A stretch of DNA of 64,000 nucleotides from NCBI GenBank assembly GCA_020055645.1, contig CM034547.1, forward strand, positions 2,790,001-2,854,000. The letters are read 5' to 3'. This DNA is from Tomocerus qinae. Lineage: Eukaryota > Arthropoda > Collembola > Entomobryomorpha > Tomoceridae. The translations under genes and the position numbers were made by a program. Of this stretch, positions 1-64,000 are shown one piece after another; position 1 is the stretch's first letter, and the number at the start of each line of letters is the position of its first letter. The notes under the pieces were generated by a model, which worked only from the letters and a program-made list of their open reading frames with translations, searched no databases and had not been told where the DNA came from.

Positions 1-12
1 TCACATCATTAT

Positions 13-1000
13 GTTGTAATCACAGTTCATTTAACAGCTTTTATTACTGATGCCAAAAACATATGACCGACACGACACAGTATAACATTAAATAACTATG
101 TTGCAAATAATAAATCATTAAAATTAAGCTAAGAAAAGGCATTAAGTTTTGAGGCTAAACTGCAGTTATCCGGCCAGGTTTTTCAGCACCTTGAAGATAA
201 TTCAGATTTTGAAAAAATAGATTTTTGAGAGGTTGTCCAAAATTTGAAATATTTTCAAGGTGCTGGGGTGCCGGGGTGCAGTCAGTGTATCAAAGCGGAT
301 CTCACTTCCGCTTTATAAACTGACCTAACCTAAATGAAAATATGGACATCCACTTTGAAAATATTTCAGATTTTGAAACAATAGATTTTTGAGAGTTTGT
401 TCAAAATCTGAAATATTTTTAAGGTGCTGGGGTGCAGTCGATACATTGAATCTGAAATATTTTCAAAGTGGATGTCCATATTTTCATTTAAGTTAGGTTA
501 TAAAGCGGAAGTGAGATTCGTTTTGATACACTGACTTCACCTCAGCACCCCGGTAACCCAGCATCACGGTACCCCGGTAATGTTTCAGATTTTGAACAAA
601 CTCTCAAAAATCTATTTTTTCATAATCTGAAATATTTGCAAGGTGCTGGGGTGCCGGGGTGCTGAAAAACCTGGCCGGATAACTGCAGTTTAGCCAAGTT
701 TTGAATTAAATGATTATCATGATTTAGGTTTTAAGATTGAAGAGGTGATTATGCAACATTTTGCATGATTCTCTTAGCACAGATATAACTATTTTCTTCG
801 TAAGATCATTGGGTAAGACAAAAACAATTAGAAACATAACATGTTTTTAGAAGTGACTTTCTTACTAGTTTCTGATGCTGCTCTAGGATCTTCAAGTGGC
901 TTGTATCCCTTTCGACTTTCAGGGCTAAGCATCCAATCATAGAAATATCTCATTTGTAAATTTTTGTAATCAGCTGTTAAATGAACTGTGATTACAATAT
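13..1000. repeat. Outer inverted-repeat pair (about 27 bp) bracketing a 1-kb segment
   Basis: The motif TTGTAATCACAGTTCATTT at 15-33 returns reverse-complemented near 978-998, and the match extends to about 27 bp. The pair encloses the 153-695 element. No clear target duplication is visible outside it. It may be a non-autonomous DNA transposon into which the 153-695 element inserted. No coding sequence is seen inside. Confidence 0.55.
153..695. mobile_element. Long-TIR palindromic element with a 9-bp target duplication
   Basis: The ends are inverted copies of a sequence beginning GGCTAAACTGCAGTTATCC, at least 38 bp long (153-190 against 658-695). The direct repeat AAGTTTTGA lies immediately outside at 144-152 and 696-704, a perfect 9-bp duplication. 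The interior holds further inverted sub-repeats sharing a GGTGCTGGGGTG motif. No open reading frame is present, so this is non-autonomous. A 9-bp duplication with long TIRs fits MULE or Merlin-type elements; the superfamily is inferred only from that. Confidence 0.8.
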
Positions 1001-1298
1001 AATAAAAAGCAAAGTGTGATTTAGTTTACAAAATACTTCATTGTCTGCTTAATGCTACATGAAATGCATCCCTTTGCAAAAAATGTCACCTATAGAATTT
1101 TCGTCATGGAAATAACCAATAAAATGTCGAATTTTGAAAAATTTTAACCAATCCCATGGCAGAATTAGAACAATAGAACTGCAATTTTGCGACCCAAAAG
1201 ATTATTTCAACAGTAAGTTTTGACTTATTAATGACTATGAACCAAAGGTTGTTTGCCATTGGGTACATATAGCTTTAGCTTTGAGTACAGATTTGGCT

Positions 1299-1328
1299 GT
1301 GGATCTAAATCGTCCAATTTAGATCCAC
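1299..1328. repeat. 30-bp palindrome, first of three copies
   Basis: GTGGATCTAAAT and its reverse complement flank a short centre. The same palindrome, with the flanking phrase TTTGGCTGTGG, recurs at 5633-5662 and 5771-5800. The upstream phrase around 1214-1250 is also shared with about 5690-5720, so this is part of a longer dispersed repeat. The 82-residue frame open across it is not convincing as a gene. Confidence 0.6.
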
Positions 1329-1552
1329 AAATGAAAACAGTGGATTTTTATACGGGGAGAAACAGCAAAGCAGGCAGCGCATTGCCCGAAGGGCAATGTG
1401 TGGTTTTACCACTTATACTGCATTTAAGGTTCAGGTATTTTCCAAATACGGGGAAATTCTTTAAAAAAGGTCAAGTAAAGGTTATGGGGAAGTATCTATA
1501 GCTACGTTTTAAAAGTGCATAGAGGCTTAGTTTAATCTATGACAATACTGAA

Positions 1553-1860
1553 AAATACTTTTTTGGAAAACTTGTAACTCCTCCGAGAATACTGGTCGTA
1601 GAAAGACAAGATTGGTCTCTAAAAAAGCAGAAAAGGTTGTTTTAACCAAGTACGTTGGAAAATTTTAAAATTTTACCTATGGTTGCGAGATATTACCATT
1701 TTTTCCACAAAAACATTAATATCTCAAAATCGGAAGTAAAAATGTTGAATATTCCAACGTACTTGGTTATAACAACCTTTTCTGCGTTTTTAGAGACCAA
1801 GCTTGTCTTTCTACTATCAGTATTCTCGGAGGAGTTACAAGTTTCCAAAAAAAGGTTTAG
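1553..1860. mobile_element. Palindromic MITE, arms about 105 bp
   Basis: The left arm (1553-1660) and right arm (1747-1860) are near-complete reverse complements. Both contain CTTGTAACTCCTCCGAGAA and AAGTACGTTGGAA. The loop is about 85 bp. Open frames on both strands here are a by-product of the palindrome. No target duplication was identified. Confidence 0.7.
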
Positions 1861-1942
1861 GGCTAATTTGATAGTCGAGGTCAAGTCACGTGACTTGGTA
1901 ACCGGGACTCTTAACTGAAGGGTCAAAATCTATTGACACCGA

Positions 1943-2180
1943 TTGCTCGTAACAAGGTAGTTTAAATACCATGGCGACCTAACAAGGTATGCTTATAGTT
2001 TTTTAAAAAATCTCTCAGAACCACTAATGGGGATCAAAGGAGAAGGAGCCATAGAGCATTACTCAATGGCATGGGGACGCCTGAACGTTTCCCCCATAAG
2101 TGGTTCTGAGTGAATATCAGTCTCCACTATAAGCATACCTTGTTAGGTAGCCATGGTATTTAAATTACCTTGGCTCGTAA
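1943..2180. mobile_element. Palindromic MITE, about 240 bp
   Basis: Arms at about 1943-2030 and 2095-2180 are reverse complements sharing TAAATACCATGG, CCTAACAAGGTATGCTTATAG and a CTCAGAACCACT inner block. It is non-coding. The class is unknown because no target duplication could be fixed. Confidence 0.65.
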
Positions 2181-2352
2181 AGTAGTATAGTTTCTGTGAA
2201 ATAATGCAAGATACCGAAAACATAGAGCCATTCTCTGCGGGGTGTGCTCCAGGTCAAAATCAGCTGTCCGTTGTCAAATTTAGCCATAGGAACCGGAAGA
2301 ATGAATTTTGAAATTGTTTGGTAACCAGTTTATCTCCTTGGCTTCTTGGTAC

Positions 2353-2564
2353 CAAGGATAGTATAGGGGAAGGTTCGGACACTAGCTGTTATTTTTATCG
2401 CCAAGGGTCACCCGGTGTCACCCCCGAGGAGAGTAGTACGTAATTTCCATGTAAACCCCCTAAGTATGACTTCCGGTGACGTCACTCGAAGTCTATCTAT
2501 CCCATGTAATGTTCCCACAAACTCCACCCACTTTTCAGTTGCATAGGTGATGTCCACGGGTTGA
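2353..2564 (+). mobile_element. SINE-like 210-bp element, copy 1 (8-bp target duplication)
   Basis: This 210-bp sequence begins near AGGATAGTATAGGGG and ends near GATGTCCACGGGTT. It is almost identical to 48016-48224 in the same orientation. Copy 1 is flanked by CTTGGTAC at 2345-2352 and 2565-2572. There are no terminal inverted repeats. Variable-length duplications and the absence of TIRs suggest a retroposed short element. A weak B-box-like GGTTCGGAC lies near its 5' end, but no A box is convincing, so the class is inferred. Confidence 0.65.
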
Positions 2565-2569
2565 CTTGG

Positions 2570-3250
2570 TACAATGCATCATAGTCATAAGTCATTGGGT
2601 ACTGGACATATTACAGGAGTAATATGTATCATAGGTATATTATGTGAGAATAGTATGAATCAATGCCAATATTATGTTAGTGTTTAGTTTGATAAATGAA
2701 ATATGTTTGCTATTATATTAAAATGAATTCGGAGTGTAGTTCCTCGCCTTACTATATTCGATGAGGTGTCTGGTGCCACGGTGCCCGGTATTGGATGCTG
2801 TATGCAATTTCCAATTGTTGCCTTTAACTTGGATTTAATTTATATTAATCACCAAATCAATACAGTATATGTCGAGTCTCAACCAAAGATACGATAGGAA
2901 AATCAAAGTATGAAAACTGAATTCAAAATTATGAGAAAGGGGAAATAGTAGTGTAAGAACAATTACAGTGAGTGAGATCTGGGAGTTGTTATCCGTTGAG
3001 CCGATTTATGCGCACTGACTTGCTTCTTCGTTGTGTTTGGCTATTTTCCTTTCCTCCGCATAGAGTCGTGTTTTGGCGTTGGTGGGGTTTGCTTGGCTTG
3101 GGTATTCTTTTCGTCAGTACACTGTTTAGGCGTACTGACTTTTGCGCGTAACAGACAGACTCATGGAACTAGGAATACACGTGAAACATTCCATTTCCTA
3201 ATTCAATCTCCGTAGATACGGAGTACGTAGTGCACTGAATTGGCTCATTG
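2570..3250. other. Intergenic sequence, nothing recognised
   Basis: AT-rich sequence without a supported gene. A 60-residue frame at 3033-3215 has no recognisable domain and no repeat support, and I do not call it. Confidence 0.4.
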
Positions 3251-3317
3251 GCTGGTATCAAGGAGCTTTAACTGGTTGTGGTATCCCTTGGTTTCTCTTT
3301 GGCTGTTTTTTTCATAA

Positions 3318-3423
3318 GGAGGGTTCAGTTGGGCACTTTGTGTCTTATCCGATTGTTGCCAATGGTAACTGGTAGGATTTGTCCCTTATAGATATTCACG
3401 CAAAGTGCCTAACTGAACCCTCC
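3318..3423. repeat. Short palindromic element (106 bp)
   Basis: GGAGGGTTCAGTTGGGCACTT at the left end is mirrored at 3401-3423. Looser inverted similarity extends outward (AAGGAGCTTTAAC near 3256 against GTTAAAGCTGTTGACACTCCTT near 3424), so the true element may be about 200 bp. Confidence 0.6.
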
Positions 3424-4147
3424 TGTTAAAGCTGTTGACACTCCTTGGCTGGCATCATCCAATAATGATAATAATGTCGGATTTAAAAATGAATTTATTC
3501 CTATTACGTAGTATTCTCAATAATCCCAGTTACATTCACACCTCAATGCAAATACTAAGTACTGAGAACAATTCCAGGGATGGAAAATATATTAGGCTTG
3601 AGGTTACTTACAGGGATTGTAAAAAATAAACAACGAGGGAAAATTTCAGCGATGAAAAAAAATATTATTTAGTGTGATTCCAGGCGTCGAAAATGTCTAA
3701 TTGTAATCGGCATGCATATCTATAATGCTCATTATTACTATGTACTAATGCAAACATTTACGCTTTGCTGGCTCCTGTTTTACTAACTACAAGGATACCA
3801 ACTATTTATCTCCCTCAAGCTGGGGTTTGGGGGCGGCAGCCCCCAATAAAAAATAATATATTATTGCATATATAATATATTATCAATAATTTTGCGAACA
3901 TAACAAATTGATAAAGATCAAATAGCATATTATATATAATTTTTCCATAAACGTAAAATTTACATTATAACCTAGACAGTGATAAATATTTCGGGAATGA
4001 CAACTTTACTCGAGTACTGTACATTGTCATGCATGGTATTGATACCTACATAATTAATTTCGAAATATTCATAATCTAGTTAAATCTGTTGTAGTTCGTA
4101 GTTATAAGATAGGTGTAACCAGATATATCAAGAAAAACAATAAAATA

Positions 4148-4984
4148 AAAAATATAACAGGTAAAAACTTGGAAAAATGTACGGTGAGAATGCCAGCAAA
4201 ACTTAAAAACAGGGCATTATTTAGAGATTGCGGTATGAGAAAATATTGAAATTTTGCAAAAGTATTCTCGTAAATAATCTCCCCGTGCGCTTAAAGCTAT
4301 TCCCTTGTAATTCTTCAACACTGATATCGAACAGACTTTGTAATTGTTATAATAATTGACAATAATTTCAAAATGAGATATCAAATTTCAACTTAGCATA
4401 AATCTAACGTTTGGTAGATTAAAAGTTGAAAACTAAGGTTCAGCTTCTTTAAATGGCGACTTCAATAAACATCAGTATTTTCTATGTTACAGTTATGAAT
4501 GAAATTTTGATATTACATTTAATTTTTTATACACCCTCATAATAGGAGTGCAATCATGTAATGATTTAAAGAAAACAAATAGAATATTTTATCTAGAATA
4601 TAGGCACAAAAAATTGCCATATCGTCAACTCTCCGTAGCTTTGTTATTGACATTAAATCCGTTATGCTATTTTACAAAGGCGTACAAAGATATAAGGGCA
4701 ACAAATTCTTATTTTACGAAATATTTTTCATCCCTACATAGGTTAACTACATTAACGGGCCAGGAAAACAAATATTTTGAGATTTTGGCTCATGTACTCA
4801 TGTTACAAAACAAATGTTCAAAGATGTTCAAAGACTTAACTTTAAACGCACGGGGAGATATTTAGGAGAATACTTTTGCAAAATTTCATTATTTTCTTAT
4901 AATCTCTAAATAATGCCTTGTTTTTAAGTTTTGCTGGCATTCTCACCGTATATTTTTCCAGGTTTTTACCTGTTATATTTTTCA
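4148..4984. mobile_element. Non-autonomous element with TIRs of about 145 bp
   Basis: Both ends carry ATATAACAGGTAAAAAC, TACGGTGAGAATGCCAGC and CATTATTTAGAGATT blocks in inverted orientation (4148-4295 and 4836-4984). The outermost GGTAAAAAC motif is also present at the ends of the element at 10231-11326, so the two may belong to one family. A 105-residue frame inside (4548-4865) has no recognisable domain. Confidence 0.65.
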
Positions 4985-5291
4985 AACATCCTAACGAGGT
5001 AACCTAATACACAAATACACTGCCTTACTGCCTACTAGCTAACACTCACTACAGGAATTTTGATATAATATATCTGAATCCTTGAGAGTCTGCAACGATA
5101 TTCTCATCTCTGTGGCAGATTTACGACATCGCAAGTGTTGCCATTAACGATTTCAAAATATACCCAGAGTATAAAGTCGGGATAGACATTATTTTTAAAT
5201 GCCGCACGCCGCATACATAAGACACGGCATAGACATTTTAATGGTAATATTCAACTAATTGAAGGAATCATAGGAATAAAATCTTTCCGTA

Positions 5292-6422
5292 CTGTTAGAA
5301 TTATCGCTAAGAGAGTTTTTTCAAATAATAATCGCAGTGAAAATCGCTTCTGATTGGTCGATGCATTTTTGAAATTGACCAATCAGAGCACAGAATTCCA
5401 TAGCAAAATTTTATATGATTTTCATAGATCATTACCAAGGGAAATATTTATTTCAACACTGAACTTTGAACTAAGACTTGTGATAGGAAAATACAGACAC
5501 TTTTAGCATAATCGCAAACTCAATACACTGTACTCAACTCTATCATGCTTACTTGCTGAACAGAGCAACTGCTTGCATGCAAAGGTTACCTCTTCAGGAT
5601 GTCTGAAAAATGAAAATTCACTTCTTTCATTCGTGGATCTAAATTGGACGATTTAGATCCACAGCCAAATCTACGCTGCGCTCACAGTTTTGACTTATGA
5701 ATGACTATGCCCCAAAGGTTATGGTTGCCATTGGGTACATACAACTTTAGCTTTGAGTACAGATTTGGCTGTGGATCTAAATCGTCTAATTTAGATCCAC
5801 AAATGAAAAAAGTGAATGTTCATTTTTCAAACATCCTGACGAGGTAACCTAATACACAAATACACTGCCTACTAGCTAATACTACAGGAATTTTGGCTTG
5901 CATGTGTTATAAATGATTATTACTTCACTAAGCAGTCTGAACAAACATATAATCATAATATTTTGCATCAATATTATCACCACTACTACACTGCGTATTG
6001 ATCTCTATGAAGTAGTACAAACTAATTAATTAGATTTACTTTTAAATTTACAATTACAAGGTATCATTGAAATTATTTTGCATAAAATATGTTTGTTCAG
6101 ACTGCTTAGTGAAGTAATAATCAATTGTAACATATGCAAGCAGTTGCTCTGTTCAGCAAGTAAGCATGATAGAGTTGAGTAGTGTATTGAGTTTGCGATT
6201 ATGCTAAAAGTGTTAGTCTGTATTTTCCTATCACAAGTCTTAGTTCAAAGTTCAGTGTTGAAATAAATATTTCCCTTGGGAATGATCTATGAAAATCATA
6301 TAAAATTTTGCTATGGAATTCTGTGCTCTGATTGGTCAATTTCAAAAATGCATCGACCAATCAGAAGCGATTTTCACTGCGGTTATTATTTGAAAAAAGT
6401 CTCTTAGCGATAATTCTAACAG
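5292..6422. mobile_element. TA-flanked foldback MITE (mariner-like), copy 1
   Basis: Inverted arms of about 300 bp begin CTGTTAGAATTATCGCTAAG at both ends, directly flanked by TA at 5290-5291 and 6423-6424. TA duplication is the hallmark of the Tc1/mariner group. Arm blocks such as CTGATTGGTCGATGCATTTT recur at 61582-62076 (full copy) and 42083-42247 (half copy). The centre contains an insertion carrying the palindromes at 5633-5662 and 5771-5800. Confidence 0.75.
5584..5846. repeat. Nested inverted repeat inside the TA-flanked MITE
   Basis: GGTTACCTCTTCAGGATGT near 5584 is mirrored by the ACATCCTGACGAGGTAACC block ending near 5846. The right side with its continuation (CACTGCCTACTAGCTAA) also occurs at 4985-5060 and partly at 40648-40675. 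This is a second, later element in the loop of the larger one. Confidence 0.55.
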
Positions 6423-6458
6423 TAGTGTGTGTGTTAGTGTGTGTTTCCGTTATCATTT

Positions 6459-6514
6459 GAGAGCCTGGATTTGGCTCAGTGGCGTTGGAATGTTACAAAC
6501 AAATCCAGGCTCTC
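6459..6514. repeat. Perfect hairpin of about 15-bp arms
   Basis: GAGAGCCTGGATTT is mirrored by AAATCCAGGCTCTC around a loop of about 28 bases, between a GT-rich microsatellite and the 42-bp minisatellite. Function unknown. Confidence 0.6.
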
Positions 6515-6569
6515 AACACAAACGAAAATAAATAATATTATATTCTCGGCTTGACTCTTGACCAACTTA

Positions 6570-7400
6570 ATTCCTAAAATGTGTAGCATAAGTGGGAGAC
6601 TTCCAAATCATATTCCTAAATTATGTAGCATGGGTGGGAGACTTCCAACTCACATTCCTAAAAGGTGTAGCATGAGTGGGAGACTTCCAAATCATATTCC
6701 TAAATTATGTAGCATGGGTGGGAGACTTCCAACCCACATTCCCAAAAGGTGTAGCATAAGTGGGAGACTTCCAAATCATATTCCTAAATTATGTAGCATA
6801 GGTGGGAGACTTCCAACTAATATTCCTAAAAGGAGTAGCATAAGTGAGAGACTTCCAAATCATATTCCTAGATTGTGTAGCATGGGTGGGAGACTTCCAA
6901 CTCACATTCCTAAAAGGTGTAACATGAGTGGGAGACTTCCAAATCATATTCCTAAATTATGTAGCATAGGTGGGAGACTTCCAACTAATATTCCTAAAAG
7001 GAGTAGCATAAGTGAGAGACTTCCAAATTATATTCCTAAATTGTGTAGCATGGGTGGGAGACTTCCAACTCACATTCCTAAAAGGTGTAACATGAGTGGG
7101 AGACTTCCAAATCATATTCCTAAATTATGTAGCATAGGTGGGAGACTTCCAACTAATATTCCTAAAAGGAGTAGCATAAGTGAGAGACTTCCAAATTATA
7201 TTCCTAAATTGTGTAGCATGGGTGGGAGACTTCCAACTCACATTCCTAAACGGTGTAGCATAAGAGGGAGTTTTCCAACTCATATTCTTAAATTGTGTAG
7301 CATGGGTGGGAGACTTCCAACTCACATTCCTAAAAGGTGTAGCATGAGTGGGAGACTTCCAAATCATATTCTTAAATTGTGTAGCATGGGTGGGAGACAA
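6570..7400 (+). repeat. 42-bp minisatellite, about 20 units
   Basis: The unit contains GGGAGACTTCCAA, then CATATTCCTAAA, then TGTAGCAT, and alternates between two sub-types (AATCATATTCCTAAATTATG and CTCACATTCCTAAAAGG), giving an 84-bp higher order. Because 42 is a multiple of three, long frames stay open on both strands (318 codons plus, 93 minus). This can look like a Leu-Pro-Asn-His-Ile-Pro-Lys repeat protein, but there is no start context, splice signal or non-repeat domain to support coding. Confidence 0.8.
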
Positions 7401-7559
7401 ACGCACGGGTATGGAGTTAAATTCCTAATTTTAAGGGTTTGTTATTTAAAAATTAAAAGAAAAATTTTAAAACATTTTGTAAATAATAAATGCTTAAAGT
7501 TTGTTTTAAATTAGTTATCAAATTAAAAAAAAATCTTTTCATTTTTTTGAAATTTCAAG

Positions 7560-8390
7560 CACCCTGTTACTAACCCCGTCCGTAGGACGGGTAACCTTAC
7601 TCGTAAACATATAATTTCGATCATTTTATAATAAATGGCAACTCTCATAAGTTACATAATGAGTTTTTACTTTTCAGGGCTTTTCAGCCACTATAAGTGG
7701 GATATAATGATATTACACAATATCGATGTATGAAAGCCTTTTTAGCGTGTTATTTCTCACTTATTACATCATATCTATGTATAAAACAGCTAAAAACGTA
7801 AAAAACGATTTATCGGATTTACGGCATGCCGCCAAATACCGTAAATTCAATTTACGGCATGCGGTAAATGCACGCTGAAAATTTCTAAAAACTGTTCTAA
7901 TAATGATTTTATTTTGCACACAGATTGATATCGGTACTTCCCAGAATAGGTTCCAGAAAGTGAATCAGAGAGCCTGAACCTAACATGCTGCCAATTGAAA
8001 GCTCTCAAACCCAGACTGTAATTATTAATTTGGTTACACCACTATAAATGATGCGATGTTTAAGTATAATCTATTTTATAGCAGACCAAATCAGCTTAAG
8101 AATACTACAAAGAAAGCAGCTCGTGCAAAAATCTCAAGCAGCATGCTTTGTACGCAAAATGAAATCTCATGTAAGAGGAATGGACAACTTCCTAAAGGAA
8201 CTATTGGAATTGAAAAAGTATTCAGGCTTAGGGTGTTTGTGTTCAATTACATAAATTAAACCAATACGGATTAGAAGGGTTTTAATATATATTAATATTA
8301 GTAATTAAAACTGTGAATAAAGAATACAAACAAAAATAACACTAAAGGTATAACTATCTATTTAGTGTTATTCAACATTTTTTACTACAA
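7560..8390. other. Non-coding stretch with small hairpins
   Basis: It holds a CGTCC/GGACG hairpin near 7578-7592 and a palindrome around CGGCATGCCG...CGGCATGCGG (7821-7864). Overlapping frames at 8048-8259 show no recognisable domain. No gene supported. Confidence 0.4.
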
Positions 8391-8394
8391 TAAA

Positions 8395-8665
8395 TTAAAA
8401 ATCAAAAAAGTTTCGGCAGACCTCATCTCTCATTAAATTACCTCTCATTGTGATTTCGTTTGCAAACATTTCATTTTCAGCATTATCAGGCGGGTCAAAG
8501 AAATCAGGCATTTTAAAGATTTCATCTTCAGGTAATCTAAGTGTACGACGGATATTGTGAAGAACAGCGGCAGCAATAATAAATTGGCATAATCTCTTTA
8601 ATTCGTACAAAATTATTCCTCCACTTTTATCAAAGCGGCGGAATATGGACTTATAAACGATGATT
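8395..8665 (-). pseudogene. PIF/Harbinger transposase C-terminal fragment
   Basis: Read on the minus strand, the frame runs through VER, IFRRFDKSGG and then IAAAVLHNIRRTL, the typical end of HARBI1-like DDE nucleases. There the third catalytic acid precedes a helix and the conserved Ala-Val-Leu-His-Asn-Ile motif. It continues about 45 residues to a stop at 8395. The rest of the transposase is not found upstream (to about 8900 minus strand), so this is a truncated relic. It is distinct from the Harbinger copies at 20366-21510 and 31546-32688. Confidence 0.7.
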
Positions 8666-8699
8666 CTTTCAACTTAACTTCTATTGCTGGCAAAAGCTT

Positions 8700-9538
8700 T
8701 ATTGAAGTTTTGCTGAGAAGAATTTTGTGCATTTAGCACCTAAATGGATTTTTATGTGTCTACGCAAGATGTCAAATATAACCTACTTCAATTTTATTGT
8801 TTTTGATTTTGATAGATAGTCAATATTGATTTGTTTTAATTTATGTTCATTTTTGTTATGAAGCATGATAAATATTAATCTAATTTTAATAATTCCTAAT
8901 ATTTATACTAGAAGTAAAGACTAGATCGTAGTGCAGGAACCAGATAACACAGGGGAATCAGGGGATAGAACAATCACCAATAGGGATCGTCATAAGCCCA
9001 TATACGACGGTTTTGCTAAGTTTGGTCAATTTTTTAGGGAATTATCGTGGGTATCGACTTGGGGTAGTGTCATCGCTCGGACGAACAGACTGTGCGATTC
9101 TATGTATAAAGCCATACTATAGGAGTCCGTTTCGCTTTAGTCAAAAAAGGAATTCTTTGTTTCCTGATAGACACAATAATATTTATGTCTGTAGCCCAGA
9201 TAATTAATTAATCTGGCCATTAATTAGAATGAGGGGATCACCACCTGTAATGTTATTACTTCCACCTACATTTTTGCACTACATTTGCTATAATTCATAA
9301 AAGTAGAAAAGAAGTAATTGACAATCCTTGCAAATCAACAGTTTTATTCATCACCAAGTTCGCTGAGAAACAGCATATCCACTACGTTTCCGTCTGTGGT
9401 CTTTGAAATGAAACAAATCGACTGGGAAATAGTATTGTCTTTGTTTTTGATTCTCACGGCATCGGTATGCAATTTTTTATTTCTTTCTCTAAACATCCAT
9501 AGCTTGTAAATGTATAACATTGAATGGTTTACAAACGC
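8700..9538. other. Intergenic; contains a diverged dispersed-repeat tail at about 9080-9110
   Basis: The only recognisable sequence is CGGACGAACAGACTGTGCG, close to the end of the satellite-plus-tail repeats at 12145-13055 and 45798-47340 (GGACGGACTGTGCGATTCTA there). No gene is supported. Confidence 0.4.
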
Positions 9539-9540
9539 AG

Positions 9541-9672
9541 GTTATAAATTGTCAAGATGAAGACTCTGAGGATGAGGATGAAGATGACGCAGAAACTGAA
9601 CGGACCAAAACAACCACTGAAAGTACTAACACAATTACAAATAATATAAGCACATATACAGGACAGGACTGA
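9541..9672 (+). CDS. Possible terminal exon with acidic tail (weak)
   Basis: A plausible acceptor (TTTACAAACGCAG ending at 9540) is followed in phase 0 by a 43-codon frame. It begins Val-Ile-Asn-Cys, passes through an acidic run (DEDSEDEDEDDAE), a Thr-rich stretch, and ends in TGA. The compositional bias suggests the tail of a nuclear or chromatin-type protein or of a transposon gene. No upstream exon was found, so it may be chance or a relic. Confidence 0.2.
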   Translation, partial: VINCQDEDSEDEDEDDAETERTKTTTESTNTITNNISTYTGQD

Positions 9673-9699
9673 GTTTCGGGGGACTAATATTTCATGTAG

Positions 9700-10225
9700 A
9701 TATTGAAATCATATATATTCACGCCTAGCGCGAAAATTTTTGGAATCTTTCTACGACTATATGTGTCAAAAATGGGCTACAAATGGCAAATAATATGTCG
9801 ATTTCGAGAGGGGGAGGGCTTCAGCCCGTTAAGCCCCCCTCAATCCGTAATTATATTGAACAATTAGGAAAATGGTCTCGTCTGGGGTTGGAGTCCGAAT
9901 TTAGTAGGCTGCTCCATTATTCCCTCAATAAACTTTTAGCATAAATTGGCACACCAAAGTGTGATAATACATCGAATAGATATACCTTTATTAGTATATA
10001 CAGTAAACAGAAAGGTGATTTTCAAAAAGTTTAATTCCGACTCTTGATTCTCTTATTATCAAATAATAAGAATAGAATGAATACAGGAAGTCTTGATTAA
10101 GTAATGAGCAAAAATTTCGTCATTCAAGAATGGGCAATAGTCAATATCAGATAGTGCATGTATTGTTGAAATGAGTAAACTTCTACGTACAGAATGGTAT
10201 TTATGGATCCTATCCAAGGCTTGTA
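9700..10225. other. Intergenic, nothing recognised
   Basis: AT-rich sequence with a short GGGGGAGGGCTTCAGCCC hairpin near 9816-9835. No gene or repeat copy identified elsewhere in the window. Confidence 0.35.
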
Positions 10226-10230
10226 GAAGT

Positions 10231-11326
10231 ATATTAAAAGGTAAAAACCTTAAAAAACTCAGGGGGACGCACCAGACCAGAAAACAAGGAAAAATGAATT
10301 TTCTGGATAATCAAAATAGGGTGTAATTTAATAAAAAAGATGCCCCAGTCTCCCGGTTGAAATTGCATTTGGATCATTGTATGAAATGTGAAAATTGGTT
10401 TTCAATTTGCAATCTTACCATGTGATAAGTGGTAGTTAGAAGTATTTACCATTACCAACCATAGAGTAGTATGTTCTTTCAGTAGCAGAGATTTTGGAGA
10501 AAAATTAGGTGGGAAGAAATAGTGTGGGTGTTGCAATTTAGTCGTTATAAAGATCAAGATATCTTAAATCTCACCGACCCCACTTCCACATCATATTATA
10601 TTAGGTGGGGACAAATTATGTAAGTCTCAAACTGCAAATCGTAGCATCGTACTCATGACAATCTGCTAATTCGCTGTAAACAATTAACTGGTTGTTGAAG
10701 GCCAAATTTCCGATTGTCACCACCTGGTATCTATCAAAGCCAACCTGAACCTGAGGCATTCCCAGACACCTGTTTTACTTTTACTAGGGTCAAAGCATTG
10801 TCATGTCAAGTCAAAGTAGTCATTTAGATAATTTTCAGACAATACAATCACGACTTTAAAGCATTTTATGTTAAATTGAAAGATATTCATTTTCTTTCTT
10901 ATACAGTCTGATATATTCATAATTTTAATCCATTTTAGGAGTACCTTTATGAATCAGCCCAAAGAATTTTCAATATAATATTTATAGTTTACTTATTTAT
11001 TAATTGAGGGGCCGTATATAAGAACCTGGTATCTCCATACTAAAATTTTGAAACTAAAATGGTAGTTATTGGTAACCAACGTGTTTTATATAGGAAATAT
11101 GTTAAAATTTTAATTTGAGGTCAATTTGAGACACCAAGTTCTTATACACTGCCCCTCAATTATCGTGAAAAGATGATTTCGAATATGTGATTTCAACCGG
11201 GAGACTGGGGCATCTTTTTTATTAAATTACACCCTATTTTGATTATCCAGAAAATACATTTTTCCTTGTTTTCTGGTTTTCCTTGCGTCTCCCTATGAGT
11301 TTTTTAAGGTTTTTACCTTATAATAT
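10231..11326. mobile_element. Non-autonomous element with TIRs of about 160 bp and a nested MITE
   Basis: The left arm (10231-10380) and right arm (11170-11326) are reverse complements containing GGTAAAAACCTTAAAAAACTC, GATGCCCCAGTCTCCCGG and a TTAATAAAAAAGATG block. The ends share GGTAAAAAC with the element at 4148-4984. There is no transposase inside. A second palindrome sits in the interior at 11001-11162. Confidence 0.65.
11001..11162. mobile_element. Nested palindromic MITE, 162 bp
   Basis: TAATTGAGGGGCCGTATATAAG at the left is mirrored at the right end (CTTATACACTGCCCCTCAATTA). It lies wholly inside the 10231-11326 element and so inserted after it. Confidence 0.65.
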
Positions 11327-11368
11327 TTTTTCTTTTATGGTTTTTATTGTTTATAAATAGTTTATATG

Positions 11369-12011
11369 CAGTGTACCACTTTTTAGGCTTTTTTACCATC
11401 ACAGTGGTAAAAATGCATTTAATGGTAAAAATGCATTTAATGGTAAAAAGGTAAATTTTAGCGATTTATTAGACAGATTAGTATAGATACACAAGACCTA
11501 CTAAAGTATAGGTTTCAAAACTTTATTTTCTATGAAATATTTCCAGTTAGCCCTTTAGTTAATCAAAGTAATCCTATTCATTTTGTTGTTCCCCAAAAGT
11601 TATAAAAAATGTTACTAAAAACAAGATTGCATTTGGTATCGCCAATTTAAAATTGATATGAATGCGCCAATTTAATTGCAATTACTTTCTCAATCAGCAT
11701 AAGGGCGATTAGTGTCCCCATCGGTTGACTCCAACCAGAGTTGGAGTCAACCGATGGGGACACTAATCGGGACACTAAATTGAATGGACATTTATCAATT
11801 TGTGACAACAATCATCAGCTGCTAAGCTATTTCATACTTTGGAACCCAATTTTATTCAAAATTTAAACACGAAATTTAAATGAAACTATTTTTTTACCAT
11901 TTTTACCAATTTATACCACTTACCACTTGTTTTTAGCTGGTGGTATTTAACGTTAAATACCATTAAAAACCACTTACCACTGGTAAGTGGTAAATGGTAT
12001 TTTGTACACTG
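11369..12011. mobile_element. hAT-type non-autonomous element with an 8-bp target duplication
   Basis: The ends are CAGTGTAC...GTACACTG. The direct repeat TTTATATG lies immediately outside at 11361-11368 and 12012-12019. CAGNG-type ends and an 8-bp duplication are diagnostic of hAT elements. Subterminal regions are rich in TTACCACT/AGTGGTAA motifs. A perfect 29-bp-arm palindrome containing CCCCATCGGTTGACTCC sits at about 11709-11767 and looks like a separate insertion. Relatives: 16512-16600, 50519-50960, and the window edge at 63945. Confidence 0.85.
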
Positions 12012-12144
12012 TTTATATGTAATGTAGCGCTATATTGAAAGTTAGGTAAAATATTCTCAGTGAAGTAAGAATATTTTAGGTCTGTTATACGCAAAACAAT
12101 ATTTTTTATTCCTGGAATATTTCTTTTTCTCATTTTTAAAATTA

Positions 12145-13055
12145 TTTTCTAGATTGAATTGAAAATCAACAGAAAATCAAAATAGATTAATGTTCACTAT
12201 CAAAATCAAACTAGATTAATGTTGACTATAAAAATCAGAAGAAAATCAAAATAGATAATTGTTGATTATGAAAATCAACAGAAACTCAAAATAGATAAAT
12301 GTTGACAATGAAAATCAACAGAAAATCAAAATTGATTAATGCTGACTATGAAAATAAACAGAAAATCATAGAACAATGTTCACTTTGAAAATCAATAGAA
12401 AATCAAAGTAGATAATTGTTGACTGAAAATAAGCAGAAAAACAAAATTGGTTAATATTGAGTATCAAAATAAACTATAAAGTCAAACTTGAATAATATTG
12501 AGTATCAAAATAAACAAAAAACTCAAAATTAATTAATATTGAGTATCCAAATACACAAAAAATCAAAATTAATTAATATTGAGTCTAAAACTCAAAAGAA
12601 AATCAAAATCGGTAAATATTGACTGTCATAATGAAAAGCAATTCGAAAAATGTAAACTTGACTATCAATTGGCATATCAATGCGAAATAGATTTATTTCC
12701 GTCCTATAATAGGTATTCTCCGGTATTATTTAATTTATTATAAAATCTTAAATTTTGTCGAAGCAGAGTTAAATTTTGTATACTTTCATGCTAACAATTC
12801 ATAGGAAACACAATTGAACTTTTAATGTCCATTTAATGCCATATTTTCATTTTGACGATTAAAATGAAGACGAAGTGAGCGCGCGGCATCTCAGCAACCT
12901 ATGTGTGCCATTTTCAATAGGCTTTGTCATAGGTCCATATGCAATGTTTTTGCCAAGTTTAGTTGAAATCCATCAATATCAATGTATTCAAAAGTTATCG
13001 TGTAAACGGACGGACGGACTGTGCGATTCTATAAGCTGCCATTTAAGGCGAGCTA
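12145..13055 (+). repeat. Satellite-plus-tail element, diverged copy
   Basis: A degenerate array of units of about 37-40 bp (AAAATCAACAGAAAATCAAA type) at 12150-12640 is followed by a unique tail of about 415 bp. The tail includes ATAGATTTATTTCCGT, a GTGAGCGCGCGGCATCTCAG block and a terminal GGACGGACGGACTGTGCG. The same array-then-tail order is seen at 45798-47340 and, decayed, at 59880-60600. The constant order implies one mobile unit with an internal array, as in some Helitron-like elements; that class is an inference. Confidence 0.6.
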
Positions 13056-13059
13056 AAAA

Positions 13060-13250
13060 TTAGGCTGGATTTAGGCAGCGGGATGTTGTTACCTCCAAGA
13101 TGCCTCGAATTTATCACTCTATAGTAACGCATTTGTTTAATATCAACTCATTTCCATCTTGGTTGCCTCCATTGCCCCCTATCCCGTTGCCTCAAGTTTG
13201 GTCACTTTGTGAAATTTATTCGTTTAGTTTCCACCAGGGGAACTATTGCG
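13060..13250. repeat. Dispersed repeat with CCAAGATG inverted ends
   Basis: The block TCACTCTATAGTAACGCA (with GTTTAATATCAACTC) occurs here at about 13109-13150 and again at 42806-42845, where a MITE (42846-43048) interrupts it. GGCTGGATTTAGGCAGCGGG (13062-13081) also recurs reverse-complemented near 23722-23742. No coding function is seen. Confidence 0.5.
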
Positions 13251-14096
13251 AAACGGGGAACTAAATCGATTAATACGGTCACCTATTACCTTAAAATTTT
13301 TCTCTGTTGCCCAAGTGCTTCTAATGTGCCTACCTATTCTATTGAATTCGTTGCCCTCGTTGCCCCAATACACAATAATTGGCACGTATACTACTTTTTG
13401 TTACGCCTCCCTCCGCCTTCGAAAACTTGACCTGCCATTGACACTACTAAACTACTATTTGTCAAAGAAGATTAAATTTCTTTGAATGACAAAAATCAGG
13501 TTTGAAAACAGCCTTTCATTTTGCGCATAGCGTAATGACCATCGACCCAAAAACATGCCCTTTTCTGTGTATTCGTACCTAGGAAGCAGTGTAAATGTGT
13601 AAAGCTACGCGTATGTGTCCCTCTTAATTGGTCATTTACTGGTCATTCACCAAGGAAAGTAGAATACAATAAAATATGCTGAAAAGGAATGGCATATAAA
13701 ATCAATCTATTGGAGTTTCGGAACAATCAGGCCACCCCTCGGGGGTTGCCATTTAAAATACGTTGTGACGTCATTGGTGAGCTCGCATATCACTTTTCTT
13801 TTTCCATAGAGATCTGCACCGGGTTGGTCATTTACTATATACAATTTCCCAATAACCATAGAGATAGATTAACGAAATCATAACATCAGAATATTTCCTA
13901 TCATCTTGTTTTTTTAGCAAAACGGGTATGAATTTTCGACTACTGGACAGATGAGAACAGGATGGGAAAATATCAAACAGCTAAAAAGATATAGATGCGC
14001 AATGCGCATAAATTGGTAGACGGAACAAGTTGGAACAACGCGCAACGGAATAAAAAAAATCACAGAATGTGTCAGTGCCCAGTGCATTCCCATTAA
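13251..14096. other. Non-coding, nothing firm
   Basis: Frames at 13209-13485, 13689-13883 and 13914-14219 show no domain. The phrase GGGGAACTAAATCGAT near 13255 recurs near 30947, a short dispersed repeat. Confidence 0.35.
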
Positions 14097-14394
14097 GGAT
14101 CCCATTATTTCATGTGCGGGAAAATTAGAAAATTGGACCATTTGCCATTTACATGTAAAATAAAAGTCGCAAAGGCTTTTACAGCCTTCCAAAATGGGAA
14201 GGAAATGGGCTATTGTCAAAATACTACTTCACTTTTTAGATGACAATATTAAAAGCATTTTTTGTCTCTTTATTTTTTTAAATTAAGCAATTAGTTAAAA
14301 AGCCTTTGCGACTTGAAAATTTTCTGTATTTTACATGTAAATAGCCAAATTTTTAAATTTTCCCGCACATGAAATAATGGGATACTTAAATATA
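14097..14394. mobile_element. Palindromic MITE, 298 bp
   Basis: GGATCCCATTATTTCATGTG is mirrored at the right end (ending GGGATAC), with inner mirrored blocks ATAAAAGTCGCAAAGGC. A related, rearranged copy lies at 30465-30660 with the same first 60 bases. Confidence 0.65.
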
Positions 14395-14529
14395 CGGCTC
14401 TGTCGATATTTAATAATTTACTGCAATAGTTAAATAACCCGCCAGGTTTCATCATAATATGTACGTAGATGCCACAATAATAGTGTGACCGTTATATCCA
14501 CATCATTGATGAATTACATTATTTTTTTA

Positions 14530-14715
14530 TGTTGGTGAATTATAATAATTTATGTTGATGAATTATAATTTATGTTGATGGATTATAATTTATGTTGATG
14601 AATTATAATTTATGTTGATGAATTATAATTTATGTTGATGAATTATAATTTATGTTGATGAATTATAATTTATGTTGATGAATTATAATTTATGTTGATG
14701 AATTATAATTTATGC
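14530..14715. repeat. 20-bp tandem satellite
   Basis: The unit GTTGATGAATTATAATTTAT is repeated about nine times, nearly perfectly. Period 20 is shared with two unrelated arrays at 55310-55965 and 62575-62950. Confidence 0.85.
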
Positions 14716-14831
14716 TTTAATTTAATTTTTATATCAATAAAAAAGTCCACCCATAAGTCCTATGGGCACATGGCTCTCCCTATTTCCGGCATATTAATGA
14801 CTGATGACAATCTCCTGGTTATTTCGAATAG

Positions 14832-15397
14832 GTTTGGTTGAATCGTCGGCGATTAACCAGACAGCAATCAGCGAATTAATACAGGCAGCACTAAATGCGC
14901 AGAACAAGAAGATTTCAACGACATCGACGCTTCCCCCATTGAGAAGTAAAAGACCACCCAAAGGAAACGGTACGGAGACCGATTCGGTGGTGCTGAGTGC
15001 TCTCGTACAAGCAGCGCTAAAGAATGCAAACCGGCAGACAGAGGACCCATTGAAGAGTAAGAAGAACGGGACTGGATCACAGCTGATGGACCAAGACCAG
15101 CTGGACTTCACCATGCGACAGACCAATAGGATTCTGGAAGGGATCACAAGGGGTAATGTCAGTTCTGTGGTGGAGAATGCTTTAAAAATCCGTGCGCCTG
15201 ACTCGGTACATGGGATAATCACTAACATGGTGGCCCTGGTGAGTAACTGGAATGGTGGGATTGCTAAAATAGGGACTGAGCAGTGCAGCTGTCTCTCCAC
15301 TGATCCTCTCTACCGAAAAGTCAAGTCCGAAATAGAAAAGTACAGACGAACACGTGCAGAGGAGTCGGCAGAATCCCTCGAGTACATTATGAGTCAG
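14832..15397 (+). CDS. Two-domain repeat protein of unknown family, exon n
   Basis: The exon is predicted from an acceptor (TTTCGAATAG ending 14831) to a CAG/GTTTGA donor after 15397, phase 1 in and phase 0 out. It encodes about 188 residues. Two short helical motifs come first: ISELIQAALNAQN near residue 10 and LSALVQAALKNAN near residue 60. These are joined by a basic, Ser/Thr-rich linker. Then comes domain copy 1 (QTNRILEG...NVSSVVENALKIRAP...IITNMV) ending in a Cys-x-Cys. Antisense frames are shadows. The start of the gene is not visible. I do not recognise the family; the alternating helices suggest an all-alpha fold. Nothing overlaps it on the minus strand. Confidence 0.55.
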
Positions 15398-15987
15398 GTT
15401 TGACGCAGCAAATATAATTAAAACTGATAATTGCTAATGTAAGAAAGTATTTGCTTGTGCTAGGTATGAACTTTGGTTGAAGTAAGACAGTCTAGACAAT
15501 AGTTGCAGTTACACATGCACATTTTAAAACTCACGTCATGGAATACACAGGGCATACCAGGATCAGCTTTTGAGGGACCTAACCTAATCTAATTAAAACA
15601 ATAACTTTTGATAGGTATTTGTGTAACCACTGCCTTACTTCAATCTGAACTATGGTTGACAGCTAAGTTGTCGCTATTTAGAACTGAATAACTTAACACA
15701 AGCGGAGAGCACTATTCCTCCTATTTTGCCCCACACAGTTTAACTTTCGTCCTATCACCAAACTTGCTGTGGGCTGGGGCCTTATAAAGACCTACCCTAA
15801 GATTCTCAATTAGCGGATTTTTGATATTTTGATTCAAAGATTTTAAAATGAATTTCGAACAATGATATCAAGGTCTGCAAAAATTTCTTTCTTTTCTTCG
15901 ATTTCAGGGGAGGGGCAGGGCCCCACCTCGCTGCGGGTATCTACGATATTGGAAAATAAAACAAATATTTTATGTACAAAAATGCAG

Positions 15988-16290
15988 GTCAGCAAGGTGA
16001 TGGAGGGGACAATGGCAGGGAATATCAGCAATGTGGTGGACAACTCACTGAAGATCAGAGCCCCTCCGAATGTGCAGAAAATCATAGTTAACATGGTCAC
16101 ATTTCTACAAAACGGGATCTCGGAGGCAGGGGTGAGTCCAATTTCTAATGAGCTGTGTAGGTGCGTGGATAAAAAAGTGCGTCCCTCGTCATATGAGAAA
16201 GAGATCTTCAGGAGCACCGCTTCCTCCCCCAAACCCCTAACCTACATCAACCCCTACACCAAAACCATCTCTGTCATTAAACGGAATTGA
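15988..16290 (+). CDS. Two-domain repeat protein, terminal exon
   Basis: The acceptor (AAAAATGCAG ending 15987) opens phase 0 and runs about 100 residues to TGA at 16288-16290. It carries domain copy 2: VSKVMEG, GNISNVVDNSLKIRAP, IIVNMV and a Cys-x-Cys, then a basic tail. Copy 1 of the previous exon aligns without gaps across the splice (FTMRQTNRILEG against YIMSQ joined to VSKVMEG). This supports the 590-bp intron 15398-15987. A longer frame starting at 15862 would read intron sequence and is not preferred. No polyadenylation signal is obvious nearby. Confidence 0.6.
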   Translation, partial: VSKVMEGTMAGNISNVVDNSLKIRAPPNVQKIIVNMVTFLQNGISEAGVSPISNELCRCVDKKVRPSSYEKEIFRSTASSPKPLTYINPYTKTISVIKRN

Positions 16291-16299
16291 ATCACAGTA

Positions 16300-17050
16300 T
16301 TGACTGGATTATCATTAGATTTTAGGAATTATGAATTTTTTGTTGATTGTTAACTGTTCACGCTCCTAAATGTTTGTTAAACTGATGGCAAACAGGCAGA
16401 TGTAAAGTACCTACCAAGATATTTTAAAGCGGTACGCAAATGCTATACTATAGTATGGTATCTACAAGGTTAGCTTGTACTCGTGACTTAGCCTAAAAAT
16501 TCACTCTAAACCACTGTAAATTTGCCACTTTTTAGCGTTTTTAACTATTTACTATCAATGTGGTAAAATGTACTTTATGGTAAAAATAGTAAAGTGTAGC
16601 AATTAATTAGTAGATACGCAAAAATAATCTAAACTAAATTAAGTTTGAATGCTCTAGTTTCTCAATATATCAAACTAATATTTCAATTATTGGTATGTTC
16701 ACTGAAAATAGTGAGAAAATGTTATTTACACGACTTTTATTCATTTGGCACAGGCAACTTTTATTTGTTTACTAAAATCTGCATATGGTAGGAAAAGGAA
16801 ATGCAAAGGAAAAAGGATATATTATACTATTAGAACTACTGAATTGTTTCTCAAATTGTATTAGGTTAGTGACCATGGAGGAGGAGGTGGTAATAATATG
16901 TTAGCTCAGTTTTGATTGTGAAATTGTTTTTGCAGTTAATGTCTTTTTTGTCACTACAATAAAGCTTACTTTGAACTTGAGTGTTATAACCCCATATTAA
17001 GGAATTTCCAAGTTTTCCTCTCTCGATAGTGAGCAAACTAAATTTTTGGT
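16300..17050. other. Non-coding, with a hAT-type element fragment
   Basis: Apart from the fragment at 16512-16600, no repeat or gene is recognised. The region ends at the 21-bp array. Confidence 0.35.
16512..16600 (+). mobile_element. Decayed end of the CAGTGTAC hAT-type family
   Basis: CACTGTAAATTTGCCACTTT and a downstream TATGGTAAAAATAGTAAAG resemble the left end of the 11369-12011 element and the end at 63945. The other end and target duplication were not found. Confidence 0.45.
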
Positions 17051-17065
17051 ACTGTTTTCCATTCC

Positions 17066-17225
17066 AACATATAAGAAACTCATTCGAACAAATTGAAAAC
17101 TCATTCGAACAAATTGGAAACTCATTCGAACAAATTGGAAACTCATTCGAACAAATTGGAAACTCATTCGAACAAATTGGAAACTCATTCGAACATATAG
17201 GAAACTCATTCGGACATATCATACA
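17066..17225. repeat. 21-bp minisatellite, about 7 units
   Basis: The unit is GGAAACTCATTCGAACAAATT. The same 21-bp theme (with CCAACATATT) forms the larger array at 18808-19315. Period divisible by three keeps several frames open on both strands; none is a credible gene. Confidence 0.85.
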
Positions 17226-17857
17226 CATCCATCATCCCAGTTACATGCCTCTTTGTTACATCGATTGCAGATTTTTCCCTGGAAGAGGAAGTAATTTTAA
17301 TACAATTTTTTAGTATACTAAGTGTGGGAACAAACTTAAGGTATTTACTATAAATATTATCTTTAAAACAAACCCCATTCGGAGGTATCTTTTCTGCCAC
17401 CTCGCTTCCATTCCTTCGGAAATACGGGAGACCCAATGTGTTTCCATAACCACTTTATGACCTCTTACTCATGTGATGAAACTTAGGAGTTTTACCTGTA
17501 AAAATTTGGGATAGCCTCCGGGACGTAAGACAAAGGAAATGTCAACACTAAATTAATCATATAGTCATTGTGGAAGTGAGGGGATTCATATGATTTACTT
17601 ACATTCTCCATTTAAGTACCCCATGAGTAGACAAAATTCGATTATTATGCAATAAAAAGTAGAATAATGTTAAAAATAACAAAATGCTCTTATTTAACCT
17701 CTTTAAAACAAACGTTGCATTAACTTTCTAGAGCTACTCACTCGCATGCTAACAAGGTGCACTGATCCCACTCATCAATTAACAATTACGATACAACTTA
17801 CGCGAATATACAAATTTATTAGTGTGTAGCAGGCAGGCAATTCTAAAACTACTATAT

Positions 17858-18810
17858 TTATGTGTTTTCTGAGAGCGATATAATCAATTCATTTAATTCT
17901 GGTAGTGTTTCATCATGATCAAGTATGAAATCTGATGCATCATCTTCGACAACCATCCAGCTAGATAGTGTTCCTTGGTACACCGACTTAAAGGAATATT
18001 GGTTTGCAGCAGCTTTGTTAAGCTCCTTAATTTTGATCATAGTTCTAACTTTTGAAAATACATAAATGGCTTTTTTTGGTACCGCGGGGTAGTTTGTTTC
18101 CAAAAGAGTAACGAGATTACCTATGACTTGGGTTAAAGTTGACATTTCCTTCAGTGTGATATGCTTCAAACCATTGATTAAATTTTCTGAACACAGCTAA
18201 CCACATCGAAGACGGTTCCGTTAAATTATCTGAAAGAAATTCTACCCAGAAAGAATAATTTCTTTCAAAGGGTAGGGCTGACATTTCGGGATTTGGTCAA
18301 TCAGTTTTCTTGCGATATAGCCGGCCACATACTCTTCTTCTCCTAGCTTACATTTTTCTGTGAGCGTTAAATCTTCTATATTTATAGATTCTGCAACGAT
18401 TTCGGGAACAATATCCAAAATGCGGCGCAAAATTACATCATTTATAAATGGTACGCTTGTTTCTTCTACCTGACAGTTCAAGAGATTACATATCATTTGT
18501 GAACTTAAGCACGAATTGTCATCAATGTTTAAAACTTTTCTGCCTTTTGATTTTAGCAATGTCCATGAAAAAATTACTTTTTTAAGTCTAGATTTGAATT
18601 CCACAGCAGTTGGATTCATTGTAAAGCCTCCCATTCCACGAATGACGGAAAAGAAACTTTCAATATAGTCTTGATTTAAATGGGTCGTTATAATGTAATC
18701 GCAATTACAATCCTTTTTCATTTCATTATAGATGCATTTTAAAGAATTGATTGAGATGAGTAAGCCTTTCTGAAAGGGCGAATAAGAATTCTTACGCCTT
18801 CCAACTCTCA
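17858..18810 (-). pseudogene. P-element/THAP9-type transposase, C-terminal half
   Basis: On the minus strand a frame shows HLNQDYIESFF, then GGFTMNPTAVEFKSRLK, then EEYVAGYIARKL. This is the order seen in P-superfamily (THAP9-like) transposases, whose Glu in the ESFF-type motif is the expected last catalytic acid. Downstream, after a shift of frame near 18170-18241, AIYVFSKVRTMIKIKELNK matches the C-terminal helix also present at 34283-34741. The join may be an intron (GTAATC donor near 18115) or a frameshift. The N-terminal and central catalytic parts are missing or replaced by the 21-bp array, so this is a relic. Confidence 0.75.
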
Positions 18811-19315
18811 TTTCGGAACATATAGGAAACTCATTCCTAACTTTTAGGAAACTCATTCCAACATATTGGAAACTCATTCCAACATATTGGAAACTCATTC
18901 CAACATATTGGAAACTCATTCCAACATATTGGAAACTCATTCCAACATATTGGAAACTCATTCCAACATATTGAAAACTCATTCCAACATATTGGAAACT
19001 CATTCCAACATATTGGAAACTCATTCCAACATATTGGAAACTTATTTCAAGATATTGGAAACTCATTTCAAGATATTGGAAACTCATTTCAAGATATTGG
19101 AAACTCATTTCAAGATATTGGAAACTAATTTCAAGATATTGGAAACTAATTTCAAGATATTGGAAACTAATTTCAAGATATTGGAAACTAATTTCAAGAT
19201 ATTGGAAACTCATTTCAAGATATTGGAAACTCATTTCAAGATATTGGAAACTAATTTCAAGATATTGGAAACTCATTTCAAGATATTGGAAACTCATTTC
19301 AAGATATTGGAAACA
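18808..19315. repeat. 21-bp minisatellite, about 24 units, two sub-types
   Basis: Units of GGAAACTCATTCCAACATATT (18850-19030) pass into GGAAACTCATTTCAAGATATT (19050-19315). The array abuts the 5' side of the P-type transposase relic, so a long open frame runs through both. This is a period-21 artefact, not a fusion protein. Confidence 0.85.
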
Positions 19316-19650
19316 TGTTTTTGAAAAAGCAGTTTTACATAAATTGATTGAGAAAAGGGAATAATAAGTGAGTGAGAAAAGTAAATAAAGTGAGAAAGTC
19401 ATGCGCCTTTTGCGGACCCACTTTAAGTTGACTGATAGTTTGACCCTGCCTAATGGATTTTTGCCTAATGTCATACAATCCTGGGTCATGCAATGTAATG
19501 AAAGTTTTAGTTTTTATTTTAGAAAAATGAAGATCTACATATAATGACAGACATCAGCTTTTGGACTAAGCGCCGAACTATTAATATCCGAAATTAAGTT
19601 ACTGTGCAGTACTGGGAAGAGAATTTATGAAATACAAGTAATTAAGAGCC

Positions 19651-20044
19651 CAGTTCCTTTAATTTTGGAAATCTCTGATGACTATCAAAATAAATGCAAA
19701 AATTGCTTTATAACTCTTGGAATTCTGTCTAAAGTTCTTACCCGATTTTCTTGTGTGGCACATTTTTAGAATCCTGTCGACCACCCCATTGTAGAAAATA
19801 TACGATATTTTAATTTTCTAGCAGATTTTGTCGTTTACAAAATTATAATCGCAAGATATACTAATGAGTAAACATCACATATCGTATATTTTGTACAATG
19901 AGGGAGTCTACAATATATCCAGGATTCCAAAAATGTGCCACACAAGAAAATCGGGTAAGAACTTTAGACAGAATTCCAAGAGTTGTAAAGCAATTTTTAC
20001 ACGTATTTTGATAGTCATCAGAGATTTCCAAATTTAAAGGAACT
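19651..20044. mobile_element. MITE inserted in the left TIR of the Harbinger element
   Basis: CAGTTCCTTTAA is mirrored by TTAAAGGAACTG. The arms (19651-19768 and 19920-20044) share GATGACTATCAAAATA, TTGGAATTCTGTCTAAAG and ACCCGATTTTCTTGTGTGG. Removing it restores an uninterrupted left TIR matching the right one. Confidence 0.65.
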
Positions 20045-20365
20045 GACACCAAATTTTCGAAACATCGTAAATAGATATCGTATCATAAGTTGGGACTTAC
20101 AACACGATATACGATAGTTGCCATTTTCAAAACATCGTATTTGTCATAAGTTACGATTGCGTGCCTTTCGGTTCGTCTGCAATTTACGATACGATAATAT
20201 TTTGAGTAAAAATATGTCGTACATTTACGATATGCTCTATTTTCAAAACATCTTATCGAAATTTTTCTCGTAAGATGTAGTGTCGTAAATTTAAGACAAC
20301 CCCTTACCCTCTCATAACTATAAGATTTCAATTGTAATTCATATTTGGTCAATGTATTAAAAATA

Positions 20366-21510
20366 ATGTCACAGTATTATGCATTTATATTGTGGGAAAA
20401 TCGACGCCAAATATACAAAGAAAGGGTTTTTCGAGATGTAAGTAATCCTTTAGAAGATTTTACAGATGTTCAACTTTTAAAAACGTTTAGATTTCCTCGC
20501 AGTGCTATTTTAGACATAGTTCAACTGTGCCAGAACGACTTGCAACGTAACACTAGAAGAAATCATTTGTTACCCGTGCATATTCAGGTACTAGCTGCTC
20601 TTCGGTTTTTTGCAAAAAGTCCATTTCAAGAAGATGTGGGTGATATTGTCGGCCTGACACAGTCCACTGTCTCCCGATGTATTGGTAGTGTCACTAATGC
20701 ACTATGTCGTAATGCAAAAACTTTAATCAAATTTCCATCTACCACAGAAGAGCTTAATGTTGTCAAAGCAGAGTTTCATGATTTGTATGGCTTTCCTAAT
20801 ATAATTAGGGCAATAAACGGAACGCTAATTGACATTCTATCTCCAGGAGGACATGAAGCACCTCTTTTTGTTTCTCGTAAGGGTGGACACAGTGTCAATA
20901 TTCAAATAGTATGTAACGCATCTTTGATGATTACAAACGTTGTTGCTAAATGGGGTGGCTCTTCTCATGATTATTTTATCTGGAACAACTCAGATTTACG
21001 TCATCACTTTAAGGAAAATCATCCTAATGGCTAAAAAATTAGGTAAGAAAAATTAAATTGTAAGCATTGTTATCTACCAAACTTTTAAGAGATTAAATCT
21101 TATCAACTTCGTAACCGTAACACTATTAGTTATTTATTTTTCTAGGAGACTCAGACTATCCGATCGAGCCTTGGTTGATGACCCCCTACGAGAAACCAAT
21201 GACTGATGGTCAGAAAAATTACAATACTATTCTAAAATAAACGAGACAGATTGTAGAGCGGTCCATTGGATTAATGAAAAATGTATTCCGACGCATTTAT
21301 AAAACGGGAGGAAAGTTGTGCTATCTACCTACGAAAGTAATGCAAATCGTCATTGCAGTGACTGTCTTACACAACCTCCGACGATGGTTAAAGCTTCAAG
21401 AAGATGAAAATTATGTCTTTGAGCCTGAAAATGATGACTTAATGAGCAAATTTTGGGAGAAGGTCCAATTACAGCTGCAAGGATGGACGATTGAACGATA
21501 TTTCGGCTAA
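20366..21510 (+). pseudogene. PIF/Harbinger transposase (HARBI1-like), disrupted
   Basis: DDE nuclease of the HARBI1 type, starting at ATG 20366. An N-terminal helix-turn-helix region (VGLTQSTVSRCI) is followed by RAINGTLIDI, where the first catalytic Asp is replaced by Asn. Then come SSHDYFIWNNS (second Asp), an intron of about 100 bp (21042-21146), DSDYPIEPWLMTPY, and QIVERSIGLMK (Glu), ending VTVLHNLRRWL. Two further breaks are visible: a shift and stop near 21030, just before the donor, and a TAA at 21238-21240 before the catalytic Glu. It is a dead copy. The minus-strand partner lies 200 bp downstream, tail to tail. Confidence 0.8.
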
Positions 21511-21704
21511 CTTTTATAAATATTTATTAATAGTTAAAACAATGTTATATATAGTATATCATCCATCGTTACTTATTAATAGTACTTTGAGAATTTATTG
21601 TCCTTGAATTAATCGACAGTGAAATTTTTGCTATCATCACCACGATCTTCATCTGTGATTATTTGTGGAACTATTATCCCCATACTCAGCTTTTTCAATT
21701 CTAT

Positions 21705-22731
21705 TTACTCTCTTTCAAGGGCTAGCAACTCCTTCAATGTATTGTCAATGCTTTCTACAATTCTGTTTTTTCTTTTCTTCCGCATCCACAATAAGTCTAG
21801 GAATTTCGGTTTGTTCTTCAGCACTTCTCTTTCGCTTCCGACTAGAATTTTCAGTTGCTGATGATGGCTTAGGGATTGGCATTGAATTATTGCTTGTTGA
21901 AGGGGTATCACAAGCAAGGGCTACATCAACGTTAGAGGACACAGTTTCATTTTCTGGAATGGAGAGGATTTCTAACCTGTAACAGCTTGCACGCCAATGG
22001 CTTTGATTAGTCTTTTTCCGGTCTCTGATAAAGAATACATTGACATAAAAAATTCTACTTGAGATAAATCCGTTTCGACTAGTTCGCCCCCTCCAGTTCG
22101 TTTTCTTGCGTTATAGACGCGGGCAGCCTTCTTTTTAGTCTCCGACTTCCAGTGCGTAAACTTTGCACTCACACTGTCGCTGTCCCGAAAGTTTCCAGAC
22201 GCAGCTGAAACCTTAAAATTCATCGGAATTAAACGAAAATTATTATAAATGTACTTATAAAGGGTTGGGTTTCCAGCCTCTGGAAACTCTTCCGCTATCC
22301 AAGTTTCTGGGGTCAATAGAGGCTCAAGTAAGTGAATTTAGCGCGTCTTTAGTAGAACTTATATTGACTGTAAAAATTGTTATACGTCAATGACAGAGCA
22401 TGGAATCTCTAGAGATTGGAAACCCTATACTTTTTTATTTAGTATTAAAAGTATATATTTATTTTTTAAATATTCTTATAATTAGTTAATGATAAGTTTC
22501 TTACAGTTGCAGCAATCGTAGCCCAAGTCGCATTTCGTTTCTCTGCAGTCACATCGTTATTGAAATCACCAACAGTATCTTGTATTTTGAAATCACGCTA
22601 TCAACCAATGCTCCTAATTCTTCGGGAGTGTAATTGGGAGCTCTTTTTCTTTTTGCAGTATTCCCGGAACCTTCGATTGCTTTTTTCAAAGCTTTCTTCA
22701 TTTTTATCTTAATTAATTGATGGAGATGCAC
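21705..22731 (-). pseudogene. Harbinger Myb/SANT-like DNA-binding partner, disrupted
   Basis: Minus strand. The first part reads KRKRAPNYTPEELGALVD, then in another frame EKRNATWATIAAT, ending at a GTAAGA donor (exon end 22505). The second part (from 22322) reads PETWIAEEF and then FTHWKSETKKKAARVYNARK followed by Arg-Thr-Gly-Gly-Gly, the classic end of the Myb-like domain in Harbinger proteins. A C-terminal acidic/basic stretch (SSRKRKRSAEE) follows after a stop, with a further shift in an A-run near 21765. At least two or three frame breaks make this a pseudogene. In this superfamily the partner helps the nuclease enter the nucleus and bind DNA. Confidence 0.65.
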
Positions 22732-23002
22732 TTTATGAATAGGATATTTTAGAATGAAACAAATCGATGGAGCCGATCCATTTGCTGCTCAACCTTGAGT
22801 CTGAAGAATACTTTGAATTTCCCACATAATTGCAAGTTCAATAATCATATATTTGCGATACGATATGCGTAACTTATGATACGATCATGTTCAAAAATGC
22901 AAAATTTTTGCTAATCGTAAGTATCCCGCAATTTAACGATATCGTTAGTTACGATTTCCTACGATACGATACCTTCCGAAAATTCGGTGCCTAGACTCTT
23001 AA

Positions 23003-23140
23003 GATAAAGTAGTCCTCCGTGATAGGGGTTGTCAAAGTCAAATTTACATTAGGTACCATGGAATTTTGATATCTCTTAAATTTACAAATTGTTTTTATTA
23101 AATAATACACTGTCATTCCTTGATCTACGAGTATTGTTAT
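23003..23140. other. Short spacer, nothing recognised
   Basis: About 140 bases between the Harbinger end and the THAP foldback, without repeats or frames. Confidence 0.3.
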
Positions 23141-23362
23141 TACCAACGTGAATAGAAATCATGGCAACCCTTTTACCCTTTCCCCATACAACGTGAAGAC
23201 GATAGAACATTTTGCCCTCTTTCTGCAGCCAGTTTGAAATCATTAGGACATCATCTAAAGGGAAAACTGGGTGCAGTTAGACTAGTCTTTGGTACACTGC
23301 AAATTCTCCAAGATTGAACTGAGGAAGTTAATTTAACACTGCGAATAATATTATTGAGTAGA

Positions 23363-23578
23363 ATGGCAAGTTGTGTGATCAGTTTCTGTCTGAACAATCA
23401 GCGGAACATCAATTACAATGGCAAACCGCATGTCACTTTCCACAGGTTCCCTAAAAATGAAGTCATGAAAAGGAAATGGATATCTATTTGCAAAATTACA
23501 AATAAGGAACCTCGTTACTTGTGTAATGCTAAGGTATGCTCGGAGCATTTTCTTCCAAAGGACTTATGGACGTACTAT
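23363..23578 (+). pseudogene. THAP domain fragment, left arm (intact frame)
   Basis: The frame starts MASCVISFC, has a TFHRFPKNEVMKRKW core, and continues to CNAKVCSEHFLPKD. These are the Cys-x4-Cys, Trp and Cys-x2-His positions of the C2CH THAP finger. The C-terminal AVPTxF-type box is missing because the sequence diverges at the arm boundary (about 23585). Standing alone it could only be a DNA-binding fragment. Confidence 0.7.
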
Positions 23579-24493
23579 GAATTTAACGAAGCAAACCTAC
23601 TCCAACACAAAAAATTCCGAGTTAGATTTGAAATAAAAATTAGAATAGATTTAATAGCCATTTCTGCCTTTGTCATTTCAAAATTCAAGGTAGTCTATTT
23701 GAAACTTGAGGCAACGAGATCCCGCTGCCTAAATCCAGCCGAGTTAATTATCCTTAGACCTCCGGAAACAGTATTCTTAATGGAACCGTAGATTCCGTGC
23801 TTCGTATCTCTTAAATCCGGGACAATATCTGAACGTCCCCTCCCCTAATCAAGGGAGTCGTCGTGAACGAAATTCATGAAATTGTACGCTTGGAAGCGTG
23901 AGATTCAAATACGAAAGCAAGTAATCAACTTGACTTCCTCACATGCCAAATAAATCCGAATGATCTGACCTGCTGTTTCAAAATGGGTATGTTGCTGGCA
24001 TTTCCTTATATTTTAATTGTCTTTCATCATGGTTAATATTGTCCTAATATTTTAGTGGTTGGTTGTTCTTAAAAAATGTTTACTTTGTATTTAGGTGGCC
24101 ACTTTTCATATTTAAAGGAACCGTTGAGTGTTCGGGAAATCAGAATGATTGCATTTAAGCAGCAGGATTTCAATTCCTCCGTTTCCTCAAATCCCGTTTC
24201 CTCCAAGGTGCCACATAACGTATTATCTGTTTCCTCCAAACTTAATAAAATACCTTAACATTCTTTACCCCGTCACTATGTTTGCCTCTTTGCTGACCTA
24301 ACCTAATAAAAATGTTACTTGTTATTTATGTTTATTTTTTATTAGATTGGGCCAGAAAAGAGGCAAAAATAGTTACGGGAGGCAATAGATATAATAATAG
24401 GTAATGTGGCATTTTGGAGGAAACGAAGGAAATGAGATACCACTTCCTAAATTCAGCCAATGCAATGAGGATATTGATTTTAGTCATAGTACG

Positions 24494-24708
24494 TCCATAA
24501 GGTTGAAAGTCCTTTGGCAGAAAATGCTCCGAGCATACCTTAGCATTACACAAGTAACGAGGTTCCTTATTTGTAATTTTGCAAATAGATATCCATTTCC
24601 TTTTCATGACTTCATTTTTAGGGAACCTGTGGAAGGTGACATGCGGTTTGCCATTGTAATTGATGTTCCGCTGATTGTTCGACAGAAACTGATCACACAA
24701 CTTGCCAT
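24494..24708 (-). pseudogene. THAP domain fragment, right arm (frameshifted)
   Basis: Mirror copy of the left-arm THAP exon on the minus strand. A one-base deletion just after the second finger cysteine, near 24680, puts the start and the core (TFHRFPKNEVMKRKW) in different frames. The rest is nearly identical, so the two arms are young or have been homogenised. Confidence 0.65.
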
Positions 24709-24927
24709 TCTACTCAATAATATTATTCGCAGTGTTAAATTAACTTCCTCAGTTCAATCTTGGAGAATTTGCAGTGTACCAAAGACTAGTCTAACTGCAC
24801 CCAGTTTTCCCTTTAGATGATGTCCTAATGATTTCAAACTGGCTGCAGAAAGAGGGCAAAATGTTCTATTGTCTTCACGTTGTAGGGGGAAAGGGTAAAA
24901 GGGTTGCCATGATTTCTATTCACGTTG

Positions 24928-26080
24928 GTTATTACTATTTCGAACTAACTTCTAACACAATGGACACAATGGAAACAATGAAACACCATCACTAATTGGA
25001 TATTTTGTATTGTGTTGCTAATTGCTTTTTAATTGCCTTAAGGGGAGCCACCCCTCCGTCGAGGTATCTACCGGAATTTGGCATGAACTCGATCTATTTA
25101 CATTGAGTTGAGTACAAAACCATTCAAATTTTATTTTTTTAGGAAATCAAGGAAAACTCAAAAACTCTTCCGTTTTCAATTTTGATTTTTTTACCTAAAA
25201 TTCTTACAGGGTCGTGGAGGGTCACAAGTTTGCGTTTTGTTCAAAAAGACTTTTGGTTATTTTATAAAAAATTCATAAACCTATCCCGCCAAAAAAAATA
25301 AAAAACTTTTTGGTAGAATGGCCAGTGTGACCTTTACAGGTCAAATTTGTAACATATCTGAAACTTGTGACCCTCCAGGATCTTCATCCTAAATTTTGAG
25401 ATCAACTACGCCCAGATTGCTTGAAAATTAGGCGACTTATCCATGATTTCCTGGAGTAGGAAATTACATTGAAAACCAAGTACTACTGCCTGACCTTAAC
25501 GCTCGGCGAAGCGAATGCAGTAGTGAATGTGTTGTAGACAGCAGCTCGATGGCGGGGGCAATAAAACTGGCTAAGTTGTATCTTCAATATACCGAACGTA
25601 GATTATAATACACAATCTTACACACAAAGTACCAATATAGTAATAAATAACATATTAAGAAGCTTACCACGCATGCCTGCATAGTAACCACAACCACATA
25701 GACCTTGCTAAATGCATGTTAAATAATGTTTTACATCTGGCTTTATTCCTCCGAGAGATAAGTCCGATTTTTATGGGACTTAAATATTTGGAATCCTGGA
25801 GTATCGAGGGACACACGAGGGTTGCTGGATTTTTTATATCGTTGCTTTAAATGGTGCAAAAAGTGAACATTCTATAAAAACGAAAACTGGTCCACTTTTT
25901 TTGGAATTTGACATTTTTTAAACATACATTCATTTGGCATTTGCTTCGCCGAGCGTCGAGGAAAGGCAATTAAAAAGCAGTTAGCAACACAATACAAAAT
26001 ATCCAATTAGTGATGGTGTTTCATTGTTTCCATTGTATCCATTGTGTTAGAAGTTAGTTCGAAATAGTAATAACTAAGTT
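24928..26080. mobile_element. Inverted-repeat element of about 1.15 kb with nested insertion
   Basis: TTATTACTATTTCGAACTAA at the left is mirrored by the end near 26075. Arms of about 110 bp continue through ACACAATGG and ACCATCACTAATTGGATA to GCTTTTTAATTGCC. Inside, a second inverted pair (CGGCGAAGCGAATGC near 25503 and GCATTTGCTTCGCCG near 25942) and a third (GGAGGGTCACAAGTTT near 25214, mirrored near 25362) mark nested elements. It adjoins the right arm of the THAP foldback, so it landed at or in that end. No gene seen. Confidence 0.6.
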
Positions 26081-26289
26081 ACAATTGAAATTAGGCAACA
26101 GTGACGTAGGCGGGTTTCGTTTTTTAAAATATTATTACCAAAGGCTACAGACTTATAGATACCGCCAAAACAATTAGCAGGAGAATATCATTAAAATGCT
26201 TGTACTAAAACGATTAAAAGTATATTCTAGCGCTTCCCGCATATTTGACTGACTGACAAGTTTAAATTGGGGAAAAGATTCTCCACGAT

Positions 26290-26430
26290 CCCCTGCATTC
26301 GGCTCCGAAAGAATATTGTAAACGTTTTACTTCAATCTGTAGATATAAACGTTTTCGTTCGGAATTTGCAATTAATCGCAACTACAGAGAAAAGTTTGAA
26401 ATATTCTTTCGGATCCGAATGCAGTGCAGT
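26290..26430. repeat. Short inverted repeat (about 26-bp arms)
   Basis: CTGCATTCGGCTCCGAAAGA near 26291 is mirrored by TCTTTCGGATCCGAATGCAG near 26406. A small MITE in the 3' flank of the large minus-strand gene. Confidence 0.55.
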
Positions 26431-26472
26431 GAGTTGTAGACCATGTTCTTCCCTATTTAAACTTTTTGTAGG

Positions 26473-26478
26473 TTTATT
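26473..26478 (-). promoter_or_regulatory. Candidate polyadenylation signal AATAAA
   Basis: TTTATT on the plus strand reads AATAAA on the minus strand about 90 bases beyond the stop codon of the large minus-strand gene. The position is suitable, but in AT-rich DNA the hexamer is common by chance. Confidence 0.3.
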
Positions 26479-26567
26479 GGTTTTTGATTTGATTCAATGG
26501 ATGTAAAAACGGTTAAGAGGCACTATGATGGTCTATATGGCAATATATAATAAATAACAAAACTAAA

Positions 26568-27015
26568 TTAGAGAACATTACAGCCCAGTTCCACTTTCCA
26601 AGAGATGTAGTCTGTGTTCGAATCGATAAAGTTTTGAAGGGACGAGTTTTTTTCCCCTTGTATTGTATGTTGGATGAATGCCATCAGATGGGCTTTGTCA
26701 TTGACGTTACGTGTAAGGGCGTCTAAGCATTCTTGACATGTCTGGAGGGCGTGGCTGTCGTGGCACAATTTGGCAAAAGCTGTATTCATCGTCAGAATTA
26801 GATTCCGGGTCAGGCGGATGTGATGAACGGGGATTCTGGTCTTCGCCTCCATTAGCCATAGTTGCCCCATGTCCACCAAAAACTGGATACTACCAGAAAT
26901 TTTTTTCGGACTTCCGCTCGCCCTTTCAACTCCCTTATAAGTCTTAGAAAACATGCTCAACTCAAATGCTGTTGCCAAATCAGAGAATTCGTCAGTCGTC
27001 AACTTGGGTCGGGTG
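26568..27015 (-). CDS. Large repeat-protein gene, terminal exon H
   Basis: Minus strand. The acceptor (TATATTTCTAG, ending just above 27015) leaves one base that completes the codon split at the end of exon G. The frame then runs 148 residues to TAA at 26568-26570. The sequence (TTDEFSDLATAFELS, IPVHHIRLTRNLILTMN, CQECLDAL) is helical and carries Cys-x2-Cys. It lacks the proline-rich module of the earlier exons, so it forms a separate C-terminal region. No known domain recognised. The phase fit with exon G is the main reason for joining it. Confidence 0.6.
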
Positions 27016-27221
27016 CTAGAAATATAAGTACGTTTATTTCAACAACCATGAGATGTCTATAATCTGCGATTCGGTTAGCAATGAGTTATCAACAGTCACC
27101 AAGTCACCAATCTTCACTCAAAATTAAGGAAAACAATAACGCAAAGCAGTAGGGGCTGACAGACAAGTCAGACAACAAATAATCATTCTAACATCTTAGT
27201 TATTGGTTATGAAAGATAATA

Positions 27222-27306
27222 GTCTCCTTTTTTTATTGGCGAACCAAGCCGACTTCTTGGACTTATGAGACTCAAAAATCCGCTAGGTTCGCCAATAAAA
27301 AAGGAA
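27222..27306. repeat. Hairpin-forming inverted repeat
   Basis: CTTTTTTTATTGGCGAACC is mirrored by GGTTCGCCAATAAAAAAGG, in the intron between exons G and H. Small MITE-like sequence. Confidence 0.6.
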
Positions 27307-27732
27307 GCATTGGCAGACATGGTATTAATTTCTTATTTCAGGCTATAGATCTATTCCACACTTCCGTTAATAAATAGAACGCCGAAAACCTGATAAAAGT
27401 GAGCCGTGACGGGCAGCCGCCGCTAAAAAATTAATCTGTAAATTTAACGGTAAACTTTCTTTACATAATTTCCGCCGTTAAAAAACGACAAAAAAGCGCG
27501 CGTGCTTAATGAATTACACGTCAAAGATACGACACTGTCGCTACTTCTTTGCAAATCAAAATAAATTCAATTGCATCCCTCGCTTAAATGGCTTACGGAA
27601 TTTGGACCAAAATTGACAGAAGTGTATTCCAACATTGTACCTACCTACCGCCCGCGCACCAATGCCAACGTTTACGAGGTCTACTCAGAAAAGAAAAAAA
27701 TGAATACGGTAGTACACACGGCTTTCATTGAC

Positions 27733-28112
27733 ATAATAGTAGTAATCAAAAGTAGAATCGAATCCGATTTGATTTAATTTTTTGCATCAAAACTTCGTCT
27801 GCTCATGTGCGACCAAGAAAATCGTATCGTTCTCATCGGAATTTTTTGAATCGTCTCATGGGACGATTTAGATTCGGATTAGAAAGATTTTGGTTGGTTG
27901 TTAAAGTGCGGAATCAGCCTAACACTTTTTAGCTAAGCTGTAGAATATCATTACTTTTGTTATTGAACTTTTGAAAAAGCCAGCCCTGGATTTAGTTGTC
28001 AAATTACTTTAATCAGAGCACTCTAAAGCTATGTTGGATTTGATCCATTTTGTTCAATTAGAATCTAAATCAAATCCGATTCGATTTTACTTTTGATTAC
28101 CACTAATAGAAA
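27733..28112. mobile_element. MITE-like inverted repeat, about 380 bp
   Basis: GTAATCAAAAGTAGAATCGA near 27741 is mirrored near 28076-28103 (TCGATTTTACTTTTGATTAC). Further mirrored AATCAAATCCGATT blocks lie inside. It is intronic to the large minus-strand gene. Confidence 0.55.
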
Positions 28113-28367
28113 AAGAAATGTAAACAAGCCATGATGACTGAAAGAGCACTAAATACGCAGCCTCACATGATACTGCTAGGAGCACTATGTAGTATACTTT
28201 CTGTGTACTAATGTTTCATTACCCAGTCTTTCCCCCCATTTTGTCGCCCAAATAAGCCACTTTGATTCCCACTGGGAAAATGGAAAGATCCCACTTAGGA
28301 TTTCCCACCTGAAACCTTGGGGTTCCACAGTCTAGTCTACAAAAAAAACAAAGGATACATTTCTTAC

Positions 28368-28966
28368 AAGATTTCATGGTCATCTAGAACGAATATATTT
28401 CCCTCGACTTTCAAAATCTTTTTTGAGATCAGTTTGTGAATTCTGTCTTTGACGGTGGAGAGGCAATAAGTCCTTAAAACAGTCGTGTAGAAAATGATGA
28501 GATCGTCGTCTCCCTCTACCCCCGCCATCACTGCTCTTTTCACAGGACAATCTCCCATCCCGATAAATTTGTCCGACCCCACTTCCTCTGATTTGGCCAT
28601 CCACCCGGTGGATACGTCTGGAGGGTGAGTCAAGGAGTTTTCTGTCTCCGACTTCTTTGCAACTGCCAAGGCACGCCCTTTTAACTTGTTGCCCGCATCT
28701 TGGACGCAGTAGATCATGAACCCAGAGTCCCCTTCAGTCCCTTTGGTGTAAGACCCCTTGACACCCTTTAGGTCCGTCTTGAAAGTCACCACAGTTCCCA
28801 CGATGTTCAGACTCCCTTTGATGCCCCCCGAGTCGGCGAAGAACGTTCCTCCTACAACCGTCTGTCGCAGTCGGTTGTAGTCCATATCCTCCACCGCAAA
28901 GTTGCACACGTTCGGAAACGACGAAGTGGACATCAAACCAGCAATTGTGATACCACTGTCCGAAAT
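28368..28966 (-). CDS. Large repeat-protein gene, exon G
   Basis: Minus strand, acceptor TATTGTGTAG, phase 0 in; strong donor GTAAGA after 28368, two bases of a codon left over. It encodes about 199 residues. The first half echoes the module of the upstream exons in weaker form: GGTFFADSGGIKGSL, then TDLKGVKGSY. Then a more ordinary sequence follows, with MIYCVQDAGNKLKGRAL, GDDDLIIFYTTVL and ending in an Ile-Leu-Lys-Val-Glu-Gly stretch. Overlapping frames (28380-28604, 28734-28982) are shadows. Joining to exon F (phase 0) and H (phase 2) fits, though F is 12 kb away and another exon could intervene. Confidence 0.6.
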
Positions 28967-29160
28967 CTACACAATATTTCATTCATGAACATTTCAGTGT
29001 GATGCGATGATGAATTCATAAGGACCGTACCTCGATGCATATCGTTTTCAGAGATAAGCCTCCAAACAGGGATACCGACTTTTCCGAAGTAAACTCCCCG
29101 GGAGTTCAATAGTTCAGTTCCACACATGCAAAACTTTATGATCGGCGATCCGGAAAGGTT
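28967..29160 (-). other. Upstream flank of exon G; possible cryptic exon
   Basis: A minus-strand frame here (GVYFGKVGIPVWRLIS) ends at a GTACGG donor-like site near 29027. Its phase (1) does not match exon G (phase 0), so I leave it out of the gene model. It could belong to an alternative transcript or be chance. Confidence 0.2.
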
Positions 29161-30390
29161 CTTAGAATGACAGCATCTCGGATCGGATTGCATCGGGTAA
29201 AAAATTTTTTGTTGGGAGGGATCGGTTTGGATCGATTACATTTAGGATTTGCTCTGGATCGAATCGGATCACTGAAATTTTTGAATGCCAGCGACTCGGT
29301 TCGGATCGCTGAAATTTTTGAATGCCAACGACTCACTGAACAATTTTTTAGAAGATCGGATAGACTCGATTATCTTTTGTATAAACTAAGATAGACATAT
29401 ACTCGTTATTAACCTATATCCCTAACAGACTGCACCCCCAACAAGTCCCCAGTTTGTCCAGTATTATAATAGTATCCAAAATAAAATACATCGATGTAAA
29501 CAATTGCAATAGAAACTTTTAATTGCATTAAATATTAAAAGTGGCGCAGAATTTACATTAAATACGTCATTCGAATTCTTATGACAAAAATAAATGACAT
29601 TTAAGCAGTTGTAGTCGGTCGCAGTTCACAGTTCTATGCTGTGAATTGATTAAAAATTTCTTTTGGAGGTTCGGCTCGATTGAGATTTGCAATATCTCTG
29701 GCTCGGATAGAATCAATTACATTTTCCCAAATCGCTGGTCGAAGTAAGGCAGAGGCTGCACAAACGACTGTCAATATAATGTCTTATTTCAACCTGCTGA
29801 CTAGGATCAGATTGGATAGCTTAAATTTTTGAATGGTAGCGACTCGGATCGGATCGCTTAATTTTTTTTGCAGGATCGGTTCAGATCGATCACATTTTGT
29901 AGTAACTTAGGCTCGAATCGGATCGCTAAAATTTTTTGAATTACAGCTACTCGGATCGGATCACTCAAAATTTTGAATGACAGCGACTCGGTTCGGATCG
30001 ATAATTTTTTTTTGTTGGGCCGGATCAGTTCGGATCGCTATAATTGTTTTAGAAGATCGGTTCGGATCGATTACATTTTGGATTTGCTCTGGATCGGATC
30101 GGATCACTCAAAATTTTGAATGACAACGACTCGGTTCGAATCGGATCGGTAATTTTTTTTGTTGGGCCGGATCAGTTCGGATCGCTAAAATTGTTTTAGA
30201 AGATCGGTTCGGATCGATTACATTTTGGATTTGCTCTGGATCGGATCGGATCGGATCACTCAAAATTTTGAATGACAACGACTTGGTTCGAATCGGATCG
30301 GTAAATTTTTTTGTTGGGCCTGATCAGTTCGGATCGCTAAAATTGTTTTAGAAGATCGGTTCGGATCGATTACATTTTGGATTTGCTCCG
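29160..30390. repeat. GATCGG-rich tandem repeat, unit about 150 bp
   Basis: Blocks of TCGGATCGGATC and GGTTCGGATCGATTACATTT recur. Between 30055 and 30390 they form at least two clear units of about 147-152 bp (start points near 30061, 30208 and 30360). Earlier units are diverged and partly rearranged, with a non-repeat gap at about 29400-29650. CpG-containing satellite within the F-G intron. Confidence 0.65.
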
Positions 30391-30464
30391 ACTATTGTCC
30401 CCACCAGTTAACTTCTTTTGTACAGAAAAGATAGAAAGCCTATCCCTTCTATACTCTAACTTAA

Positions 30465-30660
30465 GGATCCCATTATTTCATGTGCGGGAAAATTTGAAAA
30501 TTGGACCAATTACATGTAAAATAAAAGTCGCAAAGGCTTTTTAACTAATTGCTTAATTGAAAAAAATAAAGAGACAAAAAATTTTTTTAAATGTCATTTA
30601 AAAAGTGAAGTAGCTTTTTGGCGATAGCCCACTTCCTTCCCATTAGAATTCAGCCTTCCA
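30465..30660 (+). mobile_element. Rearranged copy of the 14097-14394 MITE
   Basis: GGATCCCATTATTTCATGTG, the ATAAAAGTCGCAAAGGC block and the AGCCTTCCAAAATG end are shared with 14097-14394, but the right arm is missing. Confidence 0.55.
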
Positions 30661-30674
30661 AAATGATGAATGAA

Positions 30675-30757
30675 TCGATGATCACGAAGAAATGGATGTT
30701 GATATAACCAAACCTATGGACGTATCTCTATCCTCTGACGACGACGTTGAAATCTAA
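30675..30757 (+). pseudogene. Acidic C-terminal coding relic (weak)
   Basis: A plus-strand frame reads DHEEMDVDITKPMDVSLSSD and a further acidic end, to TAA followed directly by an AATAAA-like sequence. It looks like the tail of a protein, but its upstream part is cut by the MITE relic. It could be a transposon gene remnant. Confidence 0.2.
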
Positions 30758-31545
30758 ATAAATTCCTACTAATATGCTCATTCACTATATTTAAAATTTA
30801 ATTTTGCTTTGAAATAATATAAAAATTTGACATTGAAGTTTTTTAATTTGCCATTCGAAATATAGTTCCCCATATAATAATTCCCCATGTGGGGAACTAT
30901 AAGAATATTTTTGACCAAAAAATGGTCTCCAAATGGGAGTTCCCCTGGGGAACTAAATCGATAAATACGGTATTTGGAATTGTGGAACATCTGGCTACAC
31001 CTGATTGCATTCAGAATTTTGATATTCTAGCTCCAAATACTGCAAAAATATTAAAGTCTTAAGAGAGCTATATTTTTTTAGAACTTTAATTTTTTATGGG
31101 CATTTAAAATTACAAAATCAAAAATCTAAGTGCAATCAGGTCAAGATTTGTAAAACCGTAGTTTCCATGAACACTGCCAGGTTAGCTTTTCAGGACAATT
31201 TCCAAATGAAAAATCACTTTTTTCCTCCTGGGGTCAGTTGTACCATCTACTTTTACTTTTTACTTTGCACTTTTGTCGGCCATTTTTCAAAATTGTCGTT
31301 GCACCAAACTTGCAATAAAAGGATAAAGTGAAAAGTAACAAGTAAAAAGCGCTTACTTTTCATTTTCTGTTGCACAGACAACAAAACGCAAAAGTAGAAA
31401 ATAAAAAGTAGAACAACTTTGCAAGTTTTTTTGCAAGGTGTCCTGAGGTTTGTCAAACTATGCCGAACTTGACTTTCCGATTTTCAGTGCTGTAATAAAC
31501 CTGCAACATTATTGAAAATTAAATAATAGCCAATCTTGGGTGAAA

Positions 31546-32688
31546 ATGTCTTGCTTACGAAGACTATACTGCAATTCAAGTGAATCTGATGAAGAAATTC
31601 CACGAAAAAAAGTTTACAGAGAGAGGATAAACTTCAACATTTCGAACGAATTTGAATATGAGGAAAAGTTTCGCCTCCGTTATGACGAGTTTGAATTTTT
31701 GCTATCAAAAATAGGCAACTCTATAAGACATCGAACTACCAAAAACAAAGCACTGTCTCCTAAACAGTAACTTTTGACAACTTTGCACTGGTTGGGCAAT
31801 GGATCACGATATCACGCCGCTGCTGATATGCACGGTATGCATAAATCAACTGTATGTAGGACCGTCAAAAGGGTAACTAAAGCCATCAACGATCACTTGT
31901 TCACATTTACGGAGAAATGGCCGGATGACTGTTCGCAACTGGCGACCGAATTCATGAGAAAAGGTGGTTTTCCATTTGTCTGTGGCTGCGTCGATGGAAC
32001 GTTAATTAATGTAATTTCTCCACAAGTCAACGAAGAACAGTTTGTAGATAGACATGGTGATCACTGTATCAATGCAATGATGGTTTGTGGACCGGATTTA
32101 ACTTTCTACTTTCTTTCCGCGCGCTGGCCAGGGTCTACTCATGATGCCCGCGTAATGAGAAACTCTACTCTAGAAGAGAAATTTGAAGCATGGGTGGAGA
32201 CCTTTTCCAAATGCAGTACTTCTTGGTAAACATTTGTATGATGTTATTATTGGTAATATGGGATTAAAGATTTCATTATTCGCCTGTAATTTAAATTCCT
32301 AATCATGTTATATTAAATATTATATTCTTCAGGTGATTCTGCATATGGTTTAAAAGACTGGTTGATTACTCCTTACCACAATAACCCTGCTGATCCTGCG
32401 GAAAGAAGATTCAATGCTTGCCACAAAAGCTGTAGACGACTCATAGAATGTGCTTATGGAGTCTTAAAAAAACGATTTCCATGTCTTAGCTTGTTGCGAG
32501 TCAATCCTTCTTATGCGGCTAATATTATTTCTGCGTGTGCGATTATTCATAATATTGCAACAAAATCCGATTTCGACTGGCCAGAAGGTGAAAACGATGA
32601 TGATAATATTGAAATAGGAGTTGAAAATCGTAATGAAAACGCTAGAGGTGTAGCTAGAGTAAGGGAACTTCTGGCATTCTTTACTTAA
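31546..32688 (+). pseudogene. PIF/Harbinger transposase, one stop and one frameshift
   Basis: HARBI1-like DDE nuclease starting MSCLRRLY. An in-frame TAA at 31768-31770 splits the N-terminal part, after which the frame continues unchanged into the helix-turn-helix (MHGMHKSTVCRTVKRV), GCVDGTLINV (first Asp), WPGSTHDARV (second Asp). Near 32205 an extra T in a T-run shifts frame just before NAVLL. A 107-bp intron (32226-32332, GTAAAC to TTCAG) interrupts the Leu-Leu-Gly-Asp-Ser-Ala-Tyr motif. The last exon has CRRLIECAYGVLKKRF (Glu) and ends with an acidic tail. All three catalytic acids remain, so this is a recently inactivated copy. The convergent partner ends 120 bp away. Confidence 0.85.
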
Positions 32689-32807
32689 ATTACAAAAGAA
32701 TTAATGATCATATAATACTACAGATACTACAAATTCGTTAATCAATCATGTGCTAATTTGTATTTTACTTAACAGTTGAAGTGCTAAATTAATTTGATTT
32801 AAGTTCG

Positions 32808-33585
32808 CTAATAAATAACCTTATCCAGAAGAGATTTTGTCAGTGCACAATGTTCTAAGTGTAGTTCTTGCTCTAATTTAAATGTTTCGAGCTGTAATTT
32901 GTACTGTTCGAATTCAAGGACTGATATTTGGAGTTTCCGTTTTTTATCCAAAAGTTCAGAATCGACGACGTGTTTCTTTTTCTTTATCACTTTCTTTTGA
33001 TGGACAACTTCTTGTGGAATTTGCTCTACACTTTCCTCTTCGTCGCTTATCGTGTTATCATTGTCATCACAATCTGCACTTAAAAGTATTTGGGATGCTT
33101 CAGACTCAGACCTTCCAGTTTCCACACCTCCGATACCGTTAACTGTAGGACTTTCCTTTCCAATAATATTTATTATCATCTTATCAACGTCATCCATCAC
33201 CCGCTTTCTTCCTCCTCCAGTTCCAGTTTTGTTAGCATTGTCTTTCTTTTTCTTAAAAAGCAAGGAATTACAATGCACTCTGTACGTTTTATAGATTAGA
33301 ATTGACAATAGCGATTAATAAAGATAAAAGGCAAGCACTCACTAGTACTCGTGACTTCCATTGACCCCAAAGATTATCCCTTATCCAAATGTAGTCACGG
33401 TCAGCGGTTACCATTTGAAGGGATTTCGCTTTTAAAAGAACCTCCTCCCACTCACTAATTTTATTTTGATTTTCCACTTCGGTTGAAAATTTTCCAAATA
33501 GAATTTCCTTTTTTGCTTCGATTGTTTGCAAAAGAGCAAGTTTTTTGTCTTTAGAAGATGTACACTTCGAATGCCGTGGAGCCAT
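32808..33585 (-). CDS. Harbinger-encoded Myb/SANT-like protein
   Basis: Minus strand, starting MAPRHSKCTSSKDKKLAL at 33585. The first exon contains NKISEWEEVLLKAKSL and then LWGQWKSRVL, a helix-turn-helix pattern of Myb/trihelix type. A GTGAGT donor follows near 33337 and an acceptor near 33285. The second part has a Lys-rich run, KTGTGGGRKR (the conserved Thr-Gly-Gly-Gly of these proteins), an acidic middle, and a coiled-coil-like C-terminus rich in Leu, Gln and Glu ending at 32808. The splice I see does not keep phase cleanly, so either the junction is misread or the gene carries a frame break. It would act with the nuclease in DNA binding. Confidence 0.6.
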
Positions 33586-33948
33586 TGGTTAAGTATTCGA
33601 AATTTGGAATTATGACACGTAAGATTTACCACAAAAAGGTAGACGAATATTACCGATGAGATAAATAATTAAAGTCAGTGATATTCACAGGCCACAGCCT
33701 AAGAAACAGTGTTTAATGCGCGCATGTGCAACTTTTTTACTTTTCACTTTGTGGTTGCAAAGTGATTAGTGAGGTCGAAATTTTGGTGCAACGATTTTAC
33801 TTTTCACTTTGCAACTTTTGCAAAATGAAAAGCAAAAGTGACAAGTGAAAAGGGTAGCTATGGTACAACTGACCCCTGGACCCAATTTTCCCCCAATTTG
33901 AGTTCAGTCACTGATACCGACTGTTGCATAATTAATTCATTAAGTTAC

Positions 33949-34218
33949 ATGTCGAAATGCGCTATCAAAGGATGTCCCAACGATCGGAGACTAAAAGGAA
34001 ATCTTACAAACCTTTACTCTTTGCATAGATTACCTAATGATTTGGAAATTCGCAAACAATGGCTCTCCATTTGTGGCTTAGAGGAAAATAGTTCCGGAAA
34101 AGAATGTCGACGTATATGTAATCGACATTTCCCGAGTCAAAACTTTAAGACAGACAAAAGAGGTAGAAAAATACTTAAGTCAAGAGCTACACCGGCATTA
34201 TTTTTGAAAGGTAGCTAA
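33949..34218 (+). pseudogene. THAP domain exon of a P-like transposase
   Basis: Begins MSKCAIKGC (Cys-x4-Cys), then LHRLPND, KQWLSICG (Trp), CRRICNRHF (Cys, His) and RATPALF, the position of the AVPTIF-type box. This is a complete C2CH THAP finger of about 80 residues. A GTAGCT donor-like site follows the final Lys. The next coding block, only about 60 bases on, is the C-terminal part of a P-superfamily transposase, so the catalytic core has been deleted. Confidence 0.75.
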
Positions 34219-34261
34219 TAATTATTACTTACGTATATAGATATGTAATTTCTATGGACAG

Positions 34262-34741
34262 GAATATGTAGCCGGTTTCATCTTGCGCAAACTACAAGAC
34301 AAAGATCGTGGAATGTTCTTACATCATAATAATCGCGAACCATCTTTGTCAAAAGTATCGTTGACCGTACCCTCCTATGATTTTTTGAATACATTTATGC
34401 AATTTGAACAAGTTTTTCTGCACTTGTTTCGAGAGAAGGGAGACAAATATGGTTTGTATCGGGGTGAAAAAGTTCTGGAACTTTTACAGTCAAAGTTAAC
34501 AGAGTCATTTCCGAATATTTCAGAAAAACTTATTGGTATGTATGCTAAAACCAGAATTTTCATTAGGATCAAGTACGTGAACAGGCAGTTAAACTCAAAA
34601 AAATTTCAAAGAGGAAACAAAATCATCCATTTCCTAAGATCACATGTTCCTGATTCAGAAGAAGTAGACGAAATAGATGCGCACGTAATGAGTGAATCTG
34701 AGATGCAACAAGAGTCGAGTGGGATTCCTTATTTGGTGTAA
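34262..34741 (+). pseudogene. P-like transposase C-terminal exon
   Basis: After a TTTCTATGGACAG acceptor, the frame reads EYVAGFILRKLQDKD, then FEQVFLHLFREKG, then YAKTRIFIRIKYVNRQL and an acidic tail to TAA. The EYVAG and KTR-FIRIKY blocks match the minus-strand relic at 17858-18810, showing one superfamily at two loci. Joining to the THAP exon does not keep phase (phase 1 against phase 0), so the internal deletion probably does not encode a working short repressor. Confidence 0.7.
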
Positions 34742-35362
34742 GTGAAAAAGAGATGCTAGATGATTGGAAGGGCTCGTGTGAAAATAATAATAATATTTCG
34801 CTTAATATTTGATTTATAATACTTGTATGTCTGTTTGTTTCATTTAAAATGTAATTAGTAAATTGTAGCTGTATTTGTTAAATAATGATTTTTGTTTTGC
34901 TTGCTTTGTGTAGTATGATTATTATTATTGGAGAGCTATTATTATTATAGTATAAGATAAAAGAATATTATAAAGAGAGGGGTATTTCTGAACAAACAAG
35001 AGCTGTGACCGATCTGTGGGACATCTTCTTTTCCTGAACTATTTCCCTCTAAGCCACAAATCATTAGGAAATTTAATCCGCATTTCGACATTGTAACTTG
35101 TTGAATTAATTATGCAACAGTCGGTATCGGTGACCTGGACTCAAATTGGGGGAAAATTGGGTCCAGGAGGAAAAAAGTGATTTTTCATTTGGAAATTGTC
35201 CTGAAAAGCCAACCTTTCAGTGTTCATGGAAACTACGGTTTTACAAATCTTGCAATCAGGTGTAACTGGATGTTTCACGATTCCAAACATGCAGGTTTCA
35301 TTAAAATCAGGGTTGTATTTTGGAAGAAATAGAGCTGGATGTAAGAGTAGTTTTTCGAACAA

Positions 35363-36045
35363 TGAAGAATTTCAAATTCGATGAAAGTCGACCGGAAATG
35401 CTATCATGGGAATATCCGAGCACATTGACTTAGATAACATTATCTTCCCATCTATTATTCTGTCGTCATTGGCAATTGCAATCACATAATCAATACCACT
35501 AAGCGAAGAATAGATTATCTTATTAGGATCGAAGCTTTGCTTAGTATCCTTATGAATTTGTCGCTGTCACTCTGGCGATCGTCTGGTCGTCTGGTCGTCC
35601 ACTAATTTTATTGGTACTTTATTAGCACGTATATCTTTGCAACGACATAACTTATTCCAAATCTGTTTTTTGCATATGGTAGCATATATATTCAGGATCA
35701 ACCAGTTATCATTAAAATTCAAATTCGACGCATCCCCTGCTTTGTGGAAATTATAAAAGTGCAGCAGGTGAGGCAGACAGTAATAGTACGGCAGGTGAGA
35801 CAGACAGCGTATAACATAGAGGACTGTGAATGAGCTGAGCTATCTAAGAGACTACACACCGCGCTGGTATTAACATGCTCTGAAACTGCGGGAGACAAAT
35901 GCAATATAAAATAGCTTCTCTAGAGCAACGATTAGTTGAATACAATTTTCGTTTCATTGCAACAATATTGTCACTGCATTGTAACCCAAAAGTGAAAATT
36001 GGCTAAAGAAGAGGATTTTTGTCCATTGTGATTAGTTAAATACAG
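35363..36045. other. Intronic sequence, nothing recognised
   Basis: No supported gene or repeat. A short GTCTGGTCGTC direct repeat near 35580-35600 and a GGTGAGGCAGACAG duplication near 35765-35805 are the only features seen. Confidence 0.35.
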
Positions 36046-36047
36046 TT

Positions 36048-36940
36048 TGAAACATTTTATCGTAAAAATTGTCAAAATATAAGAGTTTGAAAGATTTTAA
36101 CGTGAAAATTGTCAAAATATAATGGAAATGGTTGTCCATCTTCACTTCATTATGAATACATGTGTGGGATTCATCAGTGGTGAGTGCAGTTAACTACAAT
36201 TATCTCAAATCACTATTTAGGTATTGTTTAAATCACAATACTACATTCAATTTGTATTGCAATCCAAAAAAATTATTAATCGGGTATAATCCTAATCGTG
36301 ACACTCGATTCTTTCCAGCTTTACAGTCACCTGGTGCGGAATTGATTGGGTTGGGATTAGTTTGAAACATTTTATCGTAAAAATTGTCAAAATATAATGG
36401 AAATGGTCGTCCATCGTCACTTCATTATAAATACACGTGTGGGATTCATCAGTGCTGAGTGCAGTTAACTACGGTTGTCACAAATCATTATTTAGGTATT
36501 GTTTAAATCACAATACTATATTCAATTTGTATTGAAATCCAAAAATTATTAATCGGGTATAATCCTAATCGTGATACTCGATTCTTTCCAGCTTTACAGT
36601 CACCTGGTGCGGAATTGATTGAGTTCTGCATGTTGACTCCAAACTTATATGAATACTCTAATACCAATACCATCAACTCCCGCCCAGACTGTTGGACCAA
36701 AGACTCCAACTATAACCCTACATTTTAGATGGCGTAATAAGTGGAATCTACAAAATCAACAAGATATTACTATTTAGGTATTGTTTAAGTCACGTTACTA
36801 TATTGAATTTGTATTTCCAGCTGACTTGCCGAATGCATCCCTACTCATTATTAAATGACATATTCCATTCTTTCCAGCTTTACAGCCTACTAGGAATTGA
36901 TTTAGTTCTGCATGTTGACACATGGTGAAGAATTGAAGTT
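36048..36940. repeat. Tandem duplication, unit about 300 bp, 2.5 copies
   Basis: A unit starting AACATTTTATCGTAAAAATTG and ending with CCAGCTTTACAGTCACCTGG occurs at about 36048-36362 and 36363-36640. A partial third from about 36775 keeps TATTTAGGTATTGTTTAA and TTCTTTCCAGCTTTACAG. Open frames here (36162-36365, antisense 36503-36709) follow from the duplication and have no domain. Confidence 0.7.
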
Positions 36941-37051
36941 AACTATTTGGAATAAACATTTTATCGTGGAATCTACAAAATCGACAAGATATCACTATTT
37001 AGCTTGGTGTTAATTGACTCCTGAAGGGTGGATATTCATGACCAGGAAACT

Positions 37052-37288
37052 AAAAAGGTACTCCTTTTTTACAAAAAAGGTAAAAAGCACTACTTTTTCT
37101 AAAAAAGCAGTCCTTTTTACCTTTTTACCTTTTTTACCTTATTTACATGTAAAGTGAAGTAAATGGGGCACTCTGCTACATCAAAAAAGGTAAAAAGGCA
37201 AAAAAGGACTGCTTTTTAAAAATCTTCCTCCTACCTTTTTTATAAAAAAGGCAAAAAAGGTAAAAGGCAAAAAAGGTCCTTTTTTGTT
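37052..37288. repeat. Low-complexity palindrome of AAAAAGGTAAAAAGG type
   Basis: CCTTTTTTACAAAAAAGGTA and its mirror at the right end enclose a short unique centre (GTGAAGTAAATGGGGCAC). About 235 bp, non-coding. Confidence 0.6.
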
Positions 37289-37299
37289 CCCTGTTCATG

Positions 37300-37864
37300 A
37301 CTACCAGCAGTTTGATCTGGGACAGGAATGGGATTCCGGAATGGGACTAATTCAAAAGAAAGTCCCATATAAAATTTCAAACTATTTTATAGGACTTTCT
37401 CTACAGAACCCACCTGATACGGGCAGGGTATGGGGGGAGGAAGAGACAGGAATCTGTCTATTTGCCTTGATTCTAATGATAACTGATTGTGGCTGAATAC
37501 ATGTGCTACAATATGCAAAAAGCAGATTTGAAACAAGTTATGTCGTTCCAAAATATGCGTGCATTTTATTATCGAAGGACAACCAGAACATCAGAATTTT
37601 TTTTTAAATCTCCCGCTTCGATCCTGCGTATACGCCTGTTTGCCAACAGTTTATTTCATTTTTTGAAAATCATCGAGTATTTTACATAAACTACTCGATG
37701 ATAGTTAAAAACCAGGGGCAGTTGGAGAGGATAGTACCCATAGTAATCAGTACATCTTAGTATGTCGATTAGGTTAGGATGTGGATTTCGGTCACGATTT
37801 GTAAAGCAATATTCAGGGGTAAATCTTGGTAAATTTTTTCGTTACAACTCAATCGACGAAGCCC
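37300..37864. other. Intronic spacer, nothing recognised
   Basis: Two short frames (37284-37496, 37489-37689) have no domain or splice support. Confidence 0.3.
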
Positions 37865-38717
37865 GTGTCCGGCGAGGTGGCCCCATGGAAACTGGCCCCC
37901 CGGACACCTGGCCCCATGGCAAGTGGCCCTATGGATAGCTGGCACCAAGTGGGAGGAGATTCCGTGTATAGTCCGAGCATATCGATGAACTCGTTAACTT
38001 CCATCAATCCCTTTCCCAATCAATGTACTGGCACTCAGAAGGGCCATCACATACATACTACGACCGTCTCCCATGCTAAAGCCCCATGCTAAGTCACATA
38101 TTAAATCCCCATGATAAGTCCCATGTTAAATCCCCTTGCTAAGACCCATGTTAAATCCCCATGCTAAGACCCATGTTAAATCCCCATGCTAAGACCCATG
38201 TTAAATCCCCATGCTAAGTCCCAATGGTTAGGATAGGTTAGGATAGGTTAGGTTAGGTTAGGACAGGGTAGGTTAGGACTTAGCATGGGGATTTAACATG
38301 GGTCTTAGCATGGGGATTTAACATGGGTCTTAGCATGGGGATTTAACATGGGTCTTAGCATGGCGATTTAACATGGGTCTTAGGATGGGACTTAGCAAGG
38401 GATTTAACAAGGGACTTAGCATGGGGATTTAACATGGGTCTTAGCATGGGGATTTAACATGGGACTTATCATGGGGATTTAATATGTGACTTAGCATGGG
38501 GCTTTAGCATGGGAGACGGTCGTAGTATGTATGTGATGGCCCTTCTGAGTGCCAGTACATTGATTGGGAAAGGGATTGATGGAAGTTAACGAGTTCATCG
38601 ATATGCTCGGACTATACACGGAATCTCCTCCCACTTGGTGCCAGCTATCCATAGGGCCACTTGCCATGGGGCCAGGTGTCCGGGGGCCAGTTTCCATGGG
38701 GCCACCTCGCCTAACAC
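37865..38717. mobile_element. Giant palindrome with an 11-bp (one mismatch) target duplication
   Basis: Ends GTGT, two variable bases, then GGCGAGGTGGCCCCATGG in inverted orientation. The arms are nearly identical for about 250 bp (37871-38098 against 38485-38711). CGACGAAGCCC (37854-37864) and CGACGAAGCTC (38718-38728) flank it directly. Inner parts are inverted arrays of a CCCATGTTAAATCCCCATG unit of about 25 bp, and the loop is TTAGG-like repeats (38226-38278). An 88-residue frame appears on each arm only because of the symmetry. MULE/foldback type is inferred from the duplication length. Confidence 0.8.
38226..38278 (+). repeat. TTAGG-like telomeric-type repeats in the palindrome loop
   Basis: About ten units of GGTTAGGTTAGG/GGATAGGTTAGG, imperfect, exactly at the centre of the 37865-38717 palindrome. 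TTAGG is the common arthropod telomere motif. Here it is interstitial and part of a mobile element. Confidence 0.7.
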
Positions 38718-38883
38718 CGACGAAGCTCATCCTTAAGGTGCACCACTATACAAACTGAACCAAAGCAATCCAAAAGTATATAGATTCGCAAATTAGAAAA
38801 TCTCTATGGATAAGTATCACTAAATCCCTTGATTACCATGTACATCATGGACAAAAAGATACAAGTGAAAAAATTTTATGACA

Positions 38884-39127
38884 TTTTTAGCAAAGTCCCT
38901 AAGGATCTGAACTTACTGGACCTACGAAGAAGTGTAAATACCCAAAAAATTCATTTCAAAAAACTCATAGTGTTTTTAACTTTGAAACCGCGACATTTTC
39001 AATACAAAGATGGAAAATGTCAAATTTTCGACAGGACTTCTATTTAGAAAGTTCCTGTGAATTTTTTGGGTATTTACACTTCTTCGTAGGTCCAGTAAGT
39101 TCATATCCTTAGGGACTTTGCTAAAAA
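38884..39127. mobile_element. Palindromic MITE, 244 bp
   Basis: TTTTTAGCAAAGTCCCTAAGG is mirrored at the right end. Arms of about 75 bp include TTACTGGACCTACGAAGAAG and GTAAATACCCAAAAAATTCA. Frames on both strands are symmetry artefacts. Confidence 0.7.
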
Positions 39128-39324
39128 GTAAAATTACATTGAATTTGATAGTCAAAAAACGGCCTGTTGTGTCATAGCTACGCGTATGTCCCACACTTAA
39201 TGTGAAAGACAAAATTACCGCAAGCCGTTCTCACGCTCGTCTGAGTGAATGGTACACATCTTAAGGAGATTGTGTATATATACGATTTGGAAAATTCGGG
39301 AGACTATCAAAATACATGTTAACA

Positions 39325-39650
39325 TTTTTTGCCATTTTTGATTCAACTTCCTGAGTTTTACTCCGATTTTTTAATGAAGTACATTTTCGGAAAGGTAAAA
39401 ACATTGGCTAGAATTTGGATTAGGAAAACTTTCGAATTTTTTGATCAATTAGGAGTAGCAATGGTTCAAAACTTTAACTGAATTTCTACCCAAAAGTCAA
39501 CATTAAAGTGTGAACTGTATATAAACGGAGGTAATAATCGAAAATTTTCCCAATTTAAATCCTAGCCAATGCGTTTGCCTTTCCAAAAATGCACTTCATT
39601 AGAAAATCGGAGTAAAACTCAGGTAGTTGAATCAAAAATGGCAAAGAGAG
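39325..39650. mobile_element. MITE-like inverted repeat, about 325 bp
   Basis: GCCATTTTTGATTCAACTTCC is mirrored near 39630-39648. Inner mirrored blocks are GAGTTTTACTCCGATTTTTTA and ACATTGGCTAGAATTTGGATT. Arms of about 110 bp. Confidence 0.6.
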
Positions 39651-40147
39651 TTTCATGAAAAGTTTGAAATGTAAACTGCCTTATCCTTGACCGGATTTGC
39701 AGGTCATGAATATCCGACAGATTGAAGCGATGGACTAACATGAGAAAGAGCATTGAGCTTTTCTCTATGCCAACGCTGGTGTAGTCAATTTGCCCTGCGA
39801 ATTTCCACTATTTAATAAAATTACTTATATCACAGTACAATAATTCGATCCCATGGTTACGGATTACTGTCCCAAGAGATCTAGCAGTACAATACGACAA
39901 TACTCGAAATAACACTACATGAGTGCAAGATGTGCCCCAAGGTGTCCAAGTCAGCCTTTTTCTGCAGCCTATTTGATTGAAGTCTAGCTGGATGCATTCA
40001 GTCCACCGGCTGGGAAAAGCCCGTGGTCATGGATACAGCCACTGATCCCCTCGCTTTTATCTACTTTTATCTTATTCAAACTGGTGGCAGAAGAAGGAGA
40101 GCTAAACAAAATACATCCTCATTGACTTCGCCAAAAGTGGTAAGCTA

Positions 40148-40316
40148 GATTTTGAGTGTCACTTTCCCTTTCATTTCACGCGGAAAAAGGACCATTCAGT
40201 AACTTATTCTGTCTAAAATTCCAAATCCCCTCACCTGGGGCAACGGCAATGCTTTATTTATGAAAGTTCCTTTACGCGTGAAGTGAAAAGGAAGTGAAAC
40301 TCAAAACCTAGCTGTA
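40148..40316. mobile_element. MITE-like inverted repeat, about 170 bp
   Basis: CTAGATTTTGAGTGTCACTT is mirrored by AAGTGAAACTCAAAACCTAG, with inner TTCACGCGGAAAAAGGA/TCCTTTACGCGTGAA. Non-coding. Confidence 0.6.
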
Positions 40317-40319
40317 GGA

Positions 40320-41090
40320 GCTACATTTATGAAGATTCTGCAGATTACTGTTGCTATTGGCTCCCTGTGGTAAACAGCTACATAACCCATTCAAAATTAG
40401 GAACTCGGGTGTAAACGTAAACATTTTGTTATTTTGAGTAAATTGCACTTACTGTCTTGTGTTTGCATCCTCAGTTAGTTTGTCGGTTAGTAGGGCTATG
40501 GGTTTCGGCTACTGTTAAGAGCATATTTTTATTCGAATTTCGAAAATTTTCAAAACTTCGAATTTCGAAATAATAAAGGAGCAGCCCCCTTAAGTGGCAA
40601 TTATAAGTTGTGTAGTCAAAGTTGCTGTAGTTATAGCTGCCTACTAGCTAATAGTACAGGAATTTTGTGGTGTAGTGAATAATAAAAAATCAACACAAAA
40701 TCGATTTATATAGACTCAAAATCTCAAAAAGTTAAATAGAACTAACAATCAAAGTCATCAAAAGAAAATCACAGTCGATTAATGTTGACATTGCCTGTCT
40801 AATTCCTTCAATGTATACCGTTAGAATGGTATAATACATCTTCATTAGTACTGATTCTTAGCTCGTCTTATCGTTACATTTACTCGAATTTATTTCAAAC
40901 TAACGATTTTAATCGAAATTACTCGAATTTATTCAAAAGTACTTGAAAAAATTCGAAAATATGCAAAATATAGAGATTTAAATTCTATTGCACGCATTTC
41001 ATGCAAGCCTATATATTTTGTTTGAATTTCTATTTTCGACAATGATTTCATTTTCACCCACTGCGTAATATTCTGTAATAGTCGCTGAGC
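40320..41090. other. Intronic sequence with repeat scraps
   Basis: It contains a short decayed piece of the satellite-plus-tail repeat (about 40680-40790, AAAAGAAAATCACAGTCGAT) and an AT-rich TTACTCGAATTTATT stretch at 40870-40950. No gene. Confidence 0.4.
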
Positions 41091-41155
41091 TGCTATAGAC
41101 TAAGGAGCGGGCTAGATGGAGCAATTAGATAGCTAAGAAAATTTTTTGTTCTTAC

Positions 41156-41779
41156 GAATTGTCCGTCTAGACCGCTGTCTGGAATGAAAATGTTTTCTCC
41201 GTCGGTGCCATTGAAGAAAGTGCCTCTCTGTTTCTGTTGGGGCTGGGATGAGGATCTTTCGTACTCCGTCTGCTGGTTGGAATCAAACACTTGGAAGTTG
41301 CACGCAGTGTTGTAGCTGAAACACGCTGTCGTTGGTTTGGGAAACCAGAATCCTGCATATGAATTCTCGTTGGGGGTGAAAAGGATACTCGGGAATGAAA
41401 TAGAAACCCGTCCGGGAATCCCTGCTCGGTTTTTAAATAATTTGTCAGGATATAAATAAGGGGGAACATCTGGATAGAAGGTGCCCGTACCGGGTATGGT
41501 TAATTCTGAGGGGTTGTCTGGTACAAAATTCGATGGTCCATCTTCAAAGGGGTAGAAAGATCCGTGAACTTTGACTCCAGTAATAAAGATGAAGTAGCCG
41601 ATCGTTCCCAAGAAAGGGACGAATATGTTGGACGTGTCGATAGGGTAGTAAATCCCGTTTACTGGACCCGGCGGCATCTGCACGTTTTTTGAAGGATCAA
41701 TCTTAGCATTAGGGTTCCTTGCTGGTGCAGATGCCTGGGGCGCTTCTGGATCGTCCTCAAATGAAACTTGGTTCCTAAC
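41156..41779 (-). CDS. Large repeat-protein gene, exon F
   Basis: Minus strand. The acceptor (ATCATTATTAAG) opens phase 0 and continues 208 codons to a strong GTAAGA donor after 41156, again phase 0. It begins with an acidic, Ala/Pro-rich linker (SFEDDPEAPQASAPA). The module then returns (VNGIYYP, VKVHGSFYPFED, SNFVPDNP, GTGTFYPDVPP). It ends in a Cys-containing, Gln/Ser-rich stretch and FIPDSGLDGQF. A second acceptor five bases downstream would give phase 2, which would not match exon E's donor. The 100-residue overlapping frame is a shadow. Secretion is likely from composition but unproven. Confidence 0.65.
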
Positions 41780-41854
41780 CTTAATAATGATAGTAATGTA
41801 TTATAGAATATTGGAGCACAACAGTACTAACTAAAATAGTAAGTATTATGCACG

Positions 41855-42025
41855 CCAAGCACGTGTATCCAGAATGGGTGGCCGACCCCCCTAAGTTTAC
41901 AGAAAAAGACGATTTTTTGTCAAAAAAGGTTAGAAATCCAAAAAATTTGCTCGCTTCGTGCGAATATCCCATAATTTTCTTAATATATTTCGGTGTGCCC
42001 CCTAGGTCAAATTTCTGGGTACGTG
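41855..42025 (-). repeat. Dispersed repeat of about 170 bp, copy 1
   Basis: Reverse complement of this segment matches 63775-63943 (shared CCTTTTTTGACAAAAAA/CCTTTTTTGGCCAAAAA, GGATATTCGC, TCTGGATAC). Diverged by about a quarter by eye. The 60-residue and 85-residue frames across it are artefacts. Confidence 0.55.
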
Positions 42026-42082
42026 CTTGACACTGCATTTCTTTATATCACGAGTCACAAATCTGTAATCCAAATTTCAGTA

Positions 42083-42247
42083 TTTCAATAAATATTTCCC
42101 CTGGGAATGCATTATGAAAATCATATAAAATTTTGAAATGAAATGCAGTGCTCTGATTGGTCAATTTCAAAAATGCATCGACCAATGAGAAGCGAGATTT
42201 ATTTCCGTTTCGATTTGAAAATTATCTCCCTGGGATAATTTGAACAG
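42083..42247. mobile_element. Half copy of the TA-flanked mariner-like MITE
   Basis: Matches the right arm of 5292-6422 and 61582-62076: AATAAATATTTCCC, CTCTGATTGGTCAATTTC and TAATTTGAACAG followed by TA. The left arm is absent. Confidence 0.6.
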
Positions 42248-42259
42248 TAAGTAAAAGTT

Positions 42260-42780
42260 AGTTTGATGGGACAATATCCTACCGTGCATCTTTAGCTTAT
42301 ATGGATGTATGGTGATGGGATTGGATGGAGTTGGATGTCCCATCTTTTGGAGTCACCTACAACTTACATCTTTGAAGTAGAGTACCTTAAACCTTGTACG
42401 TTTAAAACTGTTTTAGCCAGTATCCGGGAGGGCCGCAGCCAAACCAAATTTGGGAGGAGTTCGATGAACTTAAGTGAAAATATGTAAGTACCATTTTCGC
42501 TTCAGTTTCACACAAACTTTTGGGCTTTAAGGGAAAAATTTTCTTTTCCTAAATCTCGGAGGAGGGGCCTTGGCGCCCCCACCCTCGCTGTGGCTCTGCT
42601 AGCCGGTTGCCAGTCAACCAGTATTCCTCATTATTTTATTTTATTATATTACCCAAGGAGCTTGGACGGTACTATAATATATTGCGCTACTATACTATGA
42701 CAACGTCCATGCTCCTTGATATTACCTAAGGTGGGCTAAATTTCTATAGCAATTTATCGTAAATAAACAGGTAAGGAAAA
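42260..42780. other. Intronic; dispersed repeat at about 42300-42375
   Basis: TGGTGATGGGATTGGATGGA and TTGGAGTCACCTACAACTTACATCT match the reverse complement of about 45510-45595. A CAAGGAGC(A/T)TGGAC inverted pair lies at 42656-42717. No gene seen. Confidence 0.4.
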
Positions 42781-42845
42781 GACTTTATTACCCAAGTTGC
42801 CTCGAATTTGTCACTCTATAGTAACGCAATTGTTTAATATCAACT

Positions 42846-43048
42846 CCATTACAAGGTGAAGACATAGAGGGGGTTTCCCGGATTTTTGCACCCAATCCGT
42901 ATTTACTTTCTACCACAGAGAGGTAGGCACCCAAACCAAATAACCATGGTTACTTTCGGCTTGGGTGTTTACTTCTCTGTGGCAGTATAGGTAGAATTCA
43001 AATTGGGTGCAAACTCGGGGAATATCCCTCTATGTCTTCACCTTGTAA
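42846..43048. mobile_element. Palindromic MITE, about 203 bp
   Basis: CATTACAAGGTGAAGACATA is mirrored by TATGTCTTCACCTTGTAATG; inner arms share CACAGAGAAGTAAACACCCA-like blocks. It interrupts the dispersed repeat shared with 13096-13160. Confidence 0.7.
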
Positions 43049-43172
43049 TGGAGGCATCTTGCTATTACCATTGAAATGATACGGACAAACTCTGGGATAT
43101 AAAGGTCCTTTCCCCACCTGTGTATAAGCAAAACAAGCGTCACTATAGGAATTTACCCCACTATGATATTAC

Positions 43173-43695
43173 CACATTTTTGCACACCTTCTTTGGTTCC
43201 GGTTTAAAAGGTATAGATGCTCCGGGCTTCTTATTGTTGCAATAGAGTATGCCATGAATCGGAGTCTGGTCTGGAGGATCTGGGACAATTGTTCCTCCAA
43301 TAGGAGTCGGAGTGGGTTTGACAGCTGCTGGATGGTCCGGCACAAAGTTATCCGGCCAATAGACTCCCCTGATTTTGTTAGAGGGGTTTTTGTCCGGGTG
43401 GAAGGTACAGGGTCGTTTCTTTGACTGCTTAGCAGGATTCGAGTCTGGGACAAAAACAGCGGAGTCATCTTCTGGTTCAACGTCATTGGTGGGATCGTCG
43501 GGCACGAACGTCGCAGGTTGGTCAGTTCCTGACGGCTGAAGTTGGCCAAACGTTGGAGTTGGGTCTTCTGGGGGTTCGGGGATGAAAACGCCGTGTAAAG
43601 GGGTATCCGCAAGAGGGGAATCCGGGTAAAATGTGTTAGGCGGGTAAAATGATCCATGCACTTTGTTGTTTTTTGTATCTGTGTCCGGGTAAAAC
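43173..43695 (-). CDS. Large repeat-protein gene, exon E
   Basis: Minus strand. The acceptor (ATAATATTTACAG) supplies one base that completes the Trp codon begun in exon D, and the exon ends before GTAATA at phase 0. It encodes 174 residues. Module cores: FYPDTDTKNNKVHGSFYPP, VFIPEPPEDPTP, ATFVPDDPTND, CTFHPDKNPSNKIRGVYWP, NFVPDHP, GTIVPDPPDQTPIHGIL, then a Lys-rich end with Cys. The alternative frame of similar length lacks these motifs and is a shadow. It keeps the order of core motifs seen in exon D, so the two arose from one repeat series. Confidence 0.75.
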
Positions 43696-43699
43696 CTGT

Positions 43700-45785
43700 A
43701 AATATTATCTAAATCAGATGACCTTGAAAGAAATAAAATAAAAAAAAATCACTCCTCCTCCTCTCAAAAATTAAATATTTGAAATCTATTTCAATGAATT
43801 CCATATATGAGATAAATCAATTGAGCATGCCTGTACATGGTACAGATTCGCATTTGGGGGTCCATTCACGCGCATTTCATTTATTTCAAGTCTCATTTTT
43901 ATTCAAATCTTTGATTATAATTTCACACTTTGCGTTGAATGCTCTATACTTACGGATTTCGTCACCGAGCAAGTGTTCTTATTATAATCAAAATCAATGG
44001 CATTGCATCCTGCGCGTGAGATGTAAGACTATATACCAATAATCAGATGATTTTAAAGTAAAAGATTAATTACCGTAAAATCCGAATTAATTCGCCAGGG
44101 TCACGTCATTCGTGCGAAAAATAAATAGTTGAACCCAGACGGGTCGATTAAAACGATAGGAATAAACTATTTTTTCAATGTGAATTTAAAAATGTTTTTC
44201 TTCGAAATGCCTAATTTTTAAAATGAATATAAAAGGTAGTGTCAATTGAGGGAAATAATAATATAAGTAATAGAACACCAAACACAAATATTAGTGTGTT
44301 CCGTTGCAGTCTAACTCCACTATGTCTATGTCGTTTGAAGAAAATATCGGGGCAGTTACGCTTTCGGTTTTCCTGAACTATTCTTTTCAAAGGTAAGAGT
44401 AGTTTTTTTAACAAAAAGTCCTCTACAAAGACAAAAAAAATTTATTACACATTTGTAGGTTTCAGAAGATTTGGAGTGGTTTTGGGGTAGTCATTTTTTA
44501 ATTCCGTGGGGTGACCTCTCTCGGGGACAGAGTAAACAAGAGCTAGTGTTGTTTCCATGCATCGGCGCTCAAGTGGTAAAACACTCAACCACCGACAGGA
44601 GACATTGTAAAACAACCCATTGCTAAGCCATCTAAAATCTAGGGTTTTAGTAGCAGAGCTAAAACCGTTACCTTTGTGGTCCAACTGTCTGGGCTGGATT
44701 TAATAATTTTAAGGTGGGTCTTTTAGCTTGCATGGAAAACTTGTCAACTTAGATTCCAAGATCCGGCCAACAGCTACAGAGTCGAAAAATACCTCGTTGA
44801 AAAGCTAAAGAAATAACTTGGTTCGTAAAGGTCCACAAGGTCGCAATTTTAATTGCATTAACCACATATCCCCTCTTATGGGGAATCAGGATACAGATAT
44901 AATACATAGCTGAACTTCACGAACCAATTTGTCATCCGACATTTCCAACGAGCTCTTATTTGACTTAGTAGCTGTTTTAGTTCAGCCTGTGGACGGTCAC
45001 AAAAGGTTACAATGATGACCCCATAAACTAGACTATGGATCTTATGAAATGAGATGGCCTTAGAAGTGCGAGCGTTGGTGTGTAGGGGGTGGGCTAGCTA
45101 GGCTTCCATGTGCATTGTGCATTGCACCTCTACATCACCAGCTTTAGAGCTTATACCTTTACTTGCTACATTCATTTACTCACGGTATTCCTGGACTCGA
45201 CGAATGTATTCGAACCGCCATGGGGCATATCTGATTTTTATGATGATTCATATTCCTGGGTTCGAAACCAGTGGTCAGTGACCAGTGGCTAAATTGGCCG
45301 GCCGGTTGGTTGAAATTCTTTGTTAGCCAGTGGCTAAAATGGCCAAAAATGGGGCTATGTGAGCTGAGAAAACCCCCTTGGTCTGTGGAAGCAACTTGCG
45401 GATAGAAATGTAAAAGTTGAAAGCTGACAGTACCGCAGTCAAAGTCCTGCCCAACCTACCCGAAAAGCATTTGGGACTGTCATCCTCTGAACTACGTATA
45501 GCTCATAAACCTACCCAACCATAGATGTAAGCTGTAGGTAAACATCTCATCCCATCCACTCCAAAAGATCTCATCCATCCCATCACCAAACATCCAAGAA
45601 AATATCAACATCCCAACGAAGAGCTTCGGAGTTTTAGTCTATACTGTAATTTATATTTGAAATCCGGCAGGTTCCAAACGAAAAGTCCTGCATCCTATGT
45701 TAAACTTATGAATCTAAAAACTGTAATGCAGTGAATAGGTATACCGAGTGGATGCAGTGTAGGAATCAGTCAGTGCCTGATTCCA
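43700..45785. other. Intron D-E interior, mostly unique
   Basis: No supported gene. Frames at 43779-44042, 44211-44414 and 44445-44684 have no domain. A tRNA B-box-like GGGTTCGAAACC at about 45259-45270 and a CAGTGGCTAAA duplication at 45285-45340 suggest old SINE debris. The segment 45510-45595 repeats (inverted) 42300-42375. Confidence 0.35.
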
Positions 45786-45797
45786 ACATATAGATCA

Positions 45798-47340
45798 TAG
45801 AAATCATAGAATAATGTTCACTATGAAAATCAACAGAAAATCATAGAATAATGTTCACTATGAAAATAAACAGATAATCATAGAATAATGTTCACTATGA
45901 AAATCAACAGAAAATCATAGAATAATGTTCACTATGAAAATCAACAGAAAATCATAGAAAATTTGTTCACCATGAAAATCAACAGAAAATCATAGAATAA
46001 TGTTCACTATGAAAATCAACAGAAAATCATAGAATAATGTTCACTATGAAAATCAACAGAAAATCATAGAATAATGTTCACTATGAAAATCAACAGAAAA
46101 TCATAGAATAATGTTCACTATGAAAATCAACAGAAAATCATAGAATAATGTTCACTATGAAAATCAACAGAAAATCATAGAATAATGTTCACTATGAAAA
46201 TCAACAGAAAATCATAGAATAATGTTCACTATGAAAATCAACAGAAAATCATAGAATAATGTTCACTATGAAAATCAACAGAAAATCATAGAATAATGTT
46301 CACTATGAAAATCAACAGAAAATCATAGAATAATGTTCACTATGAAAATCAACAGAAAATCATAGAATAATGTTCACTATGAAAATCAACAGAAAATCAT
46401 AGAATAATGTTCACTATGAAAATCAACAGAAAATCATAGAATAATGTTCACTATGAAAATCAACAGAAAATCATAGAATAATGTTCACTATGAAAATCAA
46501 CAGAAAATCATAGAATAATGTTCACTATGAAAATCAACAGAAAATCATAGAATAATGTTCACTATGAAAATCAACAGAAAATCATAGAATAATGTTCACT
46601 ATGAAAATCAACAGAAAATTAAAGTAGATAACTGTTGACTGAAAATAAACAGAAAATCAAAATTGATTAAGAATGAGTATCACAATAAACTAAAAAGTCA
46701 AATTTGAATAATATTGAGTATCAAAATAAACAAAAGACTCAAAATTAATTAATATTGAGTATCAAAATAAGCAAAAAATCAAAATTAGTTAACATTGAGT
46801 CTAAAAGTCAAAAGAAAATCAAAATTGATTAATATTGGGTATAAAAATCAAAAGAAAATCAAAATTGATTAATATTGGGTATAAAAATCAAAAGAAAATC
46901 AAAATCGGTTAATATTGACTGCCATAATGAAAGGCAATTCGAAAAATGTAAATTTGACTATTAATTTACATATAAATGCGAAATAGATTTATTTCCGTTC
47001 TATAATAGGTATTTTTCGGTTTTATTTACTTTATTTTAAAATCTTAAATTCTGTTAAATATTGTATACTATCTTCCTAACAATTCATAGGAAACACAATT
47101 GAACTTTTAATGTCCATTCAATGCCATATTTTCATTTTGACCATTAAAATGAAGACATAGTGAGCGCGCGGCATCTCAGCAACCTATGGACCAATGTGGA
47201 GCATTTTCAATAGGCTTTGCCTCAGGGTCATAGGCAATGTTTTTGCCAAGTTTAGTTGAAATCCATCAATGTCTTCAAAAGTTATCGTGTAAACGGACGG
47301 ACGGACTGTGCGATTCTATAAGCTGCCTTTTCAGGCGAGA
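45798..47340 (+). repeat. Satellite-plus-tail element, homogeneous copy
   Basis: About 22 nearly perfect 37-bp units (CATAGAATAATGTTCACTAT then GAAAATCAACAGAAAAT) at 45798-46620. A degenerate zone follows to about 46920, then a tail of about 420 bp matching 12640-13055, including GAGCGCGCGGCATCTCAG and GGACGGACGGACTGTGCG. The array has expanded recently here compared with the 12-kb copy. Confidence 0.75.
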
Positions 47341-47349
47341 TAAAATTGA

Positions 47350-47880
47350 CTTCAACCGTGTATATCTCTAAAAGTAATCGGAAATTTAGATTGAAACTTG
47401 GTAGTTATGCTTCCTCTCATGTGGCAGGGATTCAATTTTCGTTTCAAACCATTTTCTCAAAAGGTTACCGAAATTACCCTCTAGTGGGGGATTCAGACCA
47501 AAAAAAATTCATCAAAATAAGTTTCTGGCCATGTTTTTACATGTTATTCGAATGTTTTCAATGATTTTCACCACTTAAATAGTTTTGTGGAATAATCGAC
47601 TTCGAATAACGTGGCTGTGGTCTGTATAATATAGTGTTTCCTAAATCAAAATGTCAGTTTCTGAAATGAATGTGAATTACCTTTTGTATGGCACACACAT
47701 GAATTATGACAAAGGCAACTTTTGAATTAAATGTCCTGATAAAGGAATAGACGCTAAATATTTAGGATTTAAATGTAGGAACAAGAAATTGAAGTTACAA
47801 TTTACAATCTCGGGGTTCTGCTCGAATCGAAACAATTATTATAATAGATTACTAGCCAGGGTCACAGGGCCTCCTCTGAG
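47350..47880. other. Intronic, nothing recognised
   Basis: A 72-residue frame (47346-47564) with no domain. No repeats seen elsewhere in the window. Confidence 0.35.
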
Positions 47881-47905
47881 AATCGTCACGAAGTAGACTT
47901 GTCGA

Positions 47906-48010
47906 GAACCTATACCCTATTTGCCTTTGCATTGGCAAATAGGGTATAGGCAAGGTAGTCTTTAACAACGGACAACATGTTGTTATAGACTACCTTGGGG
48001 TATAGGTTCT
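47906..48010. repeat. Imperfect palindrome carrying the SINE-like insertion
   Basis: GAACCTATACCCTATTTGCC and CCAATAGGGTATAGG-type blocks fold with AAGGTAGTCTTTAACAAC/GTTATAGACTACCTT and a final GGTATAGGTTCTAG. The SINE-like copy 2 begins right at its end. Confidence 0.5.
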
Positions 48011-48015
48011 AGACA

Positions 48016-48224
48016 AGGATAGTATAGGGGAAGGTTCGGACACTGGCTGTTATTTTTATCGCCAAGGGTCACCCGGTGTCACCCCCGAGGAGAGTAGTAC
48101 GTAATTTCCATGTAAACCCCCTAAGTATGACTTCCGGTGACGTCACTCGAAGTCTATCAATCCCATGTAATGTTCCCACAAACTCCACCCACTTTTCAGT
48201 TGCATAGGTGATGTCCCCAGGTTG
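48016..48224 (+). mobile_element. SINE-like 210-bp element, copy 2 (11-bp target duplication)
   Basis: Nearly identical to 2353-2564. The direct repeat GGTTCTAGACA flanks it at 48005-48015 and 48225-48235. Two copies with different duplication lengths (8 and 11 bp) and no TIRs argue for target-primed insertion rather than a cut-and-paste MITE. Confidence 0.7.
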
Positions 48225-48436
48225 GGTTCTAGACAGGAAGTAGACCTGCCTGTTCCAAACCACATCTCGATACACATCTGATTGGTTGATATTTTTTGAA
48301 ATATCAGCAGTCTGATTGGCTATCTCTATGACGACAATATATGGATATAAGACTGTTCACTAAAATACCTTGCCGTACAAAATTCACATGTGTGCCATAC
48401 AAAAGGTAATTCCAATATTTCTTTTTGAAATTATAC

Positions 48437-49945
48437 CAAGTAGGTTTCCCTCCAGGGGGATGATTGGGGTTGCCAGATGTAGGAGCTTTGCTAGGACCCT
48501 TAACGGGGGCTTTCGGAGTAAAGGTTCCCACAGGTGATGAAGGGTTGGCACCCAAGTTTCCAATAATAGGTGTAGGATCCTCTGGAGGATCCAGCACGAT
48601 TCTACCAGCTCCCGGTTTTAAATTGTTTGGTTCGTCGGGAGTGAAAGTATTTTCTTTAGGATTGTAAACACCCCTTATGGGGAAATAGGGATTATCTTCC
48701 ATAAAAAAGGTTGCTGGGGACCCTGGCGTTGGTGTATTTGGAAGTTTCTCCTTAGGGGTGAATTTCATACCGTCCGGTCCCGGTTTTACAGATCCGGGAA
48801 TCGGGGTTTGATTGCTTGGTGGATCTAGAACGAGACGGCCAGGGCCAGATGGATTTTCTGACGGATCATCGGGCTGGAACTCTAGCGGGTAATTTGACGA
48901 AGGCGGGTAATACGTTCCTCTAACCGGTTTGTTTGGGCTTTTATCCGGGTAGAAGACTCCCGGTTGACCGCCCGGCTTTCTTGGAATGAACTGCATCGGC
49001 TGTCCAGGTTTCTTGGGTGGGTTAAGTGTCCCGGGCATAGGGGTATCATCACTTGGCGGGTCTTTGACAATTCTCCCGGGACTGGGTCCAGTGATAACAT
49101 TTCTGGAGTCTGTAGGGTTGTCCGGGGTGAAGGTATTAGAGCCAGGGTTCAGTTTTCCTTTCACCGGATTACCCGGATTTTTATCTGGATAAAAGTAACC
49201 CGACTGTCCCTCAGGATCATCAGGTTCAGTCTCGGATGGTAAGAAAATCGTCGGTTGCCCAGGGTTTCGGGGTGGGTAAAGTGTTCCGGGAATCCCAGCT
49301 GGATCCGACGGAGATACTATTTTCCCGGGAACCGGTCTAGTGACATCCCCGGGATTGTCCGGTTGGAAATTACTTGTGTCTTTATCGAAATTTCCTTTAA
49401 TGGGTTTGTTAGGGCTTTTGTCGGGGATAAAAGTAACAGGGTTTTTCTGCTTAGGACTTCCGGGAGACTTCGGTGTGAACTTGCAAATTTGACCCGGACT
49501 TGGGGACGGATAGAACGTACCAGGCGTCGGGTTTGGGTCTTGAATATCGTCGAGTACAAGAATTCCAAGTGTGGGTTTGTTGTCTAATTTGGAGGCTGGA
49601 TCCCTGGGATCGTTAGGAGTAAACGCCCCGACATCCGGGTCAAAGTATCCGGGAATCTGGTTTTTGGGATTTTCATCCGGGAAAAATTTTCCTGGTTTTC
49701 CTTTCGGTTTTTTTAGGGTACTAGCTGGTCCTGTACCATGAGGGGGGCTACTATTCGGAGAATCTGAAATTGGGGTGAAAATTGGAGTGTCATTTGGATT
49801 CTCGAAGACTTCCATTGTACCCGGGAGAGGAGTTCGGTCCAACGGTGGGTCTAGAACAAACGAGCCCGGAATAGTGTCTGGTGTAAATTTAAAGTCTTGT
49901 GGGTTGTCAGGTTGGAACTGAACAGGCGCGTTTGGACTCATCACT
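48437..49945 (-). CDS. Large repeat-protein gene, exon D (main repeat block)
   Basis: Minus strand, 503 residues. Acceptor TTTGTTACAG; phase 2 in (one base closes a Leu codon from exon C) and phase 2 out at a GTATAA donor. It is made of about five and a half units of roughly 90-100 residues. Each has a core GYFYPDKNPGNPVKGKL, then TFTPDNP, then a GRIVxDPPxDxTPIPGT element and a Pro/Gly linker (PPKKPGQPMQFIP). Pro, Gly, Asp, Asn and Thr dominate; there is no cysteine after the first third, no membrane segment and no coiled coil. A frame open to 48304 past the donor loses the motif and is intron. The composition suggests an extended extracellular structural protein; that is inference. Confidence 0.8.
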
Positions 49946-49949
49946 CTGT

Positions 49950-50515
49950 AACAAATAATTTAGTCAGGCACCGAATAAATTAATATTTCTAGGATACTAT
50001 ACGATACTACTTAATAAATTACAAACAATTACATTTTTCAAACTTCAGGCATAAAAACTAATTTCAAACAATTATATTTTTCAGAAACATAAAAAGTAAA
50101 AATAATTTTTCAATTTCATTCATCAAATATAATTAAAAATTTCAGCTATAAAAAATTCTGGATTTCAGACAAAAAATTAAAGCTTCCTGAATCAAAATAA
50201 TTAAAATTTCCGAAACTCAAGCATAAAATTAAAATTTTCAGACTTAATACAAAAAATCCAGAATTACTATTTAAAAGTTTCAGAATGGACAAATATTGAA
50301 AAATGAGTAAGGCATTAAACATTATAGCTTTCAGAAAGAGTTTCCCATAAGCTAGGCATCGCATTCGAAGAATATTTTAATTTAGAACATGAACCACTAT
50401 CCAAACTAGCATAAAATAATTATTAGACAAAATGAATTTTATGCTCCACCTCCACTTAGCTCTTTTGTCTAATTTTATTATATTGCACAATAATTATTTT
50501 GCCCTGTTTCTACAC
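49950..50515. other. Intronic AT-rich sequence
   Basis: Repeated ATTTCAGAC/AAAATTAAAATTT-like phrases (49990-50300) form a weak AT-rich repeat. An imperfect inverted pair around AATAATTATT...ATTAGACAAAA lies at 50405-50500. No gene. Confidence 0.35.
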
Positions 50516-50518
50516 ATA

Positions 50519-50960
50519 CACTGTACAAAATACCATTTACCACTTCCAGTGGTAAGTGGTTTTTAATGACATTTAATGTTATACCACCACCTAAAAATTG
50601 GTGGTATATAATATATTTGGTAAAAAATGAAAAAATAACTTTTATTTAAATTTCGTAAAAAATTTTGAATAAAATTCTCTACTAATGTGCTAATACATAA
50701 AATACATTTGCAGCTGACGATTGTTGTCACAAATTAACTGCCCAACTTAATGTGTGTTAATTAGACCCAAGTTAAAGTCAACTATTGCTCAACTTCTGCC
50801 TCCTTATATGCTTATTAAATAAATTAATTTTAATTAAGTGAGCATTTTTTCTAATTAAATGAAAATTAGCTGTACCAAACTAAATGCTCAAATGACATTT
50901 TTTTCACTACTTTTAGTAAATATTCAAACATAAATCTGAATTTGTAATATTTTAGAGAAA
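50519..50960 (-). mobile_element. hAT-type element, inverted partial copy
   Basis: Starts CACTGTACAAAATACC (family CAGTGTAC end with one change), then TTACCACT and a conserved interior matching the reverse complement of 11800-12011 (AATTTTGAATAAAATT, CAGCTGACGATTGTTGTCAC). The other end is not clear, so the right boundary is approximate. Confidence 0.55.
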
Positions 50961-51120
50961 ATAGAGCATGAAATGTATCTCTGCAAATTATTCACTATAT
51001 ACATAAGTCACATAGTTTTTGAACATAAATATAATCAAATCATTATGAAAGAGTAGCATATTTATAATCTATTATTGATAATTTATCTTATTAACTCAAG
51101 CTCTGCAATGTATTTAAGAA

Positions 51121-52540
51121 AGGAACAGTAGTTGTACTCTTGAACTGAAACCCCGGGGCGCGAGTCAGTTATCCTAGTATAACTACCATGGAAGGGTGTA
51201 CATATACATATTGTACTAGTACAATGGCGCCGTTGTACGGGAGGGAACGGTTATACTACGACATGTTTAAAATAATCTCGATTATAATAATCCATTTTAT
51301 AACCACCGTTTTAGATAGAGCAATAAAGGAGAGAACCGCCTAAGACTGGAGTAATTGGCCTAGCCCCATTCAGTTTTGAAATTGTCCCATGAAAATCAAA
51401 TGGGACATGGGTGGGCCCAACCCGTGGCAGATCCCCATGGAAAAATGAAAAAATGAAAAGTGGGTGGGAAAGCTCGCCAATTGACGTCATTGGCGAGTGT
51501 GTATTTAAATTGAGATCCCCAAGTGGGGGAAATTAGGGATCGGCTGTAGTCATGTAAATTTTCCACACATTTTCACTTGTTCCGAACCCCCAATAAATCG
51601 AATAATCTGCCATTCCTTTTCTATAATATTATATTCTATATTCCTTGGGTGGGCCTGAGTCACTGAATAAAAGTTACTAAAAATTGTCTTAGTAACTGAC
51701 ATGAGTGAGACAATAGTCCTAAAAAGATCCTCCTTTATGGTATCCCTCCGCTAATGACCCAAGGTGATATAGGCAACAAAGGTGAGGGAGGAGGTGCCTA
51801 GGTGATAATACCTATGCCTATCTGTACTTATTTAAAACGATTGAAAATCAATTTGCTCTTTCGAGCGCGAAAACCTACTACCTAAAAATTATCATAAATT
51901 AAAATTCGTTCATTTCCTCTCTGTCAGAGTTAAAATTCTGTCAGAGGTTGCTGGTAATAACATTTTCATCAAGATTTTCACCGAATTTTTTAAAAAAAAA
52001 AGTGCTTCTGGGTGGTACGTGGGTTCCTTTGTTCTATATTAATGTAATATTGTTTATTAGACAATAATGCATTAATATTTAAGAAAGTAGCTAGGGTTTG
52101 GTATGGTGTAGAGCAATCTACACTTGTTTTCGCCCATCCACAATTATAATAAGTTGTGTTTCGCGTTATACTGCTAGGGGTACTTTCATTACGGGCAGTG
52201 CTACCACTTACAGTGCTAACGCAATGACCTAATGGTAAAGAAATAACTGGTACGGTTTAATTGTCATTGTGTCCACATCTGTGGGCCAGACTGATTAGGG
52301 TACCAGGAATTTGATACCATTGCGTTTGAACTGTAAGTCGCCTGTCTGTTTTGGGTACCCCCTAGGGAACTTTTTGGGTTTTGTTTTACTGGGCGACGAA
52401 AAATTGAACACAATAATAAATACTAAAGTGACCACATTTTTCCACATTAAAAGCAACCACATTTTAAATTCGCCAAATCAGTAAAAATGTTATTACCAGC
52501 AACAAGTTTACCAATTTAAAAAATGTGATCAGATATTTCA
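51121..52540. other. Intronic spacer; empty-site paralogue at 51280-51335
   Basis: The reverse complement of 51280-51335 (GGCGGTTCTCTCCTTTATTG, then CTCTATCTAAAACGG) matches the two flanks of the palindromic insertion at 56602-56848. A CTCGCC/GGCGAG hairpin with GACGTC lies at 51472-51497. No gene seen. Confidence 0.45.
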
Positions 52541-52571
52541 AAAATCAGTGTGCCTATATTTTTCAATAAAA

Positions 52572-54961
52572 ATGCCTGGAGCTCAAAAAAATTGTTGCGT
52601 GTGTTATCGAAGGATTGAAACTGAAGGAAGGAGTGTTACTGATACCGTATGGCTGCGAGTTGAAAAATATCTAACATTTCTAAGAATAAGCTCTGGCGTC
52701 GATAAAGTTGTAAATAGATATGGTCATATTTGTAAAAACTGTCATTTGGCCCTAAAAAACAGTCAATTTCGAAGAATCAAGCCGTTAAATAAGCCGAAAG
52801 TTGCGAAATCTACAAATAGGGAAGAAATGGAACCAATGGACTTTGAAATGAATTCGGAGCATGATAGCGACGTGTCTTCGTTGCCAAACGATTCGATGGA
52901 CTTCTCAACTCAATCCTCATTAACGACTGTGGCAGATAGTTATCAATCTAATTTCTCCGTGGACTCACATGCTTCTACTTTGAGCTTTAATTCTCAATCT
53001 TCAATTAGTTCTGCAGGATTCAGTGGCCATTCTTCGAACCAAGCCTTAAGTTGTACCAATACTAGTGTTATTTCTAACATTAATGAACCGTCTGAACATG
53101 AAACATCGACTACAATAAGTTCGATATCTGATGCTACCAAGTTTAAGCTCCCGAGATTAAAGGAAGCTATTGAAGTTAATGTCCCATCTTGTACTAGTAC
53201 TATGAGCAAGTGTTTCCTTTGTGGGAATAAAAACAAGGAGGGCAGATTACGCATTCCTAAAAGAGCCATAGCTTCTGTTTGGTTTCACAAAAAGATACTG
53301 ATACCAGTAAACAACCGATGCTGTGCAAATCACCTGAACGATAACGGATACTTTAACGATGATGCAGAAAAGAAAGTGATAGCCTCCCAAACTTCAACCT
53401 TGCTGACTGGTGACGACGTGAAAGTTATTCTGTCGTCGTTTAATGCTAAAGTTTTCTCTACAGTAAACACAGTAACCTTTGATGAACATTCTCAATACAC
53501 AACTGAGGACTATCAACTGCTTACTGGTTTATCCAAAACAGACTTTGAACACACGTTTAAACTGATTTCTTCAGATCTTCGTGATAGTTGCAACCGCACT
53601 AAAAGGAATGCTCTTGGCCTTTTCCTTATGAAACTGAAAACTAATTTATCCCAAGATGTTCTCTCAATACTTTTCGGCATGAATTGTCAACAGCGTGTGA
53701 GCGATACATTTGAAAGTGTTAGGTTGGCATTAGAAAAACATTTTGTTCCACGTTATCTTGGCTATCACCATATTACCAGAGAAGAAGCAAAACAACACCA
53801 GTCATCTTTTGCGCATACTCTTTTTGGAGCCGATGAAAGTTCAATGTGCCTCATTGCTGATGGCACATATTTATACATTGAACAGTTATCGGACCATGAC
53901 GATCAGAAGAAGACCTATTCTAACCATAAGCACGGAAATCTGGTGAAGCCAATGATGGTCATCCATCCTAAGGGCTACATACAAGACGCAGATGGGCTTT
54001 ACTTTGCAGATAATGGAAACAATGACTCAAACATATTGAAAGCTATGCTACTAGATACTGATGGAATTTCCTCCTTCCTGCGGCCTAATGATTACTTTTT
54101 ACTAGACCGTGGTTTCCGTGATGTCATTCCAGACCTTGTTGAAAAAGGATATAAAACCTTTTCGCCAAGTTGCTTGCAGAAAAAACAGCCACAGTTTACG
54201 ACTAGTCAAGCAAATGAAACCAGAAAAGTCACCATGATTCGTTGGACAGTGGAAGCTAAAAATGGACATGCTAAAAGATTCAAATTTTTAAAAGAAAAGA
54301 TAGAAGCCACATATCTACCAAAATTGCCGTCTATATTTCGAATTATATGTGGTTTTCTCAACGCCTATTCTGCTCCATTGTTTAAGGATGATCAAGAACA
54401 CATGGAAATGGCCAACAATGCCCTTCTAAGGACTCAACAGGAAAACAAACTGCAGATCCGAGTGGAAAGTTTGAATTTGGAACGGAGAAGGAGCAATTTA
54501 GTACCAGCATCTAAGGATACTCTTTTAAACTTTCCTGTTTTGACTGAAAAAGATATCAAAAATATAACTATTGGAAAGTACCAAAGAAAAATGCTCCTTT
54601 GTACACAAGACGGCACTTGAAGAAAGATTCCAGTTACTGCTTTTGGACTTTTGAAGAACCAGAGCTGGCTGATATGATTCGAGTTAACATGGAATCCAGA
54701 TTTGGGCAAGGAATTCACATGGTTTGGATAACATTTGACAGCTCTAAGGCCGGAGAAAATGCAATAACAGGATGGTACTGCCGCTGTAAAAATGGTTCCC
54801 GAACAGTGGGCTGCTGTAGTCACATAACATCAGTGATATGGTACTTAGGATTTGCTCGTCATCAAGAAATAGACTTAGTTTCTAATAAGCGGAGATTGGC
54901 TGAAAATATACTCGATGCTGCTAAGTTATTGCAAAACCACCTCGAGGAGAGTCAAGAATGA
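52572..54961 (+). pseudogene. DDE transposase with zinc fingers and C-terminal SWIM motif, one frameshift
   Basis: The N-terminus has Cys-x2-Cys pairs (NCCVCYR, ICKNC) and a second finger-like region (KCFLCGNK to CCANHLNDNGYF). A Ser-rich linker separates them. A helix-turn-helix domain (GLSKTDFEHTFKL to FGMNCQQRVSDTF) leads into a DDE fold: CLIADGTYLYIEQ (Asp), YSNHKHGNLVKPM, YFLLDRGFRD (Asp) and RWTVEAKNGHAKRF (Glu). A one-base loss near 54595 moves the last 120 residues to another frame. These contain WYCRCKNGSRTVGCCSHI, a SWIM-type Cys-x-Cys...Cys-x-His. The related IS5/Harbinger-like fold is inferred; the superfamily is not certain. TIRs were not located. It lies in intron C-D of the large gene, on the opposite strand. 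Confidence 0.7.
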
Positions 54962-55309
54962 ATCGCACCAGAAAATCTGAATTTTAAAGGGCAGAGTTGT
55001 TATTTCAGTTATATTTAGGGCAGTGATAAAGTTATTTGAGTTCGAGTGATAATAAATAGTATACACAGATATCTTATCAATGTCTTCGCTTAATCAGTGC
55101 CATTAATTGTTATGTTTAAATTGAAAAGGTCATTCGTTAAATATGTAATTATGGAACAGTGTTAAAGAGAAAATAAAGAGAGAAAAATTAGTTTATACAG
55201 AAATATGCAGGTACCATTGTATTTGTTTCAATTCATTGTAAGAAATAGTTAGCTTAATACTACAACTGAATACATTATTACCTGATTTATTTTAATTACT
55301 TCGAAGATA

Positions 55310-55965
55310 CTAGAATTTATTTAAAAGTACTAGAATTTATTTAAAAGTACTAGAATTTATTTAAAAGTACTAGAATTTATTTAAAAGTACTAGAATTTAT
55401 TTAAAAGTACTAGAATTTATTTAAAAGTACTAGAATTTATTTAAAAGTACTAGAATTTATTTAAAAGTACTAGAATTTATTTAAAAGTACTAGAATTTAT
55501 TTAAAAGTACTAGAATTTATTTAAAAGTACTAGAATTTATTTAAAAGTACTAGAATTTATTTAAAAGTACTAGAATTTATTTAAAAGTACTAGAATTTAT
55601 TTAAAAGTACTAGAATTTATTTAAAAGTACTAGAATTTATTTACAAGTACTAGAATTTATTTAAAAGTACTAGAATTTATTTAAAAGTACTTGAATTTAT
55701 TTAAAAGTACTAGAATTTATTTAAAAGTACTAGAATTTATTTAAAAGTACTAGAATTTATTTAAAAGTACTAGAATTTATTTAAAAGTACTAGAATTTAT
55801 TTAAAAGTACTAGAATTTATTTAAAAGTACTAGAATTTATTTAAAAGTACTAGAATTTATTTAAAAGTACTAGAATTTATTTAAAAGTACTAGAATTTAT
55901 TTAAAAGTACTAGAATTTATTTAAAAGTACTAGAATTTATTTAAAAGTAATAGAATTTATTGTAA
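55310..55965. repeat. 20-bp tandem satellite, about 32 units
   Basis: The unit TAGAATTTATTTAAAAGTAC is repeated almost perfectly with two or three single-base variants. Such homogeneity points to recent expansion. Confidence 0.9.
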
Positions 55966-55969
55966 TATT

Positions 55970-56590
55970 CTGATATTGGGTGCGTTACATATTGAATTCG
56001 GGTACAGAATGTTTTGATTTCGGGAGGGAGCTATTTGGATTTGGTGTTGAGTTATTTTATATATATTTTCTACCCCTTGTGTCTAGTTAATCGAACATTG
56101 AATCACCTTGGCTTGGCATGTATAAGTATTTGCATATCTCAATCTACTTTTGCACTGCAAGTTACCTTGAGTGAGCTTAAAGTATGTATATGTATGGCAA
56201 CACAGATAAACCATGTAGAACTTACCCTTTGGACTTCAAAATCATTTCTTCAATAATTAAAAATGAATTCCTCCTGAACAACAAAAAACCCATTTCTAAG
56301 AATTATACAACAAATCCAGGAAATGTTCCCTTACATGTCATAAAAAATTGGGATCTCTAGGTTCTTGTGCTCAGTAAGTTTTGTTTAGAAAACCCCGAAA
56401 TAAGCAATTCGAGTATATACTTACGTGTTAAAAGTAGCGGTGGTTGCAACTAAATATCTACCGAACGGAAAAAAACCCATTTCCAGAACTTTAGTATGAC
56501 CTTCGTCGCTAAATAATCTACGAGTACACAAAATTTAAAGACCCTATTTCTCTGTGCTCTGTGTCAAATGTTCAATCATAAATGGGTGCC
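55970..56590. other. Intronic, nothing recognised
   Basis: An 80-residue frame at 56014-56256 starts inside unique sequence, with no domain or splice support. Confidence 0.35.
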
Positions 56591-56601
56591 CTTATGCGGT
56601 T

Positions 56602-56848
56602 CTCTCCTTTACCTGCCTATATATCTATGTATGTAACTATGTGTGGTAGGGTGAAAAGCGGGAGCAAATAAATATTTGTAACTAGTAGCCCCCAGCCAAA
56701 GCAGGACTCAATTTCGAAAGGTATGCAATGATCATGCGTATTGGACATACAAATATTTATTTGTTTTAAAATTACAAATATTTACTTGTTCCCGCTTTTC
56801 ACCCTACCACACATAGTTACATACATAGATATATAGGCAGGTAAATTT
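56602..56848. mobile_element. Palindromic element in a TA site, with empty-site copy elsewhere
   Basis: CCTGCCTATATATCTATGTA is mirrored at the right end; TA flanks both sides. The flanks joined together match the uninterrupted reverse complement of 51280-51335. Inside is one arm of a second inverted pair (56681-56765 against 56893-56975, GGTATGCAATGATCATGCG), and a third diverged copy of that block lies at 57175-57255. A Tc1/mariner-type MITE is likely. Confidence 0.7.
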
Positions 56849-57344
56849 ATTGCTCTATCTAAAACGGTGGTTATAAAATAGATTTTGAAACAAACAAATA
56901 TTTGTATGTCCAATACGCATGATCATTGCATACCTTTCGAAATTGAGTCCTGCTCTGGGGGCTACTAGTATTATTAATATTATAATCGTAGACTTGAAAA
57001 ATTTTCGTGTCTATAATATTTCCATCTATGTATGTACGGGTGGTAAGGTGTTCCCAAAAGCAAAATGCGTACGTGTTCATATTTTACATGAAAATAAACT
57101 ACGCTTTGTGTTAATATTAATTAGCATAATTTGAAAATAAACCAAAATGTTGAACGCGTATAGTAAATATTTCGAAATTCAATATCCAATACACATGATT
57201 GTCGCCTACCTTTCGAAATTAAGTCATGTATGCTGCGAGCTACTAGTATTTATATAATATTATATGGGAAGTAACGCAAGATTTCCTTGCAACTTTGTCG
57301 CCAAAATGCCAAAAATTCAAGATGCCTATCCCAGATATGCTTAC

Positions 57345-57537
57345 AAGAGTCCGTGAACTCGGTTTCTAGGGTTGGTTTGAGGGTAGAACCATCCAGGGGA
57401 TCCTGGTTGTTTGTTAGAAATCTTCGGTGAGGGACTTCCTCGATTTTTATCCGGGATTACCCTAATTGGCAAGTCTTGTTTTTGGTGTTTGGGCAGTTTG
57501 TCCTTCTCATCCGTTTTGAATAGCACAGGATATGGAC
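57345..57537 (-). CDS. Large repeat-protein gene, exon C
   Basis: Minus strand, acceptor AAATGTTTTCTAG, phase 1 in; donor GTAAGC after 57345, phase 2 out. It encodes about 64 residues: a Lys-rich linker (FKTDEKDKLPKHQKQDLP), then RVIPDKNRGSPSPK, then GWFYPQTNPRNRVHG, the first half of a module. The second half (PVQFQPDNP) opens exon D, so one module is split by the intron. The short frame seen before is this exon plus a stop created by the donor. Confidence 0.7.
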
Positions 57538-57539
57538 CT

Positions 57540-58020
57540 AGAAAACATTTAGAAATAGAAATGCCTTTCTGTTTACAAATGGTCCAGTTTTCAACTAAGC
57601 CTTCAGAATATTAGTCGAGCTAGCATTAGCTTATTTATTGGCATTTTCTTGCAATTCTTTTTATTTTTTGTTAGCGTTACCTTTGCATTTTATAGTAAAA
57701 CTATAAGTTAATTTTTTTAAAGTAAATTTTAAGCCTTTCTAAAAACCTACAGCAAGCCGTAACAGAAGCTCGCCTAGTAAAGGGGACCCTGTGCACATTT
57801 TTGCATGGTAGAATAATAGCAGAAGTAGTTAGAAATTTTGATTACTAGTGTAGAGGGCTGACTTCGATATCGCTTGCAGGTAGAGTCCAAAACCAATGAT
57901 GCCAAACTAGGATGCTTCAAAATGTAGTGTGTACTTTCGTGAACTGAATTTTGTGTAAAAACACGGTTTTATTTATGCTAAAATAATAGGCACACATACA
58001 CATAAAATACACAATAAACA
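57540..58020. other. Intronic; dispersed repeat at 57745-57830
   Basis: The phrase AAACCTACAGCAAGCCGTAA with GTAACAGAAGCT and CACATTTTTG recurs at about 58978-59045. No gene. Confidence 0.4.
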
Positions 58021-58255
58021 CAAGATTCGTCTATATGGTAACAGGTTAGTCGGTCCGGTAGTTGACAAATTAAAAATTCACTTTTGTCACTTCTGGAGGA
58101 CAAATCCTATAATTTGTCCTCCACTGCTTGGATAGGATAAAGGACTGCCATTGCTAACTACCATGGTGATTACAGGCAGGTAAATATGGATGTGAAAAAA
58201 GTGAACTTTTAATTTGCCAACTCCCGCACCAACTAACCTGTTTAGACGAATCTTG
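58021..58255. mobile_element. 235-bp TIR element with a 9-bp target duplication
   Basis: Ends CAAGATTCGTCTA...AGACGAATCTTG. The perfect direct repeat CAATAAACA lies at 58012-58020 and 58256-58264. Arms of about 65 bp share AACAGGTTAGT and AAATTAAAAATTCACTTTT. An inner palindrome around GGACAAATCCTATAATTTGTCC marks the centre. A 9-bp duplication fits MULE-type elements. Confidence 0.75.
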
Positions 58256-58621
58256 CAATAAACAATTAATAGGTAAATTACAGGTAAGTAATTTCGGTAG
58301 CACTATTTTATAATTAATTGGGCAAATTAATTATAATCGGAGACCTCACACAAACGAACGTGCTTCTTCAATGGGGTTCCGCGTGCTACTGACTGAGAAA
58401 TGCTAGGCCAAAATCTTACCTTTATGTACTACATCTATAATAGGTAGGTAGGTAGGGCTAACCACTATAGATAGGTAGGTACTAGACAACATGACCACGT
58501 AGGGCTACACACTAATAGATAGGTAGGTACTAGACTTACATGCTATGCTAAAACTATTCTGCTCAACACTAAGATAGGTATAGGAGGCTGGCTGTGGGAA
58601 AGAAAGTAGGCTTTACTCCTT

Positions 58622-58677
<56 letters not shown>

Positions 58678-58722
58678 AGCGCATGAATGGATTAACGAGA
58701 TTCCCACTGTCCCTCTCTACTA
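58622..58722 (+). rRNA. 28S rRNA gene fragment (about 100 bp, dispersed)
   Basis: The segment from CGGGAGTAACTATGACTCTC through TTAAGGTAGCCAAATGCC, TTAGTGAAGCGCATGAATGG and CGAGATTCCCACTGTCCCT matches the highly conserved 28S large-subunit region that holds the R2 retrotransposon target. From memory of that region there are two or three differences. The flanks are not rDNA, so it is an isolated fragment, not a functional rRNA gene. Confidence 0.75.
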
Positions 58723-58786
58723 CATGTAGAAGTGTAGGGACGAGTGAAAAGCTCAATCACAGGGAAAAGACCAGACTATTTCGAAC

Positions 58787-58890
58787 TTACACGTCTTGTC
58801 TGCCTGTAGAGATCCCAAACTCAGACAAGGGGCAAGACGAGACGGTTTCGAACTTACAAGTCTTGTCTCCCCATGTAGATACCAAAATGC
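58787..58890. repeat. Short tandem duplication after the 28S fragment
   Basis: TTTCGAACTTACACGTCTTGTC and TTTCGAACTTACAAGTCTTGT form two adjacent units of about 70 bp, each followed by a TGTAGA(G/T)A(T/C) CC(A/C)A phrase. Upstream (58440-58535), microsatellite-like GGTAGGTAGG and TAGATAGGTAGGTACTAGAC repeats occur. Confidence 0.5.
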
Positions 58891-59109
58891 AATAACGAGG
58901 TTTCTCCAACTAGCTCTATTTTGATTGCTAAAATGAATAGTTTAAAATGGGCTATATTTGGCTATCAAAATAAAAAAAACCTACGGCAAGCCGTAACAGA
59001 AGCTGGCTTGAGTGTAGGGGAACATGTACACATTTTTGGTGGAATAATAATAGATTTATATTTATTAGTAAAATGTAATTCAAATTATATCAATATTTAT
59101 AATTATTGA

Positions 59110-60600
59110 AAAAATCTTCAAAATCAACAGAAAATCAAAATAGATTAATGTTGACTATCAAAATCAATAGAAAATCAAAATTCATTAATATTGAGTATCA
59201 ACATCAGAAGAAAATCTTATCAACTACTAATAATACTATGTCAATATAGTACTATTTATTCAGAGGAGTTTACTCCGATGTATGCGTTTACACTTTCTGT
59301 CTGTCTGTCTGTCCGTCCTTATCCGCAATAACTTTCGAACGGTTTAAGTTAGACAATTCAAATTTTCAGGATACATCATTAAGGTAAAATGTAGGTCTGA
59401 GTTCGTATATGAGCAGGATCGGTCACATCCCCTGACTGGGGGAAAGGGTTGAAAATTTCAATTGGCGATAACTTTGGAACGGTTATACCTAAACTACTCA
59501 AATTTTCAGGCACAATATTGAGGTAAAATGTAGGTCTGAGTTCGTATATGAGCAGGATCGGTCACATCCCCTGACTGGGGGAAGGGTTGAAAATTTCAAT
59601 TGGCGATAACTTTGGAACGGTTATACCTAAACTACTCAAATAAATTTCAATTGGTGTTACTTTGGAACGCGAAACTCCTCTGCTGTTATACCCCGTTTTG
59701 CAAATGTTTATTGTTATATTAGAATAGTATCTAAGTAGTATCTAGTGTGTCATGCGTTGGAAAGCAGTGACCAGTTCTCGACTGTGCCTACTGATATCGA
59801 TCTGATGACTGATGTATTGAACTATTGATTGTACTCATTTGACACTTTAATAAAGCAATATTATTATTATTATTATTATCAAAATTGATTAATATTATAT
59901 TCAATATCAAAAATAAATCAAAATTGATTAATATTCAATATTAAAAGTAAATCAAAATTGATTAATATTCAATATTAAAAGTAAATCAAAATTGATTAAT
60001 ATTCAATATCAAAAGTAAATCAAAATTGATTAATAATTACGTATCAAAACGAAAAGAAAGTCTAAATTGATTAATATAATCAAAATGAAAAGAAATCAAA
60101 AGTGATTAATATTGACTATCAAAATGAAAGAATCAAAATTGTTTATTATTATCAAAATGAAAGAATCAAAATTGATTATTATTATCAAAATGAAAGAATC
60201 AAAATTGATTAATATTAAGTATAAAATCAATTCAAAATCGGTTAATATTAAGTATAAAATCAATTCAAAATCGGTTAATATTGACTATCAAAATGAAAGG
60301 ATATTAAAAAATCTAAATTTAACTATAAAATTAAATATAAATCCAAAATGGATTTATTTCCGTACTCTAATATTATTCGATTTTATTTGCTTTATTATAA
60401 AATCTCAAATTTGGTAGAAGCGGAGTGAAATATTTCATACTATTTACTAACAATTTATAGTAAACACCATTGAACTTTTTCATGACCCGTTTTTCTACTT
60501 TGACTATCAAAATGAAGACAAAGTAGCGCGCGGTATCTCACCAACCTATGGACCCATTTATAACAAATCAATGTAAGTCCCATAAAAATCGAAGTTGTCA
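59110..60600 (+). repeat. Satellite-plus-tail element, decayed and split copy
   Basis: Units of AAATCAAAATTGATTAATATT type at 59110-59220 and 59880-60290, then a tail (60300-60600) with GGATTTATTTCCGT and TAGCGCGCGGTATCTCA as in the other two copies. Between the two array parts lies 59265-59700, which holds a direct duplication of about 137 bp (two copies of TGGCGATAACTTTGGAACGG with GTCTGAGTTCGTATATGAGC), a different dispersed repeat. Confidence 0.6.
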
Positions 60601-60699
60601 GGTATAAAACATTTTTAACCTGCATTTTGATATTCTCTTGTGGTTTCTATGCAGGCTCGATGAGCGTCTTTAAAGTAAACAAATAATGTCATTTCTAAC

Positions 60700-60996
60700 C
60701 TTGAGGCGGGATCTTCATTTTTCCATTTAAAACTACGCCCTTCGGAGCGTCTGGAATAAATTTCCCAGGGCATGATTGTTCCCGTGTGGGTGGAGATGTC
60801 CCATCAGGAAAAAATTTAGAATATTTTTTATTCTTTATTGGAAAGTAGATGCCCCGGATGGGGGGGTTGGTGTCACTTTCGAATGTCCCTGGAAATCCTC
60901 CCCCGTTTGGGATGATTTCAAATGTCGGTGCTTTCCCAGGATTTTGTGGCGTGAATTTCCCGTGCACAGGGTAGCCAGGAAGATATTTGTCAGGAT
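60700..60996 (-). CDS. Large repeat-protein gene, exon B
   Basis: Minus strand. The acceptor (AATTTATATGCAG) and donor (GTTAGA) both leave phase 1, so the exon is symmetrical. About 99 residues: PDKYLPGYPVHGKFTPQNPGK, then GGFPGTFESDTNPPIRGIYF, a Lys-rich linker, SKFFPDGTSPPT, CPGKFIPDAPKGVVLNGKM. It carries two module-like units and one Cys. A frame extending upstream past the acceptor lacks the motif and is intron. Exon A is only 135 bp away. Confidence 0.7.
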
Positions 60997-61131
60997 CTGC
61001 ATATAAATTATAATGTCCTATTGTTTGAGCCAAGCACTGCAGTTGTGGATAAAGCCATAATATTTTGAAATTGATATATCTCATTAGTACTCTCCATGTT
61101 GTTATATAATACTATATATTGACTACTTTAC

Positions 61132-61239
61132 TGAATATTCCTTTGGTGGTTTCCAGTGGCTGGAATGTTCCGAGATATCTGTCGTCATCTAAGTACAATT
61201 GACCAGGGTCGTTTTGATCTTTCTGAGGAACAAATACTC
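61132..61239 (-). CDS. Large repeat-protein gene, exon A (most upstream found)
   Basis: Minus strand, too short for an obvious open frame. Acceptor TACTTGTTTAG; donor GTAAAG; phase 1 in and out. It encodes about 36 residues: GVFVPQKDQNDPGQLYLDDD, then YLGTFQPLETTKGIF, in the style of the downstream module. The splice to exon B restores an Asn codon before PDKYLPG. Because it starts with an acceptor, at least one more exon lies upstream, in the last 2.7 kb or beyond the window. Confidence 0.6.
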
Positions 61240-61581
61240 CTAAACAAGTAGAAATATTTAATATTTTTATTGCTTTATTATATCACTACATTGATATAGT
61301 TTTACCAACAAAATCAGTCTCACAAAAGCTGTTACAAAGTTTCGAGTGGAAAAGTAGAGGGAATGTGAAAAACAGTAAAATGGGAGGAAATGACCTTTAT
61401 TAATTTGACTGTGACTTAAGCATAACGAACGCTGCATGATGTCACTTTTCCTCCTCTATTCCATTCCTAGCCCCAATATTAAGGCTTCCCACTTTTGGCT
61501 GCGATGAGAACAGGTTACAGAGTCAACTTACAGCTTTGAGACAGTTTTTTTATTAATTTTTGAAAATAAAAAAATTGAGTA

Positions 61582-62076
61582 CTGTTACAATTATCGCTAA
61601 GCGATATTTTTCAAATAATAACCGCAGTGAAAATCGCTTCTGATTGGTCGATGCATTTTTGAAATTGACCAATCAGAGCACAGGATTCCATAGCAAAATT
61701 TTATATGATTTTCATAAATCATTCCCAAGGGAAATATTTATTTTAACACTGAACTTTGAACTACAGACTTGTTATAGGATAGGAAAATACGGACTCACAC
61801 TTTTAGCATAATCGCAAACTAATACACTGCACTCAACTCTATGATGCTTACTTGCTGAACAGAGCAACTGTTTGCATGTGTTACAATTGATTATTACTTC
61901 ACTAAGCAGTGTTAAAATAAATATTTCCCTTGGGAATGATTTATGAAAATCATATAAAATTTTGCTATGGAATCATTTGCTCTGATTGGTCAATTTCAAA
62001 AATTCATCTACCAATCATAAGCGATTTTCACTGCGGTTATTATTTGAAAAATATCGCTTAGCGATAATTGTAACAG
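61582..62076. mobile_element. TA-flanked foldback MITE (mariner-like), full copy
   Basis: 495 bp, ends CTGTTACAATTATCGCTAAG mirrored; TA at 61580-61581 and 62077-62078. Arms match 5292-6422 through GAAAATCGCTTCTGATTGG and ATTTCCCTTGGGAATGAT. Shorter than copy 1 because it lacks the nested insertion. Confidence 0.8.
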
Positions 62077-62284
62077 TACGAATTTACATTGAGATGCGAA
62101 ATATGCTGTCTTTTTCCTAATTCTAATTTTAAATTGGAAAAAAGGCTGTCAAGTGCCCTAGTACTTTCTGCAGTCTTTCGAATAAGCTGCTCCACACATA
62201 TGTACGCTTATCCGAAAAGCTTATCTCATCGCAGGGAGATTTCCCTACTCAATGCATTACAGGGAAAGATGCGAGTTCATTCAT

Positions 62285-62485
62285 TAGTAACGTACATCGA
62301 CTCCCAAATGGTCCCAAGCAATCTATTTTTCTATTCAATTGGAAGAACAATGAATCATATTATGGTACTACACAAAAGGCTTGCTTCGACCAGAACTCGA
62401 AGCCGAGAACTGTACTATGAGACTACCACACTGCGGGTACGATTTCATACGCGAAGCCCACTACTATTTGCCGACTGATGAATAG
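62285..62485 (+). pseudogene. Coding fragment, plus-strand arm of an inverted pair
   Basis: A frame reads NGPKQSIFLFNWKNNESYYG, then TQKACFDQNSK, before a stop at TGA near 62418. The mirrored copy at 63408-63620 is open further. Both may derive from one exon of an unrecognised secreted or membrane protein. The first copy is truncated. Confidence 0.4.
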
Positions 62486-62574
62486 TATGTACTTAACATA
62501 TTGAGCTGAATGCAAATGATGTAATGACTGAATAGCCGAATGTGATGACTGTATACTGTACTCGTAAATTTTTA

Positions 62575-62950
62575 AATTTAATCGTAAATTTTGGAATTTA
62601 ATCGTAAATTTTGGAATTTAATCGTAAATTTTGGAATTTAATCGTAAATTTTGGAATTTAATCGTAAATTTTGGAATTTAATCGTAAATTTTTGAATTTA
62701 CTCGTAAATTTTTGAATTTACTCGTAAATTTTTGAATTTACTCGTAAATTTTTGAATTTAATCGTACATTTTGGAATTTAATCGTACATTTTGGAATTTA
62801 ATCGTAAATTTTGGAATTTAATCGTAAATTTTGGAATTTAATCGTAAATTTTGGAATTTAATCGTAAATTTTGGAATTTAATCGTAAATTTTGGAATTTA
62901 ATCTTACATTTTGGAATTTACTCGTAAATTTTGAAATTTAATCGTAAATC
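62575..62950. repeat. 20-bp tandem satellite, about 19 units
   Basis: The unit TCGTAAATTTTGGAATTTAA has sub-variants (TTTTTGAATTTAC, TACATTTTGG) grouped in blocks, showing block-wise spread. Third array of period 20 in the window. Confidence 0.9.
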
Positions 62951-63404
62951 CGCATTTCGGCTATACATTCATCCGTATTTCGGCTGTAGTCATTTACATT
63001 CCGATATGCGGTCGTCCTTATTTGGCTATACTGTCATTTACATTTCAGCTGTACTGTCACCCTATGTAGGCATTCAGTTATATGTGGCCCGGTCTAACGT
63101 CAATGTCTTAACGACAGCTGTTTACAAAAATTAGATTTTAGTGTCATCAAATACAGAAAAAAATTCTCTACATTAAAAAAATTCGAAATTTTTAAACCAC
63201 TTTTAGTATTTTTAATTTATAAAACAAAGTAAAGCATTCCAGATGAGAATTCATTATTGCTTTACTATGTTGTTGATGAGTACGTATGCTTAATAATATG
63301 AATGGTTAAAATGAGCGACGCGCCTTGTATTAGCTTTTTTCCGCGTTAGAAGTTAATGTCGTAAGGAGTTTTACGTCAGATCGCGAAACATATGGTCATT
63401 GAGC

Positions 63405-63620
63405 TCAATCTGTAATCAAGTAAGTAGCATTCATCGGTCGGCAAATCGTAACGTGCTTCGGATATGAAATCGTACCCGCAGAGTTGTAGTGTAGTTGGAC
63501 CTCACACGTTGTTTTTATCGGCTTCGAGTTCTGGTCGAAGCAAGCCTTTTGTGTAGTACCATATGATTCATTGTTCTTCCAATTGAATAGAAAAATAGAT
63601 TGCTTGGGACCATATACCAA
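63405..63620 (-). CDS. Unrecognised Cys-containing fragment, minus-strand arm
   Basis: A 71-residue frame: YGPKQSIFLFNWKNNESYG, TQKACFDQNSKPIKTTCEVQ, LHYNSAGTISYPKHVTICRP and a final Asn-Ala-Thr-Tyr. Three spaced cysteines and two N-glycosylation-type sites (NES, NAT) would suit a secreted domain. It is nearly identical to the reverse complement of 62285-62485. It lies upstream and on the same strand as the large repeat-protein gene and could be an earlier exon, but no splice pair was confirmed. It could equally be a captured exon in a foldback element. Confidence 0.35.
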   Translation of the reverse strand: MVYGPKQSIFLFNWKNNESYGTTQKACFDQNSKPIKTTCEVQLHYNSAGTISYPKHVTICRPMNATYLITD

Positions 63621-63774
63621 ACGCTATGTTACCATGGTTACAAACTCATTTCACCATAGCTACCTTTTTGAACGGCCCGTTTTGAACCTGTGTTCAAAGT
63701 TCAAAGGGTGAACAGGGATCTAGTCCTTAATTCTTACCTTTACTTCTATACTTTTTTCAATCAATGGGAAATCA

Positions 63775-63943
63775 AGCAAGTATCCAGGAATTTGGCCTGG
63801 GGGGCCGCACCAAAATATATTAGTAAAACTATGGCATATTCGCGCGAAGAGCGAATGTTTTTTGGATTTTTAACCTTTTTTGGCCAAAAAGTCAGCTAGG
63901 CATATTCCCTCCCGGCGCCCCCTCTGGATACTGCTTGGTGTGA
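63775..63943 (+). repeat. Dispersed repeat of about 170 bp, copy 2
   Basis: Inverted relative to 41855-42025; see shared CCTTTTTTGGCCAAAAA, TATTCGCGCGAAGAGCGAAT and CCTCTGGATACTG. The 69-residue frame across it is not credible as a gene. Confidence 0.55.
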
Positions 63944-63944
63944 A

Positions 63945-64000
63945 CAGTGTACAAAATTTACCACTTTTTAGCCTTTTTTACCATCACAGTGGTAAAAATG
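63945..64000 (+). mobile_element. hAT-type element end, cut by the window edge
   Basis: Begins CAGTGTACAAAATTTACC and continues with TTTTTACCATCACAGTGG as in 11369-12011. The candidate duplication on the left is GGTGTGAA (63937-63944). The rest lies outside. Confidence 0.7.

Follow-up and report, generated by a model that had tools for sequence, protein, structure and literature searches.

The divergence of their repeats makes silk-like proteins difficult to detect by homology, so that it is chiefly by their end domains that families can be followed. In spidroins, the main repeat is poly-Ala/Gly. These large structural proteins have terminal domains (N and C) that are non-repetitive and conserved among paralogues, whereas the repeats lying between the two ends are hyper-variable (PMC2928236). 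The velvet-worm slime proteins ES_P1 and ES_P2 are reported as long, secreted structural proteins with 17% and 16% proline and repeat lengths near 30 and 20 residues, largely disordered and with a Gly/Ser-rich low-complexity N-terminus (PMC9218773). The locus analysed here lies in a window of 64,000 nucleotides (the whole stretch of DNA examined) from the collembolan Tomocerus qinae, in which an initial annotation had joined eight minus-strand exons (A–H) into a 35-kb gene for a proline-rich repeat protein. These exons likely represent the 3′ portion of a gene of ~86 kb, whose product would be a large, secreted structural protein of a silk-like family.

The exon chain and its proline-rich module

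The eight-exon chain was reproduced with the same splice sites, phases and total length. On the minus strand, internal exon A (61132..61239, phase 1-1) is followed by exon B (60700..60996, 1-1), made of degenerate proline-rich half-units, exon C (57345..57537, 1-2), exon D (48437..49945, 2-2; 1,509 bases) with six proline-rich modules, exon E (43188..43695, 2-0) with two more, exon F (41156..41779, 0-0), whose modules are degenerate, exon G (28368..28966, 0-2), in which two degenerate half-units precede the first segment of a C-terminal domain, and terminal exon H (26568..27015, phase 2 to the stop), which encodes the remainder of that domain and the stop codon. All seven junctions are GT-AG, and the phases are exactly those that had been claimed (1-1, 1-1, 1-2, 2-2, 2-0, 0-0 and 0-2). 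The coding length is indeed 4,301 bases when the alternative exon E donor of that annotation is used, extending the exon to 43173, and 4,286 bases with the nearer donor; in the latter version the joined frame is open for 1,427 codons through to the stop. A polyadenylation-like AATAAA (26473..26478, minus strand), a consensus match only, lies 89 bases past the stop. Several frames inside the introns are transposon-like. Scanning the window for Rfam families and tRNAs gave no match, and a single weak insect odorant-receptor match holds a stop.

Coding capacity was assessed in several ways. Exon D lies inside an open run of 551 codons and exon F inside one of 235, while the longest run in 60 order-2 Markov sequences of 64 kb did not exceed 206 codons; the runs of E (195), G (200) and H (156) each fall within this null range. 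In an alignment of eight modules (1,924 codon pairs), differences number 1,334 at position 3, 840 at position 1 and 772 at position 2, as expected for coding sequence under selection. Codon usage was discarded as a coding test, its bias being too small to discriminate.

The modules of exon D (n = 6, the first incomplete within the exon) measure ~80 amino acids each and consist of two half-units, GxFYPDxxPxxPVxGxLxP..FxPDxP and GPGxIVxDPPxDxTPIPGTLxPPxxPGQPxxFxPxxP. Proline reaches 19.3% in exons A–F. A module is predicted to fold as six short beta strands, the AlphaFold2 model being folded with six strands (pLDDT 82.9, pTM 0.69). A three-module model from one sequence was poor (pTM 0.35, the five models ranging from 71.7 to 38.9 pLDDT), so stacking of modules is not supported. 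With its compact ~80 residues and almost no cysteine, the module could be expressed and solved.

The motif had been seen in exons A–F and weakly in G. The first profile was built from 15 units, all from exons D and E, and returned E-values of 8e-125 and 2e-49 on these training frames; on untrained frames it gave 2e-5 (F), 7e-4 (B), 0.012 (C), 0.33 (A) and 37 (G). Exon G, missed by this profile, shows the module pattern with a 20-unit profile (0 of 1,000 shuffles reach its score), with which exon H is without motif (389 of 1,000 shuffles reach its score). When open GT-AG pairings within 120 bases were ranked by module score, A/B came 1st of 28, restoring the module GIF|NPDKYLPGYPVHG, and C/D came 1st of 13, restoring GWFYPQTNPRNRVHGLL|VMSPNAPVQFQPDNP. 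The other ranks were 15th of 19 (B/C), 26th of 49 (D/E), 40th of 43 (E/F), 11th of 22 (F/G) and 5th of 31 (G/H). As a test of all junctions the ranking was abandoned, being uninformative or unfavourable for five of seven, since pairings that leave out sequence without the motif gain in score.

A family with conserved ends and variable middles

Searches of the genome (334 Mb, 115 contigs) placed the gene start 86 kb 5′ of exon H and on its strand, where an N-terminal domain and an exon resembling a signal peptide are encoded. This start lies 49 kb past the end of the window. The N-terminus had been reported missing from the chain; the 35-kb size proposed for the gene was too small, as A–H form only the 3′ part of ~86 kb. 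Two N-terminal exons occupy C2:2901295-2903006, accompanied by a TATA-like box, and the search for a signal peptide upstream of 61239 led to a hydrophobic start at C2:2903006, MYFIILTSIFVAEIAS, which, read by eye, we infer to be one. At least three additional module exons on the same strand are independently supported at 65.6, 67.2 and 70.5 kb, and weaker ones also lie on that strand between this start and the window; support for the candidates at 75–104 kb is weak, several not exceeding chance matches on the plus strand. The case also shows how a module pattern allows a gene to be traced when introns bearing transposons divide it over 86 kb.

Exon H has 23 non-self matches in the genome (24 including itself). 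Together with the end of exon G it forms a conserved C-terminal domain carrying invariant cysteines, with the motifs GW..., FxGxGxC and LRTxCL in the second half of exon G. Ten other loci carry the N-terminal domain, and every one of them has a C-terminal match downstream on its own strand, 1.5–44 kb away; the chance of such a pairing is ~0.003 per locus. Among the 24 C-terminal matches, 11 are paired with an N-terminal match and 13 unpaired, the latter a point against the family plan, with counts that are lower bounds. Judged from sequence, the gene is a member of a family of several genes that share conserved ends but differ in their repeats, which the initial annotation had missed.

The middles of the family differ widely, consisting of proline-rich modules, of silk-like Gly/Ala/Asn/Ser repeats, or of both. 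In L028/L029 the middle is silk-like, an 846-aa frame with 31.8% Gly, 20.1% Asn, 13.0% Ala and 10.4% Ser; the exons read of the window gene contain no Gly/Ala silk repeats, which speaks against the silk-like reading. A module profile built from the window only matches six frames of another gene with the C-terminal domain (L030/L023, best E 3e-10) and none of eight other loci tested at E 0.01. Both kinds of repeat occur in L035, where one 1,294-aa frame comprises the second half of the N-terminal domain, modules (33.8 bits versus 7.2 for the best of 500 shuffles) and a silk-like tail. At a third module-rich locus, C1:127.17 Mb, neither end domain was found within the 50 kb examined. Common ends and variable middles are the architecture that these sequence comparisons show for the family.

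The earlier view that the protein fits no known family was borne out for the frames scanned (A and C not alone), which have no credible match in Pfam, NCBIfam, PHROGs or PDB. For the end domains, seven C-terminal and three N-terminal sequences (one a fragment) gave no credible Pfam match, and PDB none to either end profile. A weak FAT match in Pfam fell below its cut-off; Lipin_mid (E 0.00099), 2-thiouracil desulfurase (0.0021) and others each appeared in one member only. A resemblance to Kelch was rejected as tiny scores summed over near-identical copies: the SAKe designs in PDB, which are Kelch-repeat proteins, resemble the module profile through summed scores, but this is an artefact, as each stretch contributes ~3 bits and its independent E-value is close to 1,000. 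One query each in viral contigs and prokaryote genomes found no relatives, and a literature survey, mostly short of full text, found no description of these domains.

The suggestion of a new secreted or extracellular structural protein gains from the signal-peptide-like start and the lack of a credible database match. A rival reading is a secreted matrix or coat family that makes no fibre, such as cuticle, eggshell, mucus or feeding-sheath proteins with conserved ends and variable low-complexity middles. Any extracellular coat would be compatible with a start that resembles a secretion signal, with beta modules rich in proline, with conserved cysteines and with a family of several genes; a module region that is acidic and nearly cysteine-free (pI 5.9; 6 Cys in 1,079 aa) also fits. 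This alternative is nevertheless rather unlikely, since the window frames B and D–H and the end domains scanned contain no cuticle or chitin-binding Pfam domain and the Gly/Ala/Asn/Ser repeats of the sister genes, in our judgement, resemble silk more than known cuticle domains. A large member of a silk-like or fibrous secreted family, probably independent of spidroins, is likely the better description.

Unity of the eight exons

Exons A–F and G–H could belong to two genes, if phases agree at F/G or G/H by luck and exon G ends at its own TAA. An in-frame TAA (28364-28366) does lie directly behind the exon G donor, H is without module motif, G escapes the 15-unit profile, codon usage does not discriminate and the motif test picks neither F/G nor G/H. 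The idea is very improbable, however, because the first half of G scores as module with the larger profile, and the paralogue at C1:127.17 Mb aligns across F/G in one frame (tblastn E 0.017). Copies of G and H also adjoin elsewhere: each of the seven paralogous loci read (two being near copies) has a G-like exon no more than 1.5 kb 5′ of H, and in an independent search with G its three non-self matches each have an H match 0.36–0.45 kb downstream. A C-terminal match downstream of every one of the 10 N-terminal loci further argues against a division.

A profile of six paralogues, made without the window, scores 42.6 bits on the G part and 114.6 bits on the H part (best of 1,000 shuffles, 6.6 and 10.9); only the G-part score is independent, because the paralogues were found through H. 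As a tblastn query, the G segment of the window reaches E < 1e-5 at four of seven loci and 0.07 at one, two being unmatched, and that of a paralogue matches all seven. The F/G and G/H junctions thus find support in relatives instead of motif ranking, and A–H belong to one gene, as first proposed, given the module pattern of G and the joint occurrence of G and H elsewhere in the genome. A relationship of exon H to tandem exons at 14.8–16.3 kb was rejected, since 350 and 175 of 500 shuffles reach the scores of the local alignments; that of exon G to the second tandem exon is borderline (19 of 500 shuffles reach it) and is not taken as evidence.

Equally improbable is that the locus is the decayed remnant of such a gene, a pseudogene enlarged by transposons: the several transposon-like frames in the introns would fit, but the eight exons are open with compatible phases, GT-AG throughout and no internal stop.

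Comparison with spidroins and slime proteins

Membership in a known family of spidroins or fibroins is hardly credible, for although the overall plan is alike, with variable repeats between two conserved ends, the seven C-terminal and three N-terminal sequences match no spidroin or fibroin in Pfam, neither end profile matches PDB, and a Spidroin_MaSp (PF11260) search of the genome was empty, as was its control.

For the preferred reading, a secreted silk-like family, the plan would run from a signal peptide and a conserved N-terminal domain through a long series of proline-rich beta modules to a conserved C-terminal domain with invariant cysteines. The protein may be exported and stored before it assembles into a fibre, a glue or a coat. 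By analogy with spidroins, the terminal domains would control solubility and association, with cysteines linking chains, and a rigid, proline-punctuated module chain, like the repeat parts of spidroins, could set the length and stiffness of the material. Opinion is evenly balanced on a wider proposal, namely that the family evolved independently, with a plan convergent with spidroins and unrelated end domains, that one branch repeats a new folded proline-rich six-strand beta module, and that, since L035 has both kinds of repeat, a step from modular to low-complexity sequence can be read within one genome.

Two end domains without credible library match tie together up to two dozen places in one genome, and the family offers a second case, beside spidroins, for testing the role of end domains in fibre assembly. 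With spidroins it shares two conserved ends, variable repeats and a multi-gene organization; the end domains match no spidroin entry credibly (Pfam, PDB), and the window gene differs in its main repeat, a predicted folded proline-rich beta module instead of poly-Ala/Gly, and in its many introns and 86-kb span. Compared by description, ES_P1 and ES_P2 are likewise long repeat proteins of high proline content, whereas the module here is predicted to be folded and the protein starts with a conserved domain.

Exon chain and repeat module

The window gene lies on the minus strand, and its eight exons within the window were rebuilt from the sequence as A (61239-61132), B (60996-60700), C (57537-57345), D (49945-48437), E (43695-43173), F (41779-41156), G (28966-28368) and H (27015-26568). 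With the donor of exon E chosen in the initial annotation, the claimed 4,301 bases and all phases were reproduced exactly; an alternative donor of exon E gives a chain of 4,286 bases, whose joined frame has 1,427 codons and ends at a stop. Every junction is GT-AG, and AATAAA is found 89 bases past the stop of exon H. The open runs holding exons D and F (551 and 235 codons) exceed the maximum of 206 observed in 60 window-sized Markov sequences, and, taken by themselves, the frames of exons E (195 codons), G (200) and H (156) are inside this range.

The typical half-unit of the encoded repeat is GxFYPDxxPxxPIxGxYxPxxxxFxPDxP, with two half-units per module of ~80 residues. Over eight aligned modules (1,924 codon pairs), the differences number 1,334 at the third codon position, 840 at the first and 772 at the second, and different codons encode 498 of the 766 identical residues; given this third-position excess and synonymous writing, the modules are old coding repeats. 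A first profile, built from 15 half-units all taken from exons D and E, picks up exon F at E 2e-5 and exon B at 7e-4, followed by exon C as the next best frame (E 0.012, below the HMMER inclusion threshold) and by exon A (E 0.33); it does not find exon G (E 37). A second profile of 20 units, none from exon G, detects a degenerate module there (0 of 1,000 shuffles reach its score), in line with the weak pattern initially noticed in this exon, and gives no module signal in exon H (389 of 1,000 shuffles reach its score). When junctions were ranked by module restoration among open GT-AG pairings within 120 bases, A/B came first of 28 and C/D first of 13; the test does not favour the initial choice at the five other junctions.

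AlphaFold2, given an alignment of the eight window modules, predicts six beta strands per module (mean pLDDT 82.9, pTM 0.69). A three-module fold from one sequence reached pLDDT 71.7 and pTM 0.35 with a wide spread among models, which does not support a stacking of the modules. As in the initial annotation, the protein could be placed in no known family: nothing credible was retrieved from Pfam (exons B and D-H), NCBIfam and PHROGs (exons D-H) or the PDB.

Extent of the gene and neighbouring features

The window corresponds to C2:2790001-2854000 in a genome of 334 Mb and 115 contigs. Module-bearing frames continue on the same strand upstream of the window. In window-based coordinates, a profile holding no unit from these frames matches the minus strand at ~70.5 kb (E 3e-5), 67.2 kb (4e-4), 65.6 kb (1e-3) and 103.6 kb (0.05); its values at 75.3, 81.9, 83.0 and 101.0 kb (E 0.77 to 4.4) do not improve on those of plus-strand chance matches. 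The much lower values of another profile (E 4e-16 at 75.3 kb, 1e-16 at 70.5 kb) are circular, since it includes units from some of those frames. As we read the listed splice sites, a phase-2 junction between the exons at 67.2 and 65.6 kb gives FPASF-I-PDDPDSF, which restores the module's FxPDDP.

A sister gene at C1:113.85 Mb starts with a hydrophobic stretch and an N-terminal domain, relatives of which occur upstream of the window gene (tblastn E 6e-5 and 0.002) and were placed by genome search at C2:2902668-2903006 and 2901295-2901615, on its strand. The N-terminal frame opens with MYFIILTSIFVAEIASDPYEG, preceded by a TATA-like box; we read this start by eye as a putative signal peptide, so that a candidate for the one sought upstream of 61239 lies at C2:2903006. 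Counted from this ATG, the gene would extend over ~86.4 kb as far as its stop at 26568. The exons and phases of the proposed eight-exon gene stand, and its 35-kb extent is replaced by a longer one including the upstream module frames and the N-terminal domain.

The window also contains other features. Plus-strand frames matching the Pfam transposase DDE_Tnp_4 are located at 52485-54961 (followed by a frame labelled zinc-finger-like by eye), 31771-32688 and 20324-21034, the first two in introns of the window gene. THAP-domain frames (23318-23791 and 33829-34218, plus strand) and a near copy seen by eye (24332-24709, minus strand) are probably remains of THAP-type transposons. Two neighbouring plus-strand frames, 14801-15403 and 15847-16290, are clear tandem relatives (score 153, shuffle mean 32) with no Pfam match, and are classed as an unnamed gene or exon duplication. 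Long tandem arrays with units of 20 to ~40 bp occupy 6562-7398, 45801-46918, 55308-55961 and 62562-62949; longer periods are also listed, and some arrays are open in several frames. At 37878-38705, mirrored TGGCCCCATGG and CATGTTAAATCCCCATGCTAAG repeats flank a GGTTA-rich core, an arrangement that to the eye looks like an inverted duplication; the GGTTA-rich array recalls TTAGG telomere repeats. The odorant-receptor family appears nearly missing from the genome (one weak match).

Conserved ends and variable middles

Exon H has 23 other genomic matches (29-43% identity), and in all seven paralogous loci read, two of them near copies, the H match is preceded within 1.5 kb on its 5' side by an exon similar to the end of G. 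In tblastn, a paralogue's G-like segment matches all seven, and the window's own G segment matches four below 1e-5 and one at 0.07, leaving two unmatched; the reverse search with G recovered three places besides the window gene itself, all followed after 0.36-0.45 kb by an H match in the same orientation. A profile of six paralogues, excluding the window, scores 42.6 bits on the window's G part and 114.6 on the window's H part (best of 1,000 shuffles, 6.6 and 10.9), only the G part being independent because the paralogues were found through H. Cysteines, a tryptophan and glycines are invariant over the seven rows of the C-terminal alignment.

Beyond the window gene, the N-terminal domain was matched 13 times, at 10 loci, and each of these loci has a C-terminal match 1.5 to 44 kb downstream on the same strand (chance ~0.003 per locus). 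Match counts for both ends being lower bounds, at least 11 of 24 C-terminal matches, counting that of the window gene, are paired with an N-terminal match, and 13 have none among the matches listed.

Between these ends the sister genes differ. At C1:113.85 Mb, a frame of 846 aa has Gly at 31.8%, Asn at 20.1%, Ala at 13.0% and Ser at 10.4%; behind it come Ala/Asn-rich repeats of the type SNAIASGGGSA. With a window-only profile, the proline-rich module was found at C1:3.42-3.43 Mb (six frames, best E 3e-10) and not, at E 0.01, at the eight other loci compared. The gene there (L030) has three near-identical tandem module exons and a longer related one (1735-2310, 2873-3493, 4044-4580 and 5162-6652 in L030), which looks like recent exon duplication. 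At C1:68.74 Mb, one open frame of 1,294 aa combines the latter half of the N-terminal domain with modules (33.8 bits, against 7.2 for the highest-scoring of 500 shuffles) and a tail of silk-like ASANAGASASGSSGSGG, and a compact gene at C1:114.00 Mb has both ends and a short middle. Since sister genes share ends and differ in middles, proline-rich modules and silk-like repeats belong, as judged from sequence, to one family with common ends. In the 50 kb retrieved around a compact module-rich locus (L009, C1:127.170-127.176 Mb), neither end domain was detected; a stretch of this locus aligns over the F/G junction of the window gene (E 0.017). Two almost identical family genes, L025 (C1:68.73 Mb) and L027 (C1:68.32 Mb), lie ~0.41 Mb apart.

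A silk-like reading of the protein

No description of the end domains or the module was found in the open-access literature searched, and they appear new against the protein-family and structure libraries that were scanned. Neither end domain is a spidroin domain according to Pfam and PDB searches; PF11260 had no match in the genome, in a search whose control was empty. Given the shared plan and the unmatched end domains, we file the protein as one that would work like a silk protein without belonging to the spidroins. The initial suggestion of a new secreted or structural protein is consistent with this silk-like plan, the putative signal peptide and the lack of a credible family match. The likely course would be secretion and storage, then association driven by the end domains with cysteine links, and the proline-punctuated beta modules, if folded as predicted, would form a long and stiff chain with regular spacing. 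A coat that is not fibrous (for example cuticle, eggshell or mucus) is the main rival reading.

The overall plan of conserved ends and a variable middle is already known: spidroins are a multi-gene family with conserved ends around fast-changing repeats (PMC2928236), and the family of the window gene likewise combines conserved ends, variable repeats and multiple genes.
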